A stretch of 64,000 nucleotides of DNA. Source: Lytechinus variegatus (taxonomy: Eukaryota > Echinodermata > Echinoidea > Temnopleuroida > Toxopneustidae). The stretch's first letter is position 1. Every line of letters starts with the position of its first letter. The notes beneath the pieces are model-generated. The model was not told the DNA's origin, searched no databases, and saw only the letters and a list, made by a program, of their open reading frames with translations. The position numbers and the translations under genes were made by a program. The stretch covers positions 16,785,190 through 16,849,189 of the forward strand of contig NC_054740.1 in NCBI RefSeq assembly GCF_018143015.1. The letters are read 5' to 3'. Below, in pieces: positions 1-64,000 of this stretch.

Positions 1-999
1 CAAATGGGGAGAAAAAACATATTCCTGCATTTTAACTGCATTATACGGTCTGGTATTGTGAGCGGTTCATAATTCTTACCTTGCAGGGCATGGGAAAAGA
101 AATGGTGCAATATTTTCTGAATACTAACTGTGCGTGCACTAATCTGACATATAAAATCATGAACAACAATTAATATTCTAACATCCGTATGTTATGTTAG
201 TATATATAATGTTGGGAACGATCGGAAAAGTGTCAAAATCTGGATTCTATGAAGGTCAAATCCATACTTTCTTCACTAATTCAAGCCTAGTTGATACAAT
301 CTAGCAAAAAAATCTTGGCACAATATCGATTGGTGCCCAATTTCCAGTTCGTTTATTGATATGATGAGATAGACCTATTGATACAAATTATTTAAAAAAA
401 ATCACTTCTCGGTTTTTCCCAGGAAACTGGCGGCTTCGAATGGCGAATATCAAAGGCAACATTACTACACTGTAGTAGATTTTGTTTGTGCTTTCTTCAG
501 AAATAAGCAGCTGCTTGAATAAATTTGTTGCCCGTTGGAACTCCAGTCGTATAAACTTCTTGGTCATATCAAGGAATGGATGCAGTGACATCAAACTTAA
601 TCCATGGAGGGTTTGCAAGCAACTTAGTGTACACCAAAAATCCAGTTTGTTTGATGGAAAATTATTGACAATAATCAGTTTCTTACAACAATCGCTCCTC
701 CGTTTTGTAGAAATAAACAGTGGTCAAAAGACTGTTGCTCGATCGGAGGCCAACGTTGTCCAACGTAAATTATTTCGCCTATGAAGCGATTTTGGCGAAA
801 ACTCCTCTTACGTATTATGAGTACCTGCATAAAATAAGGAATGAGAAGGTTTTGGCTTATTTGCAAGCTGCTATCTATTTCATTTCGTTTCCAACAATAT
901 GCGATGCTTTGATTTGAAGTCGATGACAAAATTGCAATTCCCCCCAATGCATAGTGGGTATGTGCCGCGGAGGGGACCCCCATTTTTACACTCAAATTT

Positions 1000-1135
1000 C
1001 CGTTCCAATGCATAGCATTTTTGTCTTAATGAGAAAAAGAACAAAGAAAGCCGCTCCAAAGCATAGCATTTTCTTCTTATCGAGAAAAAAGAAATCCGCT
1101 CCAAAGCTTCGCATATTTTTCGCTACGCCGTTCCG
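1000..1135. repeat. Short tandem repeat, about 45-50 bp unit, 3 copies
   Basis: Three degenerate copies begin with CCGTTCC or CCGCTCC, followed by AAGCATAGCATTTT-like words and an A-rich tail (about 1001, 1052 and 1099). The last copy is cut off at about 1135. No coding potential is implied. Confidence 0.6.
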
Positions 1136-1693
1136 ATCGCATTGAATTGAACAGCATACATTCTTCTTTTCATACCATGAGAGAACATGTATCTTGCAAC
1201 ATGATAATATTAACAACACAACGAATATTGTATTAATTTTTCCTACGGTCACATCCCTTGATTGTTCAGTGATTCCATATTATTATCTCCCAATATGATT
1301 GTCCAGTGTATTATAAAGTCTGTCTATCAGGACGGCGCAGGAAATGATCATGGCTCACCTAGCTCGCTCTCACGAAATGCTATCGAATCCAATACAGTTC
1401 TGCTCCGAGTCCATCCAGTATAAAGAAAGATATGCTGCCAAACTATGATATTTATACGTTATCTGAAGCAAAATTTTCACTTTTTGAGCCTAAACATGAC
1501 GTATTCACAAGCTACTGTCATTGGTTGAATTATTTGATCACGCATGTTTCCCATGTTCGCTTCATTTTCATTGGTGGAATCATGCATGATTCCCGTGTTT
1601 GTTTGTCTTAAAAAAAATCCCTTGGGGAATCCCAAGCGAGTCGATCAATAGTCGAGTCAGAAATGGGGGTTCCCAGGCGCGGTTTTAGGTGTT

Positions 1694-1735
1694 ACCATAG
1701 GCGGCGGAAGCGGGGGGGGGGGGACGTGTCCAACC
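1694..1735 (+). mobile_element. MITE end, GGCGGCGGAAG family (left end only)
   Basis: The sequence ATAGGCGGCGGAAGCGGG followed by a G-run matches the ends of the elements at 16330-16473 and 45627-45965. The matching right end was not found here, so this copy looks truncated. Confidence 0.5.
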
Positions 1736-2085
1736 TAAAGTTTTTGCTGATGACCTACATAATACATACATACATAACAGGTACTTATATAGCGCTTTAC
1801 CAAAAATATGATCAAAGCGCTTTATAATAATAAAAAAAATATTTATGTAGGCCCTATATGCGTTCATATGTATTGATCAATGCAGTATTCCATTCATGTC
1901 GTCGAGTTCTCTAAAATCAAAAGTTTTTACTATTCAAATTCGAAAACTTTCTCGCTCGGCCGCCAAACGCTCCCTCGCAAAATATCATCTAAATGCAGAA
2001 TACATTAATGCGAGTATATGAATGATCTCCTGCAATATGCAGTAGACTGCCATGCAACTTTTTCAAAATTAAGCGTTCCTTCACC

Positions 2086-2362
2086 CACTGGCGGATTGGG
2101 GGGGGCACAGCCGGCCCGTGCCCCCCCCTTTTGAGAGGCACAATTAAGAGTTGTAATGTAAAAGTGCCATTGAAACAGAAATGTGCCACCCCCTCCCCTT
2201 GAAAATTAAGACCTATTTTTTGTGTTGTCAAATTTGTTAGTGGACGAAATCCCCTTAATTTTTGGTTAAAACTCTTTTCTTTTTTCTTTTTTTTTTGCTT
2301 GTCAGTTTTTTCCTCGGTAAAATGTGACCTCCCCCTTTCGAAAGATCCTAGATCCATCCCTG
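2086..2362. mobile_element. hAT-like MITE, degraded
   Basis: It starts CACTGGCGGATT followed by a G-run and ends GATCCATCCCTG. The ends are imperfect inverted repeats of the CAGNGGCGGATCCAGG type seen more clearly at 40948-41266. The interior is T-rich with the word TTTTGCTTGTCA, which is shared by several MITEs in this window. I could not confirm a target duplication. Confidence 0.45.
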
Positions 2363-3300
2363 ACTACTACCACCAAACATATAACAATACTTATGCCATA
2401 ATGCCAATATTTCCATGGCGATCACCCCGCCTCATGATAGAAGCAACATGTAGAATGATTTGACTCTATTCTCTACAATACTCTATTGTGCAGACGTTTG
2501 TGTTATACCAAGGAGATTTGGTTATACAGGGCAGTGATCATCGGGTCGTATTCTTTTGCAGCCTTTATGCATCACGAGTATCACACTTCAGTAATTTAAA
2601 AAAGTAGCAGATGTACATTTATTTGGAAGTTCACAAAATAATGCTGGGTTTCCCTTCAATACTTTTCTCCTTGGTCATCACATTCCCTCGTAATATTTTT
2701 AAGGGATGTCAATGACATTAAAACCCCAAATTTTCAAAAAATCCTGGAGAGAGTAACAACACAAACCCATTTTCTGATAACTAGTCCTGTCTTCTATCGT
2801 TGAATGCCCTCATCTAGGCCTACATCTATAACACCCATCAGGCCCTGATGCATAATATGGATGAAAAATACTCAAGGATTTTGAAAATGTGATTTTCCTG
2901 ATATATTTTATAGGAGGGGAGGGGGACTATCTGCTTGATCAGTATAAGGCTATCCGCAATTGGCCATTTTCATAAACCAACGTCGAAAATTTCTAAAGCC
3001 CCCTAAAGCCCCCCCCCCCAAATAATAGTAATAAAAAATTTAGTCCAGAACCACGCCTGGGGGTTCCCATGCACCAGCATGATATATATATTTTTTAACC
3101 AACTTTCGTGTATTGCCTGAAGTGTTTGGTTAATGAATCTTGATGTCCCTTTGGCAAATCGTGTCCCATGGAGTCAAAATTGGCAATTTCGGCGGCCATC
3201 TTGGATTTTACATAAAAATCAACTATTTTCATATTTTTTCCACATACAATGGGAAAATCTCAAATTAATACGCTTTTCAAGATGGTTTAGATAGTAGAAA
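2363..3300. other. Intergenic, nothing recognised
   Basis: There are no open frames of note and no clear repeat ends. A C-run near 3009 looks like the interior of another small MITE. Confidence 0.4.
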
Positions 3301-4880
3301 TCAATTGCAATTTATGCCCTAATTTTCATGTTTTATCGTAAACATCAACAACCAATGCAAACTATCAGCATCACGATTCTAACATGTCTAAAGTGAATCT
3401 GGATTGGTGTTACACAACAAATTATATACAAATGATAAGTAATGCATAGGCCTAAATCAAATTTTCTTTGTTGCCGGCGTCCACCTCAAGTTAAGGCGAA
3501 ACTCGAACAGACTATTTCTTGCAGATGTAATGACTATAATTGCAAATGATAAAAAAATATATAGATTGATTTAGTCGACCTATTTTGATTCACTTTTCAA
3601 ACAATAAATTGGTCTTCTTTCGAGCCCTGTGATAACACTACACCCAAAACATTATTGAACAAACATCATCGCATAACATAGGTTTAAACACACGAGAAAT
3701 AGAGCAATCATAAGGCAATACTGACAAGTAAATTAAAAGATTAATATTAAATTGAAATTCAGTTATAACATTGTTAAAAGCAAACATTAGCAGCCGAGAG
3801 ATTTACAGTAGTAGAGAACGAATTGTATTTTAAATATTTCGATCTAATTTTCGGATTTAAAATGGCGCCTTGGTGAATGATGAGGAACTGCGTAACACAT
3901 GAAACGTCGAATAAACGTACATCGATATACACCATAAAAATGATAATGATAATTGATCCATAAAACAGAATAAATCAAAAGAATATCATTTGGTGAACAT
4001 TATGACATCAAATTCTTACCTTTTGTTTAGAAAATTGGAGCTACGGGTCAAGATGACTCTTTCAAAATTGTATTCAAAACTCACTTTTATTGTATTTATA
4101 ATTGTGTCCACAATATAACCTCTCTAAAATGGCGATGGATCATTTGCAAATAATGACGTAAAATCTGTAATAATGTTTTATTATGCAAATAACAGGCATG
4201 GTGATGATAATGATCTTGATATTTGCCAGATTGGGGATTCCCCGGCTTACTTGAATACCTTATGGGGCAAATGGAGCTGTAGTGGTTATGTAGCATGATA
4301 TCTTGCCAACAACCTCGCCCCCAAAGGCATCACATGATGATAGCCAAAAGAGGGGGGGGGGGGGTATTCTATCGTAGTGATAGAGCGAACAATGACTTAC
4401 GAGGGGGGCCTTCGGGGGCACTAGGCCCCCCAAAATTCCACAATCCTCCCAAAAATAAGTAAAGAGAAGTGGAAAAGACAGATAAAAAATAAAGAAGGAG
4501 AAATTATTTTTACTTGTATCATGTCAAATATAATTAGATTTTCATTTTATAAAGGCCAGTATTTTAACTCTATCCGTTTGCAATGTTGTGCCCCATCAAT
4601 TTATGGGCTCAATCATCACGTCACTGGAATAAACAAACAAAACACTAAAGCTAATGAATATTCATTCTTTTTTTATATTTTTATTCATCTTACGCTGCAG
4701 TGTTATGGCCTGCTTGGTTTTGGAAAAAGTGCTTTACAAAACAAAGGCGCCCTGTAGTTATAAGGTAACATCACAATCTACTAACCAAAAACATCAAGAG
4801 AGGATGAATGAAAATCAAAAGAATAGATAAATAAGTAGCACTGCATGTAAAAATGCTTTTAAAATCAATATCAAAGTCTT
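3300..4880 (-). repeat. Tandem-unit copy A, left part
   Basis: This segment aligns by eye with 14745-16540 (copy B) and, up to its CACTGGAAT end, with 22345-23692 (copy C). Shared landmarks in order are a TTGGTGTTACA word, GCAGATGTA, TTTAAAATGGCGCC, GGAGCTACGG, the kappa-B-containing block and CACGTCACTGG. It forms the left edge of a tandem duplication whose repeated unit also contains a 45-bp minisatellite and a leucine-zipper exon. The copies are diverged by substitutions and small indels, so the duplication is not very recent. Confidence 0.75.
4154..4243 (-). promoter_or_regulatory. Conserved regulatory block A (CRE/ATF, C/EBP/octamer, kappa-B)
   Basis: TGACGTAA lies at 4154-4161, TTATGCAAAT at 4181-4190 and the 11-bp palindrome GGGGATTCCCC at 4233-4243. 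The same three words, in the same order and at similar spacing, occur in copies B and C. GGGGATTCCCC fits the known Rel/NF-kB site form. On the minus strand, a likely splice donor (AAAG then GTAAGAA) lies about 130 bp downstream near 4020. That fits a short untranslated first exon starting near this block. No binding data are available; the role is inferred. Confidence 0.5.
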
Positions 4881-4881
4881 T

Positions 4882-7800
4882 GCAAAAGACCAGTGTTGTG
4901 ATGGAGAGAGAAGGGAGTGGTATGTAAGCAGTAGCGTACCTAGGATTTTCAAAAAAATATAAAAAAAAGTCCTGAACAGGATACAACAGGATGTAAAGGA
5001 CATTTCACACCAGAAAAAAATGACAAGCAAAAAGGATTTTCAAAAAAAAAAAAGGGGGGGTCTTCAACTTCAATGGAGGGGCCACTGGTGGCTCGTCAGG
5101 AAGGAGGGCGGGAGCAGGGATATGTCCCTTGCATGGGCTGTGACTCGCCAGGGGGGCAGTCTGCCCCCCTCCCCCATAGGTACGCTAGTGTATGTAAGAG
5201 AGGGTTAGTGTTGTGATGGAGAGAGAAGGGTGTGGTATGTACGAGAGGACCAGTATTGTGATGGAGAGAGAAGGGTGTGGTATGTAAGAGAGGATCAGTG
5301 TTGTGATGGAGAGAGAAGGGTGTGGTATGAAAGAGAGGATCAGTGTTGTGATGGAGATAGAAGGGTGTGGTATGTAAGAGAGGACCAGTGTTGTGATGGA
5401 GAGAGAAGGGTGTGGTATGAAAGAGAGGATCAGTGTTGTGATGGAGAGAGAAGGGTGTGGTATGTAAGAGAGGATCAGTGTTGTGATGGAGATAGAAGGG
5501 TGTGGTATGTAAGAGAGGATCAGTGTTGTGATGGAGAGAGAAGGGTGTGGTATGAAAGAGAGGATCAGTGTTGTGATGGAGAGAGAAGGGTGTGGTATGT
5601 AAGAGAGGATCAGTGTTGTGATGGAGAGAGAAGGGTGTGGTATGAAAGAGAGGATCAGTGTTGTGATGGAGAGAGAAGGGTGTGGTATGAAAGAGAGGAT
5701 CAGTGTTGTGATGGAGAGAGAAGGGTGTGGTATGTAAGAGAGGATCAGTGTTGTGATGGAGATAGAAGGGTGTGGTATGTAAGAGAGGATCAGTGTTGTG
5801 ATGGAGAGAGAAGGGTGTGGTATGAAAGAGAGGATCAGTGTTGTGATGGAGAGAGAAGGGTGTGGTATGTAAGAGAGGATCAGTGTTGTGATGGAGAGAG
5901 AAGGGTGTGGTATGTAAGAGAGGATCGAAGTTGTGATAGAGAGAGAAGGGTGTGGTATGAAAGAGAGGATCAGTGTTGTGATGGAGAGAGAGAAGGGTGT
6001 GGTATGTAAGAGAGGATCAGTGTTGTGATGGAGAGAGAAGGGTGTGGTATGTAAGAGAGGATCAGTGTTGTGATGGAGAGAGAAGGGTGTGGTATGAAAG
6101 AGAGGATCAGTGTTGTGATGGAGAGAGAAGGGTGTGGTATGTAAGAGAGGATCAGTGTTGTGATGGAGATAGAAGGGTGTGGTATGTAAGAGAGGATCAG
6201 TGTTGTGATGGAGAGAGAAGGGTGTGGTATGAAAGAGAGGATCAGTGTTGTGATGGAGAGAGAAGGGTGTGGTATGTAAGAGAGGATCAGTGTTGTGATG
6301 GAGAGAGAAGGGTGTGGTATGAAAGAGAGGATCAGTGTTGTGATGGAGAGAGAAGGGTGTGGTATGAAAGAGAGGATCAGTGTTGTGATGGAGAGAGAAG
6401 GGTGTGGTATGTAAGAGAGGATCAGTGTTGTGATGGAGATAGAAGGGTGTGGTATGTAAGAGAGGATCAGTGTTGTGATGGAGAGAGAAGGGTGTGGTAT
6501 GAAAGAGAGGATCAGTGTTGTGATGGAGAGAGAAGGGTGTGGTATGTAAGAGAGGATCAGTGTTGTGATGGAGAGAGAAGGGTGTGGTATGTAAGAGAGG
6601 ATCGAAGTTGTGATAGAGAGAGAAGGGTGTGGTATGAAAGAGAGGATCAGTGTTGTGATGGAGAGAGAGAAGGGTGTGGTATGTAAGAGAGGATCAGTGT
6701 TGTGATGGAGAGAGAAGGGTGTGGTATGTAAGAGAGGATCAGTGTTGTGATGGAGAGAGAGAAGGGTGTGGTATGTAAGAGAGGATCAGTGTTGTGATGG
6801 AGAGAGAAGGGTGTGGTATGTAAGAGAGGATCAGTGTTGTGATGGAGAGAGAAGGGTGTGGTATGAAAGAGAGGATCAGTGTTGTGATGGAGAGAGAGAA
6901 GGGTGTGGTATGTAAGAGAGGATCAGTGTTGTGATGGAGAGAGAAGGGTGTGGTATGAAAGAGAGGATCAGTGTTGTGATGGAGAGAGAAGGGTGTGGTA
7001 TGTAAGAGAGGATCGAAGTTGTGATAGAGAGAGAAGGGTGTGGTATGAAAGAGAGGATCAGTGTTGTGATGGAGAGAGAAGGGTGTGGTATGTAAGAGAG
7101 GATCAGTGTTGTGATGGAGAGAGAAGGGTGTGGTATGAAAGAGAGGATCAGTGTTGTGATGGAGAGAGAAGGGTGTGGTATGAAAGAGAGGATCAGTGTT
7201 GTGATGGAGAGAGAAGGGTGTGGTATGTAAGAGAGGATCAGTGTTGTGATGGAGAGAGAAGGGTGTGGTATGTAAGAGAGGATCAGTGTTGTGATGGAGA
7301 TAGAAGGGTGTGGTATGTAAGAGAGGATCAGTGTTGTGATGGAGAGAGAAGGGTGTGGTATGAAAGAGAGGATCAGTGTTGTGATGGAGAGAGAAGGGTG
7401 TGGTATGAAAGAGAGGATCAGTGTTGTGATGGAGAGAGAAGGGTGTGGTATGTAAGAGAGGATCAGTGTTGTGATGGAGAGAGAAGGGTGTGGTATGTAA
7501 GAGAGGATCAGTGTTGTGATGGAGAGAGAAGGGTGTGGTATGTAAGAGAGGATCAGTGTTGTGATGGAGAGAGAAGGGTGTGGTATGTAAGAGAGGATCA
7601 GTGTTGTGATGGAGATAGAAGGGTGTGGTATGAAAGAGAGGATCAGTGTTGTGATGGAGAGAGAAGGGTGTGGTATGAAAGAGAGGATCAGTGTTGTGAT
7701 GAAGATAGAAGGGTGTGGTATGAAAGAGAGGATCAGTGTTGTGATGGAGAGAGAAGGGTGTGGTATGTAAGAGAGGATCAGTGTTGTGATGGAGAGAGAA

Positions 7801-8120
7801 GGGTGTGGTATGTAAGAGAGGATCAGTGTTGTGATGGAGAGAGAAGGGTGTGGTATGTAAGAGAGGATCAGTGTTGTGATAGAGAGAGAAGGGTGTGGTA
7901 TGAAAGAGAGGATCAGTGTTGTGATGGAGAGAGAAGGGTGTGGTATGTAAGAGAGGATCAGTGTTGTGATGGAGAGAGAAGGGTGTGGTATGTAAGAGAG
8001 GATCGGTGTTGTGATGGAAAGAGAAGGGTGTGGTATGAAAGAGAGGATCAGTGTTGTGATGGAAAGAGAAGGCCGGGTGTGGTATGAAAGAGAGGATCAG
8101 TGTTGTGATGGAGAGAGAAG
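4882..8120. repeat. 45-bp minisatellite array 1
   Basis: About 65 head-to-tail units read TATGTAAGAGAGGATCAGTG then a TTGTGATGGAGAGAGAAGGG core and TGTGG. The first unit at 4882-4928 is separated from the rest by a hAT-like MITE. Because 45 is a multiple of three and the unit lacks stops in several phases, long open frames appear on both strands; I do not treat them as genes. A 2-bp GA gain in some units shifts phase. A distinctive variant (GATCGAAG) recurs at 5923 and 6600, so a block of 15 units plus 2 bp was duplicated. It lies 3' of the leucine-zipper exon at 9461-10010. Confidence 0.95.
4929..5190. mobile_element. hAT-like MITE inserted in the minisatellite
   Basis: The ends are CAGTAGCGTACC and GGTACGCTAGTG, a near-perfect inverted repeat. 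It is flanked by the exact 8-bp direct repeat TATGTAAG (4921-4928 and 5191-5198). That octamer is itself part of the minisatellite unit, so the target is known. 8-bp duplications and CAG-type ends are diagnostic of the hAT superfamily. There is no transposase frame, so it is non-autonomous. Confidence 0.9.
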
Positions 8121-9180
8121 GGGAGAACCAGGGGGGGGGGAGTGCCCAAAAAATTCCCAGTAGGAAAAAATGCCTTTTTTGAAAATGAAATAAATACATT
8201 TTAGGTAAGAAAATCACAATGTTTGGCTCGCGCTCGCATCAATTATTGTTTAGTATCGGGTATTCGTCCTGTTCATAGTTACAAAAATACATGTCCAGTT
8301 TTCAGGTTTTTAGCCTGTATCCTATTTAGGAGTCTCTACATGCAGTCTTTAAAAGATTTTCTTTTCTGATCGGTATATTTAAAAAATCAGTTCGCGCTCG
8401 CGTTAATTCTTTAGTTAGATCATGGACCTACCACTCTGAGTGGTAGGTCCATGCTTAGATTCACATCCTTTTTTCATTATTCAAAAAACTGCTCGGGATG
8501 TTTACTTTTCGTGTCTAATTACATTGAAGTTGCGAGCTCGTGATTCGCGCTCGCAACATCTCGCAAGGATGTCCTTTTAACATATAGGTCCATAATTGAC
8601 CAAAAAGCGAGTTTTACAACTTTAGATTTGAAAGTTTTTCCAAACCCTCGCTCGCTACGCTCTCTCGTGAAAAAATAAAACCTTAATATAAAACTTATCC
8701 TTTTATATCATTGTTATTGAAGTCTTTGTATAATTATTAGGTTGTAGGGTCAGCTAATCACAAGCCGGATCACAAGGCTTGTTCCTTTCTTGCTGTCCCT
8801 CTCATATTCAATCCAGTGTTTATTTGTATTTGTTGTTATTGTTTTCTATTTTGTGAATATGATGCTTTGTATATGCAGTGTTGCAGTGTTTTTGTTTAGA
8901 TTTTTATGGGCAAAGAAAGATGTGGTATGGAAGAGAGAAGTTTGTGTCTTTACTTTTTATGGGCACTCTGAGCACTATTTCAGCCGGAAGAAAAAAAAAA
9001 CACGATTATTTCCACAACCATTTCCTTACTCTCAGCCATTTTAAAAATCTTTCGGTGCCCCCACCCTCCCCCTCTCTCCCATGTCTCTTTCTTTTGTTTC
9101 ATATTTTCACTCACAATACAATATTTTTTTCCCACCTCCCAGCTCCCCTTTAATTAAAAACTGTATTACATGGTATCTCA
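8121..9180. other. Copy A filler and degenerate minisatellite edge
   Basis: The part up to about 8780 has no counterpart in copy B. It contains several CGCGCTCGC-type words and probably is an old insertion. A perfect 15-bp-arm hairpin lies at 8421-8453. From about 8900 the sequence again matches copy B (19915-20100 and 20160-20420), including one decayed minisatellite unit near 8919. No gene is seen. Confidence 0.5.
8421..8453. repeat. Perfect hairpin, 15-bp arms, 3-nt loop
   Basis: CATGGACCTACCACT at 8421-8435 is the exact reverse complement of 8439-8453, with a CTG loop. It lies inside the copy A-specific insertion. Confidence 0.85.
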
Positions 9181-9296
9181 CTCACAGTTCTTTAATTCTC
9201 TCTGTCAAATCATGACATCACTTCCATTTCCTTTTCTCACTTTCCTTTGTACTAGAAATAAAAAACTAATTCATGCTAGCTTGATTTCAATTCACA

Positions 9297-9302
9297 TTTA
9301 TT
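9297..9302 (-). terminator. Poly(A) signal candidate, zipper gene 1
   Basis: AATAAA on the minus strand lies 159 bp 3' of the stop codon. The surrounding sequence (a GAAATAAA word and the TTTATTTTTTACACTACATT stretch) is kept in copy B at 20546-20551. Confidence 0.45.
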
Positions 9303-9460
9303 TTTTACACTACATTTTCTTTTAACATCATATCCAATCTTCTACATATCTGATTTTTCTATTTTCTTTTTCTAATGTGCATCATCTTCCTTTGCTGAGA
9401 CCATGATCACCTTACTATTCAGGGTTTGGCGACATGATATCATTTAAAGGGCCAACTTTC

Positions 9461-10010
9461 CTATTTCTCATACACCCTAAGACCACAGGATTCCGTGTGC
9501 TTTGTCTGCTTAAGTTCAGACAACTGTTTTTGAAGCTCATACATCTTTCTTTTAATTTCAGAATTTTCTGCTTCAAGATTCGTTACTTTCATTTCTAAAG
9601 ATTTAAACTTTTTGGCGTTATTTAAACGCTCATTGTTTAATCTTACAGATTGGCTTGTATATGCCTTCATAAATCGAGGCAACTTCGTGTTAATAAAATA
9701 ATTACGAGTTCCAAAAGAGCACTGAGTGCTATCATGGTTATACTCATTAGAAGAGAGGCTTTTTGGAACAGACAATAGATCATCTTCATTCTCATTATCG
9801 TCCTTAGAAGGACTGCTACTTGACACCGGAAAGAGTTCAGCGATCTTCTCTTTGACCTTAACCCCAAGATCTATTATTTTGAGTGTCCCTCTAGAATCAC
9901 ATTCCACTCTTTCATCTGGTAGCGGAGGCCGAGGACCACCATGGTTCCCGAAGTCTATTGTTGCTTGAACTTTCGAAAAACGCCTTTTATTCAAGGGATT
10001 GGAACGTTGG
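9461..10010 (-). CDS. Leucine-zipper (bZIP-like) protein, terminal exon, gene copy 1
   Basis: Product not recognised by name. The exon begins at 10010, straight after a strong acceptor (a T-rich tract then ACAG at 10011-10014; TCTAAC branch-like word upstream), and its first base completes a codon. It encodes 182 residues. The N-terminal half is acidic and Ser/Pro-rich and contains KVKEKIAEL. The C-terminal third has a basic stretch (SQSVRLNNERLNNAKKFK) followed by leucine or isoleucine at seven-residue steps (LEMKVTNLEAENSEIKRKM), so it is a coiled coil and possibly a divergent bZIP; the usual basic-region Asn is not clear. The parallel exon at 20690-21203 shares this architecture and the same splice phase. 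Relative to it, a 1-nt difference about 25 bp before the stop makes this copy end at VYEK, while the longer tail is still readable in the other frame. Upstream exons were not found. Confidence 0.65.
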
Positions 10011-10202
10011 CTGTAAAAAAAAGTCAAGTTAGAATATTCAATCATGTCTTGATTGCTATCGGAAGGTGCCACCAAAGAACATCCATAAACACATTAAAAG
10101 AATACAGTTAGACAAATAAATTTATATCTACATCAAGAAAAACACAACAAAAACATTATCATGGAGAGGAATGAATTATGTACAGGATGGAGTGAGACAT
10201 TT

Positions 10203-10993
10203 TGCCTCACCTGCATATAGCACAGTGGGTATAGAGGCGCCACTTTTCCGACGACGGCGGCGTCAACATCAATCTTAACCGAAGGTTAAATTTTTAAAAT
10301 GACAGCATAACTAAAAAAATATATGGACCTAATTCATGAAACTATAACATAAGGTTAAACAAGTATTACTGAACATTCTGCATGAGTTTCAGGTCACATG
10401 ACCACGGCCAAAGGGCATTTAGGATCAATGAACTTAGACCATGTTGGGGGAGTCAATATCGAAATCTTAACCAAAGGTTAAGTTTTTGAAATGTCATCAT
10501 AACTTCGAAAGTATATGGACCTAGTTCATGTAACTTACACATAATGGGTAATGAACTTTGGCAAATTAAGTTTGGGTATTTCTTGAATTACCATAATAAC
10601 TTTCAAAGTTTATGGATCTTATTCATAAAACGTGGACATAAGAGTAATCAAGTATCACTGAACATTCAGTGCGAGTTTCAGGTCACATGATCAAGGTCAA
10701 AGGTCATTAAGGTCAATGAACTTTGGCCATGTTGGAGGTAATTTTCAAAAATTGCTGTCATAACTTTCAAAGTTTATGGATATAGCTTATGAATTGTGGA
10801 CATAGGGATAATCAAGTATCACTGACAAGTCTTAGGTCACATGATCAAGGTCAAATATTATTTAGGGTCAATGAACGTAGTATTGTATCATTATATGAAT
10901 GATGTTTTTGTGAATAAGTATTTTATAGTAGGTTCAAAGTCAGCACTGTTGCTATATTGAATTGCGTAATGCAGGTGAGAATGCCAGAGGCGC
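10203..10993 (-). mobile_element. Non-autonomous TIR element with DR1-bearing subrepeats (copy 1)
   Basis: The left end GCCTCACCTGCAT and right end ATGCAGGTGAG are inverted. The interior has degenerate tandem subrepeats ending in AGGTCACATGATCAAGGTCA-type words, and a CGACGGCGGCG stretch lies next to the left end. It is the same family as 33340-34612, in opposite orientation. Copy B lacks it: the flanks join near 21918-21940, which gives an approximate empty site. No transposase frame. Confidence 0.7.
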
Positions 10994-11056
10994 TATTATG
11001 AATTGAGAAATGTTTCAAATGTTTCAATTCTTCAAGGTTTTATTCATACCAACATC

Positions 11057-11790
11057 AAAGGACAAGTCCATCTCATCATGAATGAAAAGAGAAAATTCGA
11101 ACAAGCATAACACTGAACATTTCATCACAATCGGATGTAAGATAAGAAAGTTATGACATTTTAAAGTTTCGCTTAATTTCACAAAACAGTTATATGCACG
11201 TCCTGGTCGGTATGCAAATGAAGAGACTGATGACGTCATCCACTCACTATTTATTTTGTATTTTATTATTCGAAATATGAAATATTATAGTTTTCTCCTC
11301 ATTTTCAAGTGAAATGACAATTAATTCCTCCCTGAACATGTAGAATTAGCATTGTTTGATACTATATGGTTCAGTAAAATTGGTCCTTATTGTGAAATCT
11401 GTAAAAAAATATATATTGTTTAATTCAAACAATAAAAACAAAATAAATAGTGAGGGACGGACATCATCGACTGTCTCATTTGCATGTCACTGAGTTGCGC
11501 AAAACACTGTTTTGTGAAAATAAGCGAACTTTAGAATGTCATACCTTTTGTTTGATTTGGTTTTATTTATCGTATAAAAATCGCAACAAAATACATTGTA
11601 CAAATTATTAAAATTAAAAAGATTCGGATGGAACACTCTATTCCGAGCCATTGATAAATGGCTCTGTTCTTCCTAGAGGTCTTATTTTACATCCGATTTT
11701 GATGAAATTTTCAGCATTATGCCAGTCTGATTTTTCTCCTTTAATTCAAATCAACATTTTTCTAGGGTGGACTTGACTTTTAAACATTCT
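11057..11790. mobile_element. TTAA-target foldback MITE (GGACAAGTCC family), copy 1
   Basis: It begins AAAGGACAAGTCC and ends GTGGACTTGACTTT; the two halves are long imperfect inverted repeats. It carries TTTCATCACAATCGGATGTA-type words on the left and the reverse complement on the right. About 140 bp of unrelated sequence is inserted near 11545-11685. It is absent from the matching place in copy B near 21980. Confidence 0.75.
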
Positions 11791-11839
11791 TTATACACAC
11801 AGACAACCAATTTTACAAAAATAGCTTTTCATAGATATG

Positions 11840-12116
11840 TAAAGTTACCGTATAAAACACGAAATCATGAATACAGAATTATTATTGAACAGTTGTTCTA
11901 AAATAATGACTGAGATTTAAAAAAGAAGAAGTACAACAGATGTGGATAAGAAGGAGCCAAAATTAAAAGCATTTCATCATGATTCTATTAAAGTGAATCG
12001 GGATTTGTGTTACAGAAGAAATGATATACAAAGGGTAACAAAAATCATGTCATTTTAAACTATAATCCATTATCCATAAGCCTACCTCAAATTTTCCATG
12101 ATGCGATAATTGTCCT
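11840..12116. repeat. Tandem-unit boundary segment, copy A
   Basis: It aligns with 22050-22351, including the words GGAGCCAAAA, AAAGTGAATCGGGATT, CCTACCTCAAATTTTCC and GATGCGATAATTGTCCT. It ends exactly at the hAT insertion site at 12116/12117 and resumes at 14745. Confidence 0.8.
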
Positions 12117-14736
12117 CAGGCGCGTACGCAGGATTTTTGAAAGGGGGGGGGGGTCGAGCTGATTTTTTTTTTTAAATCTCCCGCCCAGTCTCTAAAAAGT
12201 GATGAGCGGGGGGGAGGTGATGATTTTTTTTTTCTTTTTTTTCAGCGCTGCAAATAAGACAATAACATTTAAGTGGGGATGGGTATGTAACAGTGCGGTC
12301 ATGACCCGCGAGCGAGCAGAAATGTTCTCGTTTTTGCGTTGAAAACATAACCTTTTTGTCAATAGTTTGTTGGTATCATAGTCGATGCTACATGTCCTTC
12401 GGATCGTAGCACTCATGATATGGCCAACCGCGTAGCCAGGATTTCATTTTGGAGGGGGCGGTAAATGCACGCGAAGCGTGCCAACACTTACAGAGCGCGC
12501 GAAGCGCGCTCCCTAGGGGGTGGGTGCAGGGAGGGGGAGTTTCCCCCTCCCGCGCGAAGCGCGAAGCTTTTAGTGTTTCATAAATTAAAATGAAAAGGAG
12601 CCGTTTCTCTTGTCTCTAGTACCTCCAATTCGGTTGACTATATTGCGATTTTGAACCTTGTTTTCAAAAGTGATTGTAAACGCACAAAAGAGGTATACAA
12701 TGGAGGAAATTAAAATGATAATAACTCCGCGCGAAGCGCGGAAGCTAAAGTGATTTATCAACTTTTCTTGCCATAAAAAGGGTCCCGAGAAAAGGGTATT
12801 CTCAAAGATATATTGAAACTTTCTTTGGAAAGATCAGATTTGATTACAAACAATTTAGCATCAGTGCATATTTTTAACTCGCAAAACAGAGGAGAAGATT
12901 GGTAGAGGAAGATATTCCTCCCCGCGATGAGCAATGAAACTCTGAAATTTCAAAGGGCGGACGTTTCATCAAATGTAGATATCTCTAATACCCAATCGTC
13001 TCTAATTCAATTGATTTTCTAAGATTATTGAACTTCATTACAAGGAAAATAGTGCGCATAAAGTTGAAACTTCTGTGATTTGTTGAAATTATCTATCTAT
13101 ATAATAAAGGATGATTAATTATCCTGAAGTGCTTCATTTTGAATATAAAGAAACTTAAGTGTCATTCAAAATTTCAAACTGAGGGCGCAAAACAGGACAG
13201 GAGATGAATGTATACAGGGAAATGACATGAAGTTTAATACAATTTGATAAAAAAAATATTGTACTTTTTTATTTAATACGACACGAATTCCATACCTTCC
13301 TCTTTTTAAATTAGGAACCTGTTTGCCCCCCGAATTATGGTTGTTTATAGTAATGAGCTGAAAAGCGGGAGAAGCTGACTTTATGGAGGTGACGGCAGAA
13401 ACTGATATAAAGATTTTACCCGCTCGGAGCCGACCAGACCAGAAGTTGCGCGATCAATTGAAAAAAAAAACGATAACTTCATACATTTACTTCGGCCTAA
13501 CCTTACTCAAATTCATGCCCTAATGTATACAATTTTAACTTTAACTGGCAAGAAGCACATAGCTGAGGTGGAAAAACAGGGTTAGAGAAAAGGTGGGGGA
13601 ACAATGGAGAACTTCAATATTGTCATTTAACCGCGCGCAGCGCGGAAGCAAAATTCATATATGAATTTAAAGCAAGAAGAGTGAAGGAGTTTCTCTTTTA
13701 AGAAAAAAATAAAGAATAAATAGAAAAAACACAAAGCTACCTTTCTTCCCTTTCCTTCCTTCCCTTTTCCTTTTCTCCTCTCCTTTTTTCCCTTCTTTTT
13801 TTTTCTTTTTGGGGACGTTTTGGGGGGGGGGGCGGCTACGCGCCTGGATATGGCCTTGATCAGAACACTAGAAACTTGAGAAATGTCATGAATAATTACG
13901 AGCGAGCGAAGCAAGCGAGCCGAAATGTTTGCGTTTTTCCGTCAAAACATACAATTCTTCTCAATAGCTTGTTGGTAATGATTACATATTAGTTGATGAT
14001 ACATGTCCTTCTGCTCGTAAGTCTCATGATATGGCCTTGATCAAGAGACTAGAAACTTAAGAAATTTCATAAATGATTACGAGCGAGCGGAGTGAGCGAG
14101 CCGAAATTTTCGCGTTTTCCCGTCAAAACATACATTTCTTGTCAATAGTTTGTTAGTAAATCAAGTATTAGTCGATGCTACATGTCCTTCTATTCGTAAC
14201 ACTCATAATACGGCCTTGAACAGGAGACTAGATACTTCTGGAATTTCATAAATCATTACGAGCGAGCGGAGCGAGCTAACCGACATTTTAGCGTTTTCCG
14301 TCATTTTGGTTTTCATATTGGTAAAACATATTTTGTAAGAAAACGTATGTCTTTGTCTTGGTTCACTTGTATTCATAAGTATACATCATGATAATCATGT
14401 ATGGCCTTGTTAATGGCGATACCGTGATCATGTCGGCGACATGCGGAAATAAAAGATATAATAAAATGGAGCGAGCGAAGCGAGCGGAAATTTTTTCTGT
14501 GTTTTTCGTCGGAAACATGAGATTCTGTTCATTATTGCTGTCATATACATTATTGGGTAGGGGAACTGTCCGTAACCAGACCAAGGAGTTATCAGGCTCT
14601 TGCCCGATAACTACTTGACCAGACCGACCTCTGGGGAGACAAGCAAAAAAAAAAAAAAAAAAAAAGGAAAAAAAAAAGGAAACGAAAGGGGGGGGGGTTT
14701 GAACCCCCGAAACCCCCCCCCTTGCGTACGCGCCTG
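12117..14736. mobile_element. hAT-like DNA transposon, 2.6 kb, non-autonomous, with nested hAT
   Basis: The ends are CAGGCGCGTACGCA and TGCGTACGCGCCTG, a perfect 13-bp inverted repeat apart from the innermost base. It is flanked by the exact 8-bp duplication ATTGTCCT (12109-12116 and 14737-14744). The paralogous segment at 22344-22351 holds a single ATTGTCCT with continuous flanks, so it is a true empty site. The interior is built of about 180-bp tandem repeats (units near 12290, 13850, 14035, 14210 and 14400) with the word GAGCGAGCGGAGCGAGC. No transposase frame is seen. Confidence 0.95.
12425..13846. mobile_element. Nested hAT-like element inside the first
   Basis: The ends are CAACCGCGTAGCC and GGCTACGCGCCTG. 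It is flanked by the exact 8-bp duplication GATATGGC (12417-12424 and 13847-13854), which lies in one of the host element's tandem repeats. The interior has repeated GCGCGAAGCGCG palindromes about every 100-250 bp and a purine/pyrimidine tract near 13740-13810. No transposase frame. Confidence 0.88.
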
Positions 14737-15576
14737 ATTGTCCTTCTCCACGATTGAGGAAAAACTTGAATGGTCTGACTTTGAATAGACTGTTGCAGAT
14801 GTACCAACTATATGTACGAAAGAGAAAAAAAGGAAAGTAAATTTATCTATTTTAATTCATTTACTGAAAAATCACTAATTCATTCAATTATTAATTTCAA
14901 TACGGGAAGACTTATTCAGCAATAGCTGTTTTTCGATAGGTCCGTGTATATCAAGTAGCCTCTTCAGCAATATTGGTCGCCCATGAGGCCTTGTGAAATC
15001 CATTAAATATAAATGAACAAAAATCATATCATAACACAAGCATTAACATAGATAAAAATGAAACGATCATCAAGTGAAAGTGACAAATAAACCAAAAGCA
15101 AATATTCTAAAATCACTGGGACTAGTTACAATAGTAGCCGAGAGATACATAGTAGGCCTAGAGACCCGAATAGTTAATGATGATTAAATTTTAAATCATA
15201 TACTTGAACCAACACATTTCATCATGTTTAATTCCAAACAATTTACAACGTCTATATGGGAGAAAGAAAGCTTCAGATAGGTTTTTTTTTATATTTTCAA
15301 TCTAATTTTTGGATTTAAAATGGCGCCTTGTTGAATGATGGGGTACTGCGCAACAGATAAAACATCGAATAAACATACACCGATATACACCATTAAAATG
15401 ATGGTGATGATCCTTGAAACACAATAAATCAATGGAATATCATTTTTTGAATGTTATGAAATCAAATTCATACCTTTTGGAGCTACGGGTTAAGATGACT
15501 CTTCAAAATTGTAATCTTGTATAGTAAGTTTGCCCACAATATAAATTGTCTAAAATGGCGATGGTGGGCAAAATGA

Positions 15577-15660
15577 TGACGTAATATCTATAATGCTTCA
15601 TTATGCAAATCAACGGTTGATGATCATGATCTTGATGTTTGCCAGCTTTGGGGATTCCCC
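15577..15660 (-). promoter_or_regulatory. Conserved regulatory block B
   Basis: TGACGTAA lies at 15577-15584, TTATGCAAAT at 15601-15610 and GGGGATTCCCC at 15650-15660. A minus-strand donor-like AAAG then GTATGAA lies near 15475. It sits 5.6 kb upstream of zipper exon 1 (2.9 kb once the hAT element is discounted). Confidence 0.5.
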
Positions 15661-16329
15661 GGCATAGTTGAATACCTGGCTTATGGTTTATGGAACAAGT
15701 GGAGTTGTAGTGGTTATGTAGCATGATTCCTATGCCTTAAATATATTTATAACAACATCCATATTTTTTGTTTGTTTTGAAGCCACGATCGATCCGGAGG
15801 GCCATGAGCCTGTCGGTGATCAACCTCTCCCTAAAGGGGGAGGGTGTTATTTTATCGTAGTGATAGAGTGAACAATAATGGCTTACGGAGGGGCCCTTCG
15901 GGGGCACTGGGCCCAAAAAGTTCTACAACCCTCCCAAAAGTAAATAAAGAGAAGTGGAAAAGAAAGAGAGGAAAGGAAGAAAGAGACATTATTTAATATG
16001 ATATCATGTAAAATATAATTACAGGTAGATTTTCATTTTAAAAGGGGCCAAAATTCTAGCACGCTTTGCAATTTTGCGTCCACTCATTTTTTTTTGGCTC
16101 AATCATGACGTCACTGGAATCAGCACACAAAACACTCAGACTAATAAACATCTATTTATTTTTCTTGTTTTATCCATTTTATGCTGCAGGGTTGGCCTGT
16201 TCAGTTTTGAAAAAAGAGGTATTTAAAAAAAAAAAGGCGCCTTGCAGTTAAACAAGCATAATTTAATATGATAAATCAAAGGAAGGTAACATAAACTACT
16301 GACAACAAAACATAAAGAGTGGATAAATG

Positions 16330-16473
16330 CATAGGCGGCGTAAGCGGAGGGGGGACCTTTTCCCCCTATTTTTTTTGTTGATAACCCTTTTTTTTTTGCT
16401 TGTCAAATTTTTTACCTGTGTCCATCCCAAAATTTCAGGTGGACCCCCCATTTTTTTTTACTTCCGCCGCCAA
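16330..16473. mobile_element. MITE with GGCGGCGGAAG ends, 10-bp target duplication
   Basis: The ends CATAGGCGGCGTAAG and CTTCCGCCGCCAA are inverted repeats. An exact 10-bp direct repeat, TGGATAAATG, flanks it (16320-16329 and 16474-16483). A 9-10-bp duplication fits Mutator-like elements better than hAT. At 144 bp it cannot code for a transposase. Confidence 0.85.
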
Positions 16474-16562
16474 TGGATAAATGACAATCTAAAAAGTAAA
16501 TGCATGAACAGCACTACATGTTAAAATGGCACTGAATCAATATTAAAGTGTTTGCATGAAAG

Positions 16563-19500
16563 AGACTACAGAGATTATCAGTGTTGTGATGGAGAGAGAA
16601 GGGTGTGGTATGAGAGAGAGGATCAGTGTTGTGATGGAGAGAGAAGGGTGTGGTATGAAAGAGAGGATCAGTGTTGTGATGGAGAGAGAAGGGTGTGGTA
16701 TGTAAGAGAGGATCAGTGTTGTGATGGAGAGAGAAGGGTGTGGTATGTAAGAGAGGATCAGTGTTGTGATGGAGAGAGAAGGGTGTGGTATGAAAGAGAG
16801 GATCAGTGTTGTGATGGAGAGAGAAGGGTGTGGTATGTAAGAGAGGATCAGTGTTGTGATGGAGAGAGAAGGGTGTGGTATGTAAGAGAGGATCAGTGTT
16901 GTGATGGAGAGAGAAGGGTGTGGTATGTAAGAGAGGACCAGTGTTGTGATGGAGAGAGAAGGGTGTGGTATGAAAGAGAGGACCAGTGTTGTGATGGAGA
17001 GAGAAGGGTGTGGTATGTAAGAGAGGATCAGTGTTGTGATGGAGAGAGAAGGGTGTGGTATGAAAGAGAGGATCAGTGTGGTGGTGGAGAGAGAAGGGTG
17101 TGGTATGAAAGAGAGGATCAGTGTTGTGATGGAGAGAGAAGGGTGTGGTATGTAAGAGAGGACCAGTGTTGTGATGGAGAGAGAAGGGTGTGGTATGTAA
17201 GAGAGGATCAGTGTTGTGATGGAGAGAGAAGGGTGTGGTATGAAAGAGAGGATCAGTGTGGTGGTGGAGAGAGAAGGGTGTGGTATGAAAGAGAGGATCA
17301 GTGTTGTGATGGAGAGAGAAGGGTGTGGTATGTAAGAGAGGACCAGTGTTGTGATGGAGAGAGAAGGGTGTGGTATGTAAGAGAGGACCAGTGTTGTGAT
17401 GGAGAGAGAAGGGAGTGGTAGGAAAGAGAGGACTAGTGTTGTGATGGAGAGAGAAGGGTGTGGTATGTAAGAGAGGACTAGTGTTGTGATGGAGAGAGAA
17501 GGGTGTGGTATGTAAGAGAGGATCAGTGTTGTGATGGAGAGAGAAGGGTGTGGTATGTAAGAGAGGATCAGTGTTGTGATGGAGAGAGAAGGGTGTGGTA
17601 TGTAAGAGAGGATCAGTGTTGTGATGGAGAGAGAAGGGTGTGGTATGTAAGAGAGGATCAGTGTTGTGATGGAGAGAGAAGGGTGTGGTATGAAAGAGAG
17701 GATCAGTGTTGTGATGTAGAGAGAAGGGTGTGGTATGAAAGAGAGGATCAGTGTTGTGATGGAGATAGAAGGGTGTGGTATGAAAGAGAGGATCAGTGTT
17801 GTGATGGAGAGAGAAGGGTGTGGTATGTAAGAGAGGATCAGTGTTGTGATGGAGATAGAAGGGTGTGGTATGAAAGAGAGGATCAGTGCTGTGATGGAGA
17901 GAGAAGGGTGTGGTATGTAAGAGAGGATCAGTGTTGTGATGGAGATAGAAGGGTGTGGTATGAAAGAGAGGATCAGTGCTGTGATGGAGAGAGAAGGGTG
18001 TGGTATGTAAGAGAGGATCAGTGTTGTGATGGAGAGAGAAGGGTGTGGTATGTAAGAGAGGACCAGTGTTGTGATGGAGAGAGAAGGGTGTGGTAGGAAA
18101 GAGAGGACTAGTTTTGTGATGGAGAGAGAAGGGTGTGGTATGTAAGAGAGGACCAGTGTTGTGATGGAGAGAGAAGGGTGTGGTATGTAAGAGAGGATCA
18201 GTGTTGTGATGGAGAGAGAAGGGTGTGGTATGAAAGAGAGGATCAGTGTGGTGGTGGAGAGAGAAGGGTGTGGTATGAAAGAGAGGATCAGTGTTGTGAT
18301 GGAGAGAGAAGGGTGTGGTATGTAAGAGAGGACCAGTGTTGTGATGGAGAGAGAAGGGTGTGGTATGTAAGAGAGGACCAGTGTTGTGATGGAGAGAGAA
18401 GGGAGTGGTAGGAAAGAGAGGACTAGTGTTGTGAATGAGAGAGAAGGGTGTGGTATGTAAGAGAGGATCAGTGTTGTGATGGAGAGAGAAGGGTGTGGTA
18501 TGTAAGAGAGGATCAGTGTTGTGATGGAGAGAGAAGGGTGTGGTATGTAAGAGAGGATCAGTGTTGTGATGGAGAGAGAAGGGTGTGGTATGAAAGAGAG
18601 GACCAGTGTGGTGGTGGAGAGAGAAGGGTGTGGTATGAAAGAGAGGATCAGTGTTGTGATGGAGAGAGAAGGGTGTGGTATGTAAGAGAGGACCAGTGTT
18701 GTGATGGAGAGAGAAGGGTGTGGTATGTAAGAGAGGACCAGTGTTGTGATGGAGAGAGAAGGGAGTGGTAGGAAAGAGAGGACTAGTGTTGTGATGGAGA
18801 GAGAAGGGTGTGGTATGTAAGAGAGGACTAGTGTTGTGATGGAGAGAGAAGGGTGTGGTATGTAAGAGAGGATCAGTGTTGTGATGGAGAGAGAAGGGTG
18901 TGGTATGTAAGAGAGGATCAGTGTTGTGATGGAGAGAGAAGGGTGTGGTATGTAAGAGAGGATCAGTGTTGTGATGGAGAGAGAAGGGTGTGGTATGTAA
19001 GAGAGGATCAGTGTTGTGATGGAGAGAGAAGGGTGTGGTATGAAAGAGAGGATCAGTGTTGTGATGTAGAGAGAAGGGTGTGGTATGAAAGAGAGGATCA
19101 GTGTTGTGATGGAGATAGAAGGGTGTGGTATGAAAGAGAGGATCAGTGTTGTGATGGAGAGAGAAGGGTGTGGTATGTAAGAGAGGATCAGTGTTGTGAT
19201 GGAGATAGAAGGGTGTGGTATGAAAGAGAGGATCAGTGCTGTGATGGAGAGAGAAGGGTGTGGTATGTAAGAGAGGATCAGTGTTGTGATGGAGATAGAA
19301 GGGTGTGGTATGAAAGAGAGGATCAGTGCTGTGATGGAGAGAGAAGGGTGTGGTATGTAAGAGAGGATCAGTGTTGTGATGGAGAGAGAAGGGTGTGGTA
19401 TGTAAGAGAGGACCAGTGTTGTGATGGAGAGAGAAGGGAGTGGTAGGAAAGAGAGGACTAGTTTTGTGATGGAGAGAGAAGGGTGTGGTATGTAAGAGAG

Positions 19501-19912
19501 GACTAGTGTTGTGATGGAGAGAGAAGGGTGTGGTGTGAAAGAGAAGACCAGTGTTGTGATGGAGAGAGAAGGGTGTGGTATGTAAGAGAGGACCAGTGTT
19601 GTGATGGAGAGAGAAGGGTGTGGTATGTAAGAGAGGATCAGTGTTGTGATGGAGAGAGAAGGGTGTGGTATGAAAGAGAGGATCAGTGTTGTGATGAAGA
19701 TAGAAGGGTGTGGTAAGTAAGAGAGGATCAGTGTTGTGATGAAGATAGAAGGGTGTGGTAAGAGAGATAGGATCAGTGTTGTGATGGAGAGAGAAGGGTG
19801 TGGTAAGTAAGAGAGGATCAGTGTTGTGTTGGAGAGAGAAGGGTGTGGTATGAAAGAGAGGATCAGTGTTGTGATGAAGATAGAAGGGTGTGGTAGGAAA
19901 GAGATAGAGTGC
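16563..19912. repeat. 45-bp minisatellite array 2
   Basis: About 74 units of the same 45-bp sequence as array 1. A higher-order repeat is visible: a unit with GATGTAGA occurs at about 17714 and 19064, 1350 bp (30 units) apart, and the unit order around both is almost identical (17503-18096 against 18853-19446). GTGGTGGTGG-type variants mark units at about 17070, 17250, 18250 and 18610. The last units decay (GATGAAGATAG). Frames of over 1100 codons are open in two phases of the minus strand as a by-product of the period. Confidence 0.95.
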
Positions 19913-20420
19913 AATACCACACTTTTCTCTCTCCATCATAGCACTTCTTCAGCTCGAAGAAAAACTGTTCCACACTCTCTTCCTTATTCTCAGCCCTCAA
20001 ATATTTTTATTTTTTTTAACTTTCGCACTTCTTTCCCTCTATTGTCCATAATCCCTTTTGTTTCAGATTTTCACTCACAAAGAAGGGTTTAATATGTAAG
20101 AGGGGACCAGTGTTGTGATGGAGAGAGAAAGGTGTGGTGTGAAACAGAGGACAGATGTTTTGATTGTGAGATGTTTGTGCTATAAAAGAAACACACTTTT
20201 GCGTCTTTTCATTCAGTTGTGGGGAGGCTGAGCATGCACTCCTTCAGCTCGATGAAATACTGTTATACTTCCACACTTACTTCCTCGTTCTCAGTCCTAA
20301 AATATTTTTTTCTTTTCTTTCTTTTTTAAATTTTTTCTTTCCCTCTCTACTCTCCCTTTTGTTTCAGATTTTCACTCACAAAGTTATACTCGTTTTACCA
20401 TCTCCCAGCTCCCCTATCAC
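19913..20420. repeat. Duplicated 3' edge of array 2
   Basis: Two copies of a segment running from TTCTTCAGCTCGA through TCAGATTTTCACTCACAAAG lie head to tail (about 19935-20085 and 20245-20385). One decayed 45-bp unit lies between them at about 20103. Copy A has a single version at about 8960-9120. Confidence 0.7.
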
Positions 20421-20545
20421 ATCGGTATCTCACTCACAGTCCTTCAATTCTCTTTCTCTCTCTGTCACATCATCACCTCTTTTAATTTTCGCACTTTGTA
20501 TTGGAAATAAACGATCCAATCATTGTAGCTTGATTACAGTTCAGA

Positions 20546-20551
20546 TTTATT
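20546..20551 (-). terminator. Poly(A) signal candidate, zipper gene 2
   Basis: AATAAA on the minus strand lies 139 bp 3' of the stop, in sequence conserved with copy 1 (9297-9302). Confidence 0.45.
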
Positions 20552-20689
20552 TTTTACACTACATTTTGTTTTCTTTTACATCAAATCCAAGCTTCTACAT
20601 CTTATATTTTTACGCTTACATATTTGATTTTTCTATTTCCTTTTTCTTTTTAGTATGCCCCATCTTCCTTTGCTGTGACCATAATCACC

Positions 20690-21203
20690 TTACTCTTCTG
20701 GGTTAGGCGACATGATATCATTTAAAGGGCCAACCATTCTATTTCTCATACACCCAGGACCACAGGGTCCCTCATGATTTGCCTGTACTTGTTTTTCAAG
20801 CTCACACATCTTTTTTTTAAGTTCAGAATTTTCTGCTTCAAGATTCGTTACTTTCATTTCTAAATATTTAAATGAATTGGCGTGATTTCTACGCTCATTA
20901 TTTGATCTTACAGATTGGCTGACATATGCCCTCTTTAATCGAGAAAACTCCCGAGATAAGTTCATGGTGTTTGAAAATAACCAATTAATAAAATAAATAA
21001 TTGTTCCAATAGTGCACTGACTGCTATCTTTCTTATATTCATTAGAAGAGAGGCTGTTTGGAGCAGACAATCCATCATTATCCTCATTAGAAGGACTGCT
21101 ACTCGGAGAGAGTTCAGCGATCTTCTCTTTGACCTTAATCCCAAGATCATCTGGTAGCGGAGGACAATTATGGTTTGCGATGTCCAATAATGCTTGGTTG
21201 TGG
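20690..21203 (-). CDS. Leucine-zipper (bZIP-like) protein, terminal exon, gene copy 2
   Basis: Product not recognised by name. The exon begins at 21203, after TTTTATACAG with a GTTATAAC branch-like word, in the same splice phase as gene copy 1. It encodes 170 residues. Blocks shared with copy 1 are KVKEKIAEL, SLSSNEY, a YFIN block, and a C-terminal basic-plus-zipper segment (SQSVRSNNERRNHANSFKYL, then LEMKVTNLEAENSELKKKM). In that segment Leu recurs every seventh residue four times. A Gly/Cys/Pro-rich tail ends NPEE. Coding blocks are better kept than much of the flanking DNA, which suggests real selection, but I cannot prove expression. Regulatory block C lies 2 kb upstream. A nuclear DNA-binding or dimerising role is only inference from the basic-zipper look. 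Confidence 0.65.
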
Positions 21204-21267
21204 CTGTATAAAATCAAGTTATAACATTCAATGATGTCTTGATTGCTAGAAAGTGCACCAAAGAGCA

Positions 21268-21799
21268 TTAAAGGGCAGGAAATATTTATATCCAAATAAA
21301 TAGGGTAAAATTGACAGAGAAAAATGCTTAAATTTTCATCAAGATCTGAACATACAGCAAAGTTATAGAATTTCAAAGTTAAGTAATCTATTGTGAAAAC
21401 AGTTATGCACGTCGTCATGAATATTCATTAGATTAGCTGATGATATCACATGTGTGAATGATATGTTTCCCTTGTAATGAAATAAGTTACAGCAATGAAT
21501 ATCTAATGTACTTAATCAGTTGTTTTTCCCAATATTATTTTTGGTTCTTGAAGGGAAAAATTTGAATAAACCTAATTTCATATGATAAAAACAAAAGAAC
21601 AAGTAGGGATATGACATCATCAGTGAGCTCATTGAATATTCATGAAGACATGCCTAAAACTGTTTCACCGGAATAATGCAATTCTTTAAGATGCCATTTG
21701 TTATTCCATGTTCGATTTTGTTCAAATTTTCAGTGTTTTGTTCGTCTGATTTTTTTTTGTTGTTGATCTATTCAAATAATCTTTTAGCCTGGAGTTTAA
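21268..21799. mobile_element. TTAA-target foldback MITE, copy 2 (degraded)
   Basis: It is bounded by TTAA at both ends (21268-21271 and 21796-21799). Inside the left end is AGGGCAGG and inside the right end CCTGGAG. The interior keeps TTTTCATCAAGATCTGAA and its inverted partner. In copy A the flanks are continuous near 10078-10098, so copy A is the empty site. Confidence 0.75.
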
Positions 21800-23692
21800 T
21801 AAACACATTAAAAGAATGCAGTAAGACATATAAATTTATATCTACATCAAGAAAAACACAGGCTCAAAAGCATTATCATGGAGAGGAAGAAACGATATAC
21901 AGAACGGAATGACACATTTTTATATAGAATATTCTTTTGAATTGAGAAAGGCTTCGATGTTCCATGGTTCTATTTTTATACCATTTCACATTTTTACACA
22001 AGCCGATTTTACAAACATTTGTAATTTATGAAAGGTGCAAACAAAGTTCTCGTATAAAACATAAAAATCATGTATACAGAATTATTATAGATTATATGAC
22101 ACCTAGATAGATCCTTGGCATATTTGTATAATAGTTGTTCTAAAATATTGACTGAGAAAAAAATGAGAGAGGTGGATATGAAGGAGCCAAAACTAATAGC
22201 ATTGATATATATTCTTTGTTTTGCATCATGATTCTATTAAAGTGAATCGGGATTGGTGTTACAGAACAAATTATATCAAAATGGTAACAAATCATGAATC
22301 ATGAATTATAATCCATAGGCCTACCTCAAATTTTCCATGATGCGATAATTGTCCTTCTCCACGATTGATGCGAAACTTGAATGGTTTGACTTTGAATAGA
22401 CTGACAGTTGCAGATGTACCAACTATTCACGAAAAGAAAAAAGAATGGAAGTAAATTTATTTACATCAGTCCACTTACTGAAGATCATTAATTCATCTAT
22501 TTATTTCAATACCGGAAGACTTACTCAGCAGAAGCTATATTTCGATCGGTCCATGTAAAAAAAGGAAGAATAAAAAAAGACTCTTCAACAATAGTTTGGT
22601 CACCTATGAGGCCCAGGAGAATATATAAACATAAGACATAAATGCAAAAATATATCATAACATAGGCATAAACAAAAATAAAAATAGAACAACCATAAAG
22701 GGAAAGTGACAAGTGATCAGAAGCAAATATTTTAATTCACTGGGACTATAGTAGCCGTGAGATATTATAGTAGGCCTATAAAGACCCGAATAGTTAATGA
22801 CAATTGTAATTTTAACTCATCTATTTGAACCAACACTTTGTGTATTTTTATTCCAAACAATTTAAATCGGATATGGGAGAAAGAAAGCTTCAGATATAAA
22901 GGTTTCATTTTGTTTTGTTTATATTTTTAATCTCATTTTCGGATTTAAAATGGCGCCTATAAATGACAGGAACTGCGCAACAGATAAAATGTCGAATAAA
23001 AATGTACACCGATATACACCAATTAAACGATAGTGATGATCCTGAAACACAATAAATCAATGGAATATCATTTTGTGAACATTATGAAATCAATTCTTAC
23101 CTCTTATTTTGAAAATTGGAGCTACGGATCGAGATGACTCTTTCAAAAATGTAACTGTAATTGTTTCCACAATACTGGCAGAGGATCTTTTGCAAACGAT
23201 GACGTAAAGTCCGTACTAATGCTTCATTTGCATTATGCAAATCAAGAGGTATGTCGATGATCATGATCTTGATCTTGATGTTTGCCAGATTGGGGATTCC
23301 CCGGCTTAGTTGAATACCTTGTGGAGCAAATGGAGCTTCAGTGGTTATGTAGCATGATGTCTATAAAAAATATTCCTTGATATAAGTACAACAAAATGTT
23401 CTCTTTTTTAAAGCCACGATATGGATCCATAGGGTCAGGATCTTGTGAGCAATCTCGCCCCTAGGCATCACATGATGATGACAGGGGGAGGGTATTTTAT
23501 CGTAGTGATAGAGCACTAGCCTCCCCCCCCCCCGTTCCACAATCCTCCCAAAAATAAATAAATAAATCATGTTATTTGTATCATGTCAAGTATAATTAGA
23601 TTTTCATTTGATAAAGGCCAAAATGTTAGCTCTATCGTTTTGTAATGTTGCGTCCCATCAATTTTGGGGCCCGATCATCACGTCACTGGAAT
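21800..23692 (-). repeat. Tandem-unit copy B right part and copy C left part
   Basis: 22050-22351 matches 11840-12116; 22352-23692 matches 3475-4630 and 14745-16120. Copy C stops abruptly after CACTGGAAT at 23692, with no minisatellite or zipper exon beyond it. An open frame at 22521-22712 is not kept in copy B, so I do not call it a gene. Confidence 0.75.
23200..23302 (-). promoter_or_regulatory. Conserved regulatory block C
   Basis: TGACGTAA lies at 23200-23207. Back-to-back octamers ATTTGCAT (23226-23233) and ATGCAAAT (23235-23242) follow, then GGGGATTCCCC at 23292-23302. A minus-strand donor-like AAGAG then GTAAGAA lies near 23101, so transcription leftward toward zipper exon 2 is plausible. 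The first exon would be non-coding, since no start codon is kept between block and donor in any copy. Confidence 0.5.
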
Positions 23693-24172
23693 GGTTTACT
23701 GACGGTTGGTCTAACCTTCAGATGGGCTAACAAAATTCGGGCTAAACCCACTTAGTCCAATTCTCATTTACTCTAATGACCACTTGGTCTTATAGTAGTA
23801 GTAATAATAATAATACTCAATATTTACAATGCGCTTTTACCATGGCTCAAAGCGCTCACAATTTCAGTTAACTTATAATTTATATACCAAAAAAATATCA
23901 GAATGACATATTAAATGAAGGCAATGGCCTAGAACAAAAATGTTTAATTGTTGGGGATTGTCTTATTGTGAGAGGGAGTTTGTTCCATTCCATTGAGGGT
24001 GTAACTGTGAATGTTCTAATAGCCAATTAGTCTAATGACCACTTAAGGCCCGTCCCTCTGCACTTACTGTGATTTCATCGTCGCAAAAAATTTTGAGTTG
24101 CACAAAAGTTTTAGAACGGATGAACTTTCCGCCGTGTACGATGTAAATCTTCAACATAACGAGCTGTATCGG

Positions 24173-24740
24173 GGGGCACTTACATTGATGAGTGGATACC
24201 ATGTGCGACCAAAAAAAAAACACGTAAAAAGGATGTCTTTTCAAGATAGGGCACGTTACGTACGTAATAAGGGTGTAAAAACACTAAAATAATGAAAAAA
24301 GGGTATCTATTTTCGCTAGGAAAGCTACGTGTTTAGGGTCAAATTTGTGAGGGTGTAAAAAATTAAGACTAAAATATTTTATAAAGGATATACTTTTTGC
24401 CCCAAAAGTCAACACGTGTTTAGAGTACGATTTGCGCGAGATGTGGGAGGTGGGGTTGTTCTGAATTAATGATGTAAGTAAAGGTAAAACCGACGACCGA
24501 CGTCCGTGACCCGGTCCGTGACATAACAATAAAAATATCACTGTACATGTTAAGGGAGTCAATTAAAGTAATACTTGCCACGAGTATCGTTTTGTATCCA
24601 ATACTTGTTAAGGGTAGGGTTTCACACGCCAATACGTGTTAAGGGGTGCATTTTCAGAGTATGGAGAATACGTGTTTTGGGTGCTTTTCGAGGCCCCCAT
24701 GGTCGGGCATGGTATCCACTCGTCAATGGAAGTGCCCCCC
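24173..24740 (-). mobile_element. GACGAGTGG-ended TIR repeat, copy 1
   Basis: The left end is CACTTACATTGATGAGTGG and the right end CCACTCGTCAATGGAAGTG, inverted repeats of about 30 bp. The interior contains spaced TAACAAGTATTGG-like and ACACGTA-like words characteristic of the family. Other copies are at 25285, 42391, 42928 and 46012. No transposase frame; non-autonomous. Confidence 0.75.
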
Positions 24741-25284
24741 CCCCACCCCCAGAGGCGTCGATCCTGGGGGAGGGGGCGATCGCCCCACCAATGAAAATAT
24801 TGGGGGGGCAAACATATCGTTTTGCCCCCCCCCCCCATAATTCTGCATGACTGTGCAACTAAAAAATAAAATAAGATTGTAATGATACACTGATATCACC
24901 AAACGAGATTGAGATACTAACTCGATTTTGATTTAAAATCGTACTCAAAATGTCTTTCTGTTTTCGCCAGTTTTTCTCGTCTATTGTGTCCATTATGAAT
25001 ACTTTTTGCGTCCATCGACCAGTGGGACCAGGCCTTTGGATCAGGTGAAAACTATAAAAGAATTGAAAAGTTGAGCAGAAAAAAAAACTTTCAGAAACGA
25101 CAAACTTATATCCTAAGTAAGGGCTTTAAATTTTTCCTGTGAACTGAATTTCAAATATGCAAAAACAAAATTTTAAGAAATATTTTACCTGATCGAAAAA
25201 ATATCTAACTTTACACATATCACGATTTAAGGCCACTGAAAAATATCTTTGAAATATTTTTCCTATCTCATTTGTTTAATTTTA

Positions 25285-25536
25285 CCCCGGGGGCTACTTC
25301 CATTGACGAGTGGATAACCATGCGCGACCATGGGGTCTCGAAAAGCACCCCAAACAAGCATTTTCCATATTCTGAAAATGCACTTCTTAACAAGTATTGG
25401 CGTGTGAAACAATACCCTTAACAAGTATTGGAAACAAAACGATACTCTTGGCAAGTATTCCCTGAAATGAACCCATAAACAAGTACAGCAATATTTCATT
25501 GTTATGTCACGGGCCCGGAATTTTACTCTTTTCATT
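25285..25536 (+). mobile_element. GACGAGTGG-ended TIR repeat, copy 2 (half)
   Basis: Only the left half is present, from CTTCCATTGACGAGTGG to a TTATGTCACGGGCCCGG word. The right TIR is missing. Confidence 0.7.
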
Positions 25537-26436
25537 GCATTCAACTTTTACAACGCAGGATTGAAATAGTATAAATTAAACTATCCGGTATTTTGTAATA
25601 TGGTATTTTTTTAATATATAAAAAAATACCAAAGAACACAATTTTAATTGTTCATAAAAAGGGCGCTTTAAGTACTATGTGGTGTAATAACTTTTCTATG
25701 TTCCTGTCCCCACCATTTAAACCGAACACAAACTAATTCCCCTCAAACAAAATAACCTCGATAATTGAAGAAACAAAAATCAAAGACACCACACAGTTGA
25801 CAACCCATGAGTGCAGCATCAAGATTAAAATGCTAAATATATATATTGGAGAAATCTTTAGTGGTCAACTCAATGAGAATTTCATATTTATTCAGAAAGG
25901 TTTTTTTTTTCTTCTGTGGATAAGTATAATTATCTAAGGATTAAATATTGATAAAAAAATAACAAGTCTGTCAAATATGATTTTATACTTTTACTGGAAC
26001 ATATACATGTACTATAGACTATAAAAACAAATGTTCATGTATACAATTAATTTATGATATACATAGTATTTATTGCATATGTCAATTATACATTGTCTAG
26101 ATATATTTCATATGTAATAAACATCTATGGAACTTAATAAATTCAATTGCACATCGATTTCAACAAGAATGGGCAGGTATCAATCAATCAATAATGGCTA
26201 ACTTGCAATCTGAACTATATACAAACATGTTCATTTGCCACATACAATGAGAAGCTCATGTGAATATGTGGTTCTTTGGACATAGAATTCATCCTCTGAA
26301 ATAGAAATAAAAAAATGAAAATCCACATATCATTGTTTGAAATGAAATCTGATAAAGAAATACTAAAAATTATTTTCGCCAAAATAATTGTGGGCCTAGC
26401 AGCCACTGTGTTGAGCCAAATTGATGTAGCTCTAAT
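25537..26436. other. Intergenic, AT-rich, no gene seen
   Basis: Low-complexity AT-rich DNA without long frames or repeat ends that I can identify. Confidence 0.5.
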
Positions 26437-26576
26437 CCCTTGAATTGTTTAATGCCAAACAGGGTAGCAGCCACTTCCATCTTTGAACATCTTTTGGTCT
26501 GACGTGGCGGGGGGTTGATTGCCCGACCTCACAGTTTCTGTGAGACAGATGCTCCACCAACTGAGCCAAAACACCA
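26437..26576 (-). mobile_element. tRNA-derived SINE
   Basis: On the minus strand TGGCTCAGTTGG (26557-26568) is an exact match to the RNA polymerase III A-box consensus. A degenerate B box (GGTCGGGCAATCAACCCC, 26511-26528) follows 29 bp further on. The anticodon-arm region is recognisable (CTGTCTCACAGAAACTGTGAGG). The 3' part beyond the tRNA-like head is unrelated to a tRNA, so this is a SINE, not a tRNA gene. Confidence 0.7.
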
Positions 26577-26764
26577 TTAGATAGAATATAAAGATTTCTT
26601 ATACAACATACAATCATGGAAATTTTATCTGAAATCAAAAGTATTTACATAGGACAATCTTTGGTCAATATTGGGCCAGAGGGCACCATGAATGAGGCAG
26701 TATTATAAAGAACTGATTGTGCGTACATGTATGATTGAACACAACAATCTTCATGTACATTATT

Positions 26765-27061
26765 GCCCACATCCTGAACTTGAGTTGAATTTAAACTCAG
26801 GTCTAAAGTTGTAGTTTAAAAATCACACAAATCTTGAACAGGACTTGTTAACATAACCAGGTCATTTGACACCCAAATCATTCCTAACTGTCTAAATATA
26901 AGCAGTGAAATATTTTTTTTTGTCACCATTAACACATAAAGGAAAAACCAAAATAAACATGAGACACATACAGCTGATTAGATAGACATTTTTGATTTCC
27001 CATAATACAGAGTTGGACCTTGTTGGCTCAAGATAATCTGGACTTCAGAATATGGGCCTAT
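26765..27061. mobile_element. GGCCCGTATTCTGAAGT MITE family, copy 1
   Basis: It starts GCCCACATCCTGAACTTGAG and ends GACTTCAGAATATGGGCC. The interior has AACTCAGGTYTAAAGTTGTRG, as in the copy at 27318-27702. Confidence 0.6.
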
Positions 27062-27317
27062 ATAAGTTGTCAACATCTACTTAAATAGAAAAAAAATTGT
27101 CAACATCTACTAAAATATATATATATAAAAGTTGTCAACATCTAGAAAAACAATCAATATCCATGGGAATATACACTCTGGCCATGTGGCCTATTAGATT
27201 AGAATATTTCTTGTATGGAATGATTTAAAAAATGTATATATTTGCCTCCCACAAAATATAGTCACTCTTTGACTTGTTACATTAATTCATTAAGTAATTT
27301 CTAATAAGACATGAACC

Positions 27318-27702
27318 CAATGGCCCGTATTCTGAAGTCGGGTTTAACTTAAACTCAGGTTTAAAGTTGTGGTTTATGTATGGATAGCCAATTGTTACAT
27401 ATTCTGAAGTCAGTTTAACTTAAACTCAGGTTTAAAGTTGTGGTTTGAGTATGGATAGCCAATTGTTACATAAATCACTAACAGTAATGATATCATATTT
27501 CAGCTCATATGGCTCTCAAATCATTCACAATTGTCTAGAAAGTACAAATAGATGATTGTCTTCACCATTGAAGAATCAGCAAAGAGCACAGTAAATATAA
27601 GAAACATAAAAATTTTGACACTTTTGGCTTCCCATAATTTTAGCACAAAGTTGGACCATGGTCTAAGTTAAACCTGACTTCTGAATACAGGCCATAGAAC
27701 TG
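27318..27702. mobile_element. GGCCCGTATTCTGAAGT MITE family, copy 2
   Basis: The ends GGCCCGTATTCTGAAGTC and GACTTCTGAATACAGGCC are inverted. A 70-80-bp piece of the left arm is duplicated in tandem (TATTCTGAAGTC at about 27328 and 27398). Confidence 0.75.
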
Positions 27703-30112
27703 AGGATAAGATAACAAACATGTTCAAATTACTATTTTAAAAAAAGTACATGAGGGCAAGCCCCTATTTCCCACCCCCCTCCAAAAAAATATACAAGAAA
27801 ATTTGATAATCATTGCCATATTTCATATTCCACACACATAGCATTCAAATTTGTTTTAAAATTAAATATATGTATATCATATTATAGTATTCTTGAAATA
27901 TATAACTGTATATAATTTACAATGGATTTCTGAACTAATAACATATTATTCAGTCAAACCTTCATAATATTACATAAAATATTCATTTTATGTACAATAT
28001 AGATACAAATTTCTTTAATGAACATATATTTCAGGCTTATTATAAAAGTGTCTTTTAACACCATTAAATTTTGCCTCTATGTGAATGTCCTAATGATACA
28101 TTAAACATCACATGGATTTCAGGGTAATTTAAAACTTTAGACACCATGGCATTAAATTTTACCTTCATTTGAATGTTCCAATAATACATTAAGCATTACA
28201 TTTTCAAAAAAACACATTCATTTTGTTGAGAAAAAATGTTGTTGTTTGTCACAAAAAGAATGTTTGAATGAATGTTACAGCATACATCAGGTGACACCAA
28301 TTGGTGGGTTTTACCTGAAAATTACATTAAGCTTGTCATCATGTACCAAGCTCTCATTCTTATTGGGGTAATGCTGGATCACACCACTGTAGGGAAACTA
28401 TTGCATAGGGTAAATTTACTAATACATTTTAATTACAGATATTTATGTGAACAATTCACCAAGGACTTGACCAACCCATCTGCTTATTATACTGAATGAT
28501 ATTGGAGATTACACGTAAATAAGGATAAAACAAGGAGCAAAGATGAATAGAATTACATCTAGTCATTTAGGCATAACAGATATTATTTGGAGATATACAA
28601 TCGACTCCCACCCCCTCCTTTATATAAATTCTTCTTCGCTTAATATTACAATATTACAAATATTGTACCTCCATTAATTTACTTTATTTTAAGTACATGC
28701 TCCCAGTGTAAAATGTTTGAAGATTTACATTGATATTTTTATGTACAGCAAACAACATTTTGTAATAATTTACATAAGAGATCTGTTGGGAATGAAGTGA
28801 AAGTGACTGTTTAGGAGTTAATGTAGGTAATCGTTTTTCTGGTACTGCATATTAAAGGTAAATAAAGGCAGTAATTTTGTTGAGCCATAAAAAGTAAACT
28901 CTAAAGTACTGTAACAAGCACTGAACAATAAACATAGTACAGTACCAAGTCGAAGACCTACCTTTTCTAATATCTATTTATTATCATCATTATGTATTAT
29001 GAAAACAATAATGCCAGAGCTAAATGTCAGACTCTTATATGTATTGTACACATTGCCAACTAAAATAAAAACACTTTTTTTCTACAATTACTCCTACAAC
29101 TACTACTACGTACTAATACAACGGATAACAATAAGGATATTTCTCTTTTCTACATACTGGGGCAATTGTGCGTAACATAAGTCTTTAACTAATCATATCA
29201 ATCCCTTCTGATACGTATAAAGGCAGGGACGGTACAGTATGCTTCATAATAATTTAAAAATGATAAATCACAGATTGGAATGTTCCAAGGTAAATAATTG
29301 CTTTGGGTTACTTAAAGAGGTATAAATTGATGTGATTGCCATTAAGACTTTTCTTAATTTTTTTTATTGGCAAAAAGAATTTAATAATGCTTCTTTAATG
29401 TATTTTCAATATCACATTTTTATATTTTCTTCCAAGCATGTCTCCCTCTCTTTCGCTTTACACATTAGTATGCAAAGAGTAAGAAAGTTAGCCTATTTCT
29501 AGACAAGTTCTATCTGACTCCTTGTGTAGCATATATGTACATTATGATAACCTATGTAGAAACAAGATAAAGTTAAGCAATGATGAAAAAAATAAAGTAG
29601 GGCCTATTGATCTTTTGTACTGGGAGACTGAACATGTACCAAGTTAACGTAGGACAGAGATAGACAGTGTGTTGCTGAACCAAGTACACCACGGTTTCAA
29701 TGCCCAGTATCTGAAGCTATATCATTTCTGTTTCTACTACGTGTACATGGTGAAATTCAATAAATTATGCAAAAAATGCCATCATTGACTTCAGGACTAT
29801 TAGGGCCCTACTGCTGAAAATCTACTATGTACATGTATGGTCACCTTTCCAGTAAGTCAAGGAGTCTGTTGAGATGACTAGTGAATGGCAAAAAGTACCA
29901 AAAAATTCATTCTGAAAATGAACCTTAAATAGTAAAAGCAATGTGTCTTGCAAAATGGTGTCCGTGTGGATCATGAGATCAATTACATGCAGGGGCATGA
30001 GTTAATTTTTGGCTGGACTTCTCCCATCCTAATAACAAAATCCTACTGAGTGATATCTTGTACAAGCAATACACAAACATATGAACATCCATGTACACAT
30101 GAATACATTTTC
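27703..30112. other. 3' flank / possible 3' UTR of the F-box gene
   Basis: No gene is seen. The stretch is AT-rich and mostly free of the repeat families seen elsewhere. Minus-strand AATAAA candidates lie at 29363-29368 (about 750 nt past the stop) and 28977-28982. The real 3' end is not determined. Confidence 0.35.
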
Positions 30113-32020
30113 TCAGAAAAATTCTGGTTGGTACATTGTAGATAGATTGCCATCTAAGTATGAGGTTACAACGGTCTGGAGACATGGCAGCTTGCTACGC
30201 ATTGTATCTACGGCAGCTACAGGAACGTTACACTGAGATACATCCAGAAACTTAAGGTGCCTACAATGTTGGGCCAGAGCATCCAAACTCTTTTCAGTGA
30301 TGAGACAACGAGGAATGACCAGAGATGAAAGACGACACAATCCCTCTGCTACAGCTGTCACACCTACATCAGTTATTTGATGGCATTCACTGACTGTCAA
30401 GTTCTGCAGGTTGGGGTTGTTCTTCGCAATAGACTCCAGGCTTTTGTCAGTGACATTCCGGCACATACGGAGATCCAGGGTTTGCAGGCGCGGAAAGGAT
30501 ATGCTCTCCTGAATACATCGGTCTGTTAGATGATGGCAAGCGGCAAGGTTGAGATACTCAAGAGTTCTGATGGCATTGATAGCTACTCTTGATGTAGAGT
30601 TGAGGTATTCCTGCATCTCATCTTCTGGAATGGTCAAGATGACCTCTTCGAATTTTGCAGGCCGAAAGAAGCCCATGTTGCTGTGACTGCGAGTGTAGCG
30701 GTCACTGCTGTGCTTTGAGGATTCATCGGGAGGAGAGATAACTGGACAATCCTTATCTAATCCAAGGAGACCAAAATCAGTAATCCGCTGACACCAACTG
30801 AGATTGAGCCTCTTAAGGCAGTGGAGCCGAGCAGAGATGCGATGAACACTGAGGTCTGTCATGGCATGAGAGGAGCTTAGATTGAGTTCTTGAAGATCGG
30901 GTGCAGCATCACAGATGCAGAAGACTACGTCATCGTCCACTTGTGGACAACCTTGCAGATTCAATGACCTCAAGTGTGAGAAAGAAGCACCCCTCAGTCC
31001 CTTCAGCATCTGAGCTCCTTTGAGATTGAGGTTACTTGCTAAGCTTAAATGGGTCAACTTGGTCAGGTTCAGTGTTAGCTGCTCAAAGGTATCCTGAGGA
31101 ATGGACTTCAGTTTGTTTAGATTCAGTTTTTCTAAGCTTCCAAGATTCTGTGTAATTGCATTGATAGCAACATTTCCAACAGATGGACATGATGCCAAGA
31201 TTACTTCCTTTAGGCTTGGTTGAAGATTTGCAAGATTCTTTACACCGTCATCTGTTAGATGAGTACACCTCACCAAAACAATCCGCCTCAGCTTGAGATT
31301 CGGCACATTAGCTAAGGATGTCAATGCTTCACTGGTAACTGCAGTTAAACTAAGGTCCAGAGAAGTCAAGGTTGATGTGAATCTCTTAACAAATGCCAAA
31401 AGATTTGAGAAACTAAGCAAAGTGACAGAGTCCTTTCCCATATCTCTATTGCGGTATGGGTCTGTTTCAAACGCTATGTTGCATCCTGCTAGGGACAAGT
31501 CTTCTAGTTGAGGAGTGGTGGCTACAAACAGATTAAATAGAGCATCAGATAGATATCTAATTGATCCTAAAGATAACTTCTTTAACCTTCTGAAAGCCTG
31601 GAGGGCCACTTGCTTATCTTCATCCTTCTGCAAAAGTGTACCAGACATGAACATACTGTTACAGCAACTAAGATCAAGTGATGTCAGGTTGTCACAATGG
31701 GCGAGAATACCTAGGAACATCTTCTGTGTCAGATCACATCCTTTGAGACATAGATATTGCAGATGAGGACCAAGGTGCCGACCGACTTCTTTCAGGAGGA
31801 AGTCTGCATTGGTTCCTTCCACATAGGTGATGACTAACTTTGGACTCTTCCTGTGTCCAAGATCCTGGAGGTGTTTTCCTGTTGATGATGATGCCCTCAG
31901 GGTTATCTTTGTGTTTCTGTGAAGTGCAGGATCTAAGGATGCCTGGAACCAGTGTTTGCAGACCACAGATGCCTCTTCCCGATCTGTGTAGCACAGGAAT
32001 TTCAGGATGTGAGCTATAAG
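30113..32020 (-). CDS. FBXL9: F-box/LRR protein, main exon (FBXL9/LRRC29-like)
   Basis: 635 codons plus stop. The exon opens at 32020, right after the acceptor TGTCATTTCAG, in phase 0, and joins to exon 1 so that LPQE plus LIAHILKFLCYTDREE forms one F-box (VCKHW follows). F-box proteins of this type bind SKP1 in SCF ubiquitin ligases, with LRRs choosing the substrate. Residues from about 90 to 620 of the joined protein are LRRs with repeated LxxLxLxxCxxITD-type cores. A Ser/Arg-rich non-LRR insert lies at about 425-480. The C-terminus (SLDALAQHCRHLKFLDVSQC...) resembles human FBXL9/LRRC29 from memory. The frame runs open to 32227 into the intron, but that part is hydrophobic filler without homology. 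Predicted full protein: 643 aa. Confidence 0.85.
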   Translation of the reverse strand, partial: LIAHILKFLCYTDREEASVVCKHWFQASLDPALHRNTKITLRASSSTGKHLQDLGHRKSPKLVITYVEGTNADFLLKEVGRHLGPHLQYLCLKGCDLTQKMFLGILAHCDNLTSLDLSCCNSMFMSGTLLQKDEDKQVALQAFRRLKKLSLGSIRYLSDALFNLFVATTPQLEDLSLAGCNIAFETDPYRNRDMGKDSVTLLSFSNLLAFVKRFTSTLTSLDLSLTAVTSEALTSLANVPNLKLRRIVLVRCTHLTDDGVKNLANLQPSLKEVILASCPSVGNVAINAITQNLGSLEKLNLNKLKSIPQDTFEQLTLNLTKLTHLSLASNLNLKGAQMLKGLRGASFSHLRSLNLQGCPQVDDDVVFCICDAAPDLQELNLSSSHAMTDLSVHRISARLHCLKRLNLSWCQRITDFGLLGLDKDCPVISPPDESSKHSSDRYTRSHSNMGFFRPAKFEEVILTIPEDEMQEYLNSTSRVAINAIRTLEYLNLAACHHLTDRCIQESISFPRLQTLDLRMCRNVTDKSLESIAKNNPNLQNLTVSECHQITDVGVTAVAEGLCRLSSLVIPRCLITEKSLDALAQHCRHLKFLDVSQCNVPVAAVDTMRSKLPCLQTVVTSYLDGNLSTMYQPEFF

Positions 32021-33027
32021 CTGAAATGACAAAAGGAAGTATGAAATACAATTAAATGATAATCCAATTGAATTCAATTTTGATATGTTCAATTTTATCC
32101 ACTTGACAGATTTTATCCACTGAACAGATAAATTGCATGTGACCAACAGCAATATACTCACACTTACAATATGTATAATGAAACGAGGAGCTAAAAGGCT
32201 ATCAAAAGTAGGAAAATCATAGTTCAATAACTAAAAAGTTTTGTATGAACAGAAATACATGTATATAGAACTAATAAAAAATCTTACTTGCACAGTATGA
32301 AAAAATTAATACAAACGTTGGTAGAGCCCTTCATTCCAAAGGAACACTCGTATTTCAAAATTACTAATGTGTTTCATTGCAGGCAAAGTTTCACCCAAAG
32401 ACTCAACCAATCAGTCTTACAATTTATTGCAAACTTATTGATTGTTCGTCTGCATTAATGCAACCAAAAATACTCTGGTTGCCTTTTATATGATTTATAC
32501 AATATCATTTTTAATTTGTTATCAATTCAAGATCAGTTTCTTGCAACACCCCCCATAGCATACAAAAGGTATCATAGATGTATGCACATACTGCAATTTT
32601 CAATCATAATTAGATCATTTACTGAAAATAATTTTACAATAATCATTGAGTACTTCACAGATCTATCACTCCGTAAAGCTCCCAGGAAGTGTGGTGGATA
32701 TAATGAAGAACACCGTTTTGTCTGTATTTCATTATTAAAAAGACAAAAATCATACAGATACTAACAAATACATGCTATTATTGAATCAGTTTGCTGATAT
32801 TTGGTATCAGCACTGTGAAATCTTCATACTTTGTTTGCTTGACAAGCATACATGTAACTTAAAAAGAGTTGAAATTAGTAATGTAGGTATGTGAGGGAAT
32901 AAATTGCATCATCATATCCTGTAGGACTACATGTACATGTAGTTGAGATTTCAATCATTCCAATATGATTCATCGCATCAACCTTATTATATGAAAGCAT
33001 GCAAAGTTTGCACCTTACACAAAGATA

Positions 33028-33105
33028 GATAGATAGATAGACAGACAGACAGGCAGACAGACAGACAGACAGACAGATAGATAGAAAGATAGATAGACAA
33101 GTATG
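33028..33105. repeat. GATA/ACAG tetranucleotide microsatellite
   Basis: AGAT repeats flank a run of ACAG repeats. It lies in FBXL intron 1. Confidence 0.95.
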
Positions 33106-33263
33106 TATGTACACTTTATTTCAAAATCAGATCAGACCTAGAATAAATGAGTTCCAAGAATAACATTTTATAAAAACATTCACAAACCAGCAGATATAAA
33201 CTGTAATACATTAGTTTAAAAAATAAGTGCAAACTAACTGGAAAAATAAAAGGACAATACAAT

Positions 33264-34684
33264 CAGGGGCCACGGAACCGGGGGAGGGGGGGGGAGGGGC
33301 CACTTTTTTCTAAAACCTGTGTACAAAAACGTAACAAGTGGAATGCCTCTGGCCGTCTCACCTGCATCACGCAGTTCAATATAGTAGCAGTGCTGACTTT
33401 GCATACTACTCTAACTCGCACAAGATGTTCAGTGATACATGGTTACTCTTATGTCCTCTTTTTATGAACTAGACCAATAAACTTACAGAGATATGATGGT
33501 TATTCAACAAAAAACCCCAACATGGCCAAAGTTCATTGACCTTACATGACCTTTGACCTTGATCATGTGACCTGAAACTGGAACAGGATGTTCAGTGATA
33601 CTTGATTACTCTTATGTACAAGTTTCATGAATCAGATCCATAAACTTTCAAAGTTATGATGGTAATTCAACAGATACACCCAATTCGGCTAAAGTTCATT
33701 GACCTTTGACCTTGGACATGTGACCTGAAACAAGCACAGGATGTTCAGTGATACTTGGTTACTCTAATGTCCAAGTTTAACGAACTAGACCAATAAACTT
33801 TCAAAGTTATGATGGTAATTCAACAGATACCCGATTCGGCCAAAGTTCATTGACCCTAAATGACCTTTGACCTTAATCATGAGACCTGAAACTTGCACAA
33901 AATGTTCAGTGATGCTTGATTACTATTATGTCCAAGTTTCATGAATAAGATCCATAAACTTTCAAAGTTATGATGGGAATTCAACAGATATCCCCAATTT
34001 GGCCAAAGTTCATTGACCCTAAATGACCTTTGACCTTGATCATGTGACCTGAAACTTGCACAAAATGTTCAGTGATGCTTGATTACTATTATTTCCAAGT
34101 TTCATGAATCAGATCCATAAACTTTCAAAGTTATGATGGGAATTCAACAGATATCCCCAATTCGTCCAAAGTTCATTGACCCTAAATGACCTTTGACCTT
34201 GGTCATGTGACGTGAAACTCATGCAGGATGTTCATTGATACTTGATTAACCTTATGTCCAAGTTTCATGAACTAGGTCCATATATTTTCTAAGTTATGAT
34301 GACATTCCAAAAACTTAACCTCAGGTTAAGATTTCGATGTTGATTCCTCCAACATGGTCTAAGTTCATTGACCCTAAATGACCTTTGACCTTGGTCATGT
34401 GACATGAAACTCTAATAGGATGTTCAGTAATACTTGATTAACCTTATGGCCAAGTTTTATTAACTAGGTCCATATACTTTCTAAGTTATGATGTCATTTC
34501 AAAAACTTAACCTCAGGTTAAGATTTGATGTTGACGCCGCCGCCGCCGCCGTCGCCGTCGCCGTCGGAAAAGCGGCGCCTATAGTCTCACTTTGCTTCGC
34601 AGGTGAGACAAAAATGACCATATGATTGTGATTTTTAGCATGGTCAGCCCCCCCCCCACTTTGAAAACCGTTCCACAGTCCCTG
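33264..34684. mobile_element. hAT-like MITE split by a DR1-bearing element
   Basis: The outer ends CAGGGGCCACGGAACC and GGTTTT...GTTCCACAGTCCCTG are imperfect inverted repeats next to G- and C-runs. A possible diverged target duplication is CAATACAA against CAATTTAA (6 of 8 if one base is shifted). The middle (about 33340-34612) is a different element, so this is nested. Confidence 0.55.
33340..34612 (+). mobile_element. Non-autonomous TIR element with DR1-bearing subrepeats (copy 2)
   Basis: The left end is CCGTCTCACCTGCAT and the right end TTCGCAGGTGAGAC, an inverted repeat. The body is 6-7 tandem subrepeats of about 153-192 bp. Six carry an exact TGACCTTTGACCT (starts 33547, 33700, 33861, 34024, 34187 and 34379), usually followed by a CATGTGAC word. 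The right end has a run of CCGCCGTCGCCGTCGG. No transposase frame. Confidence 0.8.
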
Positions 34685-35630
34685 CAATTTAACAATAACA
34701 CAAAGATATTGGATTGGAAAATGATGTATGTGGAAAGTGGAAAGCCAACAATTTCTTACATCATCATAATCATTCACAGTACATGTAAGTACATGCATCA
34801 GTGCTATTTTAAAATTAATGTCTATCAAGGTCTGCATAATTATATTTTCTTGGGGGGGGGAGACGCGTACAATTTTTTTGAAGAATCATGAAAGCAAGGG
34901 AGCGAAGAGCAACTGAGCTTGTCATTTGAGCACTTACATGTATGCACATTGAAGGATTTCTTGCACACTTTTGAATTTTGTGGCAATTTTCAGCAAAAAA
35001 ATGTAGGTTTTCAAAATATCTGGGGGTAACTGCTCCCCCACTTTGTACAGCCATGTCTATGAAAGTTGCTCACAAGGAATTTTAAGATTGATATGAAATG
35101 ATATCTACTCTTTTTCTTTTATATTTCAGGACAAATGTCAATATTTTAAAACAAATCATAACCATAGGGTTAGGGTTAGTTATATTGTAAAATGTAAAAC
35201 TTGCTAACAAGGTTCCTGTCATCAGGTCCATAAAAATACATGTACATCTACCCCGTACATCTATGGTACCAGTAAATCCTAAAATTATGAAAGCTAGACA
35301 CACTAATGGCATTGAATGATATTAAAACTTTATGAGTTTCTTAATCCAACATGCAATGTACGTTGTACATGAAGGTGTAGACCAATACAATAACTGCATA
35401 CCGGTATATGTTCTACTGGTGACCACTGCACTAGAGTAGAGACACACAGAGCTCGATCCGGTAGACCCATTCATTTCACCTTACAGCAAAAGTTGAATGC
35501 AACATTTGTTATTCATACGTATTGTTATTTATATCAAACAAAAATTTCAAAAGGGTCATTATTAATGCCAGTTCAACCTCGTTCAAACCTGAGAAAAATT
35601 ATGGCTCATTAGTCTGACATCGCCTTGTGT
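34685..35630. other. FBXL intron filler
   Basis: No coding sequence is seen. A G-run near 34852 and a C-rich stretch near 35030 look like ends of a small G-rich-ended MITE, but I could not pair them with a target duplication. Confidence 0.35.
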
Positions 35631-36227
35631 TTAAAGGACAAGTCCACCCCAACAAAAACTTGATTTAAATAAAAGAGAAAAATTCAACAAACATAACACT
35701 GAAAATTTCATCAAAATCGGATGTAAAATAAGAAAGTTAGGGCATTTTAAAGTTTCACTTCATTTCACAAAACAGTCATATGCACATCTCAGTCGGTATG
35801 CAAATGAGGAACTGATGACATCACTCACTATTTCTTTTGTATTTTATTATATGAAATATTTTTATTTTCTCGTCATTGTCATGTGAAATGAAGTTTCATT
35901 CCTCCCTGAACACGTGGAATTCCATTATTTTAACATTTTGTGCTTCAGGCAAGGAGATCCTAATCATCAAATTTGTAAAAATTGAAATATTGTATAATTC
36001 AAACAATAAAAAACAAAAGAAATAGTGAGTGAGTGACATTATCGACTCTCTCATTTGGATGTAACTGGCTCGTTCATATAACTATTTGGTTAAAAATAAG
36101 CAAAACTTTGAAATGTTATAACTTTCTTATTTTACATCCAATTTTGATAACATTTTCAGCATTGTGCTTGTCTGATTTTTCTCTATTGATTCAAATCAAC
36201 ATTTTTCTGAGGTGGACTTGACCTTTA
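35631..36227. mobile_element. TTAA-target foldback MITE, copy 3 (best preserved)
   Basis: It starts TTAAAGGACAAGTCCACC and ends GGTGGACTTGACCTTTAA, giving TTAA at both ends and an inner inverted repeat. The two long arms (TTTCATCAAAATCGGATGTA and its partner) fold back. TTAA targets are used by piggyBac and Kolobok families; which one drives this MITE is unknown. Confidence 0.85.
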
Positions 36228-36788
36228 AGCTTTGAGGGCGATATTGTGACACATTTGTGAAGTCGGAAAATGACCAGAAAAAGCCTTCCTTCATTCATAC
36301 ATCGGCGTCAAGAAAACACAATTTTGCTCAACTGTTTTGTATTTTCATTATCAAATGACCTTTTCAAACTGAAAATCATGTTTGAAAAGAAAGAAAATTG
36401 ATGTTTCATCGAAGAGCAATATGAGAGAGAAAATAAAACCTGGAAGTCAGATCTCACGAAACTCGTTATTTTCAAGATCATCTCTGTATGGATTATTATG
36501 GAACTCAAAGTAGGGTTGGGCCTAGTCCGCACGATGTAAGTTTTAAATCAGTGTAACAATTTCAGAGAGCATAATTTTTTTTCCGATACAGCTATACAGA
36601 CCATTTAAAAAAAAAAAAGTTTGAGTGTTTGTAAGACTAAGAAATTGTGTTATTGATCTCGCCAATTTAACATGGCTACAGATAGGAAAATGTCTTAAAC
36701 TCGAACCGGCTGTGATGTAGCTACTGACTGTCTATTCTATTCTAGACTAGGCCTATAACTATTATAAGTTATTCATGACTTGTTATTA

Positions 36789-36902
36789 CGACTTACTTAG
36801 ACAGGAATAACCGTCGTTTCTGGGGATTTATTTAATAATTTCTGACATTTTATGATTTTACTATTAACAACCAAAATACAGAGACTGAAGCTTTTGGTCT
36901 AG
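36789..36902 (+). mobile_element. Short copy of the TAGAC-ended element
   Basis: It begins TAGACAGGAATAACCGTCG and ends CTGAAGCTTTTGGTCTA. Both ends match the 818-bp insertion at 54632-55449 in reverse orientation. Most of the interior is missing, so it is an internally deleted copy. Confidence 0.75.
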
Positions 36903-37149
36903 TTAAGAATAAGATGTACTAAAGCGTGTGATGTGACGATATAGTCGGTACACCCAAGCCTAGCCAAGGCCAAGCAACAAGGCAGCTTAACCCCAAATTC
37001 CAGCCCTATGGTTTCGGCGTAACCTTCTCTGTAGAACCGCTGAAATCCCGGCAGTAACTTAGCGTAGGACTAGCCTAACGAATAAATAGGCCTAGGATAA
37101 AAAAAACTCCCATAAAAATCCATGTTAATATGTTAACTACTAAACTTAC

Positions 37150-37173
37150 CTCTTGAGGTAAACGTTCTGCCAT
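37150..37173 (-). CDS. FBXL9: F-box/LRR protein, first coding exon
   Basis: It encodes MAERLPQE and ends in phase 0 at the donor GAG then GTAAGT (intron from 37149). The start at 37173 has A at -3 and G at +4. A weaker in-frame ATG two codons earlier (37179) could add MN. The LPQE motif is the first part of the F-box, completed by the exon at 30113-32020, which is the main reason for the join. Confidence 0.8.
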
Positions 37174-37321
37174 ATTCATAAAATACACTTCACTTTCTAC
37201 GATGATATTGACTTCAAGTGCCTCTGGGTTTGGATATTTAGGTAACAGCGAAATAACCAACACAAGTCAGAACTTATGTAAACATTGAAAATCACATGCA
37301 CATATGCGAAATCATTAGCTT

Positions 37322-37333
37322 CGCGCATGCGCA
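37322..37333. promoter_or_regulatory. NRF1-type palindrome, FBXL promoter
   Basis: CGCGCATGCGCA matches the NRF1 site form (YGCGCAYGCGCR) completely. It lies 150 bp upstream of the minus-strand start codon. NRF1 sites of this kind are typical of housekeeping promoters. No TATA box is evident. Confidence 0.6.
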
Positions 37334-38230
37334 AATTTTGAGGGCATCGTTATGATATTGGGGGCAGGGGTGGGGGGGGGGGCGTGGCGAATTAATATTA
37401 CGTTACACAATCCCGGGCACAAATAGATTTACTAGTAGGCCTGTATATTGCAATCTTCGTCCATAAAGCCTCCATCACACTTATTCGGAATCAGCAGGAA
37501 TCAAGCAGAAGCTGGAACGAAAAAATATTTTTTTTTAATCTAGAAATTTTGTCTTGTCTTGTCTTTCCGTTGATGCCCACAATCAAAGTGTTGATTATTA
37601 TGGCAAAGTTTTAGGGAGGAACTTATGAATTTACCAAACTGGAGTTGAAATTCAGAAAAGTGACCAGGTGAATCGTCAAAATGAACCGCAATGGAGTAAG
37701 ATTGGTAATTTGTGCTAACTTCGTGCTACATTCTAGGCGCATTCTATAAACATTCTGAGCGGATTCTGAGTGCATTCGAAATATTTTTGTCATTTCTTTT
37801 GGCCGTCCCGAAAGATTTGGTCATGTTCAAAACATTCGAGGGGTATTTTCGAACTGGTGGTCGAACAATATAGTCCTTTCATTCCCGCCAATTCTGCTTG
37901 ATTCGGAATAAGTGTGATGGTGGCTTTATACATGTACTATACACTAAAAATCTCTATAGTCGGGATGCATCGTTTTACTTACACAAGCAAACGGAAGAAG
38001 AATTTACATAAATTGCAGGGAATATAATCAAAATGAATAAAACATAGAGGGATATCGCTAAAAAAATATCTGTGATAGGATCCCAAAATTCATCACAACA
38101 ATAACAGTGGGCACTTAGAAATTAATTATTATTATTTCATTTGGAAAGGGACAAGGATGTCTCTACAGTACAAGTCCAGGATGCCTGGGAAAGGAAAAAG
38201 TAAAACAAATAGCTGTAGCCCGCAGACTTT
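37334..38230. other. Intergenic, no gene seen
   Basis: A G-run near 37370 and two inverted-looking segments (TTCGGAATCAGCAGGAATC near 37482 and CTGCTTGATTCGGAATAAG near 37894) suggest a degraded TIR element of about 450 bp (near 37463-37925, flanked by AAGCCTCCATCACACTT and its inverse). Confidence 0.45.
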
Positions 38231-38242
38231 CAACCCCGACAT

Positions 38243-38397
38243 GGGGCCAGTTTCATAAAGGACTTGTAACTGTTGTAACTTTGCCATTATTGCAACCACC
38301 ATGGAAAGATGGAAACCTTGATTATGATTGGCTGCTGAGCCCTGTTACCATGGTAGTTGTCATAATGGCAAAGTTGCAACAGTTACAAGTCCTACAA
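38243..38397. mobile_element. Foldback MITE, about 155 bp
   Basis: ATAAAGGACTTGTAACTGTT followed by GTAACTTTGCCATTAT is mirrored by ATAATGGCAAAGTTGC and AACAGTTACAAGTCCT. The two arms are about 40 bp, with a CCATGGAAAGATGG/CTGAGCCCTGTTACCATGG centre. Confidence 0.8.
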
Positions 38398-39030
38398 ATT
38401 TTCACAATTGATTGCATTGACTATAAAATCAAGCGTACGATACTTGTAAGATGACATCCTATAATAAAAACACATAGTACATAGAATAAAGGAATAATAA
38501 CTCGGCTAGAATATGTAAGAGCAAGAACTTGCCGTGGCCTCTTATGATCGAGATGCAGCATTTATGTGAGTCTTTGAAAGGAAGAGGCTGCCGGGGAAGC
38601 ATAGCAATAATTTGTCCAACTCCTTTATATTAGTCCAAGTTTTCGACCAGTGTAAATGGTCTTCCTCAAGGCCTTCCTATGAAAATATGTATAGGCCTAT
38701 ATATGAAAAATATGAGTAATCTGAAAATTGCTATTTTATATTAAACATACAGTATTGATATTAGCCTGGTATACATGGTAATTTAAGTAAAAGCAGTTGA
38801 AAATAATAGGTAAGGTCTTTTTTTTTATAATCTTATATGGTTGGAAATGGTTGAACGTCGGGAAAAAATAAGCTTGTGTATATCAAAACAAAAAGAAAGG
38901 TTATCGGTTGGATAATTATGCACTGTTGATACAGGGGTGGCGGAGCGAAGTTGAGAGTGGGGGGGGGGGGGGCACAGGGAAAAAGGGAACTTTTTCTTTC
39001 GAAAAGAGCACTATGAAAAGAAATATATAT

Positions 39031-39291
39031 CTAGTGGCGTAAAATTTTGAAGGGGCTATTTTGTTGTATCACACAAAATTTTTCAAGAAGGTGCATGAGA
39101 GCAAAGCGAGTGAGCAAAAATGTTGACATTTTCATAACAAAAATCCTTTTCTGATATAGATTTTGGAATAATATTTAAAAAATAATATATTTCATCCCTC
39201 TCTCTTTCCCTTTTTCCTCTATTCTTTTTTCTTGGTCGTAAAAGAGGGGGGGGGGAGCCCCACTTAGCTCCCCCCATTATGTATGCCACTG
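39031..39291. mobile_element. hAT-like MITE
   Basis: The ends CTAGTGGCGTA and TATGCCACTG are inverted and resemble CAGTGGCGTA. The interior has a G-run/C-run pair near the right end. The flanking 8-mers are similar but not identical (TATATATC, TTTATCTA). Confidence 0.55.
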
Positions 39292-39464
39292 TTTATCTAG
39301 TCCACTCATAATTAGGATTCATGAACGTTCAGGAAGCATTATTCTTACGAGCTTTTTCCTTCATAAATGAAATAAAAATGAGAATTGTTTTCTTGTTTCA
39401 AAGGGGGGCTCATTAGCGGCATAAAACGGTTCCTTCGCAGGTATGAAAGGTTTATTTTCATTTC

Positions 39465-39790
39465 GTCCAATTGCCAACCCGTCATCAGTTCGTCCAATAT
39501 CTACATGGTCTAATTGCCATTTCGTCTACTCACCATTTTGTGTTAATAACCAGTTGGTTCAATAGCCATTCAGTCCATATCCCATTTTGGTCTAATTAGA
39601 CTAAGCGTTATTGGGCAAAATGAATAAAAATAAAACGAATATTAGACCAACTATTTGTTAGACGAAATGGTCATAGACGAACTAGTGATTAGACGAAGTG
39701 ATGATTGGAACAATTAAATAGTTATTGGACCAAATAGTTTTTAGACGAAAAGTTGATAGACGGAATGGCATTAGACTAAATGAAGGTATA
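39465..39790. repeat. Large inverted array of GTCTAATTG / AGACGAAATGG words
   Basis: The left arm (39465-39600) repeats the idea TTCGTCCAATTGCCA / GGTCTAATTGCCATTT about every 20-25 bp. The right arm (39630-39790) carries the reverse-complement words (TAGACGAAATGG, TTAGACGAAGTG, TTGGACCAAATAG). A related word, AGTCTAATGACCACTT, occurs near 23770 and 24028. Confidence 0.7.
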
Positions 39791-40227
39791 TAGACCATGG
39801 GCGAGTTGGCAGTGGACAAATTGGCAAAGGGGCATGCACAGAACACTTACGTGAGGGGGCATTTTTGGAAGCAATTTCGGGCACTGATAGTAGAAATGGC
39901 ACTTGCTAAACACATAAAACTGGCTCTCATGCAGGTGGAAGGGGTTTGAGAGGGCATTATTTGGTAAAATTGGCATACGAGAACTTAAGGGCACTTAAAC
40001 GGGTCCATGTCAGTTGAAAGGGACATGTCAGAAAACGATAGAGAGGGGGCATTTTCAGTAAAAGCACTTTTACCATATATACGGGAAAGGCCGAGAAAGG
40101 GCAGTTGGTAACACCTAAAACGGGTCCTCCTCAGGTGAAAGGGCCACAGAACACGTTCGAGAGGGGGCACTTTCGGTAAAATTTGGCACTCATATACGAG
40201 AAAGGGCACTTGGTAAAACCCAAAACG

Positions 40228-40380
40228 AGAAAAGAGAAAAATCAAACAAGCATAACATTAAAAATTTCATCAAAATCGGATGTCAAATAAGAAAGTTATG
40301 ACATTCTTAATTTTCGCATGATAATTTCACAAAACAATTACATGTATATGCATATCGAAATTTACACCTAAAAACTGCAC
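40228..40380. mobile_element. TTAA MITE arm fragment
   Basis: One arm of the GGACAAGTCC family is present (AAATTTCATCAAAATCGGAT onward), without ends. Confidence 0.6.
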
Positions 40381-40947
40381 ACTCTGTTCATGTTTCGTAA
40401 ATCATGAAAAGGATTAGTAATTGAAAATCTTCCTACATTAATAATGCTAGCGCAAAACGCGAGCAGAAAATTGTTGATATTTTGTGGTCTGAAACTGGAT
40501 AATGATTTAAATAGAGAACAAGTTGCGTATCTGATTTCGATCTAGAATTTGGTATTCTAAATACCTTTTTATCATGAAAATCAATTACAATGAAAGAAGG
40601 GTAAATTTAAGCTTTGTATTTCAAATACTTTCTAGGAAAATTGTGAGGTGGATATGGATCACAGTTTAAAAAGAGCTGATATTAATATTATTACTTTGAG
40701 TTTTGACATAGGACTGGGACATTCTATTAGGACATTATGTCATTATTATTTTGAAAAGGATGACTATCTTCCTATTTCTCTTCCTTAGCGCGATATTAAA
40801 CTTGTCGATATTCCATTCTGAAAAGGGACAATTTGATTACTGAATTGATATCTTATTCATTAATATAAGCCTAATGAGAGCGCGAAATCTTTTTATATCA
40901 TGACCTGAAAACTGGACATTTACTGCATTTTTGTAATTATGAATAAG

Positions 40948-41266
40948 CAGGAGCGGATCCAGGGGGGCACAGGGGGCACGTGCCCCCCCCCCCCCTTGAG
41001 AAGCAAAATTAAAGATATGTAATGTAAAAATGCTATGAAAACAGAGGTGTGCCCAGGGGGCACACCTCAAAAAAAAAGGTCTTCAGGTTCGAAAGAGGGG
41101 CCCTCTTTCGAACCTGAAGACCTTTTTTTTCCTTGTCAATTTTTTTTTCGGGTACGAAATATCCTTTATATGTGGTTAAAGATCCTTTTTTTTGCTTGCC
41201 AAATTTTTTCGGGGACGAAATATCCTTAATTTCATCCTTTTTTTGAAAATCCTGAATCCACCCCTG
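40948..41266. mobile_element. hAT-like MITE with strong internal palindromes
   Basis: The ends CAGGAGCGGATCCAGG and CCTGAATCCACCCCTG are inverted. The flanking 8-mers TGAATAAG and TGCATGAG differ at two positions. The interior contains two perfect hairpins (41044-41068 and 41070-41130) and TTTGCTTGCCAAATTTTT words shared with other MITEs here. Confidence 0.65.
41070..41130. repeat. Perfect 30-bp-arm palindrome
   Basis: Arms 41070-41099 and 41101-41130 are exact reverse complements around a single G (41100). It is preceded by a separate hairpin, GAGGTGTGCCC / GGGCACACCTC, with a 3-nt loop (41044-41068). Confidence 0.95.
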
Positions 41267-41898
41267 TGCATGAGTTAATATCTTTTTTAAAAAATCAATG
41301 CGAGCGCAAATCTCGAGCAGAAATTTTTGATAAACTGTCATGAAAATGGGATTAATTAAGTAATTTGTTTTAGGATTAATATTGAGATATACTAGTACAT
41401 AAATCACCAATCAAAATGCGAGCGTGCAGCACTAGCTCACACGATTTGTCAATCTGACTTGAATAGGGATATTTTTTTGAGAACTTTATGGAATACAGGA
41501 AAATAATGAATGTTAATATTCAGACCATAAAATAAAAATGTACGAGATCTCGTCATCTTATCCTTTTCCCTAAGAGATGTAGACATGACGAGATAATTAT
41601 GAACATCTGGGTGGCGCTTTTAAGCTTCCATAATAATTGTATTCTAAGGATTTGATGGTACATGTATATTATATGATGTTTCCTCGCTGATATAATTGCC
41701 AATAGGGCGCGGAGAGGGAGAGGGTGTTGAATCCAAATTGGTATAAAAAAAAATTACAGGAAATTTGCAAAATGTCCTGTGTATAAACAAAGGAGAACAC
41801 ATCGAATTGTCAAGACATCAACTTCTGGAAAAACATTCATATCTAGAATTTTTTTAACAAACATGCATTTAATATGTTGACTTTGCTGGCTTTCCATT

Positions 41899-41925
41899 GT
41901 TGCGATTGATCGGATCAATCGCAAC
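41899..41925. repeat. Perfect 13-bp-arm palindrome
   Basis: GTTGCGATTGATC, one G, then GATCAATCGCAAC. The same TGCGATCAATCGC theme ends the MITE at 43106-43328. Confidence 0.8.
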
Positions 41926-42084
41926 TCTTTGTAAGACGGGCCCAGATGATAAGATCTTGGATCTTGTCATGTCTACATAAAAGAGATGATCAGATGGCAA
42001 GATCTCGGATCTCGACATGTCTACATCTTGAAGAGAATAGATGGCAAGATATCAGAGCTCGTCATGTCTACATCATGTACTGTG

Positions 42085-42368
42085 CACTGTTAGAAAATTT
42101 GTCCTTAAAATAAAAGAAGTTCCTGCAGCAGAGTCTCGAGAACACCCGTAATCTTACCAAATTGCGTAATCTTACAGGAAATTGGTATTGGGTGTATGGA
42201 ACATTACAAATTTCCTTTAATAAAACACCCTTTTCCCCTTTTTAAACAGACCTGATCTGTTAAATTGCAGAAAAATTCCTGTTTTATGAATTTACAGAAT
42301 GATTCTGTGATTGCTCTTTGCAAAATACTCTTTATTTTTTCTGTAAAATCAGGGTATTTTTAACAGTG
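42085..42368. mobile_element. CACTGTTA-ended MITE
   Basis: The ends CACTGTTAGAAAATTT and ATTTTTAACAGTG are inverted. The flanks rejoin as a unit of the tandem repeat (ACATCNTGT...GGGAGAGATG, as at 43521-43542), which supports an insertion. Confidence 0.7.
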
Positions 42369-42390
42369 TGGGAGAGATGCCCGGGGGGGG

Positions 42391-42915
42391 GGCACTTCCA
42401 TTGACGAGTGGATACCATGCGCGACCATGGGGTCTCGAAAAGCACACTATTTCCATATTCTGAAAATGCAACTATTAACAAGTATTGGCGTCTCAAACCC
42501 TACCCTTAACAAGTATCGAAAACAAAACGATACTCTTGGCAAGTATTCCCTGAAATGAACCCCTAAACAAGTACAGCGATATATTGTTGTCACGGGTCCG
42601 TCGGTCGTCGGTTTTACCTTTACACACCATTTGGTTTCGTACGGCCCCACCTTCCACAACTCGCGTAAATCGGACTCTATAAAACACGTAGTGTTGGGGC
42701 AAAAAGGACATCCTTTATAAAACATTTGAATTTTGTTTTATCATCCCCGGAAATTTGACCCTAAACACGTAGCTTTCCTAGCGAAATATATTATAGGCCC
42801 TACCCTTTTTTCATAATTTTTGTGTTTTGACACCTATTTATCACGTTACTTGAAAAAGACACCCTTTTTACGTGTTTTTGGTCGCGCATGGTATCCACTC
42901 GTCAATGTAAGTGCC
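42391..42915 (+). mobile_element. GACGAGTGG-ended TIR repeat, copy 3 (full length)
   Basis: The ends GGCACTTCCATTGACGAGTG and CACTCGTCAATGTAAGTGCC are inverted, with G- and C-runs just outside. The interior has the family's spaced words (TAACAAGTATTGG, AACACGTA). Non-coding. Confidence 0.85.
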
Positions 42916-42927
42916 ACCCCCCCCCCG

Positions 42928-43485
42928 GGCCCTACCCTTAACAAGTATTGGAAACAATTAAAACGATACTATTTGCAAAAAAGTATTCCTGAGCCCAATT
43001 CAGTACAGCGTTATGTCATGCTGGGTCGTCGGTCGTCGGTTTTACCTTTACACACCATAATTAGTACGGCCCCACCTTCAACACCTCGCGCAAATCGGAC
43101 TCTAAGGGGGTGTTGCAAGAAAATATTTGCGATCAATCGCAAATACTCTGTTGCCATTTTTCAGTTGATTGATCACTTTTAACTTTAGCAAATTAGATTA
43201 CACTCCTTGTTTCATGGAGCAGATTAGCAATCAAACGCATTTTTGCAATTAATTGCACGGCATGTGTTTGATTTCGGGAATGAAAATAGACTTGCGATTG
43301 ATCGTAAGTTTCTTGCAATGCTCCATATAACGTAGTCTTGGGGCAGAAAGGACATCCGATTATAAAACATTCAAAAAGTGAATCTTGTTTTATCATCCCC
43401 GCAAATTTGACCCTAAACACGTATTGCTTTCCTATCGAAATAGATACTCTTTTTTCATATTTTCTGTGTATTTGACACCCTAGGT
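42928..43485 (+). mobile_element. GACGAGTGG-ended TIR repeat, copy 4, split by a MITE
   Basis: It lacks both TIRs but follows the family's interior order (ACCCTTAACAAGTATTGG to CTGTGTATTTGACACCCTA). It is interrupted at 43105/43329 by another MITE. Confidence 0.7.
43106..43328. mobile_element. TTGCAAGAAA-ended MITE nested in copy 4
   Basis: The left end GGGTGTTGCAAGAAAATATT plus TGCGATCAATCGCAA mirrors the right end TTGCGATTGATCGTAAG plus TTTCTTGCAATGCTCC. Confidence 0.75.
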
Positions 43486-43545
43486 TTTAGCACGGTTTTA
43501 GAATCCTCTAATCCTCATGTCTACATCCTGTGGGAGAGATGATCA

Positions 43546-45262
43546 GGGGACCGTTTCATCAACATTTTTGTCCGACAAGTTGTCAGATCTGATATCTTTT
43601 ATTGATTCTGTTACTATGATAACTGTCGGCAGTGGCGTACCGTGGGTCACGGCATTGGGGGGGCACCAGCAAAAATTTCGGGTCACTTAGGGAGCGCGCG
43701 AAGCGCGCTCAGTTGACAGGTATACTGACCTAATAGAGATATTTTAAGGACATGCAGTACCATCAAACGAATATGTATCTTACCGATTAAATAATGCCAG
43801 CGCGAAGCGCGAGCTGAAAATTTTTGATATTGAGGGCTAAAAATTGACATTATAAGGAAATTGTTTTGTAATCATGATACTTAACTGTCTCGTTAAACAA
43901 ACAATGCGAGCGCGAAGCGCGAGCTAAAATTTTTGTATATACTGACCCTAAACAAGGAAATTTTAAGGATTATATTTTAGAATCCATTAAGAGTATAAAT
44001 ATCTCACCATAGTCATCTAATGCTAGTGCCATCCTTTGCTGATTTTGTTAGAATTACATCTAAACACAGTCATGAAGCACCTTTTGTAGTCATGTAATCA
44101 TGATTATCATACGTATCTTACTAATCAAATACTGCAAGCGCAAAAGCGCGAGCTGAACATTTAGGAAATATTATAGACCTAAAGAGGGGCATTCTAAGGG
44201 TTGTTTGTAGGAATTCTCTAAGACCCTACGTATTTGACTAACCAAATGATGCGAGCTCGAAGCGCGAGCTGAAATTTTTGTATATATTGACCTCAAAACA
44301 TGGATATTTTAAGGACTATAGTTACGAATCCATGAAGTCAGAGTATACATATCTCACCATAGTCATCTAATGCGAGTGCCAAGTGCTTGCTGATTTTGTT
44401 AGAATTACATCTAAACACATGGAGCACTTTTTGAAGTCATTGTAATCATGATTATCATACGCATCTCACTAATGAAATACTGCGAGCGCGAAGCGCAAGC
44501 TGAAAATCTAGGAAATTCAGACATGAAGAGGGGCATTCCAAGGCTTGTTTGTAGGAATTCACTAAGACCCCACGTATTTCACTAACCAAATGATGCGAGC
44601 GCGAAGCGCGAGCTAAAATTTTTTGATATTCAGATCAGAAAAATTGACATTTTAAGGACTGATTTTAGGAGTTCATGAAGAGCAGAAATCTCACCAATCC
44701 ACTAATGCGAACGTTAGCACGGACAGGAAATGTTTTATATTAAGACCTTAAAATAGGTCAATAACTTTCAGAAGTCATGGAAAAGAAGAATATATTACTA
44801 CTTAAAACAATAATTACTCTAATTGCGAGGAAATATATTATTTTGTTGTATATTGATAACCGAAAGGAAAAGGTGCTATATCAAATGACTTTTGGATTGG
44901 ATTGGATTGATTTGAAAACGGGAGGCTTTAGTACAGCAGTTTTATATGTCTCGTTAAAAAGTCTATGCGAGCACCAGAAACAATGAAGACACAATTAAGC
45001 AAATAATGTTTCATAAAGTTGTGAAAAATGCTTCTTATGTTATATAACATAATATAACACTATGATAAACAACAATTTCTTCTTTCCCCCACTACGTTTC
45101 TCTTCCTTTTTCCCTCTTTTTCTCCTTTTCCCCGTTTTTTTTTTTGGCCATCCGATTGGGGGGGCACGTGCCCCCCCCCCCCCGTAGTTACGCCACTGAC
45201 TGTCGGATAAAACAGGACATTTCGGATAATACGTCCGACAGGTCCTTTCATGAAACGCTCCC
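43546..45262. mobile_element. GGGACCGTTTCAT foldback MITE, split by a hAT element
   Basis: The left piece (43546-43629) has GACCGTTTCATCAA and TTGTCCGACAAGTTGTC. The right piece (45199-45262) has ATACGTCCGACAGG and CCTTTCATGAAACGCTCCC. The ends are inverted repeats. The hAT element sits exactly between them. Confidence 0.75.
43630..45198. mobile_element. hAT-like element, 1.6 kb, non-autonomous
   Basis: The ends CAGTGGCGTACC and GTTACGCCACTG are inverted, flanked by the exact 8-bp duplication ACTGTCGG (43622-43629 and 45199-45206). The interior is made of imperfect repeats of about 100-360 bp, each with a GCGAGCGCGAAGCGCGAGC-like palindrome. No transposase frame. Confidence 0.93.
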
Positions 45263-45499
45263 TAGATGCCGGATCAGATGACAAGATGGATCTCGTCATG
45301 TATATACATCTTTCATTTAGAAAATGATCAGATGAATCTGTCAAAAGCTTTTGACACCATATAACGTAAACTGAATGCTTATGGTGCCGGTGTCAGAGGG
45401 TTAATTAGCGTTAGAATGGTTCAAACATTATTTGCACAACATATCAGTAGGCCTTCTCCGAGCCTACTGTAGCGGTGTGGGGGTCAATCGCAACGTAAA

Positions 45500-45723
45500 C
45501 TTATTAAATAAGGAATTCCGCAGTTTATACGTTGTCTTTACGTACAGGCCTCCAAGCTTTTCAGTCTATGTATTGGTGAGTGAGCCAACATAGTTCAGCA
45601 GAACAACCAAAATTAAATACAGACACTGGCGGCGGAAGCCAATAAATTAAGGGGGTGTCCACCTGAAATTTTGGGATGGACACATGTAAAAAAATAGGAC
45701 AAGCGACCCAAAAATTTTTGAGA

Positions 45724-45759
<36 letters not shown>

Positions 45760-45990
45760 TCATCAACCTAAATTTTAGGGGGGGACAACACACGTGTCAA
45801 GGGGGTCCACGTGAATTTAGGGGGGGACGCAGGAAAAAAAATTGACAAGCAAAAAAAAAAAAAAAAAGGTTATCAAAACAAAATTTAGGGGGGGACCGTC
45901 CCCCCCACCTAAAATTTAGGGGGGGACACGTCCCCCCCGTCCCCCCCGCTTCCGCCGCCTATGAATACAGAGACTGTTCAAAGCTTTTGG
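45500..45990 (-). mobile_element. TAGAC-element fragment carrying a MITE
   Basis: TTTATACGTTGTCT through TTCAGTCTATGTAT and GTTCAGCAGAACAACC matches one end of the 818-bp element at 54632-55449. It continues after the MITE at 45966 as TACAGAGACTG...AAGCTTTTGGCC. Confidence 0.7.
45627..45965. mobile_element. MITE with GGCGGCGGAAG ends, second dated insertion
   Basis: The ends TGGCGGCGGAAG and CTTCCGCCGCCTATGAA are inverted. The flanks TACAGACAC (45618-45626) and TACAGAGAC (45966-45974) are a 9-bp target duplication with one mismatch. The target is known from the uninterrupted copies at 36789 and 54632. The interior is repeated G-run and A-run blocks. Confidence 0.85.
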
Positions 45991-46011
45991 CCCAGTAGGG
46001 TCCAGCGGCAC

Positions 46012-46532
46012 TTACATTGACGAGTGGATACCATGCGCGACCCCAAAAACACGTAAAAAGGATGTCTTTTTCACGATATAGGGCACGTTACGTACGTAAA
46101 TAAAGGGTGTCAAAAACACAAATATAATGAAAAAAGGGTATCTATTTCGCTCGGAAAATAGTTTAGGGTCGAATTTGCGGGGATGATATAACAAAATGAA
46201 AATGTTTTATAAAGGATGTCCTTTTTGCCCCAACACTTCGTGTTTAGAGTCCGATTTGCGCGGGGTGTACAAGGTGGGGTCGTACTAAATAAGGTAAAGC
46301 CGACGACCGAAGGACCCGTAACAATAAAACATTCCTTTACTTGTTAAGGGGTTCATTTCAGGGAATATTTGCCAAGAGTATCGTTTTGTTTCTAATACTT
46401 GTTAAGGGTAGGGTTTCACACGCCAATACTTTTAAGGGGTACATTTTCGGAATATAGAAATTACATGTTTAGGGTGCTTTTCGAGACCCCATGGTCGCGC
46501 ATGGTATCCACTCGTGAATGGAAGTGGCCCCC
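46012..46532 (-). mobile_element. GACGAGTGG-ended TIR repeat, copy 5 (full length)
   Basis: The ends GGCACTTACATTGACGAGTG and CCACTCGTGAATGGAAGTGG are inverted. It is in the opposite orientation to the copy at 42391. It ends about 260 bp before the PGM2 start codon, so it abuts or forms part of that gene's promoter. Confidence 0.85.
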
Positions 46533-46687
46533 CGGGGTCCATGCTAAAAGTACTAGTACCGGTAATAAGTACCAGATCCGCCGCTACACACAGGCCCTAC
46601 GTACGTACGTACGTGCGCTGCAATCCACTGCCAAATTTGCATCATTATAACACGTGTACCGTAACCGAGTAATTGTGTATACGTAGT

Positions 46688-46700
46688 ACGTATATATATA
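46688..46700 (+). promoter_or_regulatory. Possible TATA box, PGM2
   Basis: ACGTATATATATA lies about 95 bp upstream of the ATG. A CACGTG E-box lies at about 46651. If transcription starts upstream of 46712, an out-of-frame ATG there would open a short uORF overlapping the real start. The call is tentative, since AT dinucleotide runs are common here. Confidence 0.3.
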
Positions 46701-46790
46701 GATAGATATAGATGTTTGACTGTAGCTCATTTGAATCTCATCACACGATCGACCGCGAAGCAAATTTGTGCAAATCTACAATCACTCACA

Positions 46791-46862
46791 ATGGCAGAGC
46801 ACGTCGATACTGGTAATGCTGACCTGGACAAAGCTATAAAACAATGGTTGGAATGGGATAAA
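46791..46862 (+). CDS. PGM2: Phosphoglucomutase-2-like, exon 1
   Basis: 24 codons from MAEHVDTGNADL to WLEWDK, then a GTAAGT donor at 46863. Family members interconvert phosphopentoses and hexose phosphates in the cytosol (alpha-D-phosphohexomutase superfamily). The block LDKAIKQWLEWDK corresponds to LDQETAQWLRWDK of human PGM2 (recalled). No in-frame ATG lies upstream. The next exon begins in phase 0 with NMATRQEV, matching the family's order. Confidence 0.88.
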
Positions 46863-48130
46863 GTAAGTAATCGTAATTCATTTCATAAATTATTTTTTTT
46901 AACATGAGTTAGGCTTATGTCAGCTTATGTCAGTGTCTCACTGTTATTTTAGCAACCCATCTCGCACATCCATCCCGGTGCGCGGCGCGGGGCGGGTTAA
47001 GCACAAGTGTAATGGCAAGCGATTGCGAATGTCTCGAAGACAGAAATTTGTTGTTAGTGCCTAGTGGGAGTGTGTGTATGAAAAACATAAATGTGTATTG
47101 AGTTAGAGGTATTGGCCGCGGCCGGGTTATAATATGATGATGATTTGATGAGGGGGGGGGGGGGGTCCAGCCGTGATTAGCCTGGAGGCGTCTGGGGACT
47201 GAAGTTTAATACTCTACGTATATCACTCCCCTAACTTGGCCTAACACCTGGATTTGCTTTACATGCCTCTCCGTGGTGGCCAGGATTACCCGTGTTGAAC
47301 CTAGACCTAAATCACCAATTTTATTTTTCGCCCAAAGTTATGTACATGGGCAAGTTTTATGTTTACTCCCAGTTTTTAATTTTTTTTGTAATTTTCATTA
47401 AATAAAACGTATTAAAATTGCAAGAAGTTAAGAGCAAGAGCGTTCACATACCCCGTCTGTTTACGTCGCCATTTTTATTTCTTTTGTTATTGATACCTAG
47501 ATACATGCGGTAACATCACGCGTGCAGTTGTTGTTGTTGTTATTTTGAATAGGCAATCTAGTCAGTTTTGACTATTGTCGCCTTATAAATATGCTTTTCT
47601 TTTTTTCCAAAAAATGATAATTTCTTTGTTCAAATTATGTCAGTTTGAAAAATAAAAGAAAGAAAGGTAAGAAAAGTTCCCAGGAAATTGTGCAAGACCA
47701 CCTCTCCTGCCCTGTATTAGTACGTTATCCTGACAAGCCCGCTCGAGGTGCATTTCGAGGGCGTCTCAGGAGTACAAAAAAATTGTATTCCCTATGTCTC
47801 TCAAACGTGAGCAGGGGGCGCTCTATCCAATACCTCGTGGAACTTGATTTAAATTCCGCAGGTGCAAATTTATGTCAAATCGATCGGAACCATATCAACA
47901 TTATTATTTTTTTTTAAACGAAAACATTTATAGTAGAGTAAATACTGACATTTAAGGGCCATGTGATAAAGTGAAAGTGACAATAAAGGTGCACACATAG
48001 ATTAATTCGGTGAAAACATCATAAAGAATTACCCCCGAAAAATTATGAATAATTATAAAAACTTTGCTCAGCAAGGTATTCTGGTCACGAAAGTAATAAT
48101 TTGCTGAAGTTTAGAACTCTTTACTCTTGA

Positions 48131-51100
48131 CTACACCCTGTTAAGATGGTTGCCATCCGGGCAGCCAATTTGAAATCTATGAGTCCTTTTGAAATATCTG
48201 ATTAGAGCACTTTGTGTCTTAAGTGTGAGATTCTCCACTTTACGTTCCGCATCAGGGATATTGTTAACATTTAATTCAGCAAGTAATAGGGCTCGTTGAA
48301 TAATAAATTTAGGGCAAACATATAAGAAATGGTATATCGTTTCTCTTTCATTACAAAATTCACACAATCCAGTCGTGTGTCTTCCCTTCTTAAAAAGGAA
48401 GTCATTTAAACCCAAACCTCCCAAACGTAATCTGTGGATCATTTTTTCACCTCTTTTATCTGTGCAGAGATAATCAAAGGGAGTTTTTTCGGAGACAGCT
48501 TTCTGGTATTTTTTTAATTCTGAAGTTGACTTGTCCCATCTCTTCTGCCATTCCTTTCTTGCAAGAACTCTTACAATCTTTTTTGTTTCTTGGATATTCA
48601 AACCATTATTAATCTCTATTTCTTGTTTTAGGGCTGCCTTTGCATAGAAGTCAGCCGTTTCGTTTCCACTAACTCCACAGTGAGATGGAATCCACTCAAT
48701 GCAAATTAATATACCTTTATATTTTAGACAAGTAGCGGTAATTATGATTTCTCTAACGAAATTATCCTCATTGTTTTCCTTCACCGCTTCAATAGCACTC
48801 AAAGAATCGGTAAAAATTACCACTTTATTATAAACGTTCAAATTTTCCAACCACTGCAGTGCCAAGACTATGGCGACCAATTCCGTTCTATACGATGAAG
48901 TAAAATTTTGCATTCTTTTACTTTCGATTACCCGCATAGCAGGCACGTAAAAACAAGCAGAGGCATTGCCGTGCGCCGGGTCTCTAGAACCATCAGTGTA
49001 AATATGGAGATTCTCTTTCCAAGTTGTATTAATATACTCCACAGTTGTGTTGTATTGATAAAAAATGTTGTCACTTTTGGACACAAGCTCATGCAGCTTC
49101 AATGACACTTCTGGTGGAGAGAGATGCCAAGGAGGCATGGGAGTATAAGACTGAAAAGATTCAGTTGTGTAGAGTATCTCATCTTCCAAAACTCTTAATC
49201 CAAAAGGTTTTCGTGCTCTCTTATTTTTTTCGTATTCAAATTGCCAACAGTTCTTCAATGATGATTGGAGTGGATGTTTGGCGTTTTGTCTTATTTTTGC
49301 TTTGTAAACCTTGCTAAGCATATATCTTCTCAGATCAAGTGGTAATTCACCAGTATCTACCTGTAAGGATTCCAGGGAGGTGCCCGGTAACGCCCCTGTG
49401 CACAGTTTTAAAGCCTGGTATTGAATTGTCAACAAGAAGTTCTTCACATGATCATGAGCTGAATCATATGCTTCTGCTGCATAATCCAACAATGGCCTGA
49501 TGACCACTTTATAAAAATTCAAAAGGCTTTTATAACTACTTCCCCACTTTGTTCCCACTAGTCTTTTCATTATATTTATTTTCTTTTTTGCTCTTGTTAC
49601 AATCATATTTATATGTGGTCTCCATGTTAACTTTCTATCTAGTAATACTCCTAAAAATGAATGTTCGTCCTTTTGTGGTAAGGGGACCTCATCTAAATCA
49701 ATCTGTACACATTTGTTAGTGTTACTAAAAAGCAAAGTAACAGATTTTTCTTTAGAAAGGGTAAAACCCCATCTGTTGAACCACTCATTTAGGATATTCA
49801 CATAGGTTTGTACTTTTCTTTTTAGAAAATCAATGTTTTTTCCACTTTTCCATATAACACAGTCGTCTGCGTATATAGAAATACTGACAGATTCATCCAT
49901 TGGTATGTCCGACAACATTAAATTGAAAAGGACGGGACTTAGGGAACTACCCTGCGGTAGCCCTTCATCTATGTCCTGTATACCTGAAAGGTACTTATTT
50001 GCCCGGACCTGGAAAGAGCGCCCGCTTAAATAGTTCCATAAGAACTTAACTATGTTGCCTTGGAAACCAAGTTCATTAAGTTTATATATCAAGCCTTCTC
50101 CATGTCAAAGAAAACGGCCAGGGTATGTTCTTTATTCCCAATACTTTTTTGAATGTCATTTTCAAGTTGAGTTATATTGTCCTTAGTGCTTCTTGCCTTT
50201 CTAAAAGCACTGTGGCAAGATGGCAATAAACTATGCTTTTCCGTAAACCATACCATTCTTTCTTTGATGATTTTCTCAATTATTTTAATGAAACAGTCAT
50301 TAAGAGCGATAGGCCTGTAGGAAGAAACGTCTGTAGCTTCCTTATGTGGTTTCAATATTGGGACTATGACGCAATGCTTACACTGGAGGGGAACAATTCC
50401 TGTTTCCCATATGTTATTGATTATAGCTAACATTATACCTTTCCCTTTGTGTGAGAGATTTTTATATACTTCATACCCAACGCCATCTTTACCTGGAGAA
50501 GACTCTTTACATTTTTTAAAAGATATACTCAATTCGTACATGGTAAAGGGTTCATTAAGGACACAACATTCCTTAGCATCACCAAAAGATGATATGATAT
50601 CCTCACATTTTTTAACAATATCTATTTGTTCAGGGGTAAAAACTTTGCCCTTAAAACTATCGTTTATGTTTTTAAAGTGGTTGGCGAAGGTATCCGCAAC
50701 GTCATTGCCAGTAACAACGGAACTATTCTCTCTCATGAGAACAATGTTTTTCCTGGGCGAAATACCATCATTATTGATCCTTTTAATCATATTCCAGATC
50801 TCGGATAAAGGGGTAAAACGATCAATGGCTTGACAGTACTTTTCCCAGTAAACCCTTTTGGCTTGCCTTAAAGTTTTCTGGGCAATAGATCTTTTCTTCT
50901 TAAAATCCTCCAATAAATCTGGAGGGGGTATTACATAACTTTTCAATTTGCTCCTTGCTCTATTTCTCTCTTTTATTCTATAGGAACAATCTATATTCCA
51001 CCATGGTACTGGGTTTTTCTTGATATACTTGGCAGCTCGATGTCCTTTCAAATTTTCCAGGGTAATCTTAATTGATTCCATGAAAGTATCGAACTCTATG

Positions 51101-51945
51101 ACCTTGTCTTCTTTCTCTAAGGTATTCCATTGCTCATCAGTTTGCCGCCTAAATTCATCCCAATTTACATTCTTTGTGGATAAAATTGAACTGATTGAAT
51201 GGGAGTGGTCGATCTTTGTTTGCGTACCATTCCCTTTCAGTATGTTCAACTCACTTAACAATGGATAATGGTCACTTCCAAAACTATTATTCAGGACCTG
51301 CCACGTTGCTTTGTTTGCTGTACTGGGAGGGGCTAATGTTAGATCCAAACAAGAAAATTTACCTGTGTGGTAGTCTACTCTAGTGGCACTTCCATCATTT
51401 AAGAAAACAAGATTTCTCTCGTTTGCAAAATCTTCCACTACTTTACCATTTGCATCTGTTTTTTTACTGCCCCATAATGTATTATGAGCATTAAAGTCTC
51501 CCAATATTACAAAGTTTTTTCCCCTCACATTCTTGAAAAGTTCATTCAGCGAGTCTGTGCTAAGTTTGCTACAGGGGTTATAGAAATTAACTACATTTAA
51601 AACCTCATCATCCAATAAAATTTCTAATGATATTATCTCCAGATCATCGTGTTTAAAAACACTTTTGTAGTTTAGTGAAGAATGGACGTATATAGCGCAA
51701 CCCCCTCGGGACCCTCCTTTTCTATTCCTATATTCACATACATAGTCTGGTATCTGCATGACTCTCCCCTCTTCTAACCAAGTTTCTTGTACACAAATAA
51801 TTTCTAAGGGTCTTTTTTGTTGATTCAAAAATCTAATTAACTCATCCCCGTGGCATTCAAGACCCTGTGCATTCCACTGGAGAATGCTGAATGCCACGAG
51901 GGTGATCAGACTAGTAGAATAGGCTGCGAATTGACTGTAAATCAA
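48131..51945 (-). CDS. LINE ORF2: endonuclease, RT, RNase H (frame-broken)
   Basis: The first part (51945-50089) has the endonuclease motifs QWNAQG (residues 23-28), QETW (53-56), GDFNAHN (149-155) and SDHYPL (224-229). The RT start follows (RPIALNDCFIKIIEKIIKER, then SAFRKARSTKDN) up to FFDMEKA, where the frame stops. The second part (50092-48131, another frame) continues GLIYKLNELGFQG, PQGSSLSPVLFN, YADDCVIW, then RNase H (YTDGSRD, a TEL Glu, FTDSLSA, SGNETAD) and a Cys/His tail (CEFCNERETIYHFLYVC). About eight codons just after motif A are missing. GAAGGC lies at the junction and suggests a short direct-repeat deletion. No ATG marks the start, which overlaps the ORF1 end. Confidence 0.85.
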
Positions 51946-53202
51946 CGTCTGAGGGATGTAAACCCAGAGTATCTTTCAAAATATGTGTTATTTCATCAAA
52001 TGGATTACAGTCAGGCTTTGTTACTATTCTGATTAGTCTAATTATGAAAGAAATAAGTGTGATGTCTGAAGCACCTTTCAAGAAATTACTATGCGTTTGT
52101 CCTACATTCTCAGACATTTTACCTGTCACCTCTGTTTTGGTAGAAAATTGTGAATCCGAGACGATTTCCATTTCGGTTTGATCAGAATCTGCATTTCCTT
52201 TCTGAGTGTTTACTTTATTGATTGGATTTGTTACTTTTATTATTTCTGCCTTGTTTACAAGATGTTTTCCCTGCTTAATTTCCTCATTTTGTTCAGAGCG
52301 TAGTCTCACTGCTTGTGCATATGAGATATGATTTTGTATTTTAATTTGCTGCACTTCTTGTGCTTCTTTTGAGGCCTCACAACCTTTATAAGCAGCCGAA
52401 TGGTTACCATTGCAATTTACACATTTGAAGTGTTGTCGCTCCAGCTCGCAATTTTCTACCGAATGTCCTAGGCCACATCTGGGGCACCTTTCCTTAGCAC
52501 TACACCCACTAGCTAAATGCCCGTATCTTTGGCATTTAAAGCACCTGGGTGCTGGTGGAATATATTCCTTGACTCTTATTTTCTGGAAGCAAAATTCAAC
52601 ATGCTCTGGAACTTGGGGGGTAGAGAAGAACAATATTACGGTCTTTAGGGGCTTCAAATCACCCTCAATTCTCTTTTTCATTCTCTCAACCTTCACTACT
52701 CTGCTAATTTCTAGCTCCTTCAGAATATCTTCCTCAGAGGTTTCTAGAGAAATTCCAAATATGACCCCTTTCGAGGCGTGGGTTTTTTCCTCTATTTTGA
52801 CCGGAATATTGCCAATCTCTGGTATCTGAGTTAAGGCTTTACGTTGCTTCTCATTTTTACACTTTACTAAGAGACCCTTCCCACCACGTACAAACTTAAT
52901 GAAGTCAGGGGGAGACCTGCAAGCCTTTCCAATATCCTTCTTGACAGTCAGTTCATTAACTACACTAAGGTTTTTATTTCTCTCAATGGGTACTAAGAGT
53001 ACCTTTAGGTGGTCTGCTTTTGTGGCATTTATTCCTATTTTGAAAGGAGTTGACGGCGGTGTGCCAAAGTCGGTATCCGCTGCCAACTCTTCCACATCAC
53101 TCAAACTTCCCTCTCTCAATCTTTTTTTTGCTAATTTTAGCTTCCTTATAACTTGAAATCCCCCTCTTCTGGGGGCTTACGCTGAGCTAGATTCTCCACC
53201 AT
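51911..53202 (-). CDS. LINE ORF1, gag-like nucleic-acid-binding protein
   Basis: The main frame (53119-51911) gives 402 residues. Three zinc knuckles lie at about 191-245: CFKCQRYGHLASGC, CPRCGLGHSVENC and CVNCNGNHSAAYKGC, the arrangement usual in I and jockey gag-like proteins. The first ATG upstream (53200-53202, MVENLAQRKPP) reaches this frame only if a run of five Cs (minus strand, 53171-53175) once had six. A 1-bp loss near the start is therefore likely. The protein would package LINE RNA. Confidence 0.8.
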
Positions 53203-53419
53203 TGTGGTTTGGCGGGAAATTCAAAGTGCAAAGTGCATAAAAGGCCCAAAAATGACAGCTTACCTACTGCAATCCGGAATTTCCTCAAAATAGCAATTGC
53301 AAAAAACCAAAGGACTAAATCCAAATTCCTATAAATCCAAAATCCTATATATATCCAAAATGAAAAGAAAATGAAAAGGAAGCAACATAGCACAACATAG
53401 CACAACTCGCTTGAGCACG

Positions 53420-53420
<1 letters not shown>

Positions 53421-53450
<30 letters not shown>
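53421..53450. repeat. Long T-run (A-run on the minus strand)
   Basis: About 30 T in a row lie at the presumed 5' border of the I-like LINE. It may be the tail of an older element into which the LINE landed, or slippage. Confidence 0.8.
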
Positions 53451-53454
<4 letters not shown>

Positions 53455-53612
53455 CAACTTAGATTTAAAAAATATTTGCATTTGCCAATTAAAATCACGT
53501 TTCGTAAAATATTTGTTTCGGTTGATAAATATAAAGTAATTTATATGATATTTATTGATTAAAACAAATATTTTGCGATTCCTGATATCTATCAGCAGAT
53601 GCAAGTATTTTT

Positions 53613-53651
53613 TTAATCCAAGTTGGCAGCTCTACTGCCAACTTGGATTAA
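53613..53651. repeat. Perfect hairpin, 17-bp arms, 5-nt loop
   Basis: TTAATCCAAGTTGGCAG and its exact reverse complement flank CTCTA. Confidence 0.9.
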
Positions 53652-54074
53652 ACGAGTGTACAGAAAGATCACTCTGAGTGTGATGTCACGGAGGGGAATT
53701 TAAGAGGTGCCCAGATATAATACAGAAATGCTATGCAGAGAGAGAAAGATGATTTTACAAATTTTTTTCAAAGCAACTCAAATCAAACAAATAGGAATCA
53801 TATGTACAAATCTTTACTTTCCCTGTACCCTAAGGGCACTAGTATTCAACCCGTTTGGAGAGTTTTCTCAAATATTTAGAATATGGAATTTACCTTAATT
53901 TCAGACCTGTCTTATTTCCAAGAGCAAATGCTGGTTATTTTTTTCTTCAACCCGTTGACTGTGCGCGGGCGATCAAATTATACGGCGATGGTTTTTAGCA
54001 CTAGTATTCAACCTAGCGATGAAAGATGGCCCTGTCTCTCAATCTGCCCTTGTCCCATCTGACTATGGACTAGA

Positions 54075-57000
54075 CCATTTGAGATGACACCAAACATGGA
54101 ACTATCATCATCCGTTAAAGTACAGTCCACCAGGTTGGTGTATCATCGTACTTGTAGAATTGTGCAGGAGTATGTACAGTGCTGTGGAAGATCTATTCTA
54201 CGTACGTGCTGTAAAAAAAAAAAAAGAATCAGTGCAGTCTTTATAGCGCAATTGGATTTTCTGCACCTCAGGCTTGAAGCTGGCTACTGAAGTGCAGTTA
54301 ACTGTAATGGCAGGGAGAATATTCCACAATCTAATGGCATCATGAATAAAAGTTTTCTGATAAGTAACAGTGCGAACATGTGGGACGTGTAACCTATCTG
54401 ATGACCACAAAGCGAAGTGGAAGTAGCAGCCTGGTTGAAGTAATGTACCTTTGGTACATCAACAATTGTGTTTACCAAGCCATAAACCATCACCACCTTG
54501 AACTGGGCTCTTTCTTCAAGGGTGGACCACTGCAGCTGTCGTAGCATATCAGTGACACTACTAGTGGGATGATGGTCTCCCATGGTGAATCTAGCATATC
54601 GTCGCTGCACCATCTCCAGCTTCCGGGTGTTTAGACCAAAAGCTTCAGTCTCTGTATTTTGGTTGTTCCGCTGAACTGCGTTGGCTCCACTCACCATACA
54701 TAGACTGAAGTGGTTGGGGGTCCGTGGCTACAGACAACGTATAGTGAACTAGCGTTTTATAGATCGCGATTTAAAACTGTTTTTTGGGCGAAATTTAATT
54801 ATGAAATTCAGGGAAATACAAATAATTTAAGTAATTGCATACCTTGGACCGGATTTATTGATAAAAAAAATCCACTGGATGATTGAGAAATCTGTCATCT
54901 AAGCCATTTTCTCCTGACCTGACGGTTTATCTTGCAAGTTGCCATCTTGAATGACGTCATTATCGTTAATGTCTCGATATATCGCGATTATAACTATTAT
55001 CGTTTGTCTTCGTGAGTGTATCGTATCGTATTATTGCCTTGTAGGTGTGCTGGTGGAATGCAATATCGATATCACATTCGTACATTGTTGACGCCCTCTC
55101 CGCGTTCGTTTGTAAATATTTCATAGTTTGGCTGCCATTTTGACCTGTTTTCCTGTGTCGTACCCAACTAAACATCGGTAAAGTATAATTTTCATGCATT
55201 TTCATCTATATCGTTTAAATTTTTGTAAAATTGAATATTTAAATATTAAGAATGTTTAGTTTAAATATCCTTAGATTGTAACCTCGACGTGTAAAAGAAC
55301 CTCAAACTTTGGACTCTGGTCGGACAAAGGTGCTGGGGTTATAACAAATGGGAGCCCACACGGACGCTTTACCGTCGGTGAATGGGGATTACCGTAAAAT
55401 GTCAGAAATTGTTGAATAAATCCCCAGAAACGACGGTTATTCCTGTCTACCGGGTGTTGTGCTTGGTGAAGGGGTCCCACACTTCACATCCACATTCCAG
55501 GACAGGTCTGAGGAGAGATTTGTAACATAGAACCTTGACGCTTCTTGCGCATGAGTGCAGGTTACGTTGCAAGAAGGCACATGTAGAGTTGGCCTTCTTG
55601 GTGACCATGCTAATATGGTGGTTCCACTTCATGTTCTGATGAATATGAACACCAAGGTATTTTGCAGAGCTGACCTTTTGTAAAGGTTGATCATGAATGG
55701 AGTATGTCATGTTTAGTGGTTTCCGCTTGTTGGTTAATGAGATAGTTTGACACTTCTGAGGATTGAATTTCATAGGCCAGTCTGACTCCCACTTCTGCAA
55801 GGAGTCAAGATCCTCTTGAAGTTTGTTGGCATCATCCTGAGATTGGATCTTGCAGTATAGTAGGCAGTCATCGGCAAACAGTTTGGTTGTTGTCTGAGAT
55901 GAAATGCAATCAGGCAGATCATTGATGTAGAGTAGAAACAGGAGAGGGCCAAGGATAGTATTTGAGGTAGATCCATTGATGACTACTTTTGTTCTGTTGT
56001 GGAGGAAGTCTTGAATGAGTTGGGTGATACATGAACGTTGCTTACGGAATCCATATTGAGCATCTGTTATAATGTTATTACTATACAGGTGATCCATAAT
56101 AGAGCTGCAGAGAACATGTTCTAGGACTTTGCACGAGATAGATGTCAGAGATATAGGTCTGTAGTTCTCTGGATTACTCCTATCTCCTTTCTTGAACACG
56201 GGAGCAACATTTGCCATTCTTCAGTTATCTGGGATAATGCCTTGATGGATAGATGCTTTGAAGAGTATCGTAAGCGCTGGGGTGATCTCATTAGCAAGTG
56301 TTTTCAGTAATCTGGCAGAAATTCCATCTGGGCCTGTTGCTTTATGAGGATCAAGTCCGGATAACAGCTAATTGACACCAGTTGAAGAAATGTCAATTTC
56401 ACCTATGGATGGAGGAGAACTATCACCTTTATCAGGGATGTTGGTGAGACACTCATCCTTCGTAAAGACTGATGCAAACTGTTGATTCAGAGTGTTTGAC
56501 TTTGAGGTGCAGTCAGATTGGATGATTCCATTTGATGACTTCAACGGAGCAACACCAGTTGTATCACACTTCTTACTCTTGATAAATGACCAGAATCGCT
56601 TTGGGTTGCTCTTCGAGTCAGGAGATATGTTATTCCTGATGTAGTCATTATATGCAGATCTTGACTCTTTCTTTAGGGCTCTGTATTTCTCGAAATCTTC
56701 CTCGGTACCTGTTTGGCTCCTTGCCCTTGCATACTGGCGCTTCTTTCTTCTTGACAAGCGCTTCACTTTAGTGTTTATCCAAGGCTGGTTGTAGCGCACA
56801 GACAACATTTTTGATGGCACATGTTAATCTTGGATATCAAGAAGATTAGATTTTATGGACAACCACATATCAGAGATAGGGCTGTCAGAGTTAAATCTGG
56901 ATGTAAAGGACTGGCTGAAGGATATGCATTTCTCTTTCATCTGACGGACTTCTGCTTGTTTCCAGAGGTAAATCTTTCGCTTAACAGGTTTAGTCCATTG

Positions 57001-57420
57001 AGGTGTGATGCAGGAATACACCATTACAATATCATGGTCTCCTAGACCAGGGAGTGGTTTGCATTCAGTTACCAAGGAAGGCCGATTAGTCATGAAGAGA
57101 TCGAGTATGTTCTCATTCTTTGTTGTAAAATCAACCATCTGTTGGAGGTTACAACTATGAATCATTTCAATGAAGCGTCCACTTAGCTGTGCAGGGGTCC
57201 GTTGACTGTCTGAAGTTAGGGTTTCCCAGTCAATTCCTGGTAAGTTAAGATCTCCACCGATCCAAATGATATAGTTCTTATTTTGCTCACAAATACGCTC
57301 AAAGAGAGAGCAAACTGCTTCTAAGTACGAAGTATCACTGGAAGGAGGTCGATACAGGGCACCAATCACAAGAGATTTGTGTCCACTCAGTGATACTTTG
57401 ATGAAGACAAAGCCAGAGAC
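54075..57420 (-). mobile_element. CR1/L2-like LINE, 5'-truncated, split by a DNA element
   Basis: It lies antisense to PGM2. It starts inside the endonuclease (ALYRPPSSDTSYLE; GGDLNLPGIDWE; LPGLGDHDIVMV at 57369-56824). It then has a Lys/Arg-rich linker (56820-56368), RT (APVFKKGDRSNPENYRPISL; GFRKQRSC; LGPLLFLLYINDLPD; FADDCLLY) to 55447, and a C-terminal tail (RKLEMVQRRYARF...; IRLWNILPA) at 54622-54210. At least two in-frame stops separate the pieces. RT motif A and the SGVPQG part are missing through two in-frame deletions, so it is dead. No RNase H. Confidence 0.85.
54632..55449 (-). mobile_element. TAGAC-ended DNA element, 818 bp, inside the LINE
   Basis: The minus-strand order is TAGACAGGAATAACC ... 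CTTTTGGTCTA, so the terminal TAGAC is inverted. It is flanked by the exact 9-bp direct repeat CCGGGTGTT (54623-54631 and 55450-55458). Removing the element and one repeat restores the LINE reading KHNTRKLEMVQRR, which fixes the borders. Related pieces lie at 36789-36902 and 45500-45990. It is non-coding. A 9-bp duplication hints at a Mutator-like driver, but the short TIR leaves this open. Confidence 0.9.
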
Positions 57421-57693
57421 TTACATATATCTAGATCTAGTTTAGCAATCCAAACCATTTTGAAATTCGCTCTCTTTCATCACTAAGTTGAATACTAGTG
57501 CAATTCAGTGCAAAAGGTCATCGCCGCAGAATTCGATCTTCCAAAGTTTTGACACAAAAGTAAATATGAAGGCATACGTGCATAGTACACAAAAGGCACT
57601 GTCTTGTTTACTACACCGGGACCGAATAATAATGAATACTCAAAAACATGAGTTGACTAGGATCTAGATCTAGACGGTAGACCTAGTCTTGAG

Positions 57694-57966
57694 GACTCCA
57701 TGATGATTTTTGAAAAAAATATTTTTACATGAACTTCTTCATCATGGAGTCTTGACACTCTTCCCATACATGCATAAGAGACTGACCAAAACAAAGATGG
57801 ATTTTGCTAGGAAATCCATCTTTTAAGATAAAAATCACGTAAGTCATGGTGATTTTATTTATTCTTACACCTTACAGTGTAAAGAGAACATTTTTAGCAA
57901 GAAATTTTTGAAACCTTCCTCATCATTAGGCGTAGGAAGGTTTAAAAAATTTCTTACTAAAAATGT
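57694..57966. repeat. Cluster of three hairpins upstream of PGM2 exon 2
   Basis: Hairpin 1: GACTCCATGATGA (57694-57706) with TCATCATGGAGTC (57739-57751). Hairpin 2: AAAGATGGATTT (57793-57804) with AAATCCATCTTT (57812-57823), 7-nt loop. Hairpin 3: arms of 32 bp at 57888-57919 and 57935-57966 with two mismatches or wobbles and a 15-nt loop. These could be foldback repeats or intronic precursor RNAs. Confidence 0.75.
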
Positions 57967-58281
57967 TGAAAATTGAAGGTTTCTTACTAGTCCGATCTCT
58001 TGTAGATTATGTTTATTGTAAACATGTTCAGTTTGTTCCTAGGAACTTTGTAACATACATGTACGATATCTATGTTTTACTTTGAAACAGAATGAATAAA
58101 TAAACAAAATGTTATTAATAGGGAATATGTTTGGCATGATTCCATATACATGTATTTAATACCATACTTATTTTAAACATTATTTTTTTATTCTTGCACA
58201 ATGACATTGATTCTTGCACATTGCATAGAGAAGCAAACAAAAAATCAAAGCAAGTTTTTCCCGATGTTTTTTTTTCTTCAG

Positions 58282-58381
58282 AATATGGCAACCAGACAGG
58301 AAGTCACTGAACTTTTGAATGACCACAACGTCGCAGAGTTGCAAGAGAGGTTTGGGACAAGAATCCAGTTTGGAACTGCCG
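58282..58381 (+). CDS. PGM2: Phosphoglucomutase-2-like, exon 2
   Basis: It encodes NMATRQEVTELL through ERFGTRIQFGTAG. The FGTAG block is the conserved start of domain 1 in PGM2-type enzymes (FGTAGLRAAMG in human, recalled). The acceptor is TCTTCAG. The donor is GTACTG, a non-consensus +3 to +6, and splits the Gly codon after one base. Confidence 0.92.
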
Positions 58382-59859
58382 GTACTGTAAAATAGAAATT
58401 ATATTAATTTTCTTCTTTGCAAATTAAAATTGAAATAGATATATTAGTATTCAGCCTATGCAAATACAAAATAAAGATATAGTTTGATAAAAGCATTGAA
58501 GTGGGGGAGCACCCAACATCAACAACAAATGCAATGCCACTTAAAAAGGCAAAGTTAGTAGGCCTTTAATTTCAATATTTTTAGGACAAGGCCATGTTTC
58601 TAATATTATAAGGCTTAAATGTATTTCTGTATGAGTGTACAACATAAATGGAGAATAAAAAAATGCACAAAAAACTTTGAAATGATCTCCGATGGCAGTG
58701 GATTAATTCATGCCCTATCTGTACATCAGTTTAGCTGTCACTGAATGAGATGAAAATATCCTGGGACTGTGTTGTAAGCAGGTATGCCATCCATCTAAAC
58801 ATAATTATGTAACCTAATTTACTTTAAAATTATTGAAAAAAATAGGAGCAGTCATTGCAGTCAAAGTGAAATTGGTCAGTGACAAAACTCATGACTTAAG
58901 AATATGTCACTCAAAACCATTTCCCATAAATATTTGCAAAGAATGCAAAACATCAGGCCTCCATCAATAGGGAATTCTGCTTTCTTCAAATGTTTCGAAT
59001 TTGACCAGAGCTGATAAGCATTATTAAAGCAAAATGCAGCATCAGTTGCCATGTCAATGAATAATGCTTTATTTTGATCAATTTTTTTAGACTTGCTCAT
59101 TATACAAGTCCAGTTTGAGTGTCTTCTTAATCTTGTGCTTGTGCTATACACGTAGGTATGGCATGAATCATTGATGTGTTTGGGTGTCTAAACTCCCTAT
59201 AGTATGAAATATTTAACATGCAGTTGATCATAAAGTCAAGTAAGCAAGGGTGTATAGTAGGCTGGTTTGAGAATTGGTAGGTGCACATCTGGAGGAAGGT
59301 GGAACGAAAGTGGTATGGGGGGGGGGTGCACATCTTGGGGAGGTGGAACTAGAGTTCGGAAAATCAGCTGTTGAAAAAAAAAGAGAAGGGGTACAAATTT
59401 TGTTTTGCTTGCCAGTGTCGGAACTCGTCTGCCTCAGTGGGAGGGTGCACCCTGCGCCCTTGGTAAGTAAGCCCCTTGCCCAAATGATATAAATCTTCTT
59501 AGTAGTTATTAAGGTTAAACATTTTTATAAGCTAGCAGTTTCCTATTATTAGCCTGTAATATGACATATTTCTTATCTGTATCTGAATGTAATTACAATA
59601 CAAACATTTTGGGAAAATCATAATGGATTGTAGAAGTCAGGCCTGGTAGTAGTACTGGTAAATTAAAAGATTTGAATCCAGTTTTGTCTCCATGAACAGC
59701 GTTGCCGGATTTATCTCACACACATTAATCTCCTTTAATACCCCTCTCCCTCCACTTAACCCGATTCAGACAGGTCATCAAATAGTGGCACTGTGAGTGT
59801 GAAATTAATTACTTCAATTACAGCTAAGAAGACAGTGACTGAATTAAAACTACATACTA

Positions 59860-59976
59860 CTATTCCATTACTACTACTTATACCACCACTACCACTACTA
59901 GTACTACCACTACTACAGTTAACTACTACTAATAATAAAACTACTACTACTACTACTACTCCTACTACTCCTCCTC

Positions 59977-60063
<87 letters not shown>

Positions 60064-60175
60064 CTACTACTACTACTACTACTCCTACTACTACGATGAC
60101 CAATACTACTACATGTACCTCTGCTACTACTACTACTATTACTACTACTACTGCTACTAATACTACTACATGTAC
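59860..60175. repeat. CTA/TAG trinucleotide microsatellite
   Basis: ACT/CTA repeats run for about 310 bp with scattered interruptions. Open frames here encode only poly-Thr or poly-Val and are not genes. Confidence 0.97.
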
Positions 60176-60179
60176 TTCT

Positions 60180-60352
60180 CTCATTTGCATTTCACTGAGT
60201 TTTATATAAAACTGTTCAGTGAAAAAAATGAAATAAATTTGAAATGTCAATAACTTTTTTTTTTAATCTGAGTTTGATGAATTTTTCAGCATTTTACTTG
60301 TTTTATTTTTCTCTATTGAATTAAATCAACTTTTTTTCTAGGGTGGACTTGA
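60180..60352. mobile_element. TTAA MITE, right arm only
   Basis: It runs from TCATTTGCATTTCACTGAGT to CTAGGGTGGACTTGACCT, the right arm of the family seen whole at 35631-36227. The left arm may have been replaced by the trinucleotide repeat. Confidence 0.7.
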
Positions 60353-60394
60353 CCTCAAATCTTGACATGAACATAAATCTGTTTTACACTTTAG

Positions 60395-60462
60395 GTCTGA
60401 GAGCTGCAATGGAAGCTGGTACAGCAAGAATAAATGACCTTATAATCATTCAAACAGCACAG
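60395..60462 (+). CDS. PGM2: Phosphoglucomutase-2-like, exon 3
   Basis: It completes the Gly codon and encodes LRAAMEAGTARINDLIIIQTAQ (read in two parts: LRAAMEAGTAR and INDLIIIQTAQ), matching LRAAMGPGISRMNDLTIIQ of human PGM2 from memory. The acceptor is TTACACTTTAG. The donor is GTAATA, immediately followed by a TA repeat. It ends in phase 0. Confidence 0.93.
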
Positions 60463-60463
60463 G

Positions 60464-60465
<2 letters not shown>

Positions 60466-60535
<70 letters not shown>
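60466..60535. repeat. TA dinucleotide microsatellite
   Basis: About 33 TA repeats start 4 bp into PGM2 intron 3, next to the exon 3 donor. Length changes here could affect splicing. Confidence 0.97.
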
Positions 60536-60537
<2 letters not shown>

Positions 60538-61956
60538 TTTTTTTGATATTTTAGTGACACTGAGCATACATGAGTTGACAGAATTGTATACGTTTTTTAC
60601 CCTTAAATCTATTACAAAAAGTCAAAATAATGAAATTCAGTTAGCATCATTCAAAGCTATGAATAGCTTTTTTTTAATTACATTTAAAGTCGTGAAATGA
60701 TGTTATGATATACATCTCCCCTCCCACACCTTCAAAAGAAATATGTTTCCATATAAACAGTTACAGAGGCCTAATTTATATTTTTGGCGATGCCACTTTT
60801 CTATCAAGGGCACATTCCAATTATTGCAGCACAAATGGTAAAATTCAAAATGGACACAAGAAATGTCAATGGCCACTTAAAGTGGCATTAAAGTGATTGA
60901 AAAGGATATTTACTGCCATGGCCTTCGATTCTCTTGGATTGAGCCCTGGGCCGATATTCAATTATAAGTAGAGAATGAGTAAGTTTCTTTGCTTTAATAG
61001 CAAATGGTTAAACTCTTATTCAGATCACATATAAGTATTTTTCTTTATCAAGCCAAATTTAAGCAAAATACTTAATAAATTAGTAATAACCATTGTGACG
61101 TCATAAAGCCAAATAATGCGTAAAGTATGCATCCATCTGTGCATAGAATGTATGACTGCACATATCATATTTGTTAACTGTACGCAAGCCAGACTTTATA
61201 GCTGATGTACTTTAAGATTGAAAATGTTACTATAAAATATTACAATATGCAGACTGCAGAAATAATAACAATAATAGTGATATCTAATATTTAGCGCACA
61301 ACGTCTAGAGACGCTCATGGCACTAGCGCAGCAACAGTTCCTTTGGATATACAAAACTATGTATAAACAACAACAAATGTAAATGAAGCTAGAAAGCTTC
61401 TCCAAGAAGCCTAATTATTTCCCAATATGCTATCTCGGAAGTTGGATATAAAATTGACCCAGATATAATGTTTGCATCAGCTGTTGTTTTTAAAAGAGGC
61501 TTTATGCTGTCTTACATCTTGACACTTGTGTACCAAGATGATAACTGCATGTACATGCATTTGTCAATTATGGAATTCGGTATCATGATGTGAATTTGAA
61601 AGGTCAAGCCTGTGCCCTTTACCAAACCTGCGCCCTTTAACACAAAGGTTTATGATCAATTGATAAATGGTAATAGCTACTATTCACCAATTATAATCAT
61701 TGTATAAAATAGGTCTCTGATCCCAAATCTTTGTGTTGAAGGAGCAACACAGCTCCAATATTGGCAACAGATACCAAGAGCATCAAACGGCATGCAGCTC
61801 TGACAGGAGAGATTTATAGAATTAGGAACAAAGAGATGCTCAGTGGTAAACAGTCTGAATATACCTGTACCTTGAAATATAAACAGCATTCTTAAATCAG
61901 CACTCTGTATGTTTGTACTATTCACTGTACTTCTCATTTCTCATTCTTTGTCCTAG
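60536..61956 (+). other. PGM2 intron 3 remainder
   Basis: No gene is seen. A SINE-like patch with TTAGCGCACAACGTCTAGAG and GCACTAGCGCAGC occurs at about 61290-61335. Confidence 0.6.
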
Positions 61957-62045
61957 GGTCTCCTAAGATATTTAGAATCTGTCAATCCAGAATGTAAATC
62001 ACAAGGAATCATTATTGGATATGATGCAAGATACTCAAGTCAAAG
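61957..62045 (+). CDS. PGM2: Phosphoglucomutase-2-like, exon 4
   Basis: It encodes GLLRYLESVNPECKSQG followed by IIIGYDARYSSQ and part of an Arg codon; IIIGYDAR is the conserved strand of domain 1 (IVISFDAR in human PGM2, recalled). The acceptor is TTTGTCCTAG. The donor is GTATAA. It ends in phase 2. The catalytic Ser loop (TASHNP) would lie in a later exon, which I could not find before the end of the window. Confidence 0.92.
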
Positions 62046-64000
62046 GTATAATAAAGTGCATATTTTATGTTTAAAGAAGATGAATTGCTAATTGATTGAT
62101 AGTGATCAGTTTTTCCTTAATAGTTGTATAGATTTTGTTTAATGTGCAGTTTCATTCAGTGTTGTTTTTTTCAGACTTTATAAGGTGATGTATTCAGAAG
62201 ATTTGATGTAGTAATTCACACACATGTACAAATTAATTAGTCTTCAAGAATGACTTTAAAAATCCTCCTTGTTAGGATTGCACCATGTTTATTATATCAG
62301 AGTTCTTTCCTCAAGCTTAAAACCAAATTAAATGTCTGATACAAAGCAAAAAAAAACCCAAAGGCTTCCAGTCATATGTTTCTTACTCTATCCATTTGCG
62401 TGTTTCATACATGTATGCCACCAACAAACAATTAGAATCACAGATGTATTTCGCTTAATACAGGTTATAATCTGCATACTAAGAATCTTGCTATAGGATT
62501 GGTCAAAAGTGGGCCATGATAAAGGGTCGTTTCCCCCATTTATCATCACTCGAAGTGATGAAACTTTTGTGTTTCGCTGATCTTTTCAGCCTATAGGTTC
62601 ATATCGCGTTATAAATGAGTCTGAGTACACACGAAATGAAGAGGTCATTGCCCCCTTTTTTATGTGCGTGTTCCGTCATTTTCCACATACAGTGACGATC
62701 GTGCAAGATCTTGATGCTTGCGCAGTGTATGGCAGTGAGTCCAAACTTCGCACGTGTCCATACTTCGCGGACGGTCATTATCTAAAAATGTGAGTTAAAT
62801 GTGGTACTAACCAATTCTACAGCATTATGCCATCCATCTGATATAAATATTTCACTTTTTGAGCTTGAGGTTTTGTTTATATCTCCACAAAACTTTGGTC
62901 TGCGAAATTAGGTCACACTTTTTCTGAACGGTTTTACAGCACAGCGCGCATTCGCTGATTGGAATAGAATTTTGAGATCGCGATAACGGCAAAACCCGTG
63001 ACCTACTTTACATTTTTGTCCATGATTTTATAGTTTACGATCTTGCCGTCAATGTGGTAACTATTTCTTGAATTGGTTTTGTATAAATTAAGAATATTTT
63101 GTGTAAAAATTTAAGCCTGATGAATATTTTTGAAAAGTGCGCGAAGTTTGGACATTCCACCATACTTACCCGTTAGCAGTAAGACCTTGTGCCAAATAAA
63201 ATTGCATTGCCCCTCGATCGTTTTATTAAGATGTTAAAATTCCTTTGTGAGATCACTGTGACACAATTACATGTACCTACATGTAGAGGTAATAAAACCC
63301 TTGAGTTTTATGATCAAACTTTCTACTTGTAGAGATGTTGTTTATTATGGTTCTCAATGTGGAATTTAAATCATATAATCACCTCTTGATTTCAGGTGAT
63401 AAGGCAAACTATCACTTCCTCAGTAAGCTGGATGTACTTGCTATCTTTCTTCAGCTTCATTTCAGAAAGGTTGCTACATCCAGCTTGCCTCAAAAATTAT
63501 AGTTTTTACCCATCACCTTCACCAACAGTGATTATTTGCTTAATACTGAAATGTCTTTGATAATATGTCTTCTGCTGAATTGGTGGAGAGAAAAAGAAAA
63601 AAAATCTGAATCTGGTTATTTCACAGTACCGTATCTTTTTTTTACAATACAACAAAATGTCAGCATTTTTTTTTTTTGTACTTAGGTTCACTTGGACATC
63701 TGTAATTCATTTTGAACGCTATCTCAAATTGACCTTTACCCAGGAGAGCTCACATGATATGTATGTCCAATGCTATGCACACAAATGTATAAATTGACCT
63801 ACTTATGTGAAAAAATGCAAATAAACTGCATTCAACCTTTTGTCAGCTTTAGTCAATGCACATACTTGATTATACAGTTAGATTACATGATCTCCTTTAC
63901 CATCTTTGATACTAGGAAAAGATAAAAATAGTCGCATGTCAGAGCGTGGTCCAATTTCGCGAACAGGGTCAAAATGGTCAAAAAATTTATTTTTTGATAT
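62046..64000 (+). other. PGM2 intron 4 (continues past the window)
   Basis: No further exon is recognised. The segment at about 62490-63180 is GC-richer than its flanks, with GCGAAGTTTGGAC and its inverse CCAAACTTCGCAC, which suggests a degraded TIR element. A long foldback lies at 63394-63518. Confidence 0.6.
63394..63518. repeat. Long imperfect foldback, intronic
   Basis: AGGTGAT (63394-63400) pairs with ATCACCT (63512-63518), AAACTAT with ATAGTTT, and AAGCTGGATGTA (63425-63436) with TACATCCAGCTT (63475-63486), around a loop near 63451-63463. It resembles either a small MITE or a hairpin RNA precursor. Confidence 0.65.

Follow-up and report, generated by a model that had tools for sequence, protein, structure and literature searches.

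A probable tandem cluster of three leucine-zipper genes with near-identical 45-bp minisatellite arrays in Lytechinus variegatus

The stretch of Lytechinus variegatus DNA analysed here (the window, 64,000 nucleotides; coordinates prefixed C1 are those of the contig) probably covers part of a tandem cluster of three minus-strand protein-coding genes, Y, Z-A and Z-B, derived from one ancestral gene. In each gene an ATG exon, whose donor is in phase 2, would be followed by a terminal exon. The latter encodes an acidic stretch, rich in serine and probably disordered, and after it a short coiled coil of the leucine-zipper type; Y contains the pair twice. A promoter-like block would lie upstream of Z-A (L-B) and of Z-B (L-C), and the products could be small intracellular proteins acting by dimerization. 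Downstream of the genes lie 45-bp arrays, which may swap sequence among themselves, and array recombination could also add or remove whole genes.

Self-comparison of the window detects three copies of block L, two of minisatellite M and two of the minus-strand zipper exon Z (9085-10203; 20350-21268 plus 21799-21920). L, M and Z recur in one order and one orientation in both units, with best E-values far beyond chance (1.6e-156 for Z, 0.0 for L), which confirms the tandem arrangement proposed in the initial annotation. The pairing of regulatory block and zipper exon given there is corrected: since these are minus-strand genes, L-C goes with Z-B and L-B with Z-A, each Z lying to the left of its L in the direction of transcription. 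The zipper exon, formerly described alone, has in both Z genes an upstream ATG exon of matching phase. The cluster continues to the left of the window, where one more array and one more gene, Y, are located 18-26 kb away; the zipper family, proposed as two copies, is supported, and its size becomes three genes with the addition of Y.

Exon 2 of Z-B (22325-22422, minus strand) contains an ATG at 22338 and ends in the phase-2 donor GAG/GTAGGC. Its exon 3, the zipper exon (20690-21203), terminates with TAA, giving a protein of 175 aa, and a poly(A) signal AATAAA is found downstream at 20546-20551 (Z-A counterpart at 9297-9302). Exon 2 of Z-A is split into a 5' half inside block L-B (14807-14737) and a 3' half (12086-12116) carrying the ATG (12099) and the donor. 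The two halves are separated by a hAT-like insertion of 2620 bp (12117-14736) upstream of the ATG, with 13-bp inverted ends and an 8-bp target duplication, AGGACAAT, whose second copy is 12109-12116. The zipper exon of Z-A (9461-10010) terminates with TAG; the protein has 187 aa, and a difference of 1 bp in length relative to Z-B, close to the end, alters the tail. In both genes exon 2 joins exon 3 in phase, yielding MENLS; the predicted join of exon 1 to exon 2, in the gene model leading on to the zipper exon, reads ATGGAAAATTTGAG. The region is rich in insertions, and the interruptions of the units resemble mobile-element insertions.

Block L-C (22130-23692, minus strand), homologous to L-A and L-B, contains the promoter-like region, exon 1 and intron 1 of Z-B; exon 1 is taken as non-coding, with its donor after 23101 (AAGAG/GTAAGA). 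Matches to kappaB (23292-23302), octamer (23235-23242), ATF (23200-23207) and CRE-like (23678-23685) sites are located here. L-B (14737-16250, minus strand) includes the corresponding promoter-like region, exon 1 (donor after 15474), intron 1 and the 5' half of exon 2 of Z-A, its 3' part being displaced to 11888-12116. The third copy, L-A (3368-4760, minus strand), retains an intact exon-1 donor (after 4020) and a decayed exon-2-like remnant near 3533; no Z is present downstream of it in the window. The kappaB site (GGGGAATCCCC) and the sequences ATTTGCAT, TTACGTCA and TGACGTSA are retained in all three copies, and the three L places are the only ones in 124 kb where a kappaB match has an octamer or ATF/CRE match no more than 150 bp away. 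The blocks do look regulatory, as first annotated, with kappaB, octamer and ATF/CRE-like sites common to every copy. These sites are motif matches, not evidence of binding, and since the copies are relatives they count as one origin rather than three. On such predicted sites, L may function as a stimulus-inducible promoter.

Between Z-A and Z-B dN/dS is 1.02 (0.58-1.92), where the initial annotation had expected a value well below 1 and had itself counted such an outcome against its gene call. The differences are spread evenly over codon positions (19, 18 and 18 in 119 codons). Both results would be expected if Z-A and Z-B were unconstrained, decaying duplicates and Y the sole working gene; the 2.6-kb insertion in the 5' exon (exon 2) of Z-A, its changed tail and the lack of a Z exon downstream of L-A point the same way. 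However, of 8 internal coding gaps 7 have a length divisible by three, versus 10 of 31 gaps when non-coding sequence is compared between A and B (Fisher P 0.007), in agreement with the earlier claim that coding blocks are kept while flanks differ by many indels, and exon 3 is free of in-frame stops over its 182 and 170 codons (neutral substitution would give this with P about 0.03). These two features are therefore read as fast evolution and not as decay. Exon 2 of Z-B is identical to both Z-A halves at 90 of 94 aligned positions, and a single gap of 4 bp lies upstream of the ATG. For the bulk of intron 1 identity is near 0.80 (P 1e-5 against exon 2); for its best-conserved 180 bp it is 0.89, and the contrast with exon 2 is small (P 0.02). 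In the orphan L-A, the first part of exon 2 is identical at 34 of 51 positions. Decay of both Z genes is considered rather unlikely.

Gene Y (C1:16766657-16765141, minus strand), outside the window, encodes 419 aa with two internal repeats, which have diverged from each other under purifying selection (dN/dS 0.44, 0.27-0.72). Y is a distant relative of the Z genes: its intron splits the EENAS codon matching the MENLS codon of Z-A and Z-B, so that a phase-2 intron is common to all three. The Smith-Waterman score of Z-A against Y is 96 (window-shuffle mean 48), reached by 0 of 1000 shuffles; without the coil it is 76 (shuffle mean 39.5; again 0 of 1000). Among 66 local ORFs, Y also scores highest for each of the Z proteins. 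The similarity of Z-B to Y is weak when taken alone (score 75, 1 of 1000 shuffles; reversed Y gives 68), and the score of its non-coil part is reached by 91 of 1000 shuffles. In genome searches at E up to 10, the Y query did not list Z, nor did the Z-A query list Y. AlphaFold with single-sequence input predicts two long helices in Y (block pLDDT up to 97); the model of Z-B is poor (mean pLDDT 49.5). L-A is situated 22 kb upstream of Y, which it may or may not serve.

The family was initially called undescribed, and this holds: no Pfam family is matched at its cut-off by Z-A, Z-B or Y, and no PDB chain is better than E 0.7. No further copies were found among the best candidates scored in genome-wide protein searches of the 870-Mb genome. 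A transposon-encoded protein, looked for as a possible refutation, was not found either. Insertions are abundant in the region, so the ORFs could be thought part of a transposable element; nevertheless, introns and poly(A) signals are present, Z and Y have no Pfam transposon domain, and the genome-wide protein searches hit, among the best candidates that they score, only these places, apart from matches of E 2 or more. Such an origin is extremely improbable.

Membership in bZIP was considered and rejected. Z-A, Z-B and both Y repeats possess a four-heptad leucine zipper (L, then three [LIVM] at seven-residue steps), located in Z in the C-terminal half as in C/EBP-group factors, but the basic-region signature is lacking and the Pfam bZIP cut-offs are missed, so that the profile search proposed earlier does not place the proteins in known bZIP. 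Z-B reaches 17.0 of 27.6 bits for bZIP_1 and 14.5 of 22.3 for bZIP_2, Z-A 14.3 of 27.6 for bZIP_1, and Y has no bZIP match in Pfam at E up to 0.1. The bZIP basic-region signature consists of N-x7-[RK] and then nine residues to the first Leu. The PROSITE-like basic-region pattern is absent from all three proteins, and N-x7-[RK]-x9-L from Z-A and Z-B, its one match in Y lying inside the helix.

The Z proteins could alternatively be C/EBP-derived zippers that have lost the DNA-contacting basic region and inhibit C/EBP-type factors by pairing with them, as CHOP does. Among 23 bZIP_2 places in the genome, an ORF that we take to be C/EBP-gamma-like scores highest for Z-A (84, next 63; 0 of 1000 shuffles). 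For Z-B the two C/EBP-like ORFs have scores of 64 and 63, one other place also reaching 63. An EM[KR]VTxLxxEN run is in common, and in the PDB, at E up to 1, Z-A has a single match, the bZIP zipper of c-Jun (E 0.74). On the other hand, by z-score C/EBP-gamma ranks third for Z-A and outside the top six for Z-B, the Z-B score is reached by 2 to 4 of 1000 shuffles, and Y scores at shuffle level (606 and 425 of 1000). Coiled coils resemble each other by chance, and a C/EBP origin is judged doubtful.

The arrays are built of a 45-bp unit: M-A (5190-8122) has 65 units, M-B (16570-19904) 73 full units, and the third array, M0, lies left of the window (C1:16759330-16762713). A partial unit (4891-4928) was severed from M-A by a hAT-like insertion (4929-5190; target duplication TATGTAAG). 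Matches to the minisatellite core number 203 in the genome, every one of them within the three arrays. Their consensus is identical and variants are also common to them, despite flanks differing by 12-27%, which implies exchange between arrays. The C variant at unit position 16 has frequencies of 0.30, 0.03 and 0.32 in M0, M-A and M-B, respectively, so the three do not make up a single pool entirely. Concertedly evolving minisatellites likewise share consensus and variants; here exchange seems confined to the arrays, the adjoining sequence having diverged.

Could the minisatellite itself be coding, for instance for a protein with 15-residue repeats or for galaxin-like CC repeats? Open frames of 1144 and 1130 aa run along M-B on the minus strand, and Galaxin_repeat of Pfam is matched above cut-off (E 3.8e-23). 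However, 45 is divisible by three, so long open frames come free; variants display no significant synonymous excess in six frames (lowest P 0.105), and some units deviate from 45 bp (4 of 65 in M-A, at 47 bp; 8 of 75 in M0). Coding di-cysteine repeats like those of galaxin are not seen here, the CC frame containing stops and showing no coding pattern. A coding minisatellite has next to no probability.

The SpTransformer (Sp185/333) genes of the purple sea urchin are small, two-exon and clustered, the genes and their proximal flanks being relatively conserved; their tandem repeats, GA and GAT microsatellites with GA on both sides, are proposed to mediate duplication and exchange (PMC3091723). 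They resemble the Z/Y locus in being small, two-exon, clustered genes bounded by tandem repeats and differ in that here there is one 45-bp array per gene and the arrays are alike while the genes diverge. In the TRF listing of the window neither Z-A nor Z-B has a GA array next to it; the array close by is built of the 45-bp unit. SpTransformer proteins carry a hydrophobic leader; in the first 30 residues of Z-A, Z-B and Y none is seen (top 15-residue hydropathy -0.28, 0.00 and 0.37, respectively).

A speculative scheme of low probability is that a zipper-only family, inducible through kappaB/ATF and descended from a C/EBP-like factor whose DNA-binding half was lost, tunes immune bZIPs by dimerization, its turnover proceeding via exchange among 45-bp arrays that stay alike while the proteins diversify. 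The tandem cluster itself adds a three-gene family with no significant Pfam or PDB match and with a motif-based, immune-type promoter signature. It is also a compact natural case in which arrays form nearly one pool over 46 kb and the intervening genes have diverged, and thus offers a test case for minisatellites as drivers of gene turnover in clustered animal genes.

Self-comparison of the window with minisatellites masked recovered the tandem unit proposed in the initial annotation: three promoter-like blocks (L-A, 3368-4760; L-B, 14737-16250; L-C, 22130-23692), two zipper-gene blocks and, in the intervening sequence, two arrays that share one 45-bp unit (M-A, 5190-8122; M-B, 16570-19904). 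The second unit is interrupted at 12117-14736 by a 2620-bp insertion whose inverted ends (13 bp) and 8-bp target duplication resemble those of hAT elements. Array M-A is broken by a 262-bp insertion, also with an 8-bp target duplication.

The zipper ORFs (genes Z-A and Z-B, exon 3 at 9461-10010 and 20690-21203) are read from the minus strand, and an AG acceptor precedes each of them. The upstream exon of each gene ends in ATGGAAAATTTGAG at the boundary with GTAGGC, and in both copies the two bases left over there complete the codon with which the zipper exon opens. The resulting proteins start with MENLS and comprise 175 aa for Z-B and 187 aa for Z-A. An AATAAA signal is present downstream of Z-B (20546-20551) and of Z-A (9297-9302). 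The tail of Z-A differs due to a 1-bp length difference close to the 3' end. By the direction of transcription, L-C is assigned to Z-B and L-B to Z-A. A 163-bp tandem repeat family is found at 33413-34534 and 10200-10880, and a relative in inverted orientation lies immediately upstream of the Z-A exon.

In the initial annotation a dN/dS well below 1 was named as support for the call; the value for Z-A versus Z-B was 1.02 (Nei-Gojobori, 149 codons, bootstrap 0.58-1.92). Differences are even across codon positions (19, 18 and 18 over 119 codons, counted from the conserved LG.KVK motif until just short of the 1-bp difference), and dN and dS of about 0.2 correspond to non-coding divergence (JC 0.13-0.28). 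By the rule set initially, this speaks against a gene. However, internal coding gaps (36, 6, 42, 6, 12, 30, 12 and 1) are multiples of three in 7 of 8 cases, versus 10 of 31 in non-coding comparisons of the two units (Fisher P 0.007). A stop-free frame was retained under neutral substitution alone in about 3% of simulations, with one present-day copy used as ancestor. Exon 2 is identical at 90 of 94 positions between the two Z genes, compared with intron 1 identity of 0.80 over most of its length (P 1e-5) and 0.89 in its first 180 bp (P 0.02); the first part of an orphan exon-2 copy in L-A matches at 34/51. We read the divergence of Z-A and Z-B as probable fast evolution under frame constraint, although one or both copies may have begun to decay recently.

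A third related gene, Y, is located left of the window (C1:16785190-16849189) on the same contig (C1). Its ATG exon (C1:16766657-16766608) and terminal exon (C1:16766347-16765141) encode a 419-aa product, and the ORF adjoins a third array, M0 (C1:16759330-16762713), on the same strand. The two internal repeats of Y have a dN/dS of 0.44 (0.27-0.72). Alignment of Z-A with Y scored 96, which was reached by 0/1000 window shuffles (mean 48.2, maximum 81; reversed Y 49), and 76 without the coil (shuffle mean 39.5, 0/1000). The Z-B match is weaker (75, reached by 1/1000 shuffles; reversed Y 68) and not significant outside the coil (91/1000). Y was the top match for both Z proteins among 66 local ORFs of at least 100 aa, arrays and Z being left out. 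The matching phase-2 intron (ENLS in Z, ENAS in Y) supports a common origin. Protein searches of the genome (870 Mb, 33 contigs; E up to 0.001 for Z-B and up to 10 for Y and Z-A) gave no further relatives except hits with E of at least 2; these searches are too blunt to link Y with Z, and a more distant relative could escape them.

Two bZIP ORFs on the cluster's chromosome (C1:15244599 and C1:16158243), 0.9 Mb apart, are identical over the compared stretch. The minus strand of the window also carries an FBXL-like gene (30113-32230; 705-aa open frame, LRR repeats, sub-threshold F-box match), a LINE-like element (48131-53176) with a weak zinc-knuckle-match frame followed by endonuclease, reverse transcriptase (split across two frames) and RNase H, and fragments of a second one (55447-57420; reverse transcriptase, endonuclease). 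The mitochondrial contig of this genome encodes COX1, presumably of sea urchin type, followed by a frame presumably resembling nad4L. AAA stands at animal-Asn positions of COX1, e.g., NN of MAFPRMNNMSFW; AAA = Asn belongs to the echinoderm/hemichordate/flatworm code, and the genome is taken to be that of an echinoid.

When the whole genome was scanned with 35 bp of the 45-bp unit, allowing up to 3 mismatches, 203 matches were obtained, with none on the reverse strand or for the reversed control. Since a recount within 124 kb also gave 203 (71 in M0, 58 in M-A, 74 in M-B), every genome match sits in these arrays. Their unit consensus is identical. The probability that a 45-bp consensus stays unchanged at 13-20% divergence is 2e-3 to 4e-5. 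Six unit types common to M-A and M-B cover 52/65 and 45/73 units. Among exactly-45-bp units (61/65 in M-A, 73/73 in M-B, 67/75 in M0), M-A and M-B differ by 2.50 per 45, close to the values within M-A (2.43) and M-B (2.38); M0 is more uniform (1.51 within, 2.07 to M-A, 2.02 to M-B). The frequency of one variant, at unit position 16, differs between the arrays (0.30 in M0, 0.03 in M-A, 0.32 in M-B). Judged by eye from the left flank, M-A and M-B sit at equivalent positions in the two copies of the duplicated unit. The right flank of M0 matches the 3' flank of Z-B at 73%. The shared consensus is most simply explained by exchange of sequence between the arrays; alternatively, selection could maintain the 45-bp unit. 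No frame of the minisatellite showed significant coding constraint. M-B also contains a higher-order duplication, in which about 19 consecutive units appear again, with their order almost unchanged, at a distance of 30 units (1350 bp).

In a three-way alignment of block L, the exact 11-mer GGGGAATCCCC (presumably a kappaB site of H-2K type), ATTTGCAT, TTACGTCA and TGACGTSA have been preserved in every copy; when each motif was shuffled, between 0 and 4 trials out of 300 gave equal conservation. C/EBP-like and GATA patterns are also conserved, with shuffles doing as well in 30/300 and 143/300, respectively; AP-1, ISRE, GAS, E-box, TATA, Ets and Runx patterns showed no conservation in this alignment. 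The kappaB patterns match 17 positions in 124 kb (overlaps counted); of these, only the ones in the three L copies lie no more than 150 bp from a match to the octamer or to ATF/CRE. No other long matches to block L were found in the genome. An 18-bp run within intron 1, AGGCGCCATTTTAAATCC, is identical in all three copies (22941-22958, 15328 and 3870). Exon 1 is closed by a GT donor in every copy. In L-A the promoter and donor are kept and the exon-2 remnant is decayed, which would be consistent with L-A now acting as the promoter of Y, at a distance of 22 kb in the downstream direction.
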